Shown piece after piece: positions 1-64,000 of a stretch of 64,000 bases of DNA; the first letter of the stretch is position 1, and each line of letters opens with the position of its first letter. The translations under genes were made by a program, and so were the position numbers. The stretch spans positions 2,480,001 to 2,544,000 of the forward strand of contig OY725498.1 of the NCBI GenBank assembly GCA_963281255.1, given 5' to 3'. The stretch comes from Aphrocallistes beatrix (lineage: Eukaryota > Porifera > Hexactinellida > Sceptrulophora > Aphrocallistidae). Below the pieces are notes generated by a model. The model ran no database searches. It saw nothing but the letters and a program-made list of their open reading frames with translations, and was not told the origin of the DNA.

Positions 1-886
1 GGCCAGGAATTTTTTAACATTCCTGACCGTTGCTAGGAAAAGGCAACCAAAAATATTTCCAAATATGGTCAATATATATATCAAATTGCTGGAAATTTAG
101 TGCTGAGTACGAACTCAGTATTAAAATAACGACCTGGCATAGTCAAATAAAGTTATAGGTATGGGATTTCGGCGGAAACTATCGGACATGGTCATTTTTG
201 GGCCCCCAGTGATAACTGTCAACTTTTTCACACTTTTGAAGGTGTCATGATGTGAAAATATTTGATATGCCATATTTTGAAGTTAAGTACTACAATAAGT
301 TGTTGATTGAGGATGTTTTGATGTTATATATTATCAGAATTCCGTAAAAACAAATGGAAATCAAGCCTTTCCGAAGAAAATTGCTTTGTAGCATGTTTTT
401 AACACTCAAAAAAATCAATTTTACAACGGAGGAATCTCTAGTTACAAAAGTCATAGAGTAAAAAACTCGATTGTTTTGGAAAGATCTCGTCACGTAGAAC
501 AAAATGATAGAGATAGATTTTCGATATTCTACTTTAGAAAAAAGTTAAAATATTTTTCCTTTCGAAAATCTGCCTCTAAATTTTGTATAAACGAAATTTG
601 AAAGAAAAAATTATTTAGGTTAAAATTGAAAATTCAATTCCTATTATTTTCTTTATTCAACCATTTTGTGTAAGAATAATTGAGTAAAAGAGGCATAAGG
701 CATTGAAGTTTCCTTGAATGTCCTCTATAAATTAGGTCATTTGGGAAAAAAATAATTTTTCTCTTACTTCTTCGGCTCCCGAAAAGTGTATTTTTGCAGA
801 TAACTCAACGAGAATAGTTTCCACAAAAAATTTCAGAAGAAAATAATGAAAACTTTAAAAGTTAGTTCTGGAAGGAAACACCAACC
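1..886 (-). mobile_element. TTAA-family non-autonomous transposon, copy 1 (cut by window start)
   Basis: This stretch is the reverse complement of most of the copy at 1281-2497. It ends with GGAAACACCAACC followed by TTAA (887-890), which is the terminal repeat and target site of the family. The other end lies before the window. No coding capacity is seen; short open frames inside are chance. Together with the next copy it makes a long inverted repeat with a ~390 bp spacer. Confidence 0.8.
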
Positions 887-997
887 TTAAAAACTAGAAT
901 TGAGAATCAAAAACGGTTTGGAATTTGCAAGTATTTCTAGACGGATATACGTGCCCACGCTTAACATCTCTTATTGCTCTACTTTCATCATATGCTG

Positions 998-1114
998 CAG
1001 GGCCGGCGGAACTGGTCCGGCTTTGGCCGGACCAATTTTATGCCATTATGGCTTATTTTCATATACAAATTTGCTTTTGGCCGGACCAATAAAAAGTTGC
1101 TTCCGCCGGGCCTG
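998..1114. mobile_element. 117 bp GC-rich MITE with CAGGGCCGGCGGAA ends
   Basis: The left end CAGGGCCGGCGGAA matches the reverse complement of the right end TTCCGCCGGGCCTG with one difference. It carries three internal GGCCGGACC blocks, two of which form a hairpin with the adjacent GGTCCGGC. The CAGGG ends resemble hAT-type MITEs. A clear 8 bp target duplication is not seen, so the superfamily is uncertain. Confidence 0.6.
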
Positions 1115-1159
1115 TGCTGTAAGCCAAATCTTTTGATTTTTCGCAGGCGATATCTTTAA

Positions 1160-2688
1160 GATATTATCCATTCGAAACTCTGTTCTAAATATTGTAGCTA
1201 CTAAAAGTAAGGAAAAATTTAATTGGATTAAAATTGAAAATTATATTCCTATTATATTATCTATTCAACAATTTTGTTAAGGTTGGTGTTTCCTTCCAGA
1301 ACTAACTTTAAAAGTTTTCATTATTCTCTCCTGAATTTTTTTGTGGAAACTATTCTCGATGAGTTATCTGCAAAATTACTCTTTTCGGGAGCACAAGAAG
1401 TAAGAGAAAAATTATTTTTTTCCCAAATGACCAAATTTATAGAGGACATTCAAGGAAACTTCAATGCCTTATGCCTCTTTTACTCAATTATTCTTGCACA
1501 AAATGGTTGAATCAAGAAAATAATAGGAATAGAATTTTCAATTTTAACCAAAATAACTTTTTCTTTCAAATTTCGTTTATACAAAATTTAGAGGCAGATT
1601 TTCGTAAGGAAAAATATTTTAACTTTTTTCAAATGTAGAATATCAAAAATCTGTCTCTATCATTTTGTTTTACGTGACGAGATCTTTCTAAAACCGTCGA
1701 GTTTTTAACTCTACGACCTTTGTAACTAGAGATTCCTCCTTTGTAAAATTGATTTTTTTGAGTGCTAAAAACAGGCTACAAAGCAATTTTCTTCGGAAAG
1801 GCTTGATTTCCATTAGTTTTTACTGTATTCTGATAATAAATAACATCAAAACATCCTAAATCAACAACTTATAGTAGCACTTAACTTCAAAATATGACAT
1901 ATCAAATTTTTTCAAATCATGACACCTTCAAAAGTGTGAAAAAGTTGACAGTTATCACTGGGGGCTCAAAAATGACCATGTCCGATGGTTTCCGCCGAAA
2001 ACCCATACCAATACCTTTATTCGACTATGCCAGGTCGTTATTTTAATACTGAATTCGTACTCAACATTAAATTTCCAGCAATTTGATATATATATTGACC
2101 ATATTTGGAAATATTTTTGGTTGCCTTTTCCTAGCAACGGTCAGGAATGTTAAAATTTCCTGGCCGTTGCTAGGCACGGTCAAACAAAAATGTTTCCAAA
2201 TATGGTCAATATATATATCAAATTGCTGGAAATCTAGTGCTGAGAATGAATTCAGCATTAAAAAGATGATCTGGCACTGTTAAAAGAAGTTATAGGTGTG
2301 GGACATTTCGCATTTAAAATGTGTCGTTTTTAGAGCGACACCAGGTGATACAAGTGGCTCAAAGTGGCGAAATATTGGGGCTGGAGTTATAAAAATCGGG
2401 ATTATTGTTTAGAACCCCTATAAGGATCTAAAAATGATAAAGCAGCAATTTGGGCACATTTTAATAAAAAACAAGTTTCGCATGGGAAACACCAACCTTA
2501 AAGAATAATTGAGTAAATGAGACATAAGCCTGTACAAATTGGTTGAGTTTCAAAAAAACATTTTTTTCTTGCTTCATGAGCTCCCAAAAAGTGTATATTT
2601 GAATTTAACTGTTACACAAAAAGATTCAGGAGACAATAATTAAAACTTTATGAGTTAGTTCTGGAAGAAAACACCAGCCTTAGATAGT
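1160..2688 (-). mobile_element. Older TTAA-family copy, split by the copy at 1281-2497
   Basis: Sequence at about 1160-1280 and 2498-2688 corresponds to adjacent parts of the TTAA family in minus orientation. It reads from the AT-rich interior, through the CAACAATTTTG region, to the end GAAAACACCAGCCTTA. The two pieces join at TTAA once the inserted copy is removed. The copy is more diverged than its insert and is 5'-incomplete. Confidence 0.6.
1281..2497 (+). mobile_element. TTAA-family non-autonomous transposon, full-length copy 2
   Basis: A 1217 bp element starting GGTTGGTGTTTCC and ending GGAAACACCAACC, a perfect 13 bp terminal inverted repeat, flanked on both sides by TTAA (1277-1280 and 2498-2501). 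TTAA duplication is the hallmark of piggyBac and Kolobok DNA transposons. The termini are not the usual piggyBac CCY form, so the superfamily stays open. No transposase frame is present, so it must depend on a helper in trans. Confidence 0.8.
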
Positions 2689-2763
2689 AAGGCTATGTTT
2701 CTCAGATTTCTTTTCATATAATAGTGCTTCTATTTTATCTCCCATTCTCAATCAAAGAATATC

Positions 2764-2867
2764 TATTATATATAGAAGTTCCTGCATGTTGTTGCATGAA
2801 CAACATTCACCCCTTAATTTACTTTTCTTTATTATTTATCTTTATATGATTAGTTTCTATTTTATAT
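2764..2867 (+). promoter_or_regulatory. Possible core promoter/5' leader of the TMEM14-type gene
   Basis: A TATA-like run, TATTATATATAG (2764-2775), lies about 95 bp upstream of the exon 1 ATG in the ~180 bp of apparently unique sequence between a transposon end (2688) and the coding start. A TTAG acceptor-like site at 2850-2853 stands 14 bases before the ATG and could instead mark a cis- or trans-splice acceptor. Both readings are inferences from position and composition. Confidence 0.3.
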
Positions 2868-2955
2868 ATGGCTAGTGAATATACTCCAGATTATGTTTCT
2901 TATATATACGCCATTTTTGTTTTATTTGGTGGCTTAATTGGTTACGTGAAAGCTC
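2868..2955 (+). CDS. tmem14: TMEM14-type membrane protein, exon 1
   Basis: ATG followed by 29 codons and one extra base, then the donor GTAAGT at 2956. The peptide starts MASEYTPDYVSYIY and contains one hydrophobic segment ending GGLIGYVKA. That matches the first helix and the GG(I/L)IGYVKA motif of the TMEM14 family, small proteins of about 100-115 residues with several helices. TMEM14C acts in the mitochondrial inner membrane in heme synthesis, and plant relatives (FAX) export fatty acids. Phase 1 at the donor fits exon 2 exactly and rebuilds the family sequence KA-H-S-L-P-S-L, where the human protein has KAGSVPSL. Intron 1 would be 23.7 kb and is almost entirely transposons. It could be a processed or decayed paralogue, but intact splice sites and frame argue for a live gene. 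Confidence 0.8.
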
Positions 2956-3257
2956 GTAAGTTGAAATTAGTATTTTACATTATATTTAGATTCAGTCATA
3001 GCACATTATATTCAGAAACCTTTGGGCCTTAAAAATAAATCCACTTGTATTCCTGGGATCCATTGATTATTAGAGATTAATCGCTAGGTTGTCGATTTAT
3101 ATGGGTTAGTTTCCTATTCCCCTATGATCTTTAGATGGTCGGATTACGGGTTAACGAGCTTCCGGGTTATTGAGGTCATTATGCATGAATTCTGGATTAT
3201 ACAGTTGCCTAACTATGCAAGTTCGAGTAGCTCTACTAGTACATACCACCCCCTTAA

Positions 3258-3620
3258 GGTTGTCCTTTCCTATAAAAGCTAACTTTTGACTTTTTCAACC
3301 GATTCACTTAATTTTTTTAGAGCAGATTTTAATTGCAGAGTTATCTGCAAAACTGCAGTAATAAATTGAAATAATTCAACAGATAAAAATTCAAAAAATT
3401 TTTAAATTCTCTCATAAATGAGTGATCTATGAAATGAACAGGCAGATTTTTTGCAATTTTGAAAATTGTTGAAAATTTGCACCCATATTCCTGGATAACC
3501 GACGTTTATGCAGCTTAAATTTCATAATAAAATTCCAAATTTCTTGGGAGTTACAGTTTGGCAAATTTGGCATTCAGTTAAGTTCGGACGTTTACCCCTC
3601 CTGCTAGTTACCCGAGTGAG
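3258..3620 (+). mobile_element. Diverged TTAA-family copy, 5' portion
   Basis: TTAA (3254-3257) is followed by GGTTGTCCTTTCC and then by text closely matching the start of the copy at 14747 (CAACCGATTCA, GCAGAGTTATCTGCAAAACTGCA). This is a sister subfamily of the 1.2 kb elements. No matching right terminus was found, so it is taken as truncated; the end given is approximate. Confidence 0.5.
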
Positions 3621-3946
3621 CATGCTTTAAGCTTTGATTTTTCAATATATATTCAAGATGTATTTCAGTTGGATGTATTATTAATTGATATAATAGCTCC
3701 GGCCGTTTTATGAGACGTGATTTGAATCGTCTAAATTCATTAGCTACTTAGGACTACTTCATCAAAGTTCACTAAAATTCCGAAATTTTGAGTGCTGAAT
3801 TCTGGCGACTTTTCCTACATTTTTATCTTGTTTTCAAGGTTGATACTCCATTAATGTATTCTTTATGACCTTATATCTTATTTTAAATAATAAAAACATA
3901 GGTGCTGCTAATCAATTTTTTGAAATATTCCGTTTGAATCCATATA

Positions 3947-4134
3947 CAGTCGACTCCGCTTAATAGGGTCACATCGGTCAGAGGACATTTTGACCCGATT
4001 AAGCGGAGGACCCTATTAACCGAAAATATTTTGCATTAGCTTCTATGTGCGGGAGCTATTCCGGTCCTGCCAAATGTGGCCCGATTAAGCGGTTGACCCG
4101 ATTAAACAGTGACCCTATTAAGCGGAGTTGACTG
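3947..4134. mobile_element. Pogo/Tigger-type MITE (188 bp)
   Basis: The left end CAGTCGACTCCGCTTAATAG and the right end are inverted repeats of about 26 bp with one mismatch. The left end sits at a TA dinucleotide; the right one is now TC. The inside repeats the motif CCGATTAAGCGG several times. CAGT ends with TA targets are typical of pogo-like Tc1/mariner MITEs. Confidence 0.75.
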
Positions 4135-4339
4135 TCTTTTTGAACATCTTTCCCAATAGGAAATTGTATTACAGCAACACTATACTGTGTACAGAGAAAT
4201 GATTGTTTAAAGATAAGACTATTGATACAATGTCTTTCTTGTTTGAAATTATAGTTCCAGTAATGCTACTTAACACATTTTTAAAGTATGTGTGATTTAT
4301 AAAAATTTTTTTTGTACATCTGTGCTCAATATAAATGAC

Positions 4340-5348
4340 ACATGAGCTGCCTTAAATCATTAACAAAGCACAATAGAACTTAGGAATGTATTATGAGATG
4401 TATAAATATGGTGCCAAAGTACCCATATCCGTTGTTAAAATTTTAGATTAGTCACCATATGGTTGCAATAAGGTATATTTGTGACATATTTGAAGATTTT
4501 CTGAGGGCACTTCTAAGTATTTTTATTATAAAGTTTTCGCAGAGAACAGAGATGTGAATGGAGGAATTTTTTCAAGGAACTATTGAAACGTGTTTTGATA
4601 ATTTGGGATTATATCTTGAAAACCACAAGAGCTAGAAATTCAAATGTAATTCCATATGAAAGCCAATATATTATTTCCTATTATGTGATAGTGTAATTTC
4701 GATGTCTAAATTCAATGATTTATGAGTTATTGGACAATTTATCATATTGGCCACTTGTCGAATATCTCGTAAACCACCGCTGTCCAGCAGGCGGCCCACG
4801 TTGCGTCTAAAATGCCTCAATCCATACCAATCCCGAGTGCACGCCCCTGTATTGCGGCCCGCCACTAAATGGTATGATGCAGTTGCGGCCCGAAGTAAAT
4901 ATAGCTGGACAACCCTGTCGTAAACCATTGAATTTAGACGTCGAAATTATATTATCACTTAATAGGAAGTAGTCTATTGGCTATCAAATTTATATTTGAA
5001 TGTCTAGCTATCGCGGTTTTCAAGATATAACCCCAACTGACCAAAACACGTTTCCATAGCAACACTGGAATGTAGCAACATTCCATGAAAAAATCCAAAT
5101 TTTTGTATTTGACCCATTCACATCTCAGTTCTACGCGAAAATTTTTAAAATAAAAACACTTAGAAGTGCCCTTAAACGAACTCTGAAAATCACCAAATTT
5201 GTAATAAATATACCATATTGCGGAACCATATGGTGACTAATCTAAATTTTAACAACGGATATGGGTACTTTGACACCATATTTATATATGCTGGTGATAC
5301 ATTCCTAAGTTCCATTGTGCTTTGTTTATGATTTAAGGCAGCTCATGT
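4340..5348. repeat. 1 kb foldback element with ~400 bp arms
   Basis: The left arm (4340 to about 4725) begins ACATGAGCTGCCTTAAATCA. The right arm (about 4926-5348) is its reverse complement with scattered differences across the arm. The loop contains only a hAT-type MITE (4775-4917) and short flanks. No coding capacity is seen. The family of the foldback is not recognised. Confidence 0.8.
4775..4917. mobile_element. 143 bp hAT-type MITE with 8 bp target duplication
   Basis: Ends CACCGCTGTCC and GGACAACCCTG are imperfect inverted repeats. The element is flanked by a perfect 8 bp direct repeat, TCGTAAAC (4767-4774 and 4918-4925), the size made by hAT transposases. The inside carries GCGGCCCGC blocks and shares the stretch ATCCCGAGTGCACGCC with the longer element at 5424-6119, so it looks like an internally deleted relative of it. 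Confidence 0.8.
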
Positions 5349-5423
5349 ATTAGTTCAACCATCTTCTACCGCATCCCTAGTCCCAAATCCACAAGTTACT
5401 GTGAGGCCTTATATACAGTAGAC

Positions 5424-6119
5424 CAGCGCTGTCCAACAGGCGGCCCGCGGAATTCCTTTGTGCGGCCCGCGTTGCCTGCTTCAATCTCCCCCTTTTTACC
5501 CACTTTTAGACCTATTCTCCAAATTTTTCCATATCATGCATCTCTCGTTTTCTCGTTGGTAGGGACATATGGCTGATAGACCATGGTCCTACCAATTCTT
5601 TTCAATAGATATCAGCTTCTATTGTTCACGATACAAATTGTCCAAAATGCCTCTATCCATACCCATCCCGAGTGCACGCCTAGGATGCGTTTCTAAATCT
5701 TTCTGGCATTATACCGCTAAGATTTCCGTTTAACAGGTAGTCACACGGGGTTACTTGTTTCTTTTTAAAGTACCAAGTAAGTCTTGTTTTACCTTCGCAA
5801 GCGATGAAATGCGAAATGATTTTACATACTTGAGGATGGCTGTCTTCTTCCCCATTCAAGAGAGCATCGGTATAAACAATTTCCATCGCCTACGATAGTT
5901 TCGGTCTCCTATGTTTGGTAGCGCGAAAGTGATTGACCTATGACGTTAGCGGGTTGCCGAATTCGAGAGTGGAATTTATGTCCAAATATATCACATTTCT
6001 CTCTTAGCCACTTTTCTGAAAGGACGCTGATTTTTGACTCACACTAGGTATTTGGGGCAACTGGGATTCGAATTGTCTGAGAACGATTCCAAAAAATTAG
6101 CGCTCAGGATTGGACAGCC
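5424..6119. mobile_element. Longer hAT-type non-autonomous element, probable
   Basis: The left end CAGCGCTGTCCAACAGGCGG resembles widespread hAT termini. The right boundary at ATTGGACAGCCT is set by the shared GCTGTCCAA core. Its interior shares the CCATCCCGAGTGCACGCC segment with the 143 bp MITE at 4775. No target duplication could be read, so the right boundary is uncertain. Open frames inside are short and not recognisable. Confidence 0.45.
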
Positions 6120-6282
6120 TAAATGATAATATATTACAATAAATAAGTCTAAGGGTGCGTGAATGCTTTGTCAACAAGTCGACCGACTAATTAAGTAAAC
6201 TACCGAAAAGAGTATTCGTTAGTTTAGCAGTAGATTGATTTTTATAAGAAAATATAAACATTTTATTATTAACCATTTTTTA

Positions 6283-6828
6283 TCCTTACTATTAAAACCC
6301 GATTAATCTATATGTGTGTATATATATATATCTCTGTAACGAATTGATTGAAGAAACTGCCAGGCACAGAAAGCTAATTTTTGGCATGCGGGAGTTTTTT
6401 TGCTATGGCTCCAGTAAGTTCTGAGTTCAGAGCAAAATGTTGACTCATCATGGAATTATGACGTCATTGTCACATTTTTAAAAGTTAAGCAATACAGTTA
6501 TTCGGGCATAACTCAGCCATTATAAGAGATAGAAGGCTGAAATTTTAATAGAATCTGTAGACTAACATATCTCACATATGATGCAACTATCATCAAAAAA
6601 TGATGACTAATCACTTTGTTATGATGTCATCATTACTCAGCAAAATTTTAAAAATTGACAAATTTGGTGATTTTTCGAGTGATATCGATTTTAAAACTAA
6701 GATGGACATATTTAGAGATGATATCTCCCTTATAATTAACCAAACTCACCTCCAGGCGACCGAAGGGAGCCTCTGGCGGACACTTTGTGTCCGCCAGCCG
6801 CGCAGCGCAAGCAAGCGAAGCGCGCTTG
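6283..6828 (+). mobile_element. HLE repeat (Helitron-like), full-length copy A
   Basis: A 546 bp element beginning TCCTTACTATTAAAACCCGA after an A and ending CGCGCTTG before a T. It has a (TA)n tract near the 5' end, TGACGTCA and ATGATGAC motifs in the middle, and three hairpins at the 3' end. One of these is a perfect 11 bp stem, CTGGCGGACAC-TTT-GTGTCCGCCAG (6773-6797); the last is CAAGCG-AAGCG-CGCTTG. No terminal inverted repeat is seen. The A/T insertion site, TC start and 3' hairpins fit a Helitron-type non-autonomous element, although canonical Helitrons end CTRR. Confidence 0.65.
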
Positions 6829-6987
6829 TTAAAATTAAAACGAAACTCACAACTCCATATTGAACATTCTCAGCTTATTTTGCAGCCAATATATCTCGAT
6901 ATTCTGGATATAGATCTGTAGTCCAACTCAATACAGTTTCTATGATCTCCTGATTCTAAAATTGAATTATTAGTCGTGCATTTAAAA

Positions 6988-7440
6988 TCAATGGGTCTTA
7001 AACATATCCAATTCGCACCCTCCCTCGATAGCCACAGATTCGGAAATGGTAGCCACTTCGAGTTCATAGTCTTCATGTGATACATCTATCCTAGATATAT
7101 TCGAGACCAGATTCTCGTAATTTGTTTCCCGTCCCCACCTAAATTGGAAGGGAGTGTACGAGTGCGAATTCTTAACAGTAGAATTCATACATATGACTAC
7201 AGGTTTAAGTACTGAACACCAATGCCAGTCTTCCAGTCTGAAATGTCATTTTGTTCAACTTAGTATAATTTAGTGCATTATTTGATAATTATACATAATT
7301 TATGTTTTATAACTGAATAAAATACCACTCACGATTTTAAACTTTTGTTGTGCGCTTCGACCAGTCCATTTGCCATCGGGTGATAGGCGCGAGTGCTCCG
7401 GTTGTCAACTTCTAATTTCTGATGAAATTGCTGGAAACTC
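6988..7440 (-). pseudogene. Integrase gene remnant, catalytic-E and C-terminal part
   Basis: On the minus strand, 7440-7338 encodes a segment with AYHPMANGLVEAHNKSLK, the HPQ(S/T)NGQVE motif that carries the catalytic glutamate of retroviral-type integrases. The part from 7188 down encodes NSTVKNSHSYTPFQFRWGRE, the 'YN..H.STG.SPF...FGR' block that follows it in Ty3/gypsy and GIN-like integrases. The two are separated by about 150 bp with a GTGAGT donor-like start and a CTGTAG acceptor-like end, but the phases do not match cleanly. The missing upstream half is at 9802-10260, beyond the Tigger insertion. Confidence 0.6.
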
Positions 7441-7660
7441 TTAAATTGAAAAAGAAAAGGGATATATATTTAATCATATCGATACAGTTAAATTGTTTCC
7501 TTAGGTTTGCTACTACTATGGACTTGTATATACACTGCAAGATCGATTTTACGAACAACTCGGGACCCAAACTGTTCGTAAAATCGAACTTTTCGTAAAA
7601 TCGATCATCCCAAGAAACTTAATTTATCTCTTAGCACAAGACTTGTGGGGAAATAAATTA

Positions 7661-7759
7661 CAGTAGAGTTCGCTTATTAGCAAATCGGGTTTTGCATTAG
7701 CAAACTTGCTTATAGGCGAACTTGCTAATAAGGCAATTGCTAATAAACGAACTATACTG
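7661..7759. mobile_element. 99 bp pogo-type MITE nested in the Tigger element
   Basis: The ends CAGTAGAGTTCGCTTATTAG and CTAATAAACGAACTATACTG are inverted repeats of about 23 bp with two or three differences. The element is flanked by TA on both sides (7659-7660, 7760-7761). The inside is made of further GCTAATAAG/TTAGCAAA blocks. Confidence 0.75.
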
Positions 7760-8069
7760 TACAATATTAACTTAGTACTAGTATTAACTTAGACTGAAAT
7801 TTATTATAACATTTTATTAATTACAAGAGAAACGCTATAGCAGTCCCTTTTGATTTGAAAGATAATGCAAATTCGATTACTTTCAATGAACTCAATGTAG
7901 AACGTACATAGATTTAAGTTACGTTTACTTAACCATGTAGTGGTTGGAACTACTACAAACTTCAAGTTCCAGATTACGCAATGAATTAGATGGTACATTG
8001 TTAGAATATCTAAACCAACCACAATTTGTTAGATTCATTTGTCTATATAGACGTGAGATTAGAAATTTG

Positions 8070-8275
8070 TTCCTAAAAATGAAACATTTTTGTTCGTAAA
8101 ATCGAATGTTTCTGTTCGTAAAATGGAACGTTTTTGTTCGTAAAATTGAATGTTTTGTTCGTAAAATGTAACGTTTTTGTTCGTAAAATCGAATGTTTCT
8201 GTTCGTAAAATGGAACTTTTTGTTCGTTAAATCGAATGTTTCTGTTTGTAAATTGGAACGTTTTTGAATACCAAA
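8070..8275. repeat. Minisatellite of the Tigger subterminal motif
   Basis: About nine imperfect units of 21-23 bp, each containing GTTCGTAAAAT followed alternately by CGAATGTTTCT or GGAACGTTTTT. The core GTTCGTAAAATCGA is the motif found once or twice inside each terminus of the surrounding transposon (7555-7610 and 9553-9615). The array replaces the 3' half of the transposase gene. Confidence 0.85.
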
Positions 8276-8339
8276 TCTAGCTTATGAGTTCCGGATGCAT
8301 TATCACAAGCCATCAATGTTACTCTCTCTTTATCGGTCT

Positions 8340-9000
8340 TGAACCTCTACTTTCAACTCATTAGGCCCTGCGAGTGTTTTAGTAGGTATCGCACGCCAAC
8401 ATAAACCTGTCTCATCTTAATTGTATACTTGGTCATGAGTTAAGTTCTCCTTCAAAATTATATCTTGAAAATTTTGAATGAATGAATCAATTGACTTTTT
8501 GTCTGCACTTCCCTTCTCTCCTACAGACCGCATGTGTCTAATTCCATGTCGTTTTTTGAATTTTCCGAGAAATCCTTCACCTAATTTGACATCTTTAGAT
8601 TTATCCTTCTCAAGTGCGAACCTATCAGCTTCACCTCCCTCGCTTTGTGCAGTTAACTTATTGTGAATGATTCTGGCCTTCTCTTGTAAAAGAGTGCCTG
8701 AAATTGGTTTACCAAGGGATCGTTGTTGATCGAAGAATACCTTCAAAGCTTCGTCAATTTTGGGTACGCTCCACTTTTCATTGTTTTTCTTGTATCAAAA
8801 TGGGGATTAGCGACGAGGAATGTTTCGATTTTCGGTCCAGATACATTTTTAATCTGACTAATTGTCGATCTCGGAATGCGATACTGAGACGCGATAGTAG
8901 AAGGAGTTGTACCCGCCTTCAACTTTTTATACACCTCAAGCTTCATTTCTAAACTGTATGAATATTTCTTTCTTTTAGCTGCTCTAATCTGAGATGCCAT
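8340..9000 (-). pseudogene. Tigger/pogo (CENP-B/Jerky-like) transposase, broken
   Basis: From 9000 down, the first frame gives an N-terminal psq-type helix-turn-helix (KRKKYSYSLEMKLEVYKKL then STIASQYRIPRSTISQIKN). After a frameshift near 8750, a CENP-B-type DNA-binding domain follows (GTLLQEKARIIHNKL, GFLGKFKKRHGIR). At about 8420 the start of the DDE domain appears as YN-stop-DETGLCWRA, where relatives have YNADETGL, so a TAA replaces the alanine. A little further on, ERVTLMACDNASGTHKLDL is readable in another frame, and then the gene runs into the minisatellite. The rest of the catalytic domain is missing, so no functional transposase can be made. Confidence 0.8.
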
Positions 9001-9785
9001 ATGTAAATTGAAATTTAAAAACTCTAAAGCCTATTGATATAATCTGATCATTTTAATATACAGTCAGATATTAGCCTACTTTCTTGAGTGATTGCGGTTG
9101 TACTTGTATATTATGAATCGTCCGAAGTATGTATTTACTCAGTGCCAGCGCCACCGGTTTAGAAGTGGTATTCAACAGTAAGATTGTTGAATAGCATTCC
9201 GAACAAAAGTGGTCAGGTTGAAACCTGACCGACCGCACTGGTGGCGCGGGCCTGTTACTTTGATTATTAATATATCGCAGTAATTGATTTCCGAATTGGT
9301 AAAAGGGATTTGACATTGTAATTGTGAAAGTATTTTTCGTCAAATTGGGCATTTGACATAATATTATGGGAATTATTAATTCATAAAATCGTTTTATAAA
9401 TTAGTAGATCTGCAATTTGTTCGTTGAGAAATTATATACATGGTCTACATTTTAGAAATTTGACACGTCAAATGATATTTTTTAAAATCTTTCTAATACA
9501 ACCAAAAATGTATTACAGAACTATTAAGTTAAATAATTTAGGTTTTTTTAGGAGTTCGTAAAATCGATCATATTTCAGATTTAGTACGTAAAATCGGTGT
9601 TCGTAAAATCGATCTTGCAATGTAGTTACAAGAAACACAATTCTCAATTCGATTACATGCATAGATGTACAATTTCAAGAAGAAGTCTTACTTATTAAGC
9701 ATTCTGCAAAATAAGACTCGAATTTAAGTATGCTACAGCTTTTAAATTAGAATTGCATCTTTAATTAAACAGACTTACTTTTGAG

Positions 9786-9855
9786 AAAACGACTGATGAA
9801 GTTATCGAAAACCTGAAATACAACTCAGGTTCTCGATAACTTCATCAGTCGTTTT
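9786..9855. repeat. 31 bp perfect-type hairpin inside integrase coding sequence
   Basis: The arms 9786-9816 and 9825-9855 are reverse complements over 31 bp with a single T/C difference, around an 8-base loop. The right arm is the integrase reading (KTTDEVIENL); the left arm is an inverted copy of the same codons. This is the footprint of template-switch or foldback repair, not of a transposon. Confidence 0.9.
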
Positions 9856-10260
9856 ACTCTTTAGAGGTCGCACTACGACATTCTTGCTCAAATAGCACCC
9901 TATATCGAGCAAGTGCTTGTTGCCTTCCGGACTGGGAGAAAGATCACATATAAAATCAACTTCGATATGATTCCATGGTTTCTCAGGAGAGGGATCGGAT
10001 GCAACCTTCTCTGAGGTTGAGGTGGCAATGACTTGTTTTGCTGGCAAGCATCACATGATTTCACCTTTTAATATTGAATTACAGGTTAATTCAATATAAA
10101 TTGAAATTGAGAACTAATGAACTAAGGTCACGTAGTTGACAATCTCTGAATACATTCCCAGCCAATAATAACGCTGCTGGAGACAGGCCAATCTCTGTTT
10201 TCTCTGCTGGATAGTCTCGTGTCCTTATCATGCTGCCTCCGGTGCAAGCGATTATCTTTT
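9802..10260 (-). pseudogene. Integrase gene remnant, zinc-binding and first catalytic part
   Basis: Minus strand. From 10260 to about 10137 a segment reads QRKQRLACLQQRYYWLGMYSE, the end of an HHCC zinc-binding domain ('RYYWPGM'). After about 75 bp with a GTGACC start and an AAAAG end it continues as KSCDACQQNKS (CxxC) and then PEKPWNHIEVDFICDLSP, the block with the first catalytic aspartate of Ty3/gypsy or GIN-type integrases. There is a frameshift between the CxxC and PW blocks, plus internal stops. The short gap behaves like an intron, as known for GINGER-type elements and domesticated GIN genes. It ends in the inverted duplication at 9786-9855; the C-terminal half is at 6988-7440. Confidence 0.65.
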
Positions 10261-10263
10261 AGT

Positions 10264-10970
10264 CAAACCAAAGCAACTTTGTACGTACATGAAAAATACT
10301 GGATAATTGAAAAATGTTCCCGCCATGCTGTGGCGTCTCAGGTTTAGAAACAAACTAATAATAATTTGTGCGCATTGTGTGTTTACCTTGTAGAGTAAAT
10401 ATCAATTTGGGAAAATCACGACATGTGGTTTGGCATGTCAGTCAATTAATGCAAAAGTTTATTTAAAATGATGATTCTTCTATTTTACCTCAAAGGAATC
10501 AAATAGATCATAAATGTAGGTATGATCTACGCATAGCCGTGAAGTTTTCTTTTGATTGTAAAAGTTGGAGTGACTATGAGCAAATAGAACGAGCGACGGT
10601 AACGGTGATGGTAGGTGAACTTGTCCTGCATATTTTCAAGTTTATTTTTAGACATTTAAATTTCGATCTACAGCAATAAAAACTTAAGTGAGAAAACTTA
10701 TATTAATTTATCTCACTGTCAATTTTTTCATGATATGAAGCATATATTTATCCAAAATTAAAGAGAAACAAGCTAAGTAGAGTGAGTAGTTAAAACATTG
10801 GAGGATCTTTCTGAAATTATTAGCTGGTCAATATTTGTATAAGTTTCCCTGGCATTGAACTACTCTTGTTTTCCAATGCTCCCTAAATCAGTGTTGCTTA
10901 TTATGAATCACCGAACACACAGCTGAAATATAAAATTGAGATACTTAATGTTAACGAATCAGTTGCAGTA
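10264..10970. other. No feature recognised
   Basis: AT-rich sequence with no convincing reading frame, repeat end or RNA gene. It lies between the integrase remnant and a pogo-type MITE. Confidence 0.5.
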
Positions 10971-10972
10971 TA

Positions 10973-11263
10973 CCCTCGGTAATCCGAACAGTTCTGTACC
11001 AATAATCGCAAAGTTCGTTCGGAATTAGCGAATTAACGCTAATTCAATGGGTAATAATTAGAATAAAATTGTATTGTTAGAATATTAAGGATAGTCTTTT
11101 GTTATTATTACTTTTTTAACTAGGTTTCTCAATCTTTTTGATGAAAGATATAGCATTATAATCGTTGATTCGAAGCTTAGAGGCAAATAAGTTTATATTT
11201 TTGGGTTTTCGGATTGTAAAAATTAAGTGCTTGCATTAGCGGGGGTTCGGATTAGCGATGGTG
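10973..11263. mobile_element. Pogo-type MITE (291 bp)
   Basis: Left end CCCTCGGTAATCCGAACAG and right end GTTCGGATTAGCGATGGTG form an imperfect inverted repeat, with TA on both outer sides. The inside carries GGAATTAGCG/CGCTAATTC blocks. A diverged single end of the same type occurs near 50207 (TCCTCGGTTATCCGAACAC). Confidence 0.65.
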
Positions 11264-13340
11264 TATTACACTTATTCCCATCTGTATTACATTTCAGATA
11301 TGAACAGTGCAATTGCGACCAGATTATTAAATTAGAATATACCAATGTTCATGTAAAGCGAGATTATTACTTGCGCTCCTGACAACCATCTACCTTCTAA
11401 ACTCAAAATAATTTATATTTTTTAACCATTTTAAGGATTTGGGAAGATTTTTCTTAGGAATGATGTTTGAACGAGCAATTGAAATTTCCTTGTGTGGGCA
11501 ACCCCCCTCGGAGAAAATTTTTAGATTACAATTACCCAGGATAATTCGTCAACTCCTACTTGACTCATCATTTGGTTTCTCGTGTTTGTTAGATAGCCGC
11601 CACCAAATTTTACATGATGTCGAGCACTTTTAATTAATATATATAGTTTGGGGATGCAGTTGACCTCCTGCTCCCCGAGAGAATTTCCAATCAGTGAACT
11701 TCTGAGTGTTTAGTCGAATTTTATTACATTGATGTATTTTTAATAAGGAACAAGAGTGAAATGAGAATCAATTTTACAAACTTTTTTGGCATAAATATTT
11801 ATCTGAGAGTCCTGGAAATAGTGTTTCAGGGCCTCAAGGCCGCAAAATTTCCGGAGAGGAACATACCCCCGGGTCCTCTCGTATATTTGGTTTTGCCCTC
11901 GGCTGTCTGCTACACGATAACTCCCCACAAGGTACTGTCCAAAGGTTGGACACTCCACTTCTGAAAAGTGAGGGTGGCGGGTCGCACTCTTATGAGTGGG
12001 GAGCCGGATCTCCACTTTATATTATGCATCCAAACTACATACATAAATTTCTAATTTATTTGATTTCCTTGGTGTAAAACAGATTAATCATCAATTTAAA
12101 TACACTTTTGCATTAATTAACTGACATACCAAACCACATGTCGTGATTTTCCCAAATTGATTTAGAGTGTTTATATTAGCAAATTCGAACTCAGTGTACA
12201 TAGCAGCCAAAAACAACGGGTCACTCGATATGGTTCCGACCAAGTTTGGATATCGGAATGTTGTCAAATTCCTGCCGTTATTATGGAATTGCAAAATATT
12301 ATTTCTCTGAATATGGTCAATATACCTATATAAAGACTGAAAATGGAAGCTGGGTACGAATATAAAGAGTTAATTTGAAAGCATTTCGATTTTCTAAAAT
12401 TTATTTGCAAAACCGGCGATTATTGGAGTACCTGCAATTTTGAAGTAATATTTAGTGTTTTACATCCTATAGTTGTTTAGGCAAGCTAGAAAGTATAAAT
12501 ATGCCAATTTCCAAGCCTCTGTGAGATTTTTAAATGCCCACAGCCTTGAATTATTTTTTGATGACGTCATCAATTTTTTAAGGCCGCTATCTTGTCAGAA
12601 AGTTAAAATATTGAGTTGTTCCCATCCTAAAGTTATTTAAGAGGCTTGAGTATAAACTTTCCAATTTTCGTGCTATTATCCCCTTTTTAACAATTAACCA
12701 AAAATTGCTCTTTAGCCTCCAGACTATTGTAGAGCAATGTAGACATATACTCTTTTAATCGCGACGTATTCATTGCTTCATTGGGTCGAGAAGTTTGGCG
12801 TCATTTGAATTAAAAAATGCTTTTTGACATTAGCGAAGGCATAAAAATAATTCCAGATTCCTTATTTCACTTTATTTCAATCCATAGTTGTATTTCGTCT
12901 CGTCATCATTTTCTGATTAGATACTATTTCTAACGACTATGAAAATATATGTGGGCATAAAGATTGATGAAATGTTTGGTATTGATTGCTTAACAATGTT
13001 ATTTTTAACATGATAATGTCATGATGAGTCTGCAAAAATCAAAAATCGGTATTTCTTTGATACCAACTCTCACAGTGGTGAATTCAAGGGAGGGTCAATG
13101 GGACCATGCCCCCGGGATATTATTTGAGTTTCCATTTAATATTCAAATTTACTAGCCTTTATCATTTAAAAAAATATTCCAAAATATTTTCAATTTTTCA
13201 GTTACTTTTCGCCATTTCATTGATGACCTCTAAGGTATATAGTTGGATCTCACTTCATAATGTACTAATATGAACGCAAGGCTTGTTAACCTTATTGTTC
13301 CATAGTTTTTCTTAGGTAGGTTTTGATGCACTTCAGGATC
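11264..13340. other. No gene recognised; AT-rich spacer
   Basis: No coding, RNA or complete element could be supported. The frames near 11439 and 11740-12015 lack family motifs and are crossed by stops. Near 12420-12660 there are two loosely similar ~170 bp blocks (ACATCCTATAGTTGTTTAGG and CCATCCTAAAGTTATTTAAG), suggesting an old local duplication around a TGACGTCA site. Confidence 0.45.
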
Positions 13341-13347
13341 AGGGAGC

Positions 13348-13836
13348 TATCTGTAACGAATTGATTGAAGAAACTGCAAGGGACAGAAATCCGATTTTTG
13401 CATTTGGGAGTATTTTGGCTATGGCTCCACTGGGTTCTGAGCTCAGACGAAAATGTCGGCTCATCATGGAATTATTACGTCATTGTCACCTTATATATTA
13501 TTAGAAATTTCAGTTTTTCAACCATAACTCAGCCATTTTAAAGGATAGCAGGCTGCAATTTTAATAGAATGTGTATATTAATATAGCTCACAGATGATGC
13601 ATCATCAAAAATTATGACTCATCACTCTGTATGACGTCATCATAACGCATCAAAATTAAAATATTGACAAATTTGGTGATTTTTCGTGCGATCTCGATAT
13701 TAACAGTAGGACAGACGTATTTAGTGCTGTTATCTCCCTTTTAATCAATCAATGTGACCCCAGGCGCCCAAAGGGCGCCTTTGGCGAACACAAAGTGTCC
13801 GCCAGCCGCGTACTGCAAGCAAGCAAAGCGCGCTTG
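13348..13836 (+). mobile_element. HLE repeat copy B, 5'-truncated
   Basis: Begins within the CTGTAACGAATTGATTGAAG segment and runs to the terminal hairpins GGCGCCC-AAA-GGGCGCC, GGCGGACAC..GTGTCCGCC (slightly mutated) and CGCGCTTG. It is followed immediately by TCCTTACTATTAAACTCGAT (from 13837), the 5' end of another HLE copy, so the two termini abut with no spacer. Confidence 0.7.
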
Positions 13837-14065
13837 TCCTTACTATTAAACTCGATTATTTTGTTTTTATGTATATACAAGCGCACGACGCTTACTTGCG
13901 ATGCGCGACTTGTGAACACTTCGTGTCTGCAGAGTTCCTCAGAGGTTGCTTGGGGATGTTAGAGAAACATTACGTCGCTTTCTTGTCCTCTACTAAGTAT
14001 GCTGAAATGCCATTTGTCTGCAGTTACATTTATGAAATCAGAACTATAGCAGAAAATTTTGGTTC
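13837..14065. mobile_element. HLE 5'-end fragment abutting copy B, then a diverged inverted 3' end
   Basis: The HLE 5' end (TCCTTACTATTAAACTCGAT) is followed after about 30 bp by ACAAGCGCACGACGCTTACT and GAACACTTCGTGTCTGC, a diverged HLE 3' end in minus orientation. The rest is not recognisable. Confidence 0.45.
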
Positions 14066-14746
14066 GTGGTGAATAGAATTTACTTCGTATTATCAACTAA
14101 TCCTGAATGTAAGGTCAATTTGAATTCACAAAGTTAACATTACTAAAGATTATTTTACCTGATTAATCATCCAATTAAAGTCCATGTCGTTAGGGATACC
14201 GCCCGCGAAAAAACACTTGATTTGGCTAGCAGCATAGGATGAAAGTAGAGCTATATGATGTGTTAAACGTGGGCAGGTATCTCCGTCTAGAAATACTTGC
14301 ACAATCCAAACCGTTTTTGATTCTCATTTCTAGTTTTTAAGATACAGTGTCTCAAAGTCTGTTTTTTTCGTTTTTCGCTAGCACATCTTAATGGTAGAAA
14401 TCAGGATGCACAAAAAATTGTTTAGGACATACCAAGGAAACAAATGCTTCTAAAATCGAATCATAGATGGTCTATCATATTTGCCACCTCATTGGACCAA
14501 AAGAATTGTAAAATGAAAAAACTGCAAAATTTTACTGTTGTCTAAAAAAAAAGACCAAAAAACGGAGAAAAAAGCCAGTTTTTTTTGTAAATCAGGAATA
14601 AAATCACCAAGTTATAAGGTATCGAAAATCGAGTGGTCCTACGTTCATCGCCTAATGATAAGGAACAACTTTGAAATTTTCTAACCTCTATCTCAAACAA
14701 ATTTTGACTTAAAATTATTTAAAGACGGTCAATTTTGAAATTTTAA

Positions 14747-15472
14747 GGTGAGCCTTTCCTATAATAACTAATTGACCTTTTCAACCGATTCATTTGATAT
14801 TTTCAGTGCAGATTTGAATCGCAGAGCTATCTGCAAAACTGCATTAATAATCGAGATAATTCAGCAGATAAAAAAGTTTTTAAAAAAAATTAGTCAAATT
14901 ACAAGGAACAAATCGGACACAATATGCTTACAACCATTTAGAAACTTTCAAATTCTTTCATAAATCGATGAGAACAGACTTATATTTGAATTTTTGAAAA
15001 TTGTTAAAAAATCACGCTAAAACACCCGAGGAATTTATTTTTATTAATTTTGACAATATTTTTTCATATTTCTCTTTTTATTTGTAATATTAAGCTCTGT
15101 CTGTTCATTTGGTTCTCCTCTTCGAGATCTATCGAAAACCGTTGAGCTTTCGCCCCTATTTTGAATTTACAAAAAGTTATCACCTTTATAATTGCTGAAA
15201 GAAAGTTTCAGAAAATACGATTTAGAAGGTATTTATATATGTCCCTCAATTTCTATTAGTTTTAACTGCTTTGTAATATTAAATAACATGCAAATATCCT
15301 TTTTTTTTGCGACACCAGGTGGTACAAGTAGCTCTAAGTGGTGAAATATTACCATTGTAATTCTAAAAATCGAATTTAATGTTTAGAACCCCTTTAGGAA
15401 TCTAAAAATGTTTAAAAAGAACTTTTGGCAAAATTTTGATAAAAAACAAAATGCATATTGGAAAGGCCAACC
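14747..15472 (+). mobile_element. TTAA-family relative, 726 bp copy
   Basis: Flanked by TTAA (14743-14746, 15473-15476), with ends GGTGAGCCTTTCC and GGAAAGGCCAACC that are imperfect inverted repeats. Its 3' half contains GCGACACCAGGTGGTACAAG and CTCTAAGTGGTGAAATATT, closely matching the 1.2 kb family, while its 5' half matches the copy at 3258. This makes it a shorter sister subfamily. Confidence 0.7.
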
Positions 15473-15476
15473 TTAA

Positions 15477-17200
15477 ATTCCCGAGATATAGAGATTTTGA
15501 TTTTAGATGCTAAGAAGAAATTAAAATGAGTTATTAAAAATGAATAAAAGCATTCAAAGGCTTTTATTCGCATTTATACTGATGATTTAGGTATATTCGA
15601 ACCTAATATTTACGTAAAATTGCAAAAGTAGGCTGAAAATCCACAAATTTCCTTGCGGCTCCTAACCCCGAATATTTTGAGATAATTGGAAAAAATATTC
15701 ATATTCCTAGCACTACAAAGTATAATCCATCAGTTTAGAATGAATAAAAAGCTTCCAAAAAGTAATTAGGAAGTTAGAGCGAAAGTCTACGACTTTTGTT
15801 TCCAAGTTTGTATTTTCAAAAAATGCACGTCATCATATGACAAAAATCTAAAACTTAACATTCCAGACGATGTAGTTCAATTATTATCAATGATCATATA
15901 AGTACCTCACAAAAAGTATATTCGGAAGTGAGAACTAAGAAGACTAAGAAGTGAGAACTAAGAGAGATAGAGAGATATCTCTTTTTGGACCCTAAATGGT
16001 GTTTTTGACCGACTCTGGGAGGTCCAAGGCTAGAAAATTCAAATAATTATCAAAAGTTTTTTTTTTTAACACATTATTAACGACATTTGTATTCATTATT
16101 TAGCATAATAGCCACTTTTGGATACATATTTCATGATTAAATTCGCCATTTTCTATTTTATTTAAAGTTCTCCATAGAATTTCTATTACAATCAAGTCAA
16201 TGATATGTCGAGAAATATTTATTTTTTGACAAAGAGATGTTTGAGGAACATATATATTTTCGCATATATCCTTTCGTTTAAGATTATAATAGATTATATA
16301 TCTTCAATAGTTTTTAAGATATGATATCGGCCTCTTTCGGGACCATAGAGATAAATTATGCCCAAACTTTACGTATAATAAGCAATATCTCACGAACAAA
16401 TATCGGATCTGAACAAATTTTTGAATCTATCAGAATTTTATTCCTGATCTAATGATCCTAAATATCTGATTTCAAAAATAGGCGATTTCCCGAGCATTAT
16501 ATAAATGAACTCCTTTATAGAGCTATTTTGTTAGATTTTATTTGACCATTCTTCTAAATCTTTGTGTTGTATATTCTCCGAATGTGCCAAAACAATGCTA
16601 AGGTCCATATCATTAAAAAAATGTTAAATAAGTTAAAAACTAATTGATAAATGTTTCAAAAACCTCCAATAATTTTTTCATTTTTTGTAACGCTAAACTT
16701 TAGGAGTTTAAATCATATAAATCAAAATAAAAACCGTCCAACTAGCACTATCAGATTATTGTCCGCTCAGTAATACAATAGAATTAACAACAACAAATTT
16801 TGCCGTTTCTTTTACTTCAGGCAAAGTTTTTCGTGGGTGGTATCCTTAATAACAATTAAAGTATGTTATATGTATAATCAATCAATTTGATGATAAATAA
16901 CTTTTAGCAATCAAATTATAGACTCAAAATAACTGTGTTCAATAATTTATATGAGATTGAATCGTGTGAATCGCATTATAAATTTCTGATAATTGATTGG
17001 TTCTCACATGAACGATGAATTTCAATCACAAATATACCTTTTAATTGTATGCAAAAGTCACTACTGTTTGATCCCGATGTATTTGCATTATAAAAGAAAC
17101 GAATTTCATTGGTCAGCACAATTTGTCACCTATCTTAGCGAGGTGTAAGGATATCAATTAGATCTTCGGGCTTGATCGTAGACTCATTATTATTTACCTG
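15477..17200. other. No gene recognised; AT-rich spacer
   Basis: No open frame of note, no terminal repeats. A short purine-rich tandem run (GAACTAAGA/GAGATAGAGA type) occurs near 15940-15985. Confidence 0.5.
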
Positions 17201-17202
17201 TG

Positions 17203-17586
17203 TTAAAGTTTAAAGTTTATAGATTTATATACCCCCCGAATCCATGCTAATATGTTCTCAGGGGGTTTACAATCTGGGTGAGGTACTAAACCTACTGATA
17301 GTTGCTGTTGAGATGTATTCGCAATGTCTGTATGCATATGATAGAGTGTTACAGAGAAAAACATGGCTAGCAGTAGGCAAGAAAGTTAGCACCTAACTTA
17401 ACTTTACCTTTAAACGAGATGACCTCCTTAGTGCTTTCAGCTCACTAAGGTTCTGCAAGAGTGTAGGTTCAGATTACATTACCCAAGCAATGTAATTGAG
17501 AGTAAAATGCAAATGAACAGAGCGAGATCAGAACCCGCGACCTAAGTCTTGGTATTCAAACGCCCTAACCACTGCACCACCCAAGC
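17203..17586 (-). mobile_element. tRNA-derived SINE, copy 1
   Basis: Reading down from 17586, the head GCTTGGGTGGTGCAGTGGTT contains an A-box-like TGGTGCAGTGG. About 40 bases on, GGTTCTGATCTC resembles a B box. These are the internal RNA polymerase III promoters of a tRNA. The 5' 75 bases are tRNA-like, but the anticodon arm is not a good match to a working tRNA. A ~300 bp unrelated body follows, ending AACTTTAAACTTTA. The second copy at 19230 matches along its length. Confidence 0.75.
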
Positions 17587-17591
17587 AGATA

Positions 17592-17857
17592 ATTTAATAT
17601 ACCTCACATACGATGCAACTATCATCAAAAAATGAGGACTCATTACTCTGTTATGAAGTCATCAATACGCATTAAAATCTTAAAAATTGCCAAATTTGGT
17701 AATTTTTCGTGCGATATCGATTATAACAGTAGGACAGACGTATTTAAGGATGTTATCTACCTTGTAATTATTCAATGTGACTCCAGGCGCCCAAAGGGCG
17801 CCTCTGGCGGACACAGTGTCTGCCAGTCGCGCAGCGCAAGCAAGAGAAGCGAGCTTG
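17592..17857 (+). mobile_element. HLE repeat copy C, 3' half
   Basis: Starts abruptly 5 bp after the SINE head within the CTCACATACGATGCAAC segment and ends with the GGCGCCC-AAA-GGGCGCC hairpin and GAGCTTG. The 5' half is missing. Confidence 0.65.
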
Positions 17858-18109
17858 TATTTATTATAAACAAAAGTTTATTTAGTGAGACCTTTAGGTA
17901 ACATTAAATCCTTGCTTTTATAACTCGATTAATGTTTATATATGTATCTATGGAAGTATGTATACCCTAATCCAGCGGTTTTCAACCATTTTTAGCTGTC
18001 GCCTCCTATATCAATTTTCCTATATTCTCTGTCATTGCCGCCTTTTTTATAATTGGAATTTACAGTTTTTTTGTATTTTTGGTGATAGAAAGCTGAAATT
18101 TTAATAGAA

Positions 18110-18598
18110 CAAGCCCGCTTCGCTTGCTTGCGGGTTGCGGAAAGGGGATAACATCTCTACATACGTCTGGCTAACTGTTATAATCGCTATCGCACGAAAA
18201 ATCACCAAATTTGCCAATTTTTTAAATTTTGATGCTTAACCCTAATTGGACTTGGAATGTTGAAGTGAAAGTGAAAGTTAATTGAAAGTGAACTGAAAGT
18301 GAAAATGAAAGTGGGATTTTTCTATTTATACCTTTGACCCCAAGTCCAAGTAGGGTTAATGATGACGTCATAACAGAGTAATGAGTCATCATTTTTTGAT
18401 GATGGTTATTTCATATGTGAATATATTAATATACACATTCTATCATCACTGATGGCTGAGTTATAGTCGAAAACCTGAAATTTCTAATGATAAAAATGGT
18501 GACAATGACGTCATAATTCGATGATGGGTCGACATTTTCGTCTGAGCTCAGAACTTAGTGGAGCCATAGCCAAAAGACTCTCACATGCTAAAAATCAT
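18110..18598 (-). mobile_element. HLE repeat copy D
   Basis: Minus orientation, starting CAAGCCCGCTTCGCTTGCTT (hairpin end) and losing the upstream two hairpins. It continues through TGACGTCA motifs to the CCATAGCCAAAAGACTC segment and is then truncated. It is inserted in a fragment of another HLE (18080-18109, plus orientation) and is itself interrupted by a piggyBac-type MITE. Confidence 0.65.
18240..18355. mobile_element. 116 bp piggyBac-type MITE
   Basis: Exact TTAA on both sides (18236-18239, 18356-18359). Ends CCCTAATTGGACTTGG and CCAAGTCCAAGTAGGG form a 16 bp inverted repeat with one mismatch. TTAA-CCCT...AGGG-TTAA is the classic piggyBac terminus. The inside is a (GTGAAA)n-like purine repeat. 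It interrupts HLE copy D. Confidence 0.85.
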
Positions 18599-18599
18599 C

Positions 18600-19229
18600 A
18601 AATTTATAAAGTTCGTTTACTCTTAAACATTTATGTCTTTATATGGTGTAAGAAGAGTCATGGCAGCGATATTCACATACCTTATTTTACCCATTCGTAA
18701 GCAGTAGGTAAATATTCCGGAAGGATAGATCATTGAAATTTACTATGTACCTATGGGATAATTATCTATAGCTAGAAGTCATATATCTTTAACTTATGAC
18801 GTAATTATCTTTTTATCCTATTTCCACTGATTATCATTGTTAGTTCTATAATTGTATGAAGTAATATTTTGTGTAGTAAACACAGTTCTATATCATGAGG
18901 TAATACAATGCTTGTGCATGATAGAGTATACAAGCATTATCTGACCCAAGATTTAATTCGGCCATTTGCATTTCTCATTCCTGATGTATCCTGTTTAACC
19001 AAAATGTTTACTCACAAGTTTCGGCTATGGCTAAAGAGGACGGGATCACTCTGGATCGGAAAATGATCAGATGCACCTTTGATATTTGTGAAAAGAAAAC
19101 TTTTTGTGAAATGTTCTCTAAATCAGCGAATTAGTTAATGCATGATGATTCCACTCTTCTTCTGAATATTCCTTCAAACCCATATCCATTTAGAATTCCT
19201 GAATCAACGCATTACAATGTGCGAAATCT
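18600..19229. other. No feature recognised
   Basis: AT-rich sequence between an HLE copy and the second SINE. No reading frame or repeat end was recognised. Confidence 0.45.
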
Positions 19230-19600
19230 GCTTGGGTGGTGCAGTGGTTAGGGCGTTTGAATACCAAGACTTAGGTCAAGGGTTCTAACCTCGCCCTAGT
19301 CATTTGCTTTTTGCTCTCAATTACATTGCTTCTGCTATGTAATCTGAGCCTACACTCTTGCAGAACCTTAGTGAGCTGAAAATACTAAGGATATCATCTC
19401 GTTTATAGATAAAGTTAAATCAAGTGCTCTCTTTCTTGCCTACTGTTACTCCAGTTTTCTCTGACTCACTATAATATGCATACACCGCAGTCAGCAACTA
19501 TCAGTAGATTTAGCACCTCATCCAGATTGTAATCCCTAAGAACATATCAGCATGGATTAGTGTGTATATAAATCTATATATCGTAACTTTTTAAACTTTA
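19230..19600 (+). mobile_element. tRNA-derived SINE, copy 2
   Basis: Starts GCTTGGGTGGTGCAGTGGTT, with a B-box-like GGTTCTAACCTC, and has the same body as the copy at 17203-17586 in opposite orientation. It ends near TTTTTAAACTTTA. The divergence between copies, including small indels, suggests both are old. Confidence 0.75.
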
Positions 19601-20650
19601 GGGGAGAGAGTTATATGTCACATGGAAATATAAGCTCATAATACTTTTTATCTCCATTCTTTCAGCATATTGACTGCTGTGATGAATCTGCATAGGTACG
19701 AATTCACTCTCTTTTAGTCGAAATTCTTAAACAAATCCCTACAGCATTACATACTTGATCTTTGTCAAATGCAATCCCCCGATTATCGATTGTTTATTTC
19801 AGATATAAAAGTTTTTTGCTCTAATTTATAGTAACATGTTGAATTTCTTTGGAGCACGATACAATAATGGGAATCAAGTTCAGGGTGGCGGTGAGGCACG
19901 CCCACCCGCTTTTAACGGAATCCGAAATCGGGGGGTAGCCCCCACTCTTTTGGTAAAGTTTGACCTTTGGCAAAGTATTTTGACTCTAGTTACTTCGGGT
20001 TCGTGTATTTATCACTACTAACCCACAAAAGAATTCAGCAAACACTTCATTCATTCCCATTTAATTGTTACAAAATTGGATTTTTCATGATGAGAACGTA
20101 TTTTTACTCTAAGATATAATATACTAAAGATCTGATATCAGATTCGAAATATTCGAATCAGTTGAAGCATGGTCCTATCAAACACGGCCGTTTATGTCAC
20201 CGAGAAGGCCTGATAATACATTATATCAAGGTATATAATTCAGGTATGTAAATGCCATCATGTAATTGCCTAATAGCTCTTTTTAAAGCTAAAATGCTGC
20301 TGTTCTAGATCATTTTCATAATCGTTATCTCACATCTAATGCTCTATTTTTTTGAGTGGTCAACAAGAAGAAGTTCTTAATCCAAAAAAACTGAAAATCT
20401 TGGTTGGAATGTCGATGCATTCCTCAGTTGCTATGGAAACAAAAAGTTGAAAGTTTAACCCATAAATGAAAAATATATGTAGATCGTAGACACTAAAAAT
20501 TATACTATTCAATCCGAAGCTATTACTTTCTGAACGACCATATTACTATTCACGTGTTTATTTTCAATATTCTTTGACTAATCTAGAATTTTATCACGAC
20601 GACGAAACGGAAAGAAATGAGATGTTGCGAAATCCTAGATAACTGAAAGA
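19601..20650. other. No gene recognised
   Basis: Contains a GC-richer patch at 19870-19955 (GGTGGCGGTGAGGCACGCCC..GGGGGGTAGCCCCCAC) that looks like a short repeat fragment. Otherwise it is unique AT-rich sequence. Confidence 0.4.
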
Positions 20651-20653
20651 ATA

Positions 20654-20677
20654 TCCTTACTATTAAAACTCGATTAA

Positions 20678-20708
<31 letters not shown>

Positions 20709-20710
20709 GT
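20654..20710 (+). mobile_element. HLE 5' end with (TA)n tract, truncated
   Basis: TCCTTACTATTAAAACTCGA followed by about 30 bp of TA repeats, then unrelated sequence. Confidence 0.6.
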
Positions 20711-21107
20711 ATTGCAACTGAGATAAATAGATATTCCAAATATGATTTTCAGATCTATTGTATTTGGGCCTTCCTATTGTTATCTTATCAAAAATTAAAA
20801 TATTAGAAGTGCAGATAACGATGTTTAAATTGAGCTAGAACAGCAGCGTTTTAGTTCTAAAAAGAGCCTATTGCGCAATTACATACACTGTTATTAATGT
20901 CTATCTTACACGGCTTTTGATTTATCAGTCTATTTAACTTTGAATTGTCTTCAAACTGGCCTTCTATTTTTCAAGCTTTCTTGGCGGCACACACCGCCGT
21001 GCATTAAATAGTCCATGGTCGAAGGTATATACAGAGATATTTCACTCTATGATGAGTTAAACTCATGTGATGTTGTGGAAAGTCCCAAATAGGAACTGAA
21101 ATTTTGA

Positions 21108-21290
21108 GAAACTATGACCCCAGGCGCCCAAAGGGCGCCTCCGCTGACACAAAGTGTCCGCCAGCCGCGCAGCACAAACAAGCGAAGGGCGCTTGTTACT
21201 ATTAAAACTTGATTAATGTTTATATACAAGTATGTGTATCCTTACTATTAAAACTCGATTAATGTTTTGTGTGTCTGTGTATATAATTAT
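21108..21290 (+). mobile_element. HLE 3' end joined to two HLE 5' ends
   Basis: A 3' end with all three hairpins (21115-21195, ending GGGCGCTTG) is followed directly by a slightly shortened 5' end (TTACTATTAAAACTTGATT, 21196) and then by a second one (TCCTTACTATTAAAACTCGA, about 21239). This head-to-tail joining of termini recurs at 13836/13837. Confidence 0.65.
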
Positions 21291-21317
21291 TTTATTTATT
21301 TTATTTTTACTACTGCA

Positions 21318-22161
21318 GGGTTGATAAAATCTGATTTATAAAAAAATCAAAAAAATCATTTTAAAAAATTTAAATCAGTTTTTTTTATTTAATTCGGATT
21401 TTTTATTTCAATCGGATATTTTTGATTTAAATCAGATTTTTTTAATTTTTATTGCTTTTTGCAATTCATTTCATATTTTGTCATATTATTTTGCTAATAA
21501 ATCCACAAGATTGAGAATCAGATAGTTTAATAGCATATAATATATTTAATTCTGCTTGAATTCAGCATGTTTATGATAATTGCAATAGGAAAATGTAGAG
21601 GAGAAATTTAGCACGCAGTTTTATATATAAAAACGCTCATCACTTGCTACCCGCCCGGAGGCTCCCTTTGGTCGCCTGGGGTCACATTGGTTAATTATAA
21701 GGGAGATAGCATCTCTAAATATGTCTGTCCTACTGTGATAATCGATATCACTCGAAAAATCACAAGATTTTTCTATTTTGAAATAATTCCATGATGAGTC
21801 GACATTTTGCTCGGAACTCAGAGCTTACTGGAGCCATAGCCAAAAGACTCCCACATGCCAAAAATTAGCTTTCTATGACCGGCAGTTTCTTCAATCAATT
21901 CGTTGCAGATATATATATATACTATATAAACAAATAAATATTAATCGAGTTTAATAGTTAGGATAGATTGAGCATTCTGTGGATAAAAATTATCTTGGCC
22001 GCCTTATCGATTCCAAATCTATTACTTATGTTAGAATGTATATAGCCAAATCTTGAAAATATCCGCTCAATTCCTGCACTTGATGCCAGAGCTGAATAAT
22101 TTAATTTTTGATTGTAAAAAAGCCATTGATGAATATTGTTCACAATAATATGTGTGATCAT
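21318..22161 (-). pseudogene. hAT transposon remnant: one end and a C-terminal dimerisation fragment
   Basis: At 21318 CAGGGTTGATAAAATCTGAT begins a run of GATTT/AAATC repeats typical of the ends of one hAT group. On the minus strand, 22161-21958 encodes LASSAGIERIFSRFGYIHSN followed by NRFGIDKAAKIIFIHRMLN. This is the hAT C-terminal dimerisation motif (SSAGIERvFS..G.IHs..RNRLg..KA.kLvFI...LN). The rest of the transposase is lost, and an HLE copy (21650-21963) lies between the terminus and this fragment. It is a different hAT lineage from the element at 44293-46662. Confidence 0.7.
21650..21963 (-). mobile_element. HLE repeat copy F, internally deleted
   Basis: Minus orientation. The hairpin end (GGAGGCTCCCTTTGGTCGCC) is truncated and the middle with the motif pairs is deleted. 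The 5' end is intact (ATTAATCGAGTTTAATAGTT then AGGA, 21963). Confidence 0.65.
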
Positions 22162-22312
22162 TATAATTCGAATAGAGTCGAGTCTCGTTAATACGAATCA
22201 GGGAGCTTTCAAAACTTTAACGTATTATCCGGAATTCGTATTACCAGAAGTTAATTTCATGCATTTGTGCAGGCTGGGGAATCAAACCTTTTTCGCTTTA
22301 ACCGGTATTTTC

Positions 22313-22690
22313 AGGCGCCCAAAGGGCGCCTGGGGTCATTTTGAATAATCATAAGGGATATAACATCTCTAAATACGTCTGCCCTGCTGTTATAATCGAT
22401 ATCGCACGAGAAATCGCAAAATTTCTGAAATTTTCCAATTTTGATGCATAATGTTGACGTCTTAACAGAGTGATGCGTCATCATTTTTTGATGCTAGTTG
22501 TATCATATGTGAAATATTTGAATATACAGATTCTATTGAAATAGCTTTCTATTACTTAAAATGGCTGAGTTATTGTCAAAAACTGAAATTTCTAATTATA
22601 AAAAAGTTGACAATAAAGTCATAATTCCATGATAATTTACATTTTTGTCTGAAGTCAGAACTTAGTGGAGCCTTAGCCAAAGTAGTTTCA
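22313..22690 (-). mobile_element. HLE repeat copy G
   Basis: Starts inside the GGCGCCC-AAA-GGGCGCC hairpin and runs through the TGATGCGTCATCA region to the GAACTTAGTGGAGCCTTAGCC segment, where it stops. A diverged pogo-type end (CTCGTTAATACGAATCAGGG and GTATTATCCGGAATTCGTAT) lies just left, at 22178-22250. Confidence 0.6.
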
Positions 22691-22940
22691 CATTTCACAT
22701 TCACAGAAGGCTACAATGATTCTGAATAAGTTATCAGCTAATGAATTTTCGAATCCGTAGCTACAGTCTAGTTAGTGTGGAATTGACAATTAAACAATGA
22801 CTACCAGCAGTCAAGTAAGTTTGTAATGTCCATTACTACATTCTAAATATTGAGAACTGTAAGTTTTTGCCAACGAATCAAGAAATTGTAGGAATGTAAT
22901 TTTAGTTTCATTTAACTTGCCTATTGTATGAATTAGAATT

Positions 22941-23125
22941 TTGAAGTATATAATACTGAAGAGCTGCCCGACTGGACTTGCCATCACCATCGAACTACCA
23001 ACATCAACAGCTTTTTATGGGGAGTTCGAACAACTCCCCAAATCCAAGCAGCCTTTAACCCGGGGGGATATTGAAGAGATGATAAGTTTGTTAGTTAATT
23101 CTTCTGAGGATTTTGGCAAAATCTC
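22941..23125 (+). pseudogene. Inverted copy of the N-terminal part of the adjacent integrase gene
   Basis: The plus strand encodes SKQPLTRGDIEEMISLLVNS then SEDFGK at about 23047-23120. The minus-strand gene next door begins with the matching FKQPLTQEEMKR and SLLVNSNDEVGK (24625-24545). So the first ~30 codons exist twice, facing each other across the gene. Upstream codons (GEFEQLP) have no clear partner. The junction with the zinc-finger tail of the minus gene is near 23125. Confidence 0.6.
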
Positions 23126-24650
23126 TACACTGAATATACAGTCTGGGTGGAACTTGAGGTCATCTGTACAGTAGGAACATTTAACAAATGGCATAACCTC
23201 ATCATTCAGTCCACAATTAGCACAAGCATTCCCGTTAAATCGGAGTTTGGGTCGATATCGGGAAGAAGAAGTCTATCATTTGGGTTAACAAATGGTATAA
23301 TATCAGTCCTAATAAGCGGTCTAACCTCCAAGTCGTTAGAATCCTCATCCTGAACTAGTACTGGATGCAGCTCTGAGATAATTGCTTCATCCAGCTCGTC
23401 AGTAGAAGAGAGAGGCGAAGAGGGAACTTCAACTTCGGTGTACTCGTGGACAGGTTCTGGGCTATATGAAGAACATGGCTGATGCTGTTGGTCTCTATCC
23501 ACTTGGTTAGAAACATCGGCTGAAGGAATTGGCACATCTGGCTGACAAAGAGTCATGCGAGAGAGTGGGGGTAGGATAGGCGTGCTCGAGCGTGGGACAG
23601 GAACTGCTGTAGTCTCGGTAGTTTGAGTAGAGAATTCGATTATCTGGCCATCCATATGTAGAGCTTTCTTCACATCGTCCTCTGTGTTGAGCGAGTCTAC
23701 CGACTCCTGGGGTAGCATCAAATCTACAGATAGATCAGGGGGGGTCCTCCCAAAGTGTACCTCAAAGGGACTACGGCCCAGAGCAGAATGTTTAACAGTA
23801 TTCTTAGTATATTGAACATATTTTAATTCACTCACCCATCGGTTCATTGACTTTTTCAATGATCCGAGGCGGGCAAAGAGCAGCTTGTCGACATCCTGGT
23901 TGGCTCGCTCAATGCTTCCTTGATCTGTGGATTTCCGAGGCCTTCCATGTACGAACCGTGTGCTCGTCCACTCAGTAAGCAGTGTCGTATTCAGCATTAT
24001 TAGTAAATTCACCTCCGTTATCTGTCTTGAAGATGTGAGGTGCTCCATGTTCACAGAATATAGAGATCAGGTGTTCACACACCTTCAGCTGACTTCGTTT
24101 TAAGCGCTCTCAACACAATAAACTTGCTAATGCAGTCCTGGTAATTGAGGATGTATTTGTACCCGTTATCCTCCATCACTCGTAAATCTATCAGGTCAGA
24201 TTGTGCACGCTGGCCAACAGTTGGAGGAATGATTGGCTTGTGGACAATCCTTTTCGCAGTCACCTTCCCCTTCTTCTCCTGGCCTATAGGGCAGAGTCGT
24301 AAAAATAATTCCAAGATCGAGCGAGTAATGTGCAGTTTATGTCTCTCCAAATAGGCCCACATTCTAAACCTCCCTGCATGACAGATCTTGTCGTGTGCTT
24401 TGCAGAGAGTCTCGTAAACATCTTCCTTGGCAACTACTAATGCGCGGGCTCTCTCTTTTCTTCGAAACTCCCCACCCTTCGTATGCAGCTCGACAATATC
24501 ACCAAACCGACAGACGCTGTACTTCTCAGCTGCACGAAGGTGGATGCTTTTGCCAACTTCATCATTAGAATTAACTAACAAACTTTTATCTCTTCATTTC
24601 TTCCTGGGTTAATGGCTGCTTAAAACCTGTTTTTTCAAACAAGTTCATCC
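23015..24650 (-). pseudogene. KRBA2/GIN-like integrase gene, frameshifted
   Basis: Minus strand, start MNLFEKTGFKQPLT near 24650, frameshift near 24590. It then reads open from 24581 to 24075, breaks, and is open again from 24054 to 23206. The first part has an integrase zinc-binding-like block (CKAHDKICHAGRFRMWAYLE, LCPIGQEKKGK) and the first catalytic region (RAQSDLIDLRVMEDNGYKYI, YQDCISKFIVLRALKTKSAE). The second has VHGRPRKSTDQGSIERANQD with the catalytic glutamate, and SALGRSPFEVHFGR. The second aspartate block (SDNG type) is degraded at the junction. A frameshift at about 23230 leads to CANCGLNDEV...VKCSYC...FHPDC, a PHD-like finger. The whole resembles KRAB-A domain-containing protein 2-like integrases of the Ty3/GINGER kind. 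It is flanked by an inverted copy of its own N-terminus. Confidence 0.75.
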
Positions 24651-24651
24651 T

Positions 24652-24830
24652 CTCATAACAGAGAAAGTGACAACTGAATTACACCCAACCACTTCATAAC
24701 AAAGCAAGTGACAACTGAACTACACCCTGTCCTTCATAACAAAGCAAGTGACAACTGAACTACACCCTGTTCCTCGCAACAGAGCAAGTGACAACTGAAT
24801 TACACCCTGTCCCTCGTAACAGAGCAAGTA
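24652..24830. repeat. ~39 bp tandem repeat, about 4.5 units
   Basis: Units of the form CATAACARAGCAAGTGACAA followed by CTGAAYTACACCCTGTCC. It lies immediately upstream of the integrase start on the minus strand. Unit sequences differ by only a few bases. Confidence 0.85.
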
Positions 24831-24879
24831 ACTAGTGCGAATGACTCATTCCTTTGTTGAGTATCCAGTATCCGAAACC

Positions 24880-26610
24880 CGCGCTTGTATATATATAAAG
24901 ACGCATTATTCAAGTTTTAATAGTAAGGATTATCTGCTATTTAAAATTCAAGTAAGACTCGCTATATGCATCAAAAGCTATAACAAAATGATTACGCTTT
25001 GCGGACAAAATTTCCCGTTTTACCGTTCCGTTGAAATACCACAACTTTGAAACCATAAGTGGAGTTTAGTTTTAGCGATTGAAAACTCCCGAAACAGCAG
25101 TTTCCTAACATTCACAATACTATATTTCAAGCTATAAAGCCTATAGATTATGAGATAGCCGTTGCTAAAAGCATGCTAAAATCGCTGAAATGAGAGAAAC
25201 CTTTGGAAATTTCTCAAAAAAATAATTTTCAGAATCAGGTCAAAATAGACGTCTAAAGTTCGAAAATGACTGTTGCGTCTATTATTGATAAAACCTCATT
25301 ATTATTGGATTTAAGATCAAAATCCACACTTTTTGTGAATATACAAGTATGATGTCATTTTTGTCAAATATTGGTATAAATAGTTGTTAATTCTCGTAAT
25401 CGAAAATATCGACAGTTGCCATGATTGTAAGGGACACGCTTCCTCCCCTCAGCTTTAAGAATTTGGACTGCAAAGTTTCACTGAAGTATAGTTAGCACAT
25501 CTCTCAACCCCTTGTAGGCCATCATTCTCGATGCAACTTTTTTTCCTACAACAAAGCTTTACTCGTGTGTATGTTGGAATGTTGGAATGTTGCAAGCAAC
25601 TTTTAATATCCTGTGTGTTGAAATATTGCATGCTGCTTTTTTCAACGTGTGTGGTGACTTTAGATTCAGAATTGAGTTATCTGTCGAAAATTTTAATTTG
25701 TTTATGCATTCTAATGAATAAGTGGTAGTAATATATGCATCATATCGTAATATCAAGGGAAAATGGGGAGAAAGGGGCCAAGGGCAATTCACTATACATT
25801 TCTCGACCATAAATTCACATTTTCATTCAAATGATCGTATCAATAGTTTGTAGCAGTATGTGCACTCCTACCGTAAAAGTATCGAAATTGCCATCAAGGT
25901 GCTAGTTAGAGGCAAATATTCTTTGAGAGGTAAGCTCTCAGACCTTCCAATTGATCGATCGCAAAAGCTAAATTAAACCCCTTTTTACTTGAACTCCTAG
26001 AATATGATCTGGAGCACAATAACCTTGCTTCAATAGTGTGTATATTGTAGTAATTATATTTAAAGAAAGATTCATGGAATGTATATCGCAAAATTCAAAA
26101 TAATGCTCATTCATTTAACATAATTAAACATTATTTGATACTTTAAAACCTGCAGTTTGATGTTCCCTTGGTTTGTTGTTTGTTGAACCTAGGGGAGGCT
26201 TTCCCCCCAGGTTTGTAGCCGTGGTGCTGGGCAATGGAGCAGTGAAGGAAGCCGCGGAATGGCAGGACTCCTCACAAACTTATACTTACAACTAAACCCC
26301 AAAATTATATTAATTGAGTCTAAATATATATCCCAATTACATTTTTCTTCCACTATATTCCGAGATTTTATTTTCCATAATTAACATCAATAGCTGTATA
26401 TCGATATACGAGCATCTAAAATTTAAAAATTTTATGGGGGGCAAGCCCCCCGGACGGACCCCCTTACCGTCGCTCGCTTCCCTCATTCTATTTTCCAAAA
26501 CTTTGCGCCTATGGTATACACGATCAAAATCAGTTTGAGGCCAAAATCTTTTAGTCTGAATTATGTTATTGAATTTTTGACAATTCTACTTGTTGATATG
26601 TGCTAATTTA
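24880..26610. other. HLE terminal fragment, otherwise no gene recognised (end of intron 1)
   Basis: 24880-24933 is an HLE remnant in minus orientation (GCGCTTGTATATATA ... AAGTTTTAATAGTAAGGA). Beyond that the sequence is AT-rich with a GC-richer repeat-like patch at 26190-26275 and another at 26425-26490 (GGGGGGCAAGCCCCCCGG). No supported reading frame. Confidence 0.45.
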
Positions 26611-26615
26611 TCTAG

Positions 26616-26717
26616 ATAGCCTTCCTTCACTAATTGTTGGTGTAGTTGCTGGAATCCTCTTACTTTATGGAGGTTATCTGACGAGTATCAAAGAGAAAAG
26701 ACCTGGTTTATCGATTG
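26616..26717 (+). CDS. tmem14: TMEM14-type membrane protein, exon 2
   Basis: A TCTAG acceptor ends at 26615 and a GTTAGT donor starts at 26718. The 102 bases continue in phase from exon 1 and encode SLPSLIVGVVAGILLLYGGY followed by LTSIKEKRPGLSI. This is the second hydrophobic helix and the charged loop before helix 3. The SLPSL...G...G...Y pattern is the family signature (human TMEM14C has SVPSLAAGLLFGSLAGLGAY). It leaves one base, completed by exon 3 across a 62 bp intron. There are no stops, and codon use is ordinary for an AT-rich genome. Confidence 0.85.
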
Positions 26718-26779
26718 GTTAGTAACTTTCTTTATTATTTTTTCGAAATATTGTAATATCACAATTATCTCCCTATTAG

Positions 26780-26867
26780 GTATTGCTATTCTTTTAGCAG
26801 CAATAATGAGCTATCGCTTTATTTTAACAAGAAGATTTATGCCAGGTGGATTTATTGCTCTAATCAG
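26780..26867 (+). CDS. tmem14: TMEM14-type membrane protein, exon 3
   Basis: Acceptor CCCTATTAG before 26780 and donor GTATGT at 26868. The exon encodes GIAILLAAIMSYRFILTRRF then MPGGFIALI. This is the third helix and the highly conserved ...R(F/Y)....(K/R)FMP(A/G)G motif that starts the last helix (human FYHSGKFMPAGLIAG). It ends in phase 2 (AG), so the last exon must begin with one base completing a Ser or Arg codon. The short 62 bp intron before it and the very long intron after it contrast strongly. Confidence 0.85.
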
Positions 26868-27145
26868 GTATGTCTGAAATTACTTTATTATGCATATTTT
26901 ATGATGCTTCTTATATGATATATTAAACCCATCAATGTACTATGGATTTTGCTAACTCAATTCCGATCAAGTCATTTTAGGCAGGGAAATTTGGAAATAC
27001 GGGATCCAAGCTACGAATAGAATGGACTCCGTGTCATTTGAGGTTTTTAATATACCCATTCTATAAAAATTTCAGCCTTCTATCATTTAAAATGGCTGAG
27101 TTATGGTCGATAAACTGAAATTTCTAACTATAAAATATATATATA

Positions 27146-27598
27146 CAGTAACCGGACAAAAGTATTCGTACACTATATTCTTCCCCATACAAATAGTACT
27201 AAATTGATATTTTCATGAAAGAAAAAGTATTCAAACTCTAAGAGCTATTAAGAGTCTGATTTAAGATTCAAAATCTTCACATTCGAATTAGTAATAGTTG
27301 AAGATTTCTAACAAATGGCTCAACCCAATGAGTAAAATTATCAACCTGTGGCACACGGGGTAGTACATCACCATCATGTATAGTGATAAAAAAGGACATA
27401 CGTGGCACAAGGTGGCAGTGATTGATAATTTGAAATAATTGGGAATTAGTAATTGATTAGAAATATCCTACAATAACTAATTCAAATGCGAAGAGTTGTA
27501 TCACTTACCGTTTCGGAGTTTTAATATTCATGAATAGACCCATTTTAGTATTAAATGCACGTAAGATAATGAAATGTGCAAATACTTTTGTCCGGTTA

Positions 27599-27601
<3 letters not shown>
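27146..27601. mobile_element. 456 bp Tc1/mariner MITE
   Basis: The ends CAGTAACCGGACAAAAGTAT and the reverse complement of the right end agree over the first 21 bases. TA flanks both sides (27144-27145, 27602-27603). No transposase frame. The terminus is close to that of the mariner-type fragment at 34523-34948 (CAGTGACCGGACATTTTTTA), which may represent the autonomous source. Confidence 0.8.

Positions 27602-27653
<52 letters not shown>
27602..27653. repeat. (TA)n microsatellite, ~52 bp
   Basis: A pure TA run joining the right end of the MITE to the left end of the Tc1-like element. Both elements target TA. Confidence 0.95.
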
Positions 27654-27656
<3 letters not shown>

Positions 27657-29021
27657 TTTGTCCCATAATTATTGCAACATACATTTTTGATATAAATTTG
27701 ATTATATAGGAAGAGTGAATCGTCTTAAACTAATTCTATTGAGTCTAAAAGTTAATGATAGACATAGTAACTAATAATTAATTTTAAAACCATTGTTTGT
27801 GACACACAATTCGCAACGTCGCCTCATTGATTTATAGTAGGGCTTTAGAAACTCCGGGGTGATAGAATTCCAAATTTCTTCAAGGCGAGTTTTCATGTCA
27901 CCAATTGTCTTTGGACGATTCCTTTTCAGTTGATTTTTTATCCATGCGAATAGGTTTTCGATGGGGTTTAAGTCTGGGCTCTGACTGGGCCAATCTAAGA
28001 CATTATTAGGAATGTTGTCTGATATCCACTTCTTCGCCCGCTTGCTGGTATGCTTGGGATCATTGTCCTGTATCAAGAACCACTTCTTATCGTGGTAAAC
28101 CTTGGCGTTTTCTACCAAATGCCACTCTAATATCTTCACGTAGAAAGCGGCATCCAAATTATGACTAAAAATGCATAAGGGAAACGTCCCCATTGAGGAA
28201 AAGGCAGCCCATATGTGGACTTTACTGGAATGTTTAACAGTAGGAATAACCCGTTTTTGGTTCCCTTTAGTCCACATTCGTACTTTCCCCGCATGCAACC
28301 AAAAACTAGCCTCATCAGAGAATACTGCATGGCACCAATGCTTATTTTTGTTTCTTAGTGCCCACTCAATCCGTTTCAGCCTATTTTTCTCTGACAACAT
28401 CGGAACCAAACTAGGATAAGGCTTCGAGTATTTCATCTTCTGAAGGGTCCTATGCACGGTGCTCTTGGACACACTGATACCATGTTTGGCTTCTATATCA
28501 TTCGATATTTCTCTGACTGGCTTTTGCAAATCAGTGTTTACATATTTAGCACATTTATACTTGACGCTCTGATAGAGTTTTGCTGGTCTTCCTGCTCCCT
28601 TTCTGTGTTCAACCGTACCAGTCGAATTGTGTCTCTTAAGAACCCTCCAAACTGTTGTCCGGTTGACACCGATAATGGAAGAAATTTCCTTGACACTGTG
28701 CTTCTCACCTTCGGAAAGTGTAAGGATCTGTTTACGGATATCCTCTCTTGACATTTTATGACTGGTTAAACGAAAATGATGATTCTCTATGTTAGAACAC
28801 TATCTTAGAAGGAATTCAGACAAAAATGATGACGTAACAGGAAAAAATATGGATAATACGAAAAAAAAATTCTTCAAAAAAATATATCCAAGCTGAAAAA
28901 TATCGAATAACGTACATAGGAACTAAAAATAATGCGTTAGTAGCTTATGCAATGTAAACATAGCTGAAACGTATAGTTCAATGAGAAATAGCATATGTTG
29001 CAATAATTATGGGACAAACTG
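27654..29021 (-). mobile_element. Complete Tc1-like transposon, 1368 bp
   Basis: Perfect 28 bp terminal inverted repeats starting CAGTTTGTCCCATAATTATT, flanked by TA at 27652-27653 and 29022-29023. The single internal gene (27771-28754, minus) is uninterrupted. Perfect ends plus an intact gene indicate a recent insertion, probably into a TA-rich tract. Confidence 0.92.
27771..28754 (-). CDS. Tc1-like transposase, intact, 327 aa
   Basis: Cut-and-paste transposase that would bind the 28 bp terminal repeats and insert at TA. Residues ~1-60 form the first helix-turn-helix (VKEISSIIGVNRTTVWRVLK), followed by the GRPAK hook and a second helix-turn-helix (~80-110, STVHRTLQKMKYSK). The catalytic core has FSDEASF (first Asp, ~residue 147), IQDNDPKHTS (second Asp, ~233) and SPDLNPIEN (Glu, ~269). 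I count 35 residues between the second Asp and the Glu, so a DD35E rather than the classic DD34E spacing. Length is normal for Tc1 proteins (~340). It starts at the first ATG, 267 bp inside the right terminus, and there is no intron or stop. The only intact DNA-transposon gene in the window. Confidence 0.93.
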   Translation of the reverse strand: MSREDIRKQILTLSEGEKHSVKEISSIIGVNRTTVWRVLKRHNSTGTVEHRKGAGRPAKLYQSVKYKCAKYVNTDLQKPVREISNDIEAKHGISVSKSTVHRTLQKMKYSKPYPSLVPMLSEKNRLKRIEWALRNKNKHWCHAVFSDEASFWLHAGKVRMWTKGNQKRVIPTVKHSSKVHIWAAFSSMGTFPLCIFSHNLDAAFYVKILEWHLVENAKVYHDKKWFLIQDNDPKHTSKRAKKWISDNIPNNVLDWPSQSPDLNPIENLFAWIKNQLKRNRPKTIGDMKTRLEEIWNSITPEFLKPYYKSMRRRCELCVTNNGFKINY

Positions 29022-29281
29022 TATATATATATACACATTAATTGAGTTTTAATAGCAGCCTTCATCACCTAAAATGGCTGAATTATATTGGAAAACTTTT
29101 TAATTTATATTTACTGTATACAAAAGTTGGCAATGGAGTAATATTTCCATTATAATTGACATTCTGGTCTGTGGTCAGAACTTAGTGGAGCCATAAATAA
29201 AAGACTCCCACAGCCAAAAATCAGCTTTCTGTGCCTTGTAGTTTCTCAATCAATTCGTTAGAGATATACTATATACGTATA

Positions 29282-29711
29282 TCCTTACTACTAGAACTCG
29301 ATAAATGTATAATCTCTTAAACGAGTAGATAGATGAAACTGCTTGGCACGTATTGTTTTCACATATTGGAGTATTTTGGCTATGGCTCCACTAAGTTCTG
29401 ACCTCAGACCAAAATGTCGGCTCATCATGTATTTATGCAACGTTATCGCTTAATTTTAGAATTTCAGTTTATCTATTATAACTCCATTTTAGGTGTTAAG
29501 GCTGAAATTTTAATACAATTTTATAGAAATATATCTAAATATGACACAACTCTCAAAATGATGACTCATGTCGACTCGTCACACTAATAACATCTTCAAT
29601 ATCCATCAAAAATTGAAAATTGACAAATTTTGTGATTTTTGGAGTGATTTCCCTTGCAACAGTAAGACAGACGTATTTAGTGATATTACCGACTTTATAA
29701 TTAATCAATGT
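29282..29711 (+). mobile_element. HLE repeat copy J, 3'-truncated
   Basis: Begins TCCTTACTACTAGAACTCGA after an A and follows the family through TGACTCATG and the TTGACAAATTTTGTGATTTT segment. It stops at TAATTAATCAATGTAGGCC before the hairpins. Confidence 0.65.
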
Positions 29712-30359
29712 AGGCCTAGGTGGCTAAAGCCAGTATAATAAGGTTCTAGATTGGATAAAATCTCACAAAATCGTTCAGAATATTCGATCTACAATATCTA
29801 ATCATTATAATAACTAAGATTATGGGAGTAATGGAAATAATATGCCCAATTATGTTTGGGACAGAACTTATGCCCCACCCTGTATATATATATAAATATT
29901 ACACGGATATACTACATTGATCTTGATTACATATTCTATTTTCCACTCGATTATGTCCAATTTCATTGTTAAATCACGCCTTAGAGGTCAGGATTGCAAA
30001 GTTCCCTGAAAATTCTACTTTGGGCTGGAATGAGTTCAAAATTAGCCTTTTTTTACAAATGAGCCACTAAGCACCATGCTATTCTTTATCCAAAGTACAC
30101 ACTTTGATCAATAATTTTAAATCCTAATTTAACAAATTTCACGATCCCTTCGTAGCGAGGTACTGAAAATTACTGGGTGCATACTCCTATTTCCATTGAA
30201 GTAGAATTACCTCCCTTGGTCTTGGCCCACTTAGGGTAAGCTCAGATTGGTAGAACTAAAAACAACATTCATCCACATGTGGATAATGCGGATAAATATA
30301 CATGTGAAATCGCTGCGAGAATGAGAAATTACTGAGGAATGATAAAGAAATTGTCATAA
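29712..30359. other. No feature recognised
   Basis: AT-rich sequence without a supportable frame or repeat end. Confidence 0.45.
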
Positions 30360-30924
30360 TCCTTACAATTAAAACTCGATTAATGTGTATATATATATAT
30401 ATCCATAGTATTAAAACTCGATTAATGTCAATATATGTATATATATATATACTATATGTGTATTTATATAAATATATCTCTGTAACGAATTGATTGAAAA
30501 ACTGCATGGTACAGAAAGCTGATTTTTGGCTATGGCTCCACTAAGTTCTGAGCTCAGACGAAAATGTCTACTCATCATTGAATTATGACGTCATTATCAC
30601 CTTTTTTAAAATTAGAAATTTCAGTTTTTCGACCATAATTCAGCCATTTTTAGTGATAGAAGGCTGAAATTTAATAGAATGTGTGTATTATTATATCATC
30701 AAAAAATGTTGACTCATCACTCTGTTATGACTTCATCATTACGCATCAAAATTTTAAAAATTGACAAATTTGGTGATTTTTCGTGCGATATCGATTATAA
30801 CATTAGGACATACGTATTTAGAGATATTATCTCCCTAATAATTAATCAATGTGACTCAGGCGCCCAAAGGGCGCCTCCGGCGGACACAAAGTGTCCGGCA
30901 GCTCAAGCAAGCAAATTGCGCTTG
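30360..30924 (+). mobile_element. HLE repeat copy K, full length
   Basis: TCCTTACAATTAAAACTCGA start after an A; the 5' end is partly repeated at about 30401 (AGTATTAAAACTCGATTAAT). It has a TA tract, TGACGTCA, a TTGACTCATC motif, then hairpins GGCGCCC-AAA-GGGCGCC and GGCGGACAC-AAA-GTGTCC, and ends GCGCTTG before a T. Some 3' hairpin bases are lost (GGCAGCTCAAGC). Confidence 0.7.
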
Positions 30925-32056
30925 TGTTTTATAAGAAGAGACACATACCATGTTAGCAAACTGGTATATATTGTTCCCAGAGTAGTTATAGATGTGCCGT
31001 ACGCTCAAATAGAGTTGCATAGGCCCTGGTTGTATCAATAATTTGTAGAGCATTAGGATCCCATGATCATTGTCGCTCGATCACGATCCTATTTGACGAT
31101 CGATAGAGGATCAGCGATCCTTTTTTAGGCTGAGCATTCTTTGAGATTAGTATTGTCTTCTGTCCTCACCATCATTAATATCAAGTTTGAAACCATACCC
31201 AATTTGATATATTCGGTTGCAAGCTTGATTAATATAACGAGTGTTATCTTAGCGGCCGAATTAGCATCTGATTCGCATGTCAAGTTCAAATATGAATAAC
31301 TCAACAAGCATATGTTGTAGATCAAATCTGATTACTCCATTGTGTAGGGGAGCTTTGGTGCATTCATATTTGATATGTGAAATTTTAATATCCCGTATGA
31401 TGAGTAAACAGTGATACATTTAGTCCATTTCACGTATCTGGTAGAATAACTCACTCAACTATGGATGCTAGCAATTAGCTATTTTAAGCACATTCAGTTC
31501 AGCTTTGGTGCACTCCTGAAATCCATTTTCGAGAATAAATTCTTAAAACTAGCTGAATGGCAGGGGTCCAAAATGGTATCTAACAAGGTTGTTGATTTAC
31601 ACAAACTTTGCGATTCATCCATAGTTATCTACACTCTTACTGAATGTCACTTAATTTGTTAACACAATCGAGGCATAATCCCTGGCCGATTCATAATTGA
31701 TTAAATATTCCTCCTTTTTTTATTTGATTCTTCACTAATTATCCTGTGTATGTATAAACGTAGGAACAGACCGAAATCTATTATTCACGAATAAAATTGT
31801 TAAGCCCGCGTGCAAGGTAATAATATCCGTAGCTACTACCAAGCCGCTCACGAGAGGAGTATACAAAATATGCAGGTGAATGGATTTCTGAGACAGGTAT
31901 TGCAAACAGTCTTGAGAAAATCCCTCGATCTGAGCATTGTATAGACTAGTTGAAGAAAGATAATTGGATAATCTTGTCCTCAATTCACTGACTGATATAT
32001 ATATACAATTTTATTTTTATTAATCATTTAAGAAATAATTACCATATTACTATCTA
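30925..32056. other. No gene recognised; degenerate coding-like patches on the minus strand
   Basis: Frames on the minus strand at 31983-31738 (82 codons, with a hydrophobic run near HILYTPLVSGLVVA) and at 31640-31130 show stretches free of stops that change frame. They may be an old coding fragment, but no family motif is recognisable. 31060-31120 has repeated GATC-rich motifs (GATCATTGTCGCTCGATCAC). Confidence 0.35.
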
Positions 32057-32604
32057 CAAGCGGGCTTCGCTTGCTTGCGCTGCGCGGCTGACGGACACTT
32101 TGTGTCCGCTGGAGGCTCCCTTCGGTCGCCTGGGGTCACATTGGTTAATTATAAAGGAGATAACATCTCTAAATATGTATGTCCTACTGTTATAATCTAT
32201 ATCGCAAGAAAAATCACCAAATTTATCAATTTTTAAAATTTTGGCTGAGTAATGATGACGTCATAACAAAGTGATGAGTCATCATCTTTTGATGATAGTT
32301 GCACTATATGTAAGATATGTTAGTATACAGATTCTATTAAAATTTCAGCCTTCTATCTCCTATAATGGCTGAGTTATGCTCGAATAACTGTATTGCTTAA
32401 CTTTTTAAAATGTGACAATGACGTCATAATTCCATGATGAGTCGACATTTTGCTCTGAGCTCAGAACTTACTGGAACCATAGCCAAAAGACTCCCACATG
32501 CCAAAAATTAGCCTTCTACGCCTGGCAGTTTCTTCAATCAATTCGTTACAGATATATATATATACATATATACACAAACAATAATCGAGTTTTAATAATA
32601 AGGA
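32057..32604 (-). mobile_element. HLE repeat copy L, full length (548 bp)
   Basis: Minus orientation. From 32057 CAAGCGGGCTTCGCTTGCTT, then the hairpins with loop TTT (GACGGACACTTTGTGTCCGC), TGACGTCA twice, TGAGTCATC and TGAGTCGAC, then CAATTCGTTACAGATATATA and the 5' end, whose reverse complement is TCCTTATTATTAAAACTCGA. It is flanked by A and T, as in copy A. Length and order agree with copy A, so these two define the family. Confidence 0.75.
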
Positions 32605-33561
32605 TTAACTACCTAATCTACATTTATAATGCATCCCGCGATCCCAATTATGGAATGTGGCTCCCCGATGAGATAGGGTTTGGACAGCCCGTCATACACT
32701 GATGACATAAAATTCAAGCAATGGAAAACAGATTTCCAATTTCACAATTACTTTTCAAGACCATGGACCTTATTCACTAAACCTAAAAGTTAAAGTTTCG
32801 TGAATAAGGCCTCATAATGTCAAAATATTAAATTGGAATCGCTCCCGATTTGATTATTTTACTATTCGCTTTAGGACATATTGTAAACTTTTGAAGGTTA
32901 ACTTTGTATAACGAGCATTAATAGTAAACAAATACTAGTAATGAACATAAACTGTTTAAAATAACTCTGACATTAATAAAATCAATTCTATTGAATTTCT
33001 GGACTATGTTATTGACTAATTAAAATGTACAAGTATATCACCCTGCCAATGTTGTTATTATGATTCACATCCATTTTGAGCGAGTAAATCTTCTAATTTC
33101 CTTCGTTAGAAATTGAAGTGTAATTACGTATGCGTGGAAAGCTTCTTTCGAATCACCATATGCTGTTGGTTCCAAATTTCGGGCTAGTCAAATATTTGAT
33201 ATATATATAAATAGACTCTTTTTATTTGTGAAAAATAAGACTTATTGTGTGGTACATTCTTTAGGAATGTGTGTTTGACGCACTCTACACTTCCAGGTTA
33301 TGACAAAAATAAGAATGAGTTGATTGAATTCAAATACAGCAGCTGATATCAATTTGATAAATAATTATCACTAAGTGCTATGAAGAGGTATAAAGAGAAA
33401 AACAAAAACAACATGAATACAAAATAAAAATAATAACAATGCCAACAACAACAGCACGGATATACAAAATAGAATAAGGTCATATACCAGTATTCAAGTT
33501 TAATCTATTTAATTAGCTTATTTGAAGAATTGGATTACTTCACAGTCAAAACAGGTTCATG

Positions 33562-33607
33562 ATGACATCCAGTATTTTGTAGATATCTACGAAATACTGG
33601 CTGTCAT
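33562..33607. repeat. 46 bp loop-less palindrome
   Basis: Centred on GATATC, with arms ATGACA/TGTCAT and CCAGTATTT/AAATACTGG around GTAGATATCTAC. Only two base pairs are mismatched. No flanking duplication suggests a transposon. Confidence 0.9.
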
Positions 33608-34146
33608 TATGAATATAGAGGGACGATCAAGAAATTCATTTAATTTTTCCTTTTACCAGAAAATCCAATTCAGTGTGTACCTCCAGTTCCTAAATATGAC
33701 CATATATCGGTTTTAAAAAGCACGCTGTTGCAAATACTTTCATATCCGTTACCCACTTCCCATTCTTAACCATCCCTGTCTTATTTACCCAATCCTTCAC
33801 ACTTCTGTAGTTACTTTGCTTGTAAACATATTTAGTCATTAAAAAGTGTCACTCTTTTTTAATCTTCCTATCATATTTGTAGCTATAATTGTGTGTAAAT
33901 TAAAAGGATTTTCCTGACTACCAGTAAGGCTAAACGAAAGAGCTCGAAAGTAACAATTTCCATCCCCCACAATTTTTTCAACAACACAAGGTTACAATCT
34001 CTAAGATCTTGTTGATCCAACTGAGGATCGATTTCATAATAAATATAATTAGAAACCAAAATATTCCATTTACTACAAATACTTTTTTATTTGGCGGGCG
34101 GAAGTGAAGATATTTTAAACGTAAATATCTTGTTCTACAGGATCTG

Positions 34147-34193
34147 AATCAGTGATAATATCTGCAGCGTCACTGTCGATATTATCACTGATT
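34147..34193. repeat. Hairpin with 16 bp perfect stem
   Basis: AATCAGTGATAATATC and its exact reverse complement GATATTATCACTGATT are separated by 15 bases. It is not followed by a T-run, and this is a eukaryote, so a terminator role is not proposed. Confidence 0.85.
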
Positions 34194-34522
34194 CGTGAGA
34201 CAGAAAAGCTACTACGTTTTTTCAAATGAATGATCTCGGACGCAACCTAGCTTCAAATTTTAGCTTTGTTTTTATTTTTATCTACACTAATTTACCTTTC
34301 TTTTTTTCAGTTTCATTTATATCATTAACTCGATCTGATTTTCTTATATTTTGATTATTTACTAATGGTCTAACTTGAGAAAAACTGCCATTCCTCCTGA
34401 CAATTCTCTTCCTCAGAAGGAATTCTTTTACGTTTATAACTTTCAAATACCTTCTTAGCTCTAGGATTAAAACAAATCAAAAAGCTGCTAATATTTTAAT
34501 TAAGTTCGATTTCTTTCGAGGA

Positions 34523-34948
34523 TTAAGAATGTTTTTTGGCAAAAATCTTCTGGTACCGCAACTTTTTAAGGGTTCTCTGGATTGTCCGTTTAGATGCGTC
34601 AATACCTGTACGGTCGAGAAGTTTAGACTTCATTTCATTGAGAGTGGTTGCTCCTCTTGATCGTCGAATTTGTTGAACTAAGCTAGCTTTGATCGCATTA
34701 GATTTTACTGCCGGTCTACCTGCACCTCTGCTGTGTGCTAGGTTCTTGCCATTCTTCAATCTTTTGATGACATTGAAGACAGTGGCACGGGAGACGGCTA
34801 GTATCTTTTGAATGTCATTGACAGTATGCACACCTGTTTCCCATAGTACCTTTATGCGTATACTCTTTTCAGATTGTGACATTAGTTTGATATCAAGCAA
34901 CAAAATATGCTAAGAGATACAAAATGCGTAAAAAATGTCCGGTCACTG
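34523..34948 (-). pseudogene. Tc1/mariner transposase, N-terminal fragment with one terminal repeat
   Basis: Minus strand, about 120 codons from 34903. Two helix-turn-helix regions are readable: VNDIQKILAVSRATVFNVIK and, after the hook SRGAGRPAV, DASKRTIQRTLKKLRYQK. The catalytic domain is absent. The outer end at 34948 reads, inward, CAGTGACCGGACATTTTTTA, nearly the terminus of the MITE at 27146. So this is the 5' half of an element truncated at its other end. Confidence 0.8.
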
Positions 34949-35243
34949 TCATAAAATGAAAATTATGAATCAATGATTGATATTAATTACAGAAGCGATA
35001 ATTAAATTTGAATAACATAACATGAATTTACAAGAAATGCTATAATCATTGAATAACACATGCATTCAAATTCGGCATTTGGGTCAATAAGAAACATACA
35101 GTAGTCTAAATAAATATGTCACCCTACTGTATGTAGGAAATAGGATATTTCTGCAAGTGAATGAGTTGAACTAATCATTTCAGCTGATGGCAAAGGGCTA
35201 GTTGTGACATCGCTCAAAAAATCGCCAAATTTGACAATTATTC

Positions 35244-35761
35244 AATTTTTGCTGAGTAATGATGACGTCATTACAGAGTGATGAGTCATCATTTTTTAAT
35301 GATAGTTAAGTAATTTTAGAATATATTAATGTACACATTCTATTAAATTTCAGCCTTCTATCACCTAAAATAGCTGAGCTATAGTCGAAAAACTGAAATT
35401 TATAATTAGTAAAATGTGACAATGACGTCATAACTTAGTGGAGTCATAGCCAAAAGACTCCCACATGCCAAAATCAGCTTTCTATGCATATCAGTTTCTT
35501 CAAACATATATATATATATATATATACACATTAATCGAGTTTTATTGTAAATATTTTTGTTAAAATTTACACTTATATTTCGTCTTTCATTAACAAACCT
35601 TGATAGACTTAATGAGACATCTATGATATAACAGAATATCATATATGATGCTTCTGGGAGATTTCTCTCAAAGCTATACTTGTCTTTCTATGTCGGTCTT
35701 TCAATTTCGGACGAAAACAAAATTGTGGATTTATGCATATTTTAAAGTTATACGCTGGACC
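35244..35761. repeat. Left copy of a ~520 bp direct repeat around the LINE
   Basis: It matches 38973-39494 at roughly 95% identity. It consists of most of an HLE copy in minus orientation (TGACGTCA, TGAGTCATCA, CATAGCCAAAAGACTCCCAC, TA tract, ATTAATCGAGTTTTATTG) plus about 230 bp of unrelated flank ending CGCTGGAC. The shared flank shows that this is a duplicated locus and not two independent HLE insertions. Confidence 0.85.
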
Positions 35762-35799
35762 TTTAAAAACAAACTTTAAGCAAAACTAAATACAGTTAT

Positions 35800-38700
35800 C
35801 AGAACATTTCCAAACCCCTCTCGCTCGCTCTGATCGCTCGCGGGATATAAGTGCTCCGCACCTGTCCACAAGTCAAATCCCAACCATAATATTCTGAGCG
35901 TGCACAGCGATAAGCACGTACAACTCTACGCAACCCATCCAACCTCACTACAATCAAAACTCTGCCAGCCACTCCTCGATCCCAAGCCTCTTGTTTCTTC
36001 TTCCGCTGTCTCAACATTCGTAATCTGAAGAAGAAATCTGCTCACCGCCCTGGTATCGTAGCCATTACTGAGACATGGCTCACACCAAGTGATGCTGCCG
36101 CCCGAATTTAATGCACGCCACCTGGATATAAGCTAGCTGACCAAATGAGTTCTACCCGCCTTCACGGAGGAGGTAATGCGCTCTTATACAACGTCCTCCT
36201 CAGTATCAAGCGCAACTCTTCTGGCGAACATCAATCCTTTGAGTTCTCTGACTGGACCATCCACGCGAAAGATCTGCGTTTGCGAGTCGTCATTATATAC
36301 AGACCCCCATACTCTGAATATCACCCTGTTTCCATTACCACTTTCCTCACAGAATTTTCTTCTTTCCTTGAATCCATCGTCATCTGCAGTGAACCACTCA
36401 TTATCACCGGCGACTTCAACATCCATGTTGACGATGAGTCAGATTCTATAGATTTCTTAGACATACTCCGATCTATGTCGCTCGAGCAACATGTCCATCA
36501 ACCAACACACGAAAAAGGACACACTCTCGACTTAATCATCACCCGATCTCCTGACACAATGATTTCTTCCATCCCTGCTGCTGATGAACTCTTCTCTGAT
36601 CACTTCTCCGTGTCCTGTTCTCTTTCCTTTCCGAAACCACACCTATCCTCCAAGATAGTCACTCCACGTTCAAAAGATCTCGATCTCTCTCTATTTCTTG
36701 AAGATCTCTCCTCTTCCAATCTCTTCACGAATCCTCCTGAACATCCTGATGATCTCCTTCAATTATACAATACCACCTCACGTGCAGTCTACGACCACCA
36801 TGCACCAATTCGTCAGAAAACCATTCAACCACGCGCCGTCGCGTACCGTGGTTCAACAACACCATCAAAGCGAACCATACAGTGCAGAGGGAAAGCTGAG
36901 CGCAAGTGGCACTGTTCAGCCAAACCAGATGACCTGGCTGTCTTCAAAGAGAAAAGAAACATCACAACATCCCTGATGAATCAGGAGCGTCATAGCTTCT
37001 ACTCTGACTGGATAGGTCAAAGTCACAATGACCAGCGTCAGCTTTTTCGGAAAGCAAAAACTCTCCTTGGATTGGACAACAAACACTCCCTTCCTCCTCA
37101 CTCTGTCCTGTAGAACTATGTAACGAAATCGCCAACTTCTTCATCCAAAAAGTCAACACCATTAAGACGTGCATCGCCTCCGCTGCCTCACCGACTTCTT
37201 CTATCCCCACTTCTGACCCTGAAGTTCTTACTCGCCACCAATTCTCTTCATTCAGCGAACTATCTGACGAAGATATTAAGCGTCTAGTAACTTTTGCCCC
37301 AAATAAGACCTGCGACCTTGATCCCATCCCGACCAAGCTGGTCAAATCATCCCTACACATTCTAGCTCCTACGCTGAAGAAAGTCATCAACACCTCACTC
37401 TCTACCGGTTATTTTCCATCTGTGTGGAAACGTGCTATCATCCGGCACAAACTCAAGAAACCTAACCTTGATCCGATACTCTCCAACTACCGCCCGGTCA
37501 GCAACCTGTCTTTCCTCTCTAAACTTACTGAAAAACCTGTCTCCACTCAAATTGTAGACTATCTAACAGCTCAGGATCTCTTCCCCGGAACGCAGAGCCT
37601 ATAGGAGATACCATAGTACGGAGACTGCGCTCCTGAAAGTCAAGAATGACATTCTCCTGAACATGAATCGGCAGCACGTCACTCTTCTTGTTCTTCTGGA
37701 TCTAAGCTCAGCGTTTGACACCATCGACCACACCGTCCTGCTTCAACAACTTCAGACACGCTTCGGCATCTCTGACACATTGCTATCATGGTTCAGATCC
37801 TATCTATCTGACAGACACCAATATGTTTCAATCAATGGATCCCACTCCGCTGATCATCCTCTTGAGCATGGCGTCCCACAAGGTTCCTGTCTTAGTCCTC
37901 TGCTCTACACTCTCTACACCAGCCCTCTTTTTGAAATCATCAGATCCCATCTCCCTGAGATGCACTGCTATGCTGATGACACACAAATATCTCTCTCCTT
38001 TAAACCAAACCCGACAACATCAGATAATCCCGCACTTATCGCCATCGAGTCGTGCGTAGCTGACATCCGTGCGTGGCTACTAAACAACAGCCTTCTCATC
38101 AATGACTCCAAAACCGAAATCCAGTTCATCGGAACCAGACAACAACTCTCCAAAATCCACCTTGATAGTCTTACAATCGCCTCCTCTCGAATCCCACCAT
38201 CTTAAAGAAGTACGGAACCTAGGTGCATGGTTCGATGACACCCTTTCCATGTCAACACATGTCACTAAAGTTGACGGCTCTTGTTTCTATTTTCTCTACA
38301 ACATCCGTCGGATTTGGAAATATCTCTCTCGACAAAGCTGCGAAATTCTTGTGAATGCTCTCGTGACCTCTCGTCTTGACTACTGTAACGCTCTTCTCTA
38401 CGGTCTCGCTTCCAAACTTCTCTCTCGACTCCAACGTGTCCAGAACAGTGCAGCCAGACTTATCCACAATTTTTCAAGATTCTCACCATCCTCTCCTCTG
38501 CTCTTCGACCTACACTGGCTGCCTGTGAAATATCGCACTCTTTTTAAAATCCTTCTCCTCACCTATAAAGCCATCCACTCTTTAGCACCAGATTACATCA
38601 TCCAACTTATAAAAGTAAAACATCCGTAACGTTCTCTGAGATCCAATGGAGCTATTCTTCTCCAACATCCAGCAATCAAATCATCTAAAACTCTTGGTGA

Positions 38701-38935
38701 CCGTTCCTTCTCTATAGCTGCACCCATAGAATGGAATATTCTTCCCCCCACGATCCGAAACGCGACGTCTCCCGATATCTTTAAGAAACTCCTCAAAACC
38801 CATCTCTTTAAAATCGCATTCAACACACCACACCTGCAATAACACATCCACACCAAACACATCATTCGCACCGAACACATCATTCGCACCGAACACATCA
38901 TCCGCACCAATTTCTGGTCAGAGCACTTGAACATA
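35800..38935 (+). pseudogene. CR1/L2-like LINE (non-LTR retrotransposon), degenerate
   Basis: Reverse-transcribing element with GC content well above its surroundings. From about 36030 the endonuclease starts (LNIRNLKKK, GIVAITETWLTPSD); 36145-37113 is open and holds LIITGDFNIHVDD and SDHFSVSCSL, conserved APE-type endonuclease motifs. The reverse transcriptase is spread over shifted frames: SNYRPVSNLSFLSKLTEKPV (37480), LDLSSAFDTIDHTVLL (37695), HGVPQGSCLSPLLYTL (37870) and CYADDTQI with the catalytic YADD (37965). The C-terminus has SRLDYCNALLYGL, RLQRVQNSAARLI and GDRSFSIAAPIEWN, as in CR1/L2-type elements. At least four frameshifts or stops make it inactive. ORF1 was not recognised upstream, so it is probably 5'-truncated. 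Confidence 0.85.
38845..38915. repeat. 18 bp tandem repeat at the LINE 3' end
   Basis: About three and a half units of CACCGAACACATCATTCG. CR1/L2-type LINEs often end in short tandem repeats rather than poly(A), so this probably marks the 3' tail. Confidence 0.75.
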
Positions 38936-38972
38936 TAACAATGGAATCTGCGCTTAATAACTGTATTTTATT

Positions 38973-39494
38973 AATTTTTGCTGAGTAATGATGACGTCAT
39001 AACAGAGTGATGAGTCATCATTTTTTATGATAGTTATGTCATTTTAGAATATATTAATGTACACATTCTATTAAATTTCAGCCTTCTATCACCTAAAATA
39101 GCTGAGTTATAGTCGAAAAACTGAAATTTAGAATTAGAAAAAAGGTGTCATAACTTAGTGGAGCCGTAGCCAAAAGACTCCCACATGCCAAAAATCAGCT
39201 TTCTATGCATATCAATTTCTTCAAACAATTCATTACTGATATATATATATATATATATACACATTAATCGAGTTTTATTGTAAATATTTTTGCTAAAATT
39301 TACACTTATATTTCGTCTTTCATGAACAAACTTTGATAGACTTAAGGAGACATCTATGATATAACAGAATATCATATATGATGCTTTTGGGAGGTTTCTC
39401 TCAAAGCTATACTTGTCTTTCTATGTCGGTCTTTCAATTTCGGACGAAAACAAAATTGTGGATTTATGCATATTTTAAAGTTATTCGCTGGACC
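38973..39494. repeat. Right copy of the ~520 bp direct repeat around the LINE
   Basis: Same order and orientation as 35244-35761; begins AATTTTTGCTGAGTAATGAT and ends CGCTGGACC. It is followed by about 185 bp of sequence and then the assembly gap. Confidence 0.85.
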
Positions 39495-39679
39495 ATAGCA
39501 TTCTATATACTAAGGCAATAGCACTCTATTCAAAATCTGGACCATGGATGGCAATTACCATCGGCTTTCAAAATATCAATTATTGTTATACTGCCTTTCA
39601 TTACTATTCTAAAGTACTCTAATGTAACATTTGATTGATTTTAATGATTTCGGACCACCCAACCCACTTAAAATTAACA

Positions 39680-39879
39680 NNNNNNNNNNNNNNNNNNNNN
39701 NNNNNNNNNNNNNNNNNNNNNNNNNNNNNNNNNNNNNNNNNNNNNNNNNNNNNNNNNNNNNNNNNNNNNNNNNNNNNNNNNNNNNNNNNNNNNNNNNNNN
39801 NNNNNNNNNNNNNNNNNNNNNNNNNNNNNNNNNNNNNNNNNNNNNNNNNNNNNNNNNNNNNNNNNNNNNNNNNNNNNNN
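39680..39879. other. Assembly gap, 200 N
   Basis: Exactly 200 undetermined bases, probably a scaffolding placeholder of unknown true length. Translations across it are meaningless. Confidence 0.99.
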
Positions 39880-40132
39880 CTCGAGCCCGGATGAGGAGAA
39901 AGAGAGTTATTATTTAGGTTGTGTGCTGTATTTCTACTAATTATATTATAGAATGTACAGTTTGTATATACTATTAATATTAAATTATGATATCCAATCA
40001 CCCTTTTCACTATATATGATCATTTTAACCACAGGGTAACAGGACAGTTATGTTTGGGAGTCCTATAGCATAGTTAACTTGATAGCTCAATTCATCTTTC
40101 AATTTCAGGTTAAAGAGTAGTCCAAAAATCAA

Positions 40133-40232
40133 TATTTCTACCGATTAAGATTGACATCGGTTAACCGGTTGACCGCTATGGAAGAAACCAAAATAACCGA
40201 GCCCTAAAATCGGTTAACTACCCTCAATCCTG
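40133..40232. mobile_element. hAT-type terminus fragment, probable
   Basis: Clustered TCGGTTAACCGGTTGACCG and ATCGGTTAACTACC motifs end in CAATCCTG, which reads inward as CAGGATTGAGGGTAGTTAAC. CAGG ends with reiterated half-palindromes occur in hAT elements. No matching second end was found. Confidence 0.4.
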
Positions 40233-40447
40233 TTCGTAATTTGATTATTTCTCAATCTGACAGATTGTATGTATACATTGGTGAAATTAGGCGAAATTAT
40301 GCAATCTATTACAGAGGAACTCTCAGAGTATGAAATTGTAGTAAATAAAAATGACGGAGTGCTTTTTACAAAATAATTAAATGTTATTTGACTTATTTAA
40401 TTAAAATCGATATATAAGGTCGATCAAACAGTGTAGAAATATATACC

Positions 40448-41375
40448 TTGTCAGAATGGTTTTTAGGACTGCTGTCACTTGTCAGAATGGTTTTTAGGAA
40501 TGCTGTCACTTGTCAGAATGCTTCTTTAAGACAGCTGTCATTTGTCAGAATGTTTTTTAGGACTGCTGTCATTTGTCAGAATGGTTTTAAGACTGCTGTC
40601 ACTTGTCAGAATGGTTTTTAGGAATGCTGTCACTTGTCAGAATGCTTCTTTAAGACAGCTGTCATTTGTCAGAATGTTTTTTAGGACTGCTGTCATTTGT
40701 CAGAATGGTTTTAAGACTGCTGTCACTTGTCAGAATGATTTTAAGACTGCTGTCATTTGTCAGAATTGTGTTTAGGACTGCTTTAACTTGTCAGAATGGT
40801 TTTTAGGACTGCTGTCACTGATCAGAATAGTTTTTAGGAATGCTGTCACTTGTCAGAATGTTTCTTTAGGAGTGCTGTCATTTGTCAGAATGGTTTTCAA
40901 GGAATAGCGGATGTTTCGTCGCGGATATTTTAGAATGGAATTACAAACTGTTGGGAAACATGAATTTGTCTAAAGTTGAATAGAATTGATAAGAGAGTGA
41001 GAGCGGGCATTTTCGAGAATATTTTGTATATGAGCGAAGAGAAAGTGGGCATTTAGAGTTTGAATTAATATAAAATGCATTTTTATTTCGTGAGGGGTTG
41101 GGTTATTGTTATTTATTATTTGGTAGAATGAATGAGAGAATGAAAGTGGGGATTCATTAATTTCATTCAAAGAAATATCAGTGACGAAACATCCGGCGAC
41201 GAAACATCCGCCATTCCTTAAAAACCATTCTGACAAATGACAGCAGTCCTAAAAACCATTCTGACAAATGACAGCAGTCCTAAAAACCATTCTGACAAAT
41301 GACAGCAACTAAAAAAACATTCTGACAAGTGACAGCAGTCCTAAAAAACATTCTGACAAATGACAACCTCAAAAT
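40448..41375. mobile_element. Foldback element with 31 bp minisatellite arms
   Basis: The left arm (40448 to about 40905) is about 14 units of ~31 bp of the type TTGTCAGAATGGTTTTTAGG-ACTGCTGTCAC. A block of four variants occurs twice in the same order (a higher-order repeat). The right arm (about 41212-41375) is five units of the reverse complement. Inside lies a second inverted repeat, GGAATAGCGGATGTTTCGTC and its complement (40902-40925, 41180-41217). The core of ~260 bp has no gene. The structure resembles Drosophila FB elements, whose arms are also tandem repeats. Confidence 0.8.
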
Positions 41376-41379
41376 TCTG

Positions 41380-42000
41380 TCAAATACATGCACCTCAAAT
41401 TTACATTCATCCTTTATACGTTATATATGATTAATTAGACATTTTAAGTAACCCCAAGACTTATTTGATTTTTGTAATTATTTTTATTCTGGAGAGAACA
41501 AATATGACATAATATAACTAATAAGCCCATAAATACAAAATAAACATTCGAGTAGAGAGGCGTGATATCTTGAGATCGTAATATCTTGAGATCCTAGTAT
41601 TAAGTAACCATGGATGATTAAGTACCGTGATATCTTGAGATCGTAATATTCTGAGATTTGGGTTTAAATTCTCTAATTAACTTTTTTTGGTTTGTTTTTA
41701 ATTAACTATATAGGATTCTAGATTGTAATAATTCATAATTGCAATTTATTTAAAATTTTGTTCATACTATGTGTACCAATAAGCATATACGTACACACAC
41801 ACATATGCATTATTAAAATGAAGCATTTATACTGATATTTGTAATATTGTTAAAATATGGACAAAACCTTCAGACCATTTTACCAATACTAGTATAAACT
41901 GAAAATAAAGCTCGCTGTTATTTATTTAAGAATCAAATTATTTATTGAGTTCATTCACAATAAACCTAGTCAATATATTTTGGATAACCCCACCTCCGTC
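41380..42000. other. No gene recognised; short ATATCTTGAGATC repeat
   Basis: Four imperfect copies of GTRATATCTTGAGATC occur at 41564-41660, each containing a palindromic core. The remainder is AT-rich and unremarkable. Confidence 0.5.
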
Positions 42001-42004
42001 TTAA

Positions 42005-43204
42005 GGTTGGTGTTTCCTTCCAGAACTAACTCAAAAAGTTTTCATTATTTTCTCTTGAAATTTTTTGTGAAAACTGTTTTCGATGAGTTATCTGCAAAAA
42101 TACACTTTTCGGGAGCTCAAGAAGCAAGAAAATTTATTTTTTCCAAATCACCTAATTTATAGAGGACATTCAAGGAAACTTCAATGGCTTATGCCTCTTT
42201 CACTCAATTATTCTTGCATGAAATGGTTAAATAAAGAAAATAATAGGAATAGAATTTTCAATTTCAACCTAATCAATTTTTTCTGCCCAATTTAGTTGCT
42301 ACAATATTTTGAAGAAGATTTTCGTAAGGAAAAGTATTTTAACGTTTTTCTAAAGTATAATGTCGAAAATCTGTCTCTATCATTTTGTTCTACGTGACGA
42401 GATCTTTCCAAAACCGTCGAGTTTTTTATCTAGGACTTTTGTAACTAGAGATTCCTCCGTTGCAAAATTGATTTTTTTGAGTGTAAAAACAGGAAATAAA
42501 GCAATTTTCTTCGGGAAGGCTTGATTTCCATTAGTTTTTACTGTGTCCTAGTATTAAATAACATCTAAACATCCTAAATCAACAACTTATAGTAGTATTT
42601 AACTTCAAAATATGGCATATCAAATATTTTCACATCTAGACACCTTCAAAAGTGTAAAAAGTTGTCAGTTATGACTGGGGACCCAAAAATGACGTGGTCC
42701 GATAGTATCCGCCGAAATCCCATATCTATAACTTTATTTGACTATGCCAGGTCGTTATTTCAATACTGAATTCGTGCTCAGCACTAAATTTCTAGCAATT
42801 TGATATATATATTGACCATATTTGGAGAATATTTTGGTTGTCTTTTCCTAGCAATGGTTAAGAATGTGAAAAATTCCTGGCCGTTGCTAGGCACGGCCAA
42901 ACAAAAATGTTTCCAAATATGGTCAATATATATCAAATTGCTGGAAATCTGAATGAATTCAGCATTAAAAAGATGATCTGGCACTGCTAAAAGAAGTTAT
43001 AGCTGTGGGACATTTCGCATTTAAAATGTGTCGTTTTTAGGTCGACACCAGATGATACAAGTGGCTCAAAGTGGTGAAATATTGGGGCTGGAGTTATAAA
43101 AATCGGAAATATTGTTTAGACCCCTATAAGGATCTAAAAATGATAAAAAAGCAATTTGGGCACATTTTTGGAAAAAAACAAGTGTCCCATGGGAAACACC
43201 AACC
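42005..43204 (+). mobile_element. TTAA-family transposon, full-length copy 3 (1200 bp)
   Basis: Flanked by TTAA (42001-42004, 43205-43208), with perfect ends GGTTGGTGTTTCC / GGAAACACCAACC. It is collinear with the copy at 1281-2497 along its whole length, differing by small indels and substitutions. Confidence 0.85.
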
Positions 43205-44292
43205 TTAATTAATTATGCTAGTAGTAAATACGATTGATCTATTAATGAAATACATTTGAAAATAACAGAAAATGAAATCTGATATAAAATGTTTGCATGA
43301 ATACAAATAATCATATTGTAAAATGAAGTGATAATTGCCCACTGCATGAATTACCAATCGTTGAGTAAGTTGAAGAAGAAAGTACAGTACCTACATTAGT
43401 AAATATCAAAGATGCCAACCTTTGGAAAATGAAATCCGTGAGAATCGAGACAATTCACTTGGTCCTCCAAAGTTGACTGTCTCTTCTCTCTTACTCGGTA
43501 CAAGAAGACTTGGATGAAACCCGGTAGAGGTTAGGTTTCAATGGTTATTTGTGGTTTTCGAGGGTGTAGATTACATATCTCATACTCACTGACATGTCAA
43601 CTTGCTGGTAAAATCCATGAGAGTTGGCATGTCTGATATAATATATACTTACAATAGATACTCGCTAATTGGTTGTCCTGACTGCCTTATTGAGGAATGA
43701 AATGTAAGTCCAGGTCTGGAACATGTGTCTTTCTGCCATTTTTCCGTTACTACCTTTATGGTGGGTACGTCTTCAGGAACCTCTGGAGTTTTCTAACTCC
43801 AATCTTTGGAACGTTTCACAGAGGGTAGTGTTAAGGCATGGCATCGCCTAGGAAAAAAATGTTTCAAATACAGTCCAGTTTCAAGAGTTCAATGATGGAA
43901 ACGGGAATATGATATGGGAATATTAATACTACTAATTATTTTAAAATACATACAGAACCTTTTCAGTGTATTTGGCTGCAAGTAGATCTCCGAACTTAGG
44001 GTAGAGCTCTGAAGTCCAGCTTCATAAAAGTTCTCGAATTTCAGCTTTCTAAAAGTAGTTGCAAAAATTATTCAGTGATATCGAATAATCTGGTTGAAAG
44101 TCAATGGCTCAAACATTTTAATATAACGAGAGTAAACTTAATATGTTGACTACATATGTACATGTAAATATAGAAAAATAGAAAAATATTTATTATTAAT
44201 ATTTAAGATTTAAATAATTACCATGTTGTCTTCTGTGGTGTCATTAAGAAAACAGAATATCAAGGTGTTGGAAACATATTCATGGAAACGAT
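43205..44292. other. No gene recognised; possible MITE at 43408-43636
   Basis: GATGCCAACCTTTGG..AAATCCGTGAGA near 43410 and AATCCATGAGAGTTGGCATG near 43615 are loosely inverted (TGCCAAC ends) and may delimit a small DNA element. The rest is unique-looking. The last 70 bases before 44292 are the left part of the hAT target site. Confidence 0.4.
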
Positions 44293-46662
44293 CAGGGTTG
44301 GGTTCAAGTACTTTTGAAAGTACTTAAGTACAAGTACGAGTACTTTTGAAATTTAATGGGAATTAATATTGCTGATAGATGATAATTAGTTCTCTAAGTT
44401 CAAACACAACAAATATAAATGAATAATGAAGATCAATCCGTGTTAGACCTAAGAAACATCAGTGTTTCAAAAGTTTTGTCAGAAAGATTGCATCTATCTG
44501 GACGAAAGACCTTTCCATCGATACTGAAAAGGCGCTCAACTGGAGCAGATGACGCTGGAACTGCTAGATGTTTCATGACTAATAAGGCGAGTTTTGGGTA
44601 TGTATCTGCATGATCTTTCCAGAACGCAAGTGGATTAGAGTTTCCTGGAATAGTTGGTTTGAGTAAATATTCTTTAAGCTCTGATTCATCCGTGTATATG
44701 TTTTCTGTGTCTTCTTCATCCGAATCCATAAAAGAAAACAATTTAGTTCTGTTTTATTTTGGTTGTCCACTTTCGCACTCTACTACCACTGGGCGGTTTG
44801 ATTTTTTGTTTTCAACTTTGTACATCTTGGACAATAGTTCACTTTTGTGATGATCTCTTTCATAGCCATCTTTGCACCACTTCAGTTTAAAACGAGGATA
44901 TAATATACTAGCTGTCGTGTATGTATCTTCTGATTCATAAATGGCAAGTCGACGTTCAACTGATTCTGCAAGTTCTTTTACTAAGGCGTTAGAGTATTTC
45001 ATGCGAAGTGTTGACAGTTGACCCCTTATACCTCTTATACATGGAATGACTAAGCTTGAAGATACGTTGTTCTTAATTTGGGCAATATCGGTCGCTTCCT
45101 CAAAAGGGGATAGGATTTCCACAAAATCTCTCATTGTGTTTCGTTCATATGCTGCTAACTTGGCAGTGTCAAGGGCGTTTAATTTATCTTGATCAACTTT
45201 AAGGATTGACTTAATCATTATTAGTTGTGAGTTCCAACAAGTAGGGACGCTTGACTGTAACTTATTCTCACCAATCAGTACATATGTGGCAACAGTTGAC
45301 TTGCGCACATGTGATACGATTGTAGATACCTTCGAAATAACCTTCGAAAAAATATCAGCTTTGTTAAGGCCATCCTTTACTACAAGCTGAAGTGTATGTG
45401 CAAAGCAAGAGTTACGAACTGGAGGGAGTAAATCAAAGGCATCATCTATTTCAAAAATTTTATCACCATAGTTTTCAATATCATCTTCACTGTCACTTTG
45501 ATCGGATTCCTGCTGTAGAGTGTCGAACCCAGGTAGACTGAATGCATTTACCATATTGTATGCGTTGTCAGTAATGATGGTCGAAATCTTTTTGTTGATT
45601 TCAAAAGAAGCTATCATTTCCTGAAATTTATCATATTGCAAGCAGAATGCCTGCCTGAGAATCTGTGACATGCAACCATTATTGAATTTATTTTTCAGTC
45701 CAAGATGAAGTGACCAGTAATCCCTATATAACTCTTCATCTGTCTGTTTGACCAAAGGTCAGTAGTCAGAGCAATACTAGAAACTTGTTCAACCTTTTTG
45801 GCAATATTTTCGTGGATCTTTCTATATTTTCCCTCTATCAGTTTAGTGGAAAGATGCTTTCTGGTAGGCACTTGGTATTTAGGGTCCAACTTGTATATAA
45901 AATTTCAAAATCTTGAACTCTCAACAACTAAGAGTGGTAGCAAATCCCCTGCAATAAAATTCACAAGTTCATCAGTAATTTCAAGTTGATGTACATCATG
46001 ATGAGGATACTTTTTATTCGAAGTGGTTAGTATGTTAAGTTTCAGTTGTTTGTCATCCGTTGGTTCTTTGAAACTGTTGAGTTCTTCATACTTAATAAGG
46101 TGATTTCTTTTCATATGCTTAATGAATTTGGATGTTGCTTTTAAACAACCTGAAATTTCTTTCAGACAATATTTGCATGTCGCTTTGAAATTCCCATCTA
46201 AATTATCCAGTATATCAAAGTGCTTTAAAAAATCAGGAAGCTTTCTGCTAGCCATAATTGAGTTTGAAGAAGAAATATCAAAATTCATCCTGGAAACCAC
46301 TCAAGATAAACTACTTATAGTATGCGTAATGAAAAGAAATCTAATTGTGTTTACGATAGATTCCTGCATTGTTTGTTACTTTTAACAAAGATTGTACTGC
46401 TTCACTTAATAAATATACCACACAACAAGGATATTCTAGTGAGCTTGCAATGATCAACAATAGAAACTATAGTGTATCAATTAATTGGCAAAACTCATTC
46501 TAGTTAAGAATAGAAGTTCTAGAAAGTACTTGAAAAGTACTTAAAAAGTAATTTAAATTTCAAGTACATTTGGAAAGTATTTAAGTACAAGTACAAGTAC
46601 TCAAAAAATGTGTACTTAAGTACAAAAGTAATTAAGTACAATTTTACTTGAACCCAACCCTG
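44293..46662 (-). mobile_element. hAT DNA transposon, 2370 bp, with 8 bp target duplication
   Basis: The left end CAGGGTTGGGTTCAAGTACT and the reverse complement of the right end share the first 18 bases. The subterminal regions are rich in AAGTACTTAAGTACAAGTAC motifs. The flanks are GAAACGAT (44285-44292) and GGAACGAT (46663-46670), an 8 bp duplication with one change. It carries one transposase gene on the minus strand with a few lesions. Confidence 0.9.
44433..46300 (-). pseudogene. hAT transposase, lightly damaged
   Basis: Read down from about 46300. A BED-type zinc finger comes first (CKYCLKEISGCLKATSKFIK, then HMKRNH), followed by a spacer. A frame change near 45900 leads into a second frame with ALTTDLWSNRQMKSYIGITG. 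In HFILD-stop-KINSIM a TGA stands where relatives have Trp. The reading then shifts to the long frame 45755-44754, which contains ISTIITDNAYNMVNAFSLPGF, a conserved hAT core block. After a further shift at about 44750 the C-terminal dimerisation domain follows (MKHLAVPASSAPVERLFSID, then FRPDRCNLSDKTFETLMFLR). All domains are present; three or four lesions make it inactive. Introns might explain some frame changes, but the TGA is a true lesion. Confidence 0.85.
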
Positions 46663-46796
46663 GGAACGATTAAGTTTCTTATGCAAGTCCTCGTGCAATG
46701 GGGTCATAAAAGTGGGTCTCTTATGTTCTGCTGTAGAATCGGCTAGAAAATACATCATTGAAATAATATTCTAACGCGCTAAAAAATGCATCTTAA

Positions 46797-48540
46797 GCTT
46801 AGTGCTTCCTTCCAGAACTAACTCAATAAGTTTTCATTATTTTCTCCTGAAATTTTTTGTGGAAACATTTCTCGATGAGTTATCTGCAAAAATACACTTT
46901 TCGGGAGCTCAAGAAGCAATAAAATTTTTTTTTTCCCAAATCACTTAATTTATAGAGGACATTCAAGGAAACATCATTGGCTACTGCCTCTTTTACTCAA
47001 TTATTCTTGCACGAAATGGTTGAATAAAGAAAATAATAGGAATGAATTTTCAATTTTAACCCAATTAATTTTTTCTGTCCAATTTCGTTGCTACAATATT
47101 TAGAAGCAGATTTTCATAAGGAAAAATATTTTAAGGTTGGTGTTTCCCATTGGACACTTGTTTTCACTAAAATGTGCCCAAATTGCGTTTTATCATTTTT
47201 AGATCCTTATAGGGGTTCTAAACATTAATTCCGATTTTTATAACTCCAGCCCCAATATTTCGGCACTTTGAGCCACTTGTATCACCTGGTGTCGCTTTAA
47301 AAACGACACATTTTAAATGCGAAATGTCCCACAGCTACTTCTTTAAACAGCGCCAGATCATCTTTCTAATGCTGAATTCATGCTCAACATTAGATTTCCA
47401 GCAATTTGATATATATATTGACCATATTTGGGAAAAATTTGACCGTACCTAGCAACGGCCAGGAATTTTTTCACATTCCTGACCGTTGCTAGGAAAAGGC
47501 AACCCAAATATTCTCCAAATATTTTCAATATATATATAAAATTGCTGGGAAATTTAGTGCTGAGCACGAATTCACTATTAAAATAACGACCTGGCATAGT
47601 CAAATAAAGTTATAGATCTGGGATTTCGGCGGATACTATCGGACATGGTCATTTTTGGGTCCCCAGTCATAACTTACAACTTTTTCACACTTTTGAAGGT
47701 GTCATGATGTGAAAATATTTGATATGCCATATTTTGAAGTTAAGTACTACTCTAAGTTGTTGATATAGGATATTTGGATTTTATTTAATACGCGTACTAG
47801 GATACAATAAAAACTAATGGAAATCAAGCCTTTCCGAAGAGATTTGCTTTGTAGCCTGTTTTTAGCACTTTAAAGAAACAATTTTACAAAGGAGGAATCT
47901 TTAGTTACAAAGGTCGTAGAGTAAAAAACTCGACAGTTTTGGAAAGATCTCGTCACATCGAACAAAATTATTGAGAAATATTTTCGACTTTAGAAAAACG
48001 TTAAAATATTTTACCTTATCTGAAAATCTGCTTCCAAATATTGTAGCAACGAAATTGGAAAGAAAAAATTAATTGGGTTAAAATTGAAAATTCTATTCCT
48101 ATTATTTTCTTTATTCAACCATTTCGTGCAAAGAATAATTAAGTAAAAGAGGCATAAGCCATTGAAGCTTCCTTGAATGTCCTTTATAAATTAGAGGATT
48201 TTGGATTTACAAATTTTTTCTTGCTTCTTGAGCTCCCGAAAAATGTATTTTTGCAGATAACTCATCGAGAACAGTTTCCACAAAAAATTTCAGGAGAAAA
48301 TAATGAAAACCTTTTGAGTTAGTTCTGGAAGGAACACCAACCTTAACGTTTTTCCAAAGTACATAGAATATCGAAAATCTGTGTCTATTCTTTTGTTCTA
48401 CATGACGAGATCTTTCCAAAACCGTCGAGTTTTTTACTCTACGACCTTTGTAACTAGAGATTCCTCCTTTGTAAAATTGCTAAAAACAGGCTACAAAGCA
48501 ATTCTCTTCGGAAAGGCTTGATTTCCATTAGTTTTTACTG
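46797..48540 (+). mobile_element. TTAA-family copy 5, interrupted by copy 4 and 3'-truncated
   Basis: It starts after TTAA (46793-46796) with the diverged terminus GCTTAGTGCTTCCTTCC, runs to GAAAAATATTTTAA (47134) and resumes at TTAACGTTTTTCCAAAG (48343). It then continues collinearly with the family to ATTTCCATTAGTTTTTACTG (48540), where it is cut. Confidence 0.8.
47135..48342 (-). mobile_element. TTAA-family copy 4, inserted in copy 5
   Basis: 1208 bp, ends GGTTGGTGTTTCC and GGAACACCAACC, with TTAA at 47131-47134 and 48343-48346. The interrupted host copy has the single TTAA of ...AATATTTTAAC... at exactly this place in its intact relatives (for example 1615-1622). It lies in the opposite orientation to its host copy. 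Confidence 0.88.
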
Positions 48541-48640
48541 CCAAAGTTTCTTGCTTGGAGAATCAGATGTTGTTTCTGATTTTCTCTTACGTGTTGCGCC
48601 GCCAAGTCCGAGATCTTATTTATAGTAAGGTCGTACTATG

Positions 48641-48925
48641 TCAATCGGTATCTTCTCTTTCTAACTCAGCACCTGCTTTCGGATCAGAAATGATAACATG
48701 GCTTTCAATCATCCGTGAGATTGTATAAGCCCCTAAATATTTACTTTGGTGCTTGGTGTTAGGTATCTTCTTTATTTTGGGAATGTTGGCGTCTAGGATT
48801 TCATCGCCTTCCTTTATCTCAGGTCTATTATGAATATCGAATTAATAAACCTTTTCCTATTTTCTATGCTATAAGCTACCGAACCTCTTTTATCATACGG
48901 AAACATTTTAGAAATGACTAAATTA
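48641..48925 (-). pseudogene. Integrase C-terminal (SH3/GPY-like) fragment
   Basis: Minus strand, 48840-48644: a stop-free stretch reading EIKEGDEILDANIPKIKKIP ... YLGAYTISRMIESHVIISDP. It follows the pattern G(D/E)..L......K...(W/Y)LGPY.I..I......I.D of retroelement integrase C-terminal domains. Upstream, in another frame, a block with MFPYDKRGSVAYS may belong to the same protein. The catalytic core is not here. Confidence 0.5.
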
Positions 48926-48999
48926 CTTAACGCTCCCGTATACTACTATTATTTGTATATAAAGAATTTTTTTTCAAATTTTCAAGTTTATTTTCTTTT

Positions 49000-49800
49000 T
49001 ACAGGAAGGTTAGAAAAGGAGTCCTTAACGATTTACAAGGGGTTTGGAGTTAAATCTTCATTATATTTATACTAATAATGAATGAAAAGATCATTCAGAT
49101 ACAGAAGCGGGAAATATAATTTAAGTCATTTATCCATGGTCCAATGACGAATGATGATAAAGTAAAATACTTTCCAAAGCCAATTGTTCTTATCCATGGT
49201 CCAAAATGCTTCACATGTGAGAGATCAATATTATTTCTAACTAATTGATTGTAGATTATTTGGCTTTGAGTCGGCAATGATATATGTAGATCATTTATTT
49301 ATACATCTGATATCTGCATTTTGGATGAATCGGAGCTCCCTGTACTGTTTAGAGGTAAACTGTACTCCAAGCCTGGTCTAGTAACGAACATTGATACCAT
49401 AATTGAAATTTATGTTCCTTTCATTTGGAATTACAGTGGGACTGAGAAAATGTGACTGCAGCACGTCCCCCTCTGTCTGCAGGACGCACTCCAGCCGTGC
49501 GAAACTCTCCGGCCAAACCGGCCAGATACACAACCAGCCACTTGGGGTATTCACAGCCCCGGGTGTCTATAATCCAAAACCTTCAACTCCACAAGGGGAT
49601 TTCTTCCACCTAAATTATTCGCCTCCCCATGGAGCTTCTCACACCCTCCCAATGGTCAAGTGATTAATTACTTTTGATAGAAGTTTTTTGACTAATAACA
49701 AATGGAGAAACCAGTCCACCGCCTGGAGCAAGTCTCGGAGGAGAGGGGGCGAGGGGGTCGGGGTTGGGGGTATGGGACAGGGAGTGACACTGGTACTCAG
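49000..49800. other. No gene recognised; GC-richer patch
   Basis: A CTTTTTACAG site at 48996-49005 is a strong splice-acceptor-like sequence, followed by a short frame (KVRKGVLNDLQGVWS). It is phase-compatible with TMEM14 exon 3 but unlike the family. 49440-49650 is GC-rich and may be a repeat fragment; 49728-49790 is G-rich. Confidence 0.35.
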
Positions 49801-49806
49801 CTCTGA

Positions 49807-50160
49807 TCAGCCGAACCCATTCTGAATCATTTGTGAATATGACGAAGTTGACAAAGGCAGGAGAGACGGGAACTGAGTCGTTAGGAGAAAGTTGAGCTGT
49901 GCGTTGTGGCGGTGCAGCTTCTCTAGGTCGGAGAGAAGATCTGAAGTTGCAATGAAGGAGGTAGCTAGAGTTACGAGCTTACTGCTACTGCCATTCAGAA
50001 GGCAGTCAGGATGCAGGTAAAAGGTGTTGTAGTTAGATGGTAGGGAATGCAGAATTAGGTTCAGAGATCGCTGTGGATCTCTCTTACCAAAACATGTAAA
50101 TATATAATATAAGGCCAGAACAAATATAAAATATTTCAAATATTTTGTTAGCCTCATCAC
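49807..50160 (-). CDS. Uncharacterised 117-codon frame with an N-terminal hydrophobic segment
   Basis: Not recognised. MMRLTKYLKYFIFVLALYYI gives a short basic start and a single hydrophobic segment, like a type II membrane anchor, then a Ser/Leu/Asn-rich region to QMIQNGFG. It could be an exon of an unknown gene or a chance frame in repeat-derived sequence. It lies beside G-rich tandem repeats that would be upstream of its start. No homologous family motif is visible. Confidence 0.25.
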   Translation of the reverse strand: MMRLTKYLKYFIFVLALYYIFTCFGKRDPQRSLNLILHSLPSNYNTFYLHPDCLLNGSSSKLVTLATSFIATSDLLSDLEKLHRHNAQLNFLLTTQFPSLLPLSTSSYSQMIQNGFG

Positions 50161-50349
50161 TAATTTTAATTAGTATACTTCTCTTGGATCAAGACAGGGC
50201 AGTGCATATCCTCGGTTATCCGAACACTTTGGTTCCTTGGAAAGTTACTAATTATTGAAACTATTAGAAACGAGTGTTCAGTAGATAGAAATTTATTTGC
50301 TTGCTATTCAGTATTAAATATTTATTTTAAATCTAGAAACAGATTCTTG

Positions 50350-50600
50350 AGAGGGAGGGAGGCAGGAGAAGTGGTGGGGGCAGAAGCAGGGGCAGAAGCG
50401 GGGGAAGAAGCGGGGGCGTTAGAAGCAGGGGCAGAGGCGGGGGCGTTAGAAGCAGGGACAGAAGCGGGGGCGTTAGAGGCGGGGAAGAAGCGGGGGCGTT
50501 AGAGGCGGGGGAAGAAGCGGGGGCGTTAGAAGCGGGGGCGTTAGAAGCAGGGGCAGAAGCGGGGGCGTTAGAGGCGGGGGCAGAGGGGAGGAGGAGGGGA
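50350..50600. repeat. G-rich purine minisatellite
   Basis: About 250 bp of units such as GAAGCGGGGGCGTTAGAAGC and AGGGGCAGAAGCGGGGGCG. The plus strand is almost C-poor purine with many runs of four or five G, enough for G-quadruplex formation. A related run is at 49728-49790. Confidence 0.9.
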
Positions 50601-50753
50601 AGAATGTGAGTTTTAATCTTCTAAATTAAGCAATAAATTTTATATTTTACTGCAACTCCTAGTATAGTAGTTGTCATGATCAATATGGAACGTCGTGCTT
50701 CACTCGTTGTTGGAAATTATATTGAACTAATTTGGACCAATTTGGGCCATATA

Positions 50754-50930
50754 CACTAAGCGGACAAAAGTATTTCAACACTTGATTCTTTCCCATACAA
50801 ATAATGCTAAAATGTGTCTATTCATGAAGACGGTTACTTCTAAACGGTATGTGATATAGCTAATTGGATTACAGATTCGAATAATACGCATTCAAATTAG
50901 TCACATATTAATTTTTCTAATTAATATATT
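50754..50930 (+). mobile_element. Mariner-type element, left-end fragment
   Basis: After TA, CACTAAGCGGACAAAAGTAT and TTCTTTCCCATACAAATAAT match the left part of the MITE at 27146. The right end is not found. Confidence 0.55.
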
Positions 50931-51179
50931 GTACAGAAATCTCTGGTAATAGGATCGCATTGAAAGTAAACGCACATGCGATTTGAGGCTAAAAAGTATA
51001 TACCAGATCGAGTTTTACCAAGAATCGGCATTACATTTATGCAAGGATCCAATGTCTACTGTATTCATTCGAAATGGGCTTTATTGGGGAGTCTTGTTTC
51101 ACAACCATGTGCTCCTGGTTCCATGTTTTTCCAAATTTCCGAGTTGAGGTTGAAAATTAGAAAACTTGACAATTGATCC

Positions 51180-51890
51180 AGAATGAAAATCTCCCATTTG
51201 AACTTGGTTTACGCCATTTCAATACCTATTTTTAACATATGTGTGTAACTTAAAATTAAATATTATAAATAGATATGTAGATAGTATATAGTTATAATCT
51301 TTCTCTGTCACCAGGATTCAACAATTAGCTAATTCGCTGTATCAATTCGCTATGATCCAGACAAGTAAATGAAAGCGATCACTTTATGTCTTGGACACCT
51401 GTGACTTGCCTACTTCACCTACAGCAAGAATGTAAGTTTAATTTATTAATAAAACTATTGCTATGTGTATTGAAAAAATCCCAAATTCCAATCTTAGAGA
51501 TAGTTGTTTCCACAAATACATTCTGATGTTGCTTTCTAAAATGATTGAATTCTGTACATGAAAATCACAAAAATCACAATCTTCCCCCCTGCGGCTTCCT
51601 GCTGTTGTGATGCAGTTGTATTGTTTTGAGAATTCTCATTTCTAGTGCAGCTCCTATTATAGGAGATTCTTTATCGTATGGACGGTGTCGAATGCACGTC
51701 TGCTTATCATATCATAAAATTTAATCATATTTTCACACCTTTTTATGTAGACGTGTATTTTCTGCTAGATAAGAAATCTCAACGGCAAATAAGCCTGTAT
51801 TGTAATTTAGTAAAAGTAGATTTCGATATTCGCACTTGTAAAATGTTGATATCAAAATTGAACGGTGCAATAGCATACATATATCAATAT
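51180..51890. other. No gene recognised (one splice-acceptor-like site)
   Basis: CTTTCTCTGTCACCAG ends at 51314, followed by a 19-codon frame in the phase required by TMEM14 exon 3 but with no resemblance to the family C-terminus. Otherwise unremarkable AT-rich sequence. Confidence 0.35.
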
Positions 51891-51893
51891 GTA

Positions 51894-52053
51894 CAGTCAG
51901 AGTCGCTTATTATGAACAAATCCTCTGGGTCCCAATTTGACCGGCTCTATAGAATTTCTATTATTTCGATTTCGCTACTATGTATGACTCTCTCTCTATT
52001 GTGAAAATATTTTGGGCCCCCATGCGGTTCATAATGATTTGCGACCCTGACTG
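51894..52053. mobile_element. 160 bp pogo-type MITE
   Basis: Left CAGTCAGAGTCGCTTATTAT and right CCCTGACTG: CAGTCAG(A/G)GTCGC then TTATGAAC are shared as inverted repeats, with TA on both sides (51892-51893, 52054-52055). Confidence 0.75.
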
Positions 52054-52252
52054 TATTTTTCCAATTTCGAAACTATTATTGACTGTTTTTGTGGTGCTTT
52101 TCTATCGGTATGTCGACCATTATTTTTAATATTAGTGACGCAGTTTCAAATTCCCTGAGCTAGATTGATGCATAGATATTTATTATAGTATAAATGAGCA
52201 AACAAGTATATCATACTATTCTAATGGTGGCATGCTACTACAGAAACGATAG

Positions 52253-53330
52253 TTATACAGCTTCTACACAGGACTCAAATTCCAAGTCACATTTCCTACA
52301 GATATAAGGATCATCTCCCACTTCCTTTAGACTGGTATTGACGCATCCACAGTGAAACCATCTCAGGCAGAACTCACAACCTAACCAGTCATCATTCGCC
52401 CTCTTTCCCCCGGTTGGGCAGTCGTGTTGTTCACATTCCTCGCAAACTGTTTCAGAGTCATCAGGGTTAACACTCGTGGAAGGTAATTCTTTCATGGCAA
52501 CAGATGAGAGCTCAGTACCAAAACCTCCAGATTTATAGGTCGTAGTATCCTTTTTACGTCTACGCCTGGAGGATTCGGCTGCAATGAATTGGGATTTGAG
52601 AACTCTCCGACGCCTCTTTTGAGTAGCCATAACGGCTTTAAGTTTACAGCGGTTCCTTTCTTTATCCATCGATGCTAAGTGTTCAAGAGTTATACGGCTA
52701 CATTGTACATGTTGATCTGACAGAATAGCTGCGAGCATCATTGAACCTTCATTGAAAGTGCACACAGCAATAGCAGCAGCGGCTTGAAGTAAAATCACTC
52801 CAGCTCATGGAAGTACAGTGTGCTGCTAGTAAAGCTCTAACGTTGACTTCCGACTTTTTCCGGCAAAGCATTTGAGGATCGTTCACGGCTTCATTAGGTT
52901 TCATTCCAACCGGACAGGATGTGGGAAATTCATCAAGCACAAGATGGCAGCGACTGCATTTCAACAAGAGATATGATTGTAACCCATCACGAAAAGCGTA
53001 TTGATACAGATTCAATTTACCAGTGCAGTGTGCCTCAGTGCATCTCAATAGAGAAAATACCGTACTCAGTATATCGATATCAATTATTTGCGAGCCATGA
53101 GGAACGTAGAGATCACGAAATGATTGAGCTCCATCCTTCTGTACCATAATACTGAGGCGTTTATTGGGCTGAGGAAACTTCACTTGCTGTAATAGTGTTT
53201 TAGATTTCGGAGTGCTAGTATGAAGGGGTAATCGCTTCGTGGTAGATGGTGTGAAAGTAGATTTTCTTTTGACTCCCTCACCGCAGTGAGCAAATGCAAG
53301 AGAACCAACAAAACCTGTAGCAAGACAAAA
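52253..53330 (-). pseudogene. Mutator-like transposase with C-terminal PHD finger, core deleted
   Basis: Minus strand. The N-terminal part (about 53330-52800) has a basic Ser/Thr/Lys leader, then IIDIDILSTVFSLLRCTEAHCTGKL... and LLLKCSRCHLVLDEFPTS, a CxxC pair, and SEVNVRALLAAHCTSMSW. This is the order seen at the start of animal Mutator-like transposase-domain proteins. The frame then jumps into AAAIAVCTFNEGSMMLAAIL and MDKERNRCKLKAV...RRRR...YKSGGFG, their conserved C-terminal end. It finishes with a PHD-type finger: CEECEQHDC, then WLGCEFCLRWFHCGCV and CRKC (52453-52280). The catalytic middle, normally several hundred residues, is missing at about 52790, so the protein cannot transpose. 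It might still bind DNA or chromatin if expressed. Confidence 0.7.
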
Positions 53331-53814
53331 GCCATCCTAATACAGCCACGTGTTTCACACGATTGCCAGATAAGAGATACGCAATCACAGGTTGGGAATT
53401 ATATTATTTATTGCATTAGTTATTTCAGTAATGTAAATTATTATCGAGAATTGAAATACTACGAGTTAAATAAAAATAGATTTTAATCTTCACGCCATCT
53501 TATATCTTGACACCGAAAGGATATTTCGTAGAATAGCAAATCGTCTACTAAAATGTGCCCCGAATAAAGTATTAATATTTTTTTATTCTAGAAATTTTTT
53601 GCTTATATGAATTCATTGATTCGTACTTGATAGATCAGATAGAACAAGTGATATAGAATTTCTTTCTTGAATAATTTTTTTTAAAATTCGAATTATTTAC
53701 TACTAATTATTGTATCGCACTAAATTTCAAAAATCGAGGAGAGTACAAGCGGGTGTTTAAGACCACTGTAAATTACTAGAAAGTATACAATAGATAATAT
53801 TACACACTTATTTG

Positions 53815-54239
53815 CTGGTTGGAAAACCTAGTTCTAGAGTTTACACTACAGGTGTTATGTGCTTATTTTTGCAAGCTTTGCCATCATGGCACCTCGAATT
53901 GCATCTCATCTTCGCTCTTTTACACAAGCATCTTAAATTTGAGCAATTCTTGCACTTACAAGATTACAAGACAAACATTGATGCATTCTGCATTGCTGTG
54001 GTCTGTGAGATTACAGAATCAGGAACAGAATCGATTTTCTGTAACTTTGTCGGACAAACATCAAACTGATTGTGTGTACATATATCTGGATTCCAACCTT
54101 CCTTGATCAGTCCGATTGCATAAAGGTCTTCATTTTTGTCCATTATTACACCCATCAAGTTTTTGCTCCCAAGTGGAATCATGACATCGGGTTTAGCTAT
54201 CGGAATGATGACTGTATCCCCAACATTGGCAGAAGTCAT
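53815..54239 (-). pseudogene. KRBA2-like integrase protein, C-terminal part with one internal stop
   Basis: Minus strand from 54239. TSANVGDTVIIPIAKPDV, then NLMGVIMDKNEDLYAIGLIK and CTHNQFDVCPTKLQ match the 'vGD.V.vpip..D......n...vv...e..lY.lGt..G.....y.rnqF..c' module of KRAB-A domain-containing protein 2-like proteins. After ASMFVL a TAA interrupts the frame (about 53963), but the same frame continues with SCKCKNCSNLRCLCKRAKMR then CNSRCHDGKACKN. That is the cysteine-rich tail of the family. One base change separates it from an open frame. It is not contiguous with the integrase gene at 23015-24650, so it is another element or an exon of a larger gene. Confidence 0.7.
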
Positions 54240-54596
54240 TTTACTGGCTATTATTAGTAATACTATTATTAGTAATACTCAGCTGTTTCATAACTAAAAA
54301 TTTGACAGTAAGATGATGTAAACAAAACAAGGTTTTGAAAGCTACTATACAACTACATTTTTGGCGTGAGAAAGTAAAGTTTCTAAACTTAAAACATACC
54401 AAAAAGCAAATAATATAGCATAGCATGAGGAGTGATGTCTGTAATGTAAGAATAATTTATCATACTTGAAGATTACATGAAAACGATTTAGAATAAGGTT
54501 TTACATTCATTGATCTTAATTAAAAGTTTTGTTGTAATCTAGTTGTTCCTATGAGAAATATAAATCAACCATAAGATTTAAAATAAAAAGGTTTCG
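54240..54596. other. No feature recognised
   Basis: AT-rich sequence with a short TAGTAATACTATTA repeat at 54250-54275. Confidence 0.45.
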
Positions 54597-54690
54597 CATT
54601 TGCACCGGTGTATTCGCGAATCCACTAACTATTCAGTGTATTCGCGAATCCACCGGTGTATTCGCGAAAACACCAGTTTCGCATTTACAC
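54597..54690. repeat. TTCGCGAA-containing short tandem repeat
   Basis: GTGTATTCGCGAATCCAC occurs two times and GTGTATTCGCGAAAACAC once, within 94 bp. The cluster is bounded by TTTCGCATTTGCACCGG and CCAGTTTCGCATTTACAC. The 8 bp palindrome is CpG-rich in an AT-rich setting. Confidence 0.8.
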
Positions 54691-54889
54691 TGCAACATAT
54701 ATATACAAATACCCTCCCACATTCACGAGTAAGAAGTTGGCAGCGAATTCAATTTCAAAAACCATGTTCGCTTCAATCACATATTTAACCCACTTCCCGT
54801 TTAGCTAGAGGTATAAACTTTGATTATTTTTATGACATCAGATTTGTCAAAATATGTATGATGACTTAGCATTAAGCCATTAAGAAATA

Positions 54890-55228
54890 ACCCGACCATG
54901 TCGAACATAATGTGCAATTTAACTACTTTGTCCTTATTATTTCGCTCTGATATCTCTACCACATGTTCTTAAGCGTTGGTCGATTATGTGATTCAAATTT
55001 TATTTAGAAATCTCTTCTAATTCCTAAGATATGACATTTGTTAACTGACCTATTTTCAAGTATGTACATTTGTTACTCGTTCCACATCGCCACGATCATG
55101 TCAAACATAGAATGCATTTTGACTACCTAATCCTTATCTTTCTATTTAATTTCTCTTCAACATGTTCTTAAGCGTTGGTGGATCATGTATTTCAAATTCT
55201 ATTAGAAAATTTTCCCTAACCTGTAGGA
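54890..55228. repeat. Diverged ~170 bp direct duplication
   Basis: Blocks sharing GACCATGTCGAACATA / GATCATGTCAAACATA, ATGTTCTTAAGCGTTGGT and ATGTGATTCAAATTTTAT-type motifs occur at 54892-55045 and 55097-55228. The second copy is interrupted at its right by the MITE at 55229. Confidence 0.65.
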
Positions 55229-55408
55229 CAGGTGTGTCAAACTCGAATCGGATAGCGGGCCAATTTCATAATTATCCTCAGCTCTTCCCAGGGCCATGAT
55301 AGAAATGAATAAATTTTAATTACTGATTCATTCAATTATAATATTTTTTTGCAACTGGATGGCGGGCCACCTCTGAGCAACCTGCGGGCCACCAGTTTGA
55401 CACGCCTG
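55229..55408. mobile_element. 180 bp hAT-type MITE with perfect 8 bp target duplication
   Basis: CAGGTGTGTCAAACTCG and CCAGTTTGACACGCCTG are inverted repeats with two mismatches. CTGTAGGA (55221-55228 and 55409-55416) flanks it exactly. No coding capacity; the inside contains GCGGGCCA blocks. Confidence 0.88.
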
Positions 55409-55977
55409 CTGTAGGATATTATTTTTCTAAAATGAACTATTTTTTTGACATAATTACTATATGTATGTACTACTTACCTTTGATCAAGTCGCAAGTCGTT
55501 ATTTTGACATTTAGGAATATGCATTGATCCATAGTTGCAGCAGTATATGTATTACTTGTAGTATGGCAATGTTAATGCTAAGATAATTATTCACAGGTTA
55601 TCGATAAATTTGTGTGTAAAAGAGAAACATATTTGAACGAAGGGTCGTTTTGACAGGTCGGTCGGGTCATGGCTACACAGCCAGGGCCGTCGAGAGCAGG
55701 AGTGGCCTCATGTCAAATCGCATTCGGGGCCCGAGTCAGATTACATAAGTGACCCCCTTGATTAAAATTGTAATACACATAAAGGCGTAGGCTCCGGTAG
55801 GGTTGGCAGGGCATTAGCCCTACCAGTAATTTATCGAGAATTAGTATCTCGATTGCAAGCTGTCCAATTATCCATCAATATAACTTCTGTCTTTCCAAAT
55901 ACATTAGATATTTATTCGAAATTGTAATTTATCGAGTTAACTAATATAGCTGGCTATAAAGAGGTAATAAGTATATA

Positions 55978-56120
55978 CACTAACCAAAACATTATTTGAA
56001 CAATTGATTATTTACATACCAATAGTGCTAAAATTAGTCTTAGAAGAAGATTTCTAATCTATTCATTCCCAAAGTTTTCAAATTATTAATTAGTGCCGCT
56101 GTGTGCTACATATGCCATTT
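55978..56120 (+). mobile_element. Mariner-type element, left-end fragment
   Basis: After TATA, CACTAACCAAAACATTATTT, CATACCAATAGTGCTAAAAT and GAAGATTTCTAA follow the order of the MITE at 27146 and the fragment at 50754. No right end. Confidence 0.45.
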
Positions 56121-56151
56121 TTAACCATAGACTCCTTTAACTAAGGACTGG

Positions 56152-56322
56152 AGGGTCTCATACTCGGGTCCTGTAACTTGAGTCTATTGCCTATCACTAT
56201 AGTCGTTATTTCGGTGAGAAATGTATTATTGTTGAATAGGAAGAGTCGCATATGGTGAATTCATTGGTCACGTTGTACTTGAAATATGTGTGGTTCTTGA
56301 GTTTTGCGGTTTTCACACCTTT
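56152..56322 (+). repeat. Left arm of an inverted repeat pair around the gypsy element
   Basis: From TCTCATACTCGGGTCCTGTA to GCGGTTTTCACACC it is ~90% identical to the reverse complement of 62009-62183. A third, shorter relative starts at about 61830. Confidence 0.8.
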
Positions 56323-56426
56323 CTTGTACATAATGTCTTTTTTTGTACACAATGCCTATAATTTGCATGACCAGGCTAAAATGCGTTGCCGCTTTCATTT
56401 TGCTGAGCTATTATCCTTTGTAGATG

Positions 56427-56606
56427 TGTTATGATTTCGTCTGCCTAATTATAACTATATCTACGAATGTATAGTGTAATAACAATAGAAATAATATGAT
56501 GAGAAATACTAAAATTGTACGCATACAATGTCTCTATGATCATATTACCTAACGCTGGATCTAATCCAACGAAGTATGGGTAACTAATAATGACAGTTCC
56601 TTAACA
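56427..56606 (-). repeat. 3' LTR of the gypsy element
   Basis: 180 bp; TGTTA...TAACA ends; same sequence as 61105-61284. It lies downstream of the gag-pol gene on the minus strand. Confidence 0.93.
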
Positions 56607-56619
56607 TCACCCCCGTTCG

Positions 56620-56930
56620 TTAAGTCTTCGGATTTCCTTTTTCCAAAGTTAGGGTAGTCTTCTCCCTCATATTTGGTGTAATTTTGTTCCATGAAATAAA
56701 GTCTCCATAGTACTCTCTAGGTCGGCGTATCCTGCTTGGATATCTTCTCCCCGAAACTCTTTCGCTACTCATGTCGACTTCATCTTCCCCATGATCCTGC
56801 GACATCGTAACTTCATCTGATACTTGACGATCGTCTTGCGACTCGCTAAATAATGATTTTGCATCATTTCGTGTGGGAGAGTCTATTTCTCCTCTCCCTC
56901 TGTGACCATACTTTGGTCCAGTAATTCGGC
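56620..56930 (-). CDS. C-terminal tail frame of the gypsy polyprotein, out of frame with gag-pol
   Basis: The gag-pol stop is at 56883. An overlapping minus-strand frame, open from about 56930 to 56620, encodes an acidic stretch with SLFSESQDDRQVSDE and ends with GRRYPSRIRRPREYYGDFI. The motif RYPSR.RRPPERYGDF is the usual extreme C-terminus of related gypsy polyproteins. So this is probably the natural tail displaced by one indel, or reached by frameshifting; an independent protein is less likely. With identical LTRs, an old decay explanation is weak. Confidence 0.55.
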
Positions 56931-59900
56931 TAATTCCTCCCGTGCTGGGGCGTCTTCGCTGATGTCATCCTCGTTATCGAAATGCCTGTCTCCTGCCGTC
57001 TCGCGAGGAATGCTAACAGTCAATTCTGTTTCTCTTCCATAGCGCTTACAACGATCTAAGTGGACCCATTTTTCTTTTGGCCTAGTATTGATTTTAACGT
57101 TCGGACCTCTGCGTTCTAACACTGCATAGGGACCGTGGAATCTGAGTTCGAGGGAATCCTTTCTGGCATCATTTCGTAGCAGCACTAGGTCTCCTCGTTC
57201 TATCGTTGATTCGCACTTCCCTGCATTATATCGATTCTTTGCCCTTTCCCTGCTCTGCTGGATATTCTCACGCGCAATTTCTTGTAGTTCGTTCTGCTTT
57301 TTCCTTAAGGTTGATAAGTACTCCCCATGGGTATTACACTCTGAAGGCTGCATATTTTGACACCACAGGTCGATTGGGGAATGCGGTTGGCGTCCATAAG
57401 TTAGCATGAAAGGCGAAACTTTACTGGAGGCGTTAATCATGGAGTTGCAATGGAAGGATACTTCAGGCAACAAACGCGGCCACGCACATTTCGACATCTT
57501 CCTATCGAGTAGGAGGCAGAGGATCACCTGTTTGACAAAACCGACGTTGCGCTCGGCCATACCGTCACATTGCGGATGGTACGGCGTTGTGTGTTTCTTA
57601 CTGACATCTAGAGTCCTGCAGAATGTACGGAATTCCCCACCATCTAGTTGTGATCCCTGATCTGTAAGGATAAGTCTAGGAACTCCGTGGCCGCGGTAGA
57701 TCCAACCTTGTTCAAAGGCGGTCACTACACTTTCACAGGTCTGATCATGTAGAGGCATTATTTCAATCAAACGGGAAAATAAATCCACCATTAGTAGAAA
57801 ATATCTATATTCCCCATCCCCCCATGGAAGAGTGCCGATGTCGACTCCAACAGCGGCTCCGGGGTAATCTTGCTCCAACGAGAACAGCTCCATCGGCGAC
57901 TTGGGTGAATTGGAAGGTTTGGCTTGGTGGCAGATCAAGCAATCCTGACAAAACAATTTCGCGTCGCGCCTCAATTTAATCCAAAAATAACTACGTTTCA
58001 ATGCCTGAATTGTTCCCGCTATCCCGAAGTGGCCTTCGGAATGGACGATTTCGAGAATTTCCCGTTGCAATACTTTGGGGACGACGAGCCTCTCTTCAAA
58101 AAATAACAACCCGTCTCTTAGTCTCAACCTATTTGACACCCTCTTCAACTTCCCTTGGGTTACCTGTCCTGTCGCTCTTAACTGTATTTTAGCTTCTCGT
58201 ATTACCGGATCCTCACTCTGACCATAAGCAATCCGCGCTCCTACCTGGTTGGGGAGGTCAACCACGTACAAATGTTCCTCGAATGTATGTTCCTGATTTA
58301 CCTCGTCATCGTAAACCAGGTGGCGATTACGGCTAAGATAGTCCGCTGTAATATTGTCCCGTCCGGGCCGATATTTGATCACATATGGTAGTTCCTCTAA
58401 TTCTAAAATCCACCTGGCATACGTATGTCTGGGGTCCCTCTGAGCTCGCAGCCATTGTAAAGGATGGTGATCGGAGAGGAAAACTACTTGAGATGCAGCC
58501 TTGAGATAGACTAGCCACTTCCTCGCTGCCGATACCAGTGCCCATGCTTCTAATTGCGTAGCTCCGTAATTCCTTTGGGTCGAGTTGAGAGATGAAGAAA
58601 AATAGGAAATTGGTCGGAGTTTGTTAGTACGTTTGTCCAACTGAGACAAAACTGCTGCGATTCCTTGAGAACTTCCATCAGCTTCGACATAAAATTCCTT
58701 TCCCCAGTTTGGAAATGCCAAGCATACAGGCTCGGTGATTAATGCCTTACGTAAACTGGAGAACGCTCCCTCTTGACAAGCACCCCATTCCCAAGCTGCT
58801 CCCTTGTGCGTCAATAGATTTAAGGGGGCCGCTCTTTCTGCTAGTTGGGGGATGTAATCTCTATAATAATTCAAAGTCCCTAAGAATCGTTGAAGCTCTG
58901 AAACTGACTCCGGCCGAGGAAAGTTCTTTAGCTTTCCTGTATATGACTCTATTGGCTCCCTGCCCTTATTCGAGATATGATGGCCCAAGAACTCTCCTTC
59001 CGAATATCCTATATGACATTTCGATCTTTTCAGTTGAATTCCTGCCTTTTCTAAGGTCTGGAAAGCCTGTCGCAAATTTTGAGTGTGCTCTTCGAAAGTC
59101 CTCGAGTAGATAAGAATATCGTCGATGTAGCTCTCGCATCGGTCTACACGTTCGAGTGTTTGATCCATCAACCTTTGAAACGTCGCCCCGGAATTTATCA
59201 TCCCGAATGGCATCACTAGCATCTCGAATTTCCCCCTTGGGGTGTGAAAGGCAGTTTTCTCAATATCAGTCTCTCGCATCGGATCGCACCAGTAAGCTGA
59301 TGCGACGTCTAAGAATGTAAAATACTTACTCCCGTCTAGTTTATCCAATATCGTGAGGGGGTTGGGAAGTCCATATGTGTCTTTCTTTGTAATCGCGTTA
59401 AGTTTCCTATAATCGATAGCGAACCTTAGTGTGCCATCTTTCTTGCGCACGAGTACGACGTCGCTTGCCCATTGCGAGCTTGAAGGACGACAAATTCCGT
59501 TTTTGCACATCTCTTCTGCCTGTTCTGCTACTGTCTTCTCCCATGCCGGTGGCATCCTCTTTGGACGCACTTGAATTGGTGTCGACGCTTCTAAATCCAG
59601 GTAATGTTGTATTCCCGTTTTTATTCTCTTTGGTTTCTTAGGATCCTTGGCAAACAGATCTGTAAATTCCCTTAACAGCGCACTTATTGTCTGGCTCTCA
59701 CTCGATGGTAGCTTAGGGTTGATCAATTCCTTCTCTTTCGTAGGCTCACCTAGTTCCAATACTTCTTCATCGGCGATCCTGGCTCTGGATAAGGCATTGG
59801 AACCGCTTAGCATCGTCTGGGCTGGCTGCCAATCGTTACCCAGGCGAATTCGGCCTCCCTTCCAATCAAAGGTCACTGTATCGAACTTTTCCATAAACTG

Positions 59901-61073
59901 TCGACCCAACAAGAGTGTACGTTCCTCACTATCCAATACGCGTAACCTTTGGGTCACAGGTCTCTCGTTGCCAACCTGTATAAGCGTATCTACGTATCCT
60001 AGTACTTGGACGGGCGAGCTACATAGTCCGTACACCTCGCTAGGTGCACGTACCAATTCGCTTCCTAACTTGAGTTCTGCAAGCGTATTACGATCGATAA
60101 CGCAAGGTTTGGCGCCAGTGTCTAACATAGCAGTGACATTACAAGTGCCCATCTTTACCTGTAAGGTTACTGCCTCTTCGTTCGAGTTAACGGGGAAAGC
60201 CTCTTCGCGCTTGAAATTTCTGTCGTTTCTGTCGTACCTGCGCGATGCCTTCGGGCATTTACTGGTCCAATGCCCCTTATTCCCACAATTTCCGCAAGGA
60301 CGCTCGGGACAATACCTCCACCCATGCCCAAACTTACCACAGGTGAAACAGCCCGTGTTCTGGGATATTTGGCCAGGTCTTGTCTTTCTAGTGACTCTAT
60401 CATCGTATGTACTAGTCTTTCTGTGGAATCTATCGCTCTGACGGAACGTGTTTACTTTCGCGGGATCCTTCGTTAATTCTTCAGTACCGCTCTCTTCACT
60501 CTCCGAGTTTGAGGTTTTGACTCGTATTACTCTCTCTGGTCCGGAATCGCGGTAGCCCCGATCCATTGAAATCCCTTTCTCGTTGAACCACTCACGTAGC
60601 TTAACAGCGAATTGTGTTCCTTGTCCGTCTCCCATATCTTCTGGCTTTTCGGTTAACCACTCCTTTGCTTTCTGGTATACTTCTTTTGGAAGTTGTGTAG
60701 TCATGAAAACGCAAGCGAGTTTAACGCTCAACTTGGCCTTCACTGCCACTTCCAGGTATCTCGCAAAAAAATTGTAAACTAGTTCTCCAGATGGCCAGGT
60801 CATACATCGGAATCTGTTTGCGGCTTCAAATGGATCAATCGAAGGATCAAGACTTTCCTTCAGTACCTTAAATGCCGCATCTAGTGTGGTCTTCCTGATT
60901 GCGGTCAACACAACTCGATCTTCTAGTTTGCCCCTGTTGATATAGGCCGGCAGTAACCGTATTGCTGCGGGTTCTTCTAGGGCGGAAACACTGGCTCGAA
61001 ACTTGGGTTCCCATTCTTCAATCCTTTGGGTAGGTAAGAGTGGTGGGATTGCGACTGTAAGAGGAGTAGCCAT
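56883..61073 (-). CDS. Ty3/gypsy Gag-Pol polyprotein, intact 1396 aa
   Basis: Encodes the structural and enzymatic proteins of the retrotransposon. Residues ~1-235 are Gag-like, then two zinc knuckles at ~241-272 (CFTCGKFGHGWRYC and CGNCGNKGHWTSKC). The aspartic protease has MLDTGAKPCVID (~314). The reverse transcriptase has TFLDVASAYWCDP (~590) and YIDDILIYS (~648). RNase H has YVEADGSSQG (~797). The integrase has HFGIAGTIQALKRSYFW with CQDCLICHQAK (~1011-1050), and the catalytic D, D, E lie in VGVDIGTLP (~1079), LTDQGSQLD (~1137) and DGMAERNVGF (~1171). A GPY-type module (FHGPYAVLERRGPNVKI, ~1311) follows; there is no chromodomain. Gag and Pol are one frame, without a frameshift. All catalytic residues I can check are present. 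The start is the first ATG, 31 bp after the LTR. Confidence 0.93.
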   Translation of the reverse strand: MATPLTVAIPPLLPTQRIEEWEPKFRASVSALEEPAAIRLLPAYINRGKLEDRVVLTAIRKTTLDAAFKVLKESLDPSIDPFEAANRFRCMTWPSGELVYNFFARYLEVAVKAKLSVKLACVFMTTQLPKEVYQKAKEWLTEKPEDMGDGQGTQFAVKLREWFNEKGISMDRGYRDSGPERVIRVKTSNSESEESGTEELTKDPAKVNTFRQSDRFHRKTSTYDDRVTRKTRPGQISQNTGCFTCGKFGHGWRYCPERPCGNCGNKGHWTSKCPKASRRYDRNDRNFKREEAFPVNSNEEAVTLQVKMGTCNVTAMLDTGAKPCVIDRNTLAELKLGSELVRAPSEVYGLCSSPVQVLGYVDTLIQVGNERPVTQRLRVLDSEERTLLLGRQFMEKFDTVTFDWKGGRIRLGNDWQPAQTMLSGSNALSRARIADEEVLELGEPTKEKELINPKLPSSESQTISALLREFTDLFAKDPKKPKRIKTGIQHYLDLEASTPIQVRPKRMPPAWEKTVAEQAEEMCKNGICRPSSSQWASDVVLVRKKDGTLRFAIDYRKLNAITKKDTYGLPNPLTILDKLDGSKYFTFLDVASAYWCDPMRETDIEKTAFHTPRGKFEMLVMPFGMINSGATFQRLMDQTLERVDRCESYIDDILIYSRTFEEHTQNLRQAFQTLEKAGIQLKRSKCHIGYSEGEFLGHHISNKGREPIESYTGKLKNFPRPESVSELQRFLGTLNYYRDYIPQLAERAAPLNLLTHKGAAWEWGACQEGAFSSLRKALITEPVCLAFPNWGKEFYVEADGSSQGIAAVLSQLDKRTNKLRPISYFSSSLNSTQRNYGATQLEAWALVSAARKWLVYLKAASQVVFLSDHHPLQWLRAQRDPRHTYARWILELEELPYVIKYRPGRDNITADYLSRNRHLVYDDEVNQEHTFEEHLYVVDLPNQVGARIAYGQSEDPVIREAKIQLRATGQVTQGKLKRVSNRLRLRDGLLFFEERLVVPKVLQREILEIVHSEGHFGIAGTIQALKRSYFWIKLRRDAKLFCQDCLICHQAKPSNSPKSPMELFSLEQDYPGAAVGVDIGTLPWGDGEYRYFLLMVDLFSRLIEIMPLHDQTCESVVTAFEQGWIYRGHGVPRLILTDQGSQLDGGEFRTFCRTLDVSKKHTTPYHPQCDGMAERNVGFVKQVILCLLLDRKMSKCAWPRLLPEVSFHCNSMINASSKVSPFMLTYGRQPHSPIDLWCQNMQPSECNTHGEYLSTLRKKQNELQEIARENIQQSRERAKNRYNAGKCESTIERGDLVLLRNDARKDSLELRFHGPYAVLERRGPNVKINTRPKEKWVHLDRCKRYGRETELTVSIPRETAGDRHFDNEDDISEDAPAREELAELLDQSMVTEGEEK

Positions 61074-61104
61074 CAGGTAGGTATAATGTATATTTTAGTA
61101 TTTA

Positions 61105-61284
61105 TGTTATGATTTCGTCTGCCTAATTATAACTATATCTACGAATGTATAGTGTAATAACAATAGAAATAATATGATGAGAAATACTAAAATTGTACGC
61201 ATACAATGTCTCTATGATCATATTACCTAACGCTGGATCTAATCCAACGAAGTATGGGTAACTAATAATGACAGTTCCTTAACA
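61105..61284 (-). repeat. 5' LTR of the gypsy element
   Basis: 180 bp, upstream of gag-pol on the minus strand; would contain the promoter. Same sequence as the LTR at 56427-56606. Confidence 0.93.
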
Positions 61285-62599
61285 GATGTACCTTTAGCAG
61301 GTAGTAAGGCGGCATGTACTACTTTAGCTAACATTCTATTGAAAGCTCATGTCCTCAATGGAAGTGAAAAAGAATAGTCTTTGGGATGTCCCAGGAGGCA
61401 AGCCAAGCTCTCCAACTAATGATAGCATATACAACGTTGTAATAGACAGTGTTGTGATATACATATAATGTTTATGTAATTATATGTAGGACAATAAATA
61501 TCAAATTTGGGCTCATATACACTACTGCGTCTCATTACAATCAGTCATATCTCACCGTTTATTAGTTAGACAGATAAAATGGGCAAACACTAGCAAAATT
61601 CACCCATTTAACCTTGAAATATGACCTTTGGACCTTTAAGATGACACCAGGCAGTATTGAAAATTGCGCTATTGAACTCGCCGTCCTCAAAATCTCCTAT
61701 ATGGACCCGAGATCGTGTCTCTAGCCCTTCTGGAAGTCATTTTAGCCCAGGACTCCAGTTAATCCTTCAGACTCAAATTACAAACCCCGAGCATGGGAGG
61801 CTTCAGTCCTTCTCTAAAGAATTCTATAATATGACCATATATGGAGGTGTGAAAACCGCAAAAATAAAAACAAAACTAGGCGCATTTAGGATAAGTCGAT
61901 ATGCTCAATTGATTCTTTATAAATGACTTCCTATTCAATAAATAATACATTTCCCATGTCTAACGCTAACCAATTCCAAGTTATCAACATTATTACCATA
62001 TATGGAAAGGTGTGAAAACCGCAAAACTCAAGAACCACAAATATTTCAAGTATTCCAATGTGACCAATGAATTCACCATATGCAACTTCCTATTCAACAA
62101 TAATACATTTCTCATCGAAATAACGACTAGTTATAGTGATAGGCCATAGACTCAAGTTACAAGACCCGAGTATGAGACCTGTTGCGTGAGATTTCCACAC
62201 CCGTGAGATTCTTACACCCTTATATTAGTAAACCAGGGAAATTATAGTAGCGTGAGATTCTTACACTCTTCAATTGATAATGCAGGAATATCTTCGTAGA
62301 TTTACATCCCCCACACTCAAATAAAACTTAGGCAATGCTAATAATATTCAATACTCTCTATTTCCTGACATTGAATGATGTTCGCAACTGTTTCATTAAC
62401 AATGCCTTCCTCTTTACCATAGCTTAAATTATTCACGAAAATACTATGTTCCTATTCACAGTAGATTTAAGATGTTTGTTTTGATACCAATTGCGTCTCT
62501 CTTCTATATGATATCCTGAGATCAAGAGTCACCATATAATTATGTTCTCATTCCTTTGATATTATGGTTTCAAGTGTTTCAACTAATATTTATTTTTAG
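61285..62599. other. Repeat relics; no gene recognised
   Basis: Includes the right arm of the inverted pair (62009-62183) and a shorter relative at about 61830-61960 (ATATATGGAGGTGTGAAAAC). 62185-62275 has three copies of CGTGAGATT(C/T)(T/C)TACAC-type motifs. Nothing coding was recognised. Confidence 0.5.
62009..62183 (-). repeat. Right arm of an inverted repeat pair around the gypsy element
   Basis: The reverse complement matches 56152-56322 with few substitutions and a few small indels. The arms are about 5.7 kb apart, of which 4.86 kb is the gypsy insertion. Confidence 0.8.
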
Positions 62600-62660
62600 C
62601 TTCATGTTTGGTGATGTCCTTGTTGATGAATCTGGATTAAAGTTTGTTTATAAATCTTAA
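62600..62660 (+). CDS. tmem14: Candidate terminal exon of the TMEM14-type gene
   Basis: TATTTTTAG precedes 62600, and the first base completes the split codon of exon 3 to AGC (Ser). The frame then reads SFMFGDVLVDESGLKFVYKS and stops at 62658-62660. Joined to exon 3 the last hydrophobic segment becomes FIALISFMFGDVLV, a reasonable fourth helix beginning with Ser, as in human TMEM14 (GASLLMVAKVGV). An AATAAA lies about 540 bp downstream (near 63200). Other phase-compatible acceptors exist (40112, 49006, 51315) but give hydrophilic tails. It would make intron 3 about 35.7 kb. Weak similarity keeps confidence low. Confidence 0.35.
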
Positions 62661-62689
62661 ATTTTAAACATGCAGCCATGAATGGGATA

Positions 62690-63067
62690 CAGACTTTTCG
62701 TGACAGGACTTTTCGTGACGAGACATTTCGTGACGGACATTTCTTGACAAGACTTTTCGTGACAGGGACATTTCGTGACAAGATGGATACACCTATATTC
62801 TATAATTGTTGTGGTAAGGCGAAGTCATGATAATTATCTGTGAAGATAAAATAGTGATATACGAAAAGTCTGTATCCCAGAAAGAATGCACAAAATTTCC
62901 AATTGTCTCTCACTAATTTATATGACACTGATAATGTAGGTGCAATATGTATTTTATCTTCACAGATAATTATCATGACTTCGCCTTACCACAACAATTA
63001 TAGAATATAAGTGTACCCATCTTGTCACGAAATGTCCATTACGAAATGTATCGTCACGAAAAGTCTG
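62690..63067. mobile_element. 378 bp inverted-repeat element with TTTCGTGAC subterminal repeats
   Basis: CAGACTTTTCGTGAC at the left and its reverse complement at the right, each next to TA (62688-62689, 63068-63069). The left arm carries five further TTTCGTGAC-type repeats; the right arm has three in inverse orientation. The arms extend ~150 bp inward (GTGGTAAGGCGAAGTCATGA and its complement). An extra internal right terminus (GAAAAGTCTGTATCC, 62859) suggests a shorter element inside or a partial duplication. Confidence 0.75.
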
Positions 63068-63351
63068 TATACAATGACTCTGCCCTTAAAAATGATGCTA
63101 ACATTGTCTACTTCCAAGGCATGTAACGCTAATTTCTTTAAGAACTAATAGCCAAATGTCTAGAATTGATGACTAAAATATAAATAATAATTTAGTTCGA
63201 ATAAAAGTAACATTCAAACATTACGAAAGTATAGATAAATATTACTAAAAGTCTCTGTGCATTATTCTTCTGTACATGTACATCTCGGTTTCTTCAGACT
63301 TAGGTTTACAGAGCAGTGTGCATTCACCAATTAGTGCTTAATTTTAGATGT

Positions 63352-63810
63352 GATGGCCTCCTCCTCCCCCACTAGCCATCCCGTTCCTCTCCAGTGAATA
63401 GATTTACAAGGAGTGCGATGCGAGTAAACAGTGATTTGGTATAATTGTGATGGCCTCCTCCTCCCCCACTAGCCATCCCGTTCCTCTCCAGCGATAGATT
63501 TACAAGGAGTGCGATGCGAGTAAATAGTAATTTAATTGAAAATGATGGCCTCCTCCTCCAAGGCTGTGGTTAGCAAATATTTATTGGTGTGGCTAAGTGG
63601 CGTTTCCAGAATTGAAATTAGTCGGGATGAGAGCATGAATTCCCATTCTGGTGCGGTGGACAAAAATATTTGTGCGACAGCCACCGCACCTACCACACTT
63701 GCTCCTACGGCCTTGCTTCTCCCCCACTAGCCATCCTGTTCCACTCCAACGATAATTGTTTATAAGGGTTGCGATGCGAATATGTAGTAACGTATAAAAG
63801 TGATCGTCGC
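63352..63810. repeat. ~95 bp tandem repeat, 2 good and 2 broken units
   Basis: Units begin GATGGCCTCCTCCTCCCCCA, contain CTAGCCATCCCGTTCCTCTC and end near GGAGTGCGATGCGAGTAAA. Two full units start at 63352 and 63448. A third (63543) is interrupted after 20 bp by about 170 bp of other sequence, then the unit resumes at 63717 in a diverged form. The minus frame over the insert has KCGRCGGCR, but no domain can be assigned. Confidence 0.75.
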
Positions 63811-64000
63811 CTCGTCTAAACAAGTTATCCCGCTCCGTTTGGGATGCCAATCCAATCCACTCAAATTTTATAGAATCACTAATTTCTAACGCTCGAAATT
63901 TTACCATGAAAGAGAATTACTATTGTCGACAGTTAAAAAAAGTCATTTTTCGTTTGAATTATATTCATTCATTTCTAGAATAGCCTGATTAAGTGCCTGT

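Follow-up and report, generated by a model that had tools for sequence, protein, structure and literature searches.

The dispersed repeats of this Aphrocallistes beatrix contig represent, with a probability of about 0.93 on the evidence of sequence, a large non-autonomous family of Helitrons that insert between A and T and would be moved by RepHel Helitrons of the same genome. The small copies contain no gene, and a search for a Rep-helicase with their termini recovered RepHel elements that share both ends. Since these termini are shared and the joined flanks of the elements are free of duplication, we assigned the repeats to non-autonomous A/T-inserting Helitrons rather than to HINE/Helentron or DDE elements; together with the lack of terminal inverted repeats, these results support the Helitron affinity that a first-pass annotation had proposed for repeats in the window (the whole stretch of 64,000 nucleotides analyzed). 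The kind of element is known; what is unusual is how it ends on the right and how its enzyme begins. Against this assignment stand the CTTG rather than CTRR end, the position of hairpin 3, which is not 10-12 nt inside, and one RepHel element (C2:6213000) that is followed by A. With an abundant small family and full-length RepHel elements in one genome, the CTTG end and a terminating hairpin adjacent to the cleavage site become testable against Helraiser. Moreover, the family would escape searches for CTRR combined with a hairpin 10-12 nt inside.

Copies in the Window

Direct reading confirmed the three full copies located by the first-pass annotation and, in all three, the TCCTTA...CTTG limits with A before and T after (table 1). 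The TA-rich tract was also found as described; in the full copies it lies some tens of bp inside the 5' end. The family had been estimated at about 15 copies, and merged BLAST rows from 6283 to 39283 gave about 16 stretches; in addition, short lone 5' tips occur in the window, for example at 17909 and 24929. None of 20 dinucleotide-shuffled windows gave any BLAST match of at least 60 bp.

Table 1.— Family copies, 3' hairpins and an empty site in the window.
Position	Strand	Feature	Details
6283-6828	+	Full-length non-autonomous copy, 546 bp	Flanked by A (5') and T (3'); TA tract around 6316-6331
6754-6828	+	3' hairpins of 6283-6828	H1 6754-6772 (imperfect), H2 6773-6797, H3 6799-6824, CTTG 6825-6828
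6812-6828	+	Alternative terminal hairpin CAAGCG/CGCTTG	CTTG included
13350-13836	+	5'-shortened copy	Positions 51-546 of 6283-6828
13837-13877	+	5' tip fused directly to CTTG of 13350-13836	Degenerate head-to-tail junction
15530-15615	-	Unbroken copy of another repeat, the empty site for the 9,949-bp C11 RepHel Helitron	Spans the joint of the joined flanks
17595-17857	+	Copy, 3' part alone	T after
18110-18595	-	Rearranged copy	Family-like only in last ~30 bases of 3' end
20654-21195	+	Element with family-type ends	Aligns at 1-56 and 470-546, not in the middle
21239-21285	+	Lone 5' tip	Downstream of 20654-21195
21655-21963	-	Internally deleted copy	1-177 and 365-494 present
22313-22681	-	Copy without ends	116-490
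29048-29275	-	Copy	Diverged 5' part
29282-29711	+	Diverged copy	Tip after inverted body of neighbor 29048-29275
30360-30924	+	Full-length copy	Doubled 5' tip, with starts at 30360 and 30402; flanked by A (5') and T (3')
32057-32604	-	Full-length copy, 548 bp	A before, T after
35206-35550	-	Diverged copy	3'-shortened
38967-39283	-	Diverged copy	3'-shortened

Termini and Insertion Sites

Genome-wide, A precedes 2,730 of 2,873 exact 5' tips and T follows 3,987 of 4,059 exact 3' tips, so that about 95-98% of exact tips have the A or T flank. The exceptions comprise 143 5' tips without A and 72 3' tips without T. G stood before 70 of the 100 non-A 5' tips listed, as expected of tandem joints, and 91 exact head-to-tail junctions, with CTTG directly followed by TCCTTA, were found. 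The 5'-TC and the A/T insertion agree with canonical Helitrons (Helitron1). However, on the same 3' tip CTRR was found in 19 cases genome-wide, compared with the 4,059 ending in CTTG, which confirmed the non-CTRR end for the family; therefore, we placed it in the Helitron superfamily but not among the canonical CTRR Helitrons.

The absence of terminal inverted repeats was borne out by comparing the first 40 nt of 6283-6828 with the reverse complement of its last 60 nt: the local score of 4.0 was below the shuffle mean of 4.9, and 488 of 500 shuffles scored equally high. The matched empty sites showed no target-site duplication, the joined flanks matching uninterrupted copies. In particular, the joined flanks of the C11 element matched four copies of another repeat through the joint at 86-87%; the four well-matched empty sites all belong to this one element, and those of other elements are weaker. 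Lack of both inverted repeats and target-site duplications is characteristic of the Helitron superfamily. Neither the tips nor the RepHel pieces matched viral contigs.

RepHel Partner Elements

In five RepHel elements, 9.1-10.2 kb long, the 5' tip is preceded by A and the 3' end is CTTG, and their last 120 bp show 79-84% identity to the small copy; after one of these, C2:6213000, the next base is A instead of T. A sixth (C2:3986500) matches the small copy at 88% over 491 bp on the left and 91% over 151 bp on the right. RepHel elements and small copies have in common their last 120-150 bp and the 5' tip (TCCTTA.. or TCTTATAT..). Three full-length elements of the 100.5-Mb genome contain open frames of about 1,950 codons. 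The RepHel frames match Helitron_like_N and PIF1 in Pfam and carry HUH, paired tyrosines and Walker A, and their best solved-structure match is bat Helraiser (7lcc, E = 1.3e-212), the sole Helitron among the solved structures matched. Thus, a Rep nuclease and a PIF1-type helicase lie between the same ends, as in the Helitron superfamily.

On the model of Helraiser, and given the shared ends, the RepHel of the 9-10 kb elements would move the gene-less copies in trans. The enzyme may nick at the 5'-TC, as does that of Helraiser, peel off one strand from the nick, be stopped by the GC-rich 3' hairpins acting, again as in Helraiser, as the terminator, and cut after CTTG; the strand, or a circle of the Helraiser kind, would then be joined, with no duplication, between A and T in an AT-rich target. 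Head-to-tail units would result when termination is missed.

The bat Helitrons Helraiser/Helibat1 and HelibatN, as described, resemble the present elements in the RepHel protein, the 5'-TC, A/T insertion without duplication, AT-rich target flanks, tandem copies and many short non-autonomous relatives (PMC4778049, PMC5876387, PMC4067079). Helraiser is reported to have a CTAG end and, 11 nt inside, a single 19-bp palindrome, whereas the elements analyzed here end in CTTG and have up to three hairpins, of which the last reaches or takes in the end. HELPO2 of Pleurotus ostreatus, compared here through its published description, also has A/T insertion, a subterminal hairpin and RepHel, and a CTTG 3' end has already been published for it (PMC4289320); it differs in being fungal.

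Structure of the 3' End

The full copies end, as annotated, in GC-rich hairpins and then CTTG, and the three 3' ends, folded as single-stranded DNA, formed more stable structures than shuffles, with z scores of -4.39, -4.91 and -2.88. Hairpin 3 of these folded copies stops 4 nt short of the 3' end or includes it, and hairpin 2 ends 31 nt from it; this differs from the hairpin 10-12 nt before the 3' end of canonical Helitrons (Helitron1). The claim that the stems are kept holds for hairpin 2, with 278 of 307 cells paired (91%), and less for hairpin 1 (258/350, 74%), since in the commonest subfamily two pairs of the latter (GGCGACC-GAA-GGGAGCC) are mismatched (19 and 18 of 44). For hairpin 3, 92% of cells were paired in the terminal form, 88% in the outer stem and 70% in the inner stem, which does not exceed the shuffle level. 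The reported AAA and TTT loops both occur in hairpin 2 (23 and 2 of 44 distinct ends), but so do GAA (11) and others.

The paired counts of hairpins 1 and 2 were reached by 7 and 6 of 500 shuffles, and their two-sided changes (10 and 5 cells) by 19 and 39 of 500, respectively. Given the relatedness of the copies compared, the small number of two-sided changes and the absence of covariation beyond the shuffle level in hairpin 3, covariation as proof of structure was dropped. The suggestion that structure is maintained is supported only in part.

Rival Classes

One RepHel lineage contains an OTU domain above the cut-off, a domain also found in Helentron-like proteins. This domain would fit HINE/Helentron-type elements of the Helitron2 branch, a resemblance noted in the first-pass annotation, as would the high copy number, internal microsatellite and palindromic 3' end, traits described for the Helentron derivatives HINE/DINE-1 (PMC4067079). 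However, HINE/Helentrons are described as preferring TT and bearing subterminal inverted repeats (PMC4067079), whereas about 95-98% of the exact tips of this family have the A or T flank, and a comparison of the first 40 with the last 60 nt of 6283-6828 revealed no inverted repeat; on these grounds an assignment to HINE found no support. Pfam matches of two RepHel frames, searched in pieces and over the frames themselves, included no endonuclease family, and we consider membership of this branch very improbable. Still more remote is a MITE-like derivative of a DDE transposon: the copies are short, AT-rich and numerous, and Tc1-like genes lie within the window, but terminal inverted repeats are lacking, the matched empty sites show no duplication and both ends are common to RepHel elements, so that this origin is already contradicted.

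STPR-Type Repeats and a Possible Role in Target Choice

The N-terminus of RepHel carries 8-9 tandem repeats of 23 residues. Pfam STPRs match in one lineage, at 63.5 bits for the RepHel of C2:3986500; the C11/C2/C7 lineage shows just the 23-residue period, with a weak match to FMBP-1 (E = 0.11). A stretch of the Helraiser N-terminus gave no Pfam STPR match. Silkworm FMBP-1 is described as a transcription factor with four STPR repeats that binds ATNTWTNTA (PMC4821344). It is alike in its tandem 23-residue repeats, although these number four in a transcription factor compared with 8-9 fused to RepHel here.

TA tracts are in excess at insertion flanks. TATATA follows the 3' end in 18% of exact tips genome-wide, which are probably the younger copies; among 32 ends taken from the RepHel regions and the window, it does so in 2. 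The motif ATNTWTNTA, which a TA run satisfies, occurred in 3/29 and 3/30 of the 25-nt flanks; the respective counts for 24,487 control AT sites were 794 and 815 (p = 0.067 and 0.077). The 23-residue array is a candidate for how a Helitron chooses AT-rich targets. We consider it doubtful, if conceivable, that the STPR array steers insertion to TA tracts; each copy has its own tract near the 5' end, so every insertion would offer a new landing site and could seed nested and tandem arrays. Among the matches listed in a literature search, no paper combined STPR with Helitron and no title named an STPR transposase.

Doubled, Inverted and Tandem Tips

Counted at a single fixed position of the tract, 5' tips abutting their own inverted body numbered 16, and CTTG was followed by its own body in direct orientation once. 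Simple nested insertion predicts similar numbers, and the counts thus argue against self-targeting as the only cause of the arrays. Recombination between palindromic TA tracts, one lying outside the element and one within it, may instead have produced the doubled and inverted 5' tips; we give it slightly less than even odds. Direct and inverted cases were about equal (6 and 5) among 47 5' tips examined, which speaks against recombination, and on C1 a RepHel-type tip directly after a small-family tip requires insertion. Fusarium oxysporum FoHeli, as described, similarly has several 5' tips before one 3' end, and self-insertion has been proposed for it, as has composite transposition from the outer tip to the first 3' end, which would also yield few direct cases (PMC5148889); FoHeli differs in being Helitron2-like, with asymmetric terminal inverted repeats and, in two subgroups, the target TNAT|T. 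Consistent with recombination between TA tracts, four consecutive tips spaced 40-42 bp apart were observed at C3:1569682-1569836.

Helitron Family Copies and Their Termini

The repeats are a non-autonomous Helitron family with autonomous relatives, A/T insertion, a non-CTRR end, and a hairpin abutting that end; the family is ordinary in kind and unusual in detail. Direct reading confirmed the three full copies reported in the first-pass annotation (see table), all of which start with TCCTTA preceded by A and end with CTTG followed by T, and the 6283–6828 copy indeed lacks a terminal inverted repeat. The window lies on contig C12 (2480001–2544000). It had been credited with 15 or so copies and held about 16 copies or fragments after BLAST rows were merged, and matches of at least 60 bp occurred in 0 of 20 dinucleotide-shuffled windows. 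Genome-wide (100,537,919 bases, 28 contigs), the 5' tip was preceded by A in 2,730 cases and by another base in 143 (G in 70 of the 100 non-A tips among the matches listed), and the last 20 bases were followed by T in 3,987 cases and by another base in 72; these counts cover exact matches and miss older copies, and backward-read control patterns gave 0 matches in each of the four. With mismatches allowed, in the sequences examined (leaving aside L001, which is the 6283–6828 copy again), A preceded 34/38 small-family tips and 8/9 RepHel-type tips (those of the larger elements coding a Rep nuclease and helicase), and T followed 44/47 3' ends. The annotated departure from CTRR was borne out, as the same 3' tip with CTRR was found just 19 times in the genome. 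In the available text of the sources, a CTTG end is published for HELPO2 (PMC4289320), and PMC4778049 describes one for some of the truncation products of Helraiser, its authors also citing maize Helitrons there.

Coordinates of family copies, junctions, and other elements (window positions unless a contig or region is named)
Feature	Location	Strand	Details
Full copy	6283-6828	+	546 bp
Full copy	30360-30924	+
Full copy	32057-32604	-
Degenerate head-to-tail junction	13836/13837
Second short-element kind, 618 bp	C7 region, joined coordinates 2305-2922	-	RepHel-type 5' tip; head-to-tail with 9.5-kb RepHel element
Tc1/pogo-like terminal sequences	L002:485-997, L006:3494-3538 (family regions), C17 region near 1357		after TA tract of 5' tip
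Tc1/mariner-type transposase frame	27771-28754	-	open, 327 codons; DDE_3, HTH_Tnp_Tc3_2
LINE-type pieces	36145-38629	+	Exo_endo_phos_2 endonuclease and RVT_1 reverse transcriptase frames
Gypsy-like frame	56883-61073	-	open, 1,396 codons; by eye, zinc-knuckle, reverse transcriptase, and integrase-like stretches

Autonomous RepHel Elements

A Rep-helicase partner sharing the termini, suggested earlier as a check, was found in five elements and a sixth on contig C2 (C2:3986500). Helitron_like_N (PF14214) matched 106 stretches in this genome and none in 14 control genomes, and 20 kb was read around 10 of the 106. Five of these 10 regions contained an element of 9,144–10,201 bp that starts after A with TCTTATATAT (in one element, TCTGATATAT instead) and ends with CTTG, followed by T in four and by A in one (C2:6213000); their last 120 bp were 79–84% identical to the 6283–6828 copy. 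The element nearest to the small family was C2:3986500, in which a TCCTTA tip follows A, the left end matches the small copy at 88% over 491 bp (the last 14 bases being absent there), and the right end matches at 91% over 151 bp with T behind; the left-hand block beside its 1,959-codon RepHel frame was found again on C17 (87% over 270 bp). In the remaining 4/10 regions, scripted end pairing found no RepHel-length pair of ends. The copies on C11, C1, C2:4496500, C2:6213000, C4:3507500, and C7 were approximately 97–99% identical over multi-kilobase stretches, and C17 and C2:3986500 formed a separate lineage at 65–69% identity.

The RepHel frames, read in pieces, matched Helitron_like_N (9.8e-59), PIF1 (7e-79), and Pif1_2B in Pfam, with OTU above the cut-off in one lineage and below it in C2:3986500; the sole match among solved structures at 0.001 was Helraiser (7lcc, 1.3e-212). 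All four frames examined carried the HAH motif and paired-tyrosine stretch, and three carried Walker A (GPGGTGKT), the exception being C11, whose frame is split in two. The four RepHel proteins examined have 8–9 N-terminal repeats of 23 residues (lag-23 autocorrelation of 0.57, 0.57, 0.50, and 0.38). Those of C2:3986500 are STPRs in Pfam (63.5 bits, cut-off 27); those of the other lineage received no STPRs call in the Pfam search and matched FMBP-1 weakly (E 0.11), and the Helraiser N-terminal stretch searched gave no STPR match. The available text of PMC4821344 gives ATNTWTNTA as the FMBP-1 STPR target. Neither STPRs together with Helitrons nor a triple-hairpin Helitron end was reported among the literature matches listed, from which subscription journals were mostly missing.

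Structure of the 3' End

Folded as single-stranded DNA, the 3' ends of the three full copies were 2.9–4.9 standard deviations better than shuffles. Of the stems said to be kept, scored on 44 distinct ends among 47, hairpin 2 was conserved (91% of cells paired), but hairpin 1 was paired in just 74% and, in the 6283–6828 subfamily, contains two mismatched pairs; hairpin 3 was paired in 88–92% of cells (inner stem 70%), no better than shuffles. Loop letters varied among the 44 ends. Three ends (18110 in the window, C4:1247500 at 14406, and C2:4496500 at 2599) matched the family in about the last 30 bases only, which points to this block as the putative essential terminator.

Empty Sites and Insertion Flanks

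A search for empty sites with A/T junctions had been suggested, and uninterrupted matches were found. The two flanks of the 9,949-bp C11 element, once joined, match four copies of an unrelated repeat, one of them in the window, at 86–87% over 154 bp across the joint, with no base duplication or loss at any of the four, which read A^A, A^T, G^G, and A^A there; two more matches (72–77%) lay on C4:3196500. Weaker empty sites were found for the 30360–30924 copy (72%, gapped, A^T), for L005, another family region (one flank TA-rich, poor alignment), and for the C2:4496500 element, where a TA run at the joint differs by 3 bases.

TATATA directly followed 717/3,987 exact 3' tips and directly preceded 377/2,730 exact 5' tips. 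In a 264-kb background, a repeat-rich and non-random sample, TATATA lay behind 285 and before 270 of 26,734 AT sites; 136 of the 285 were in or at family copies, and outside these copies the numbers were 149 and 134 of 24,757. Among 3' ends in the window and RepHel regions, TATATA followed just 2/32. The direction of this bias is already known, because Helraiser likewise favors AT-rich flanks, chiefly on the 3' side, in the available text (PMC4778049).

Tandem, Nested, and Inverted Arrangements

Exact head-to-tail junctions numbered 91 genome-wide; tandem Helitrons are known and, in the portions available, interpreted as bypassed termination (PMC4067079, PMC5876387). Among 47 5' tips examined, six lay directly after another tip, five after their own inverted body, and four in tandem. 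At one tract position, 16 inverted arrangements and one direct were counted genome-wide, a ratio at odds with simple nested insertion; a competing explanation for the inverted and doubled tips is recombination between TA tracts. Four 5' tips in series at 40–42 bp spacing (C3:1569682–1569836) form a tip-plus-TA-tract array.

The sequence after 39 5' tips was the own body in 19, another tip in 5, an inverted 3' end in 2, and other sequence in 13. Some of these 13 resemble Tc1 or pogo-type ends within the TA tract, and the Helitron TA tract may serve as a landing site for TA-inserting transposons.

Neighboring Elements

By profile search, the window carries a Tc1-like transposase along with pieces of a LINE-type endonuclease and of a reverse transcriptase; together with the Gypsy-like frame, these point to a eukaryote of animal-like character. 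A perfect (TA)26 run lies at 27602–27653, near the Tc1/mariner-type frame, and a related 31-bp unit occurs in two arrays (40447–40897 and 41219–41365) in apparently opposite orientations.
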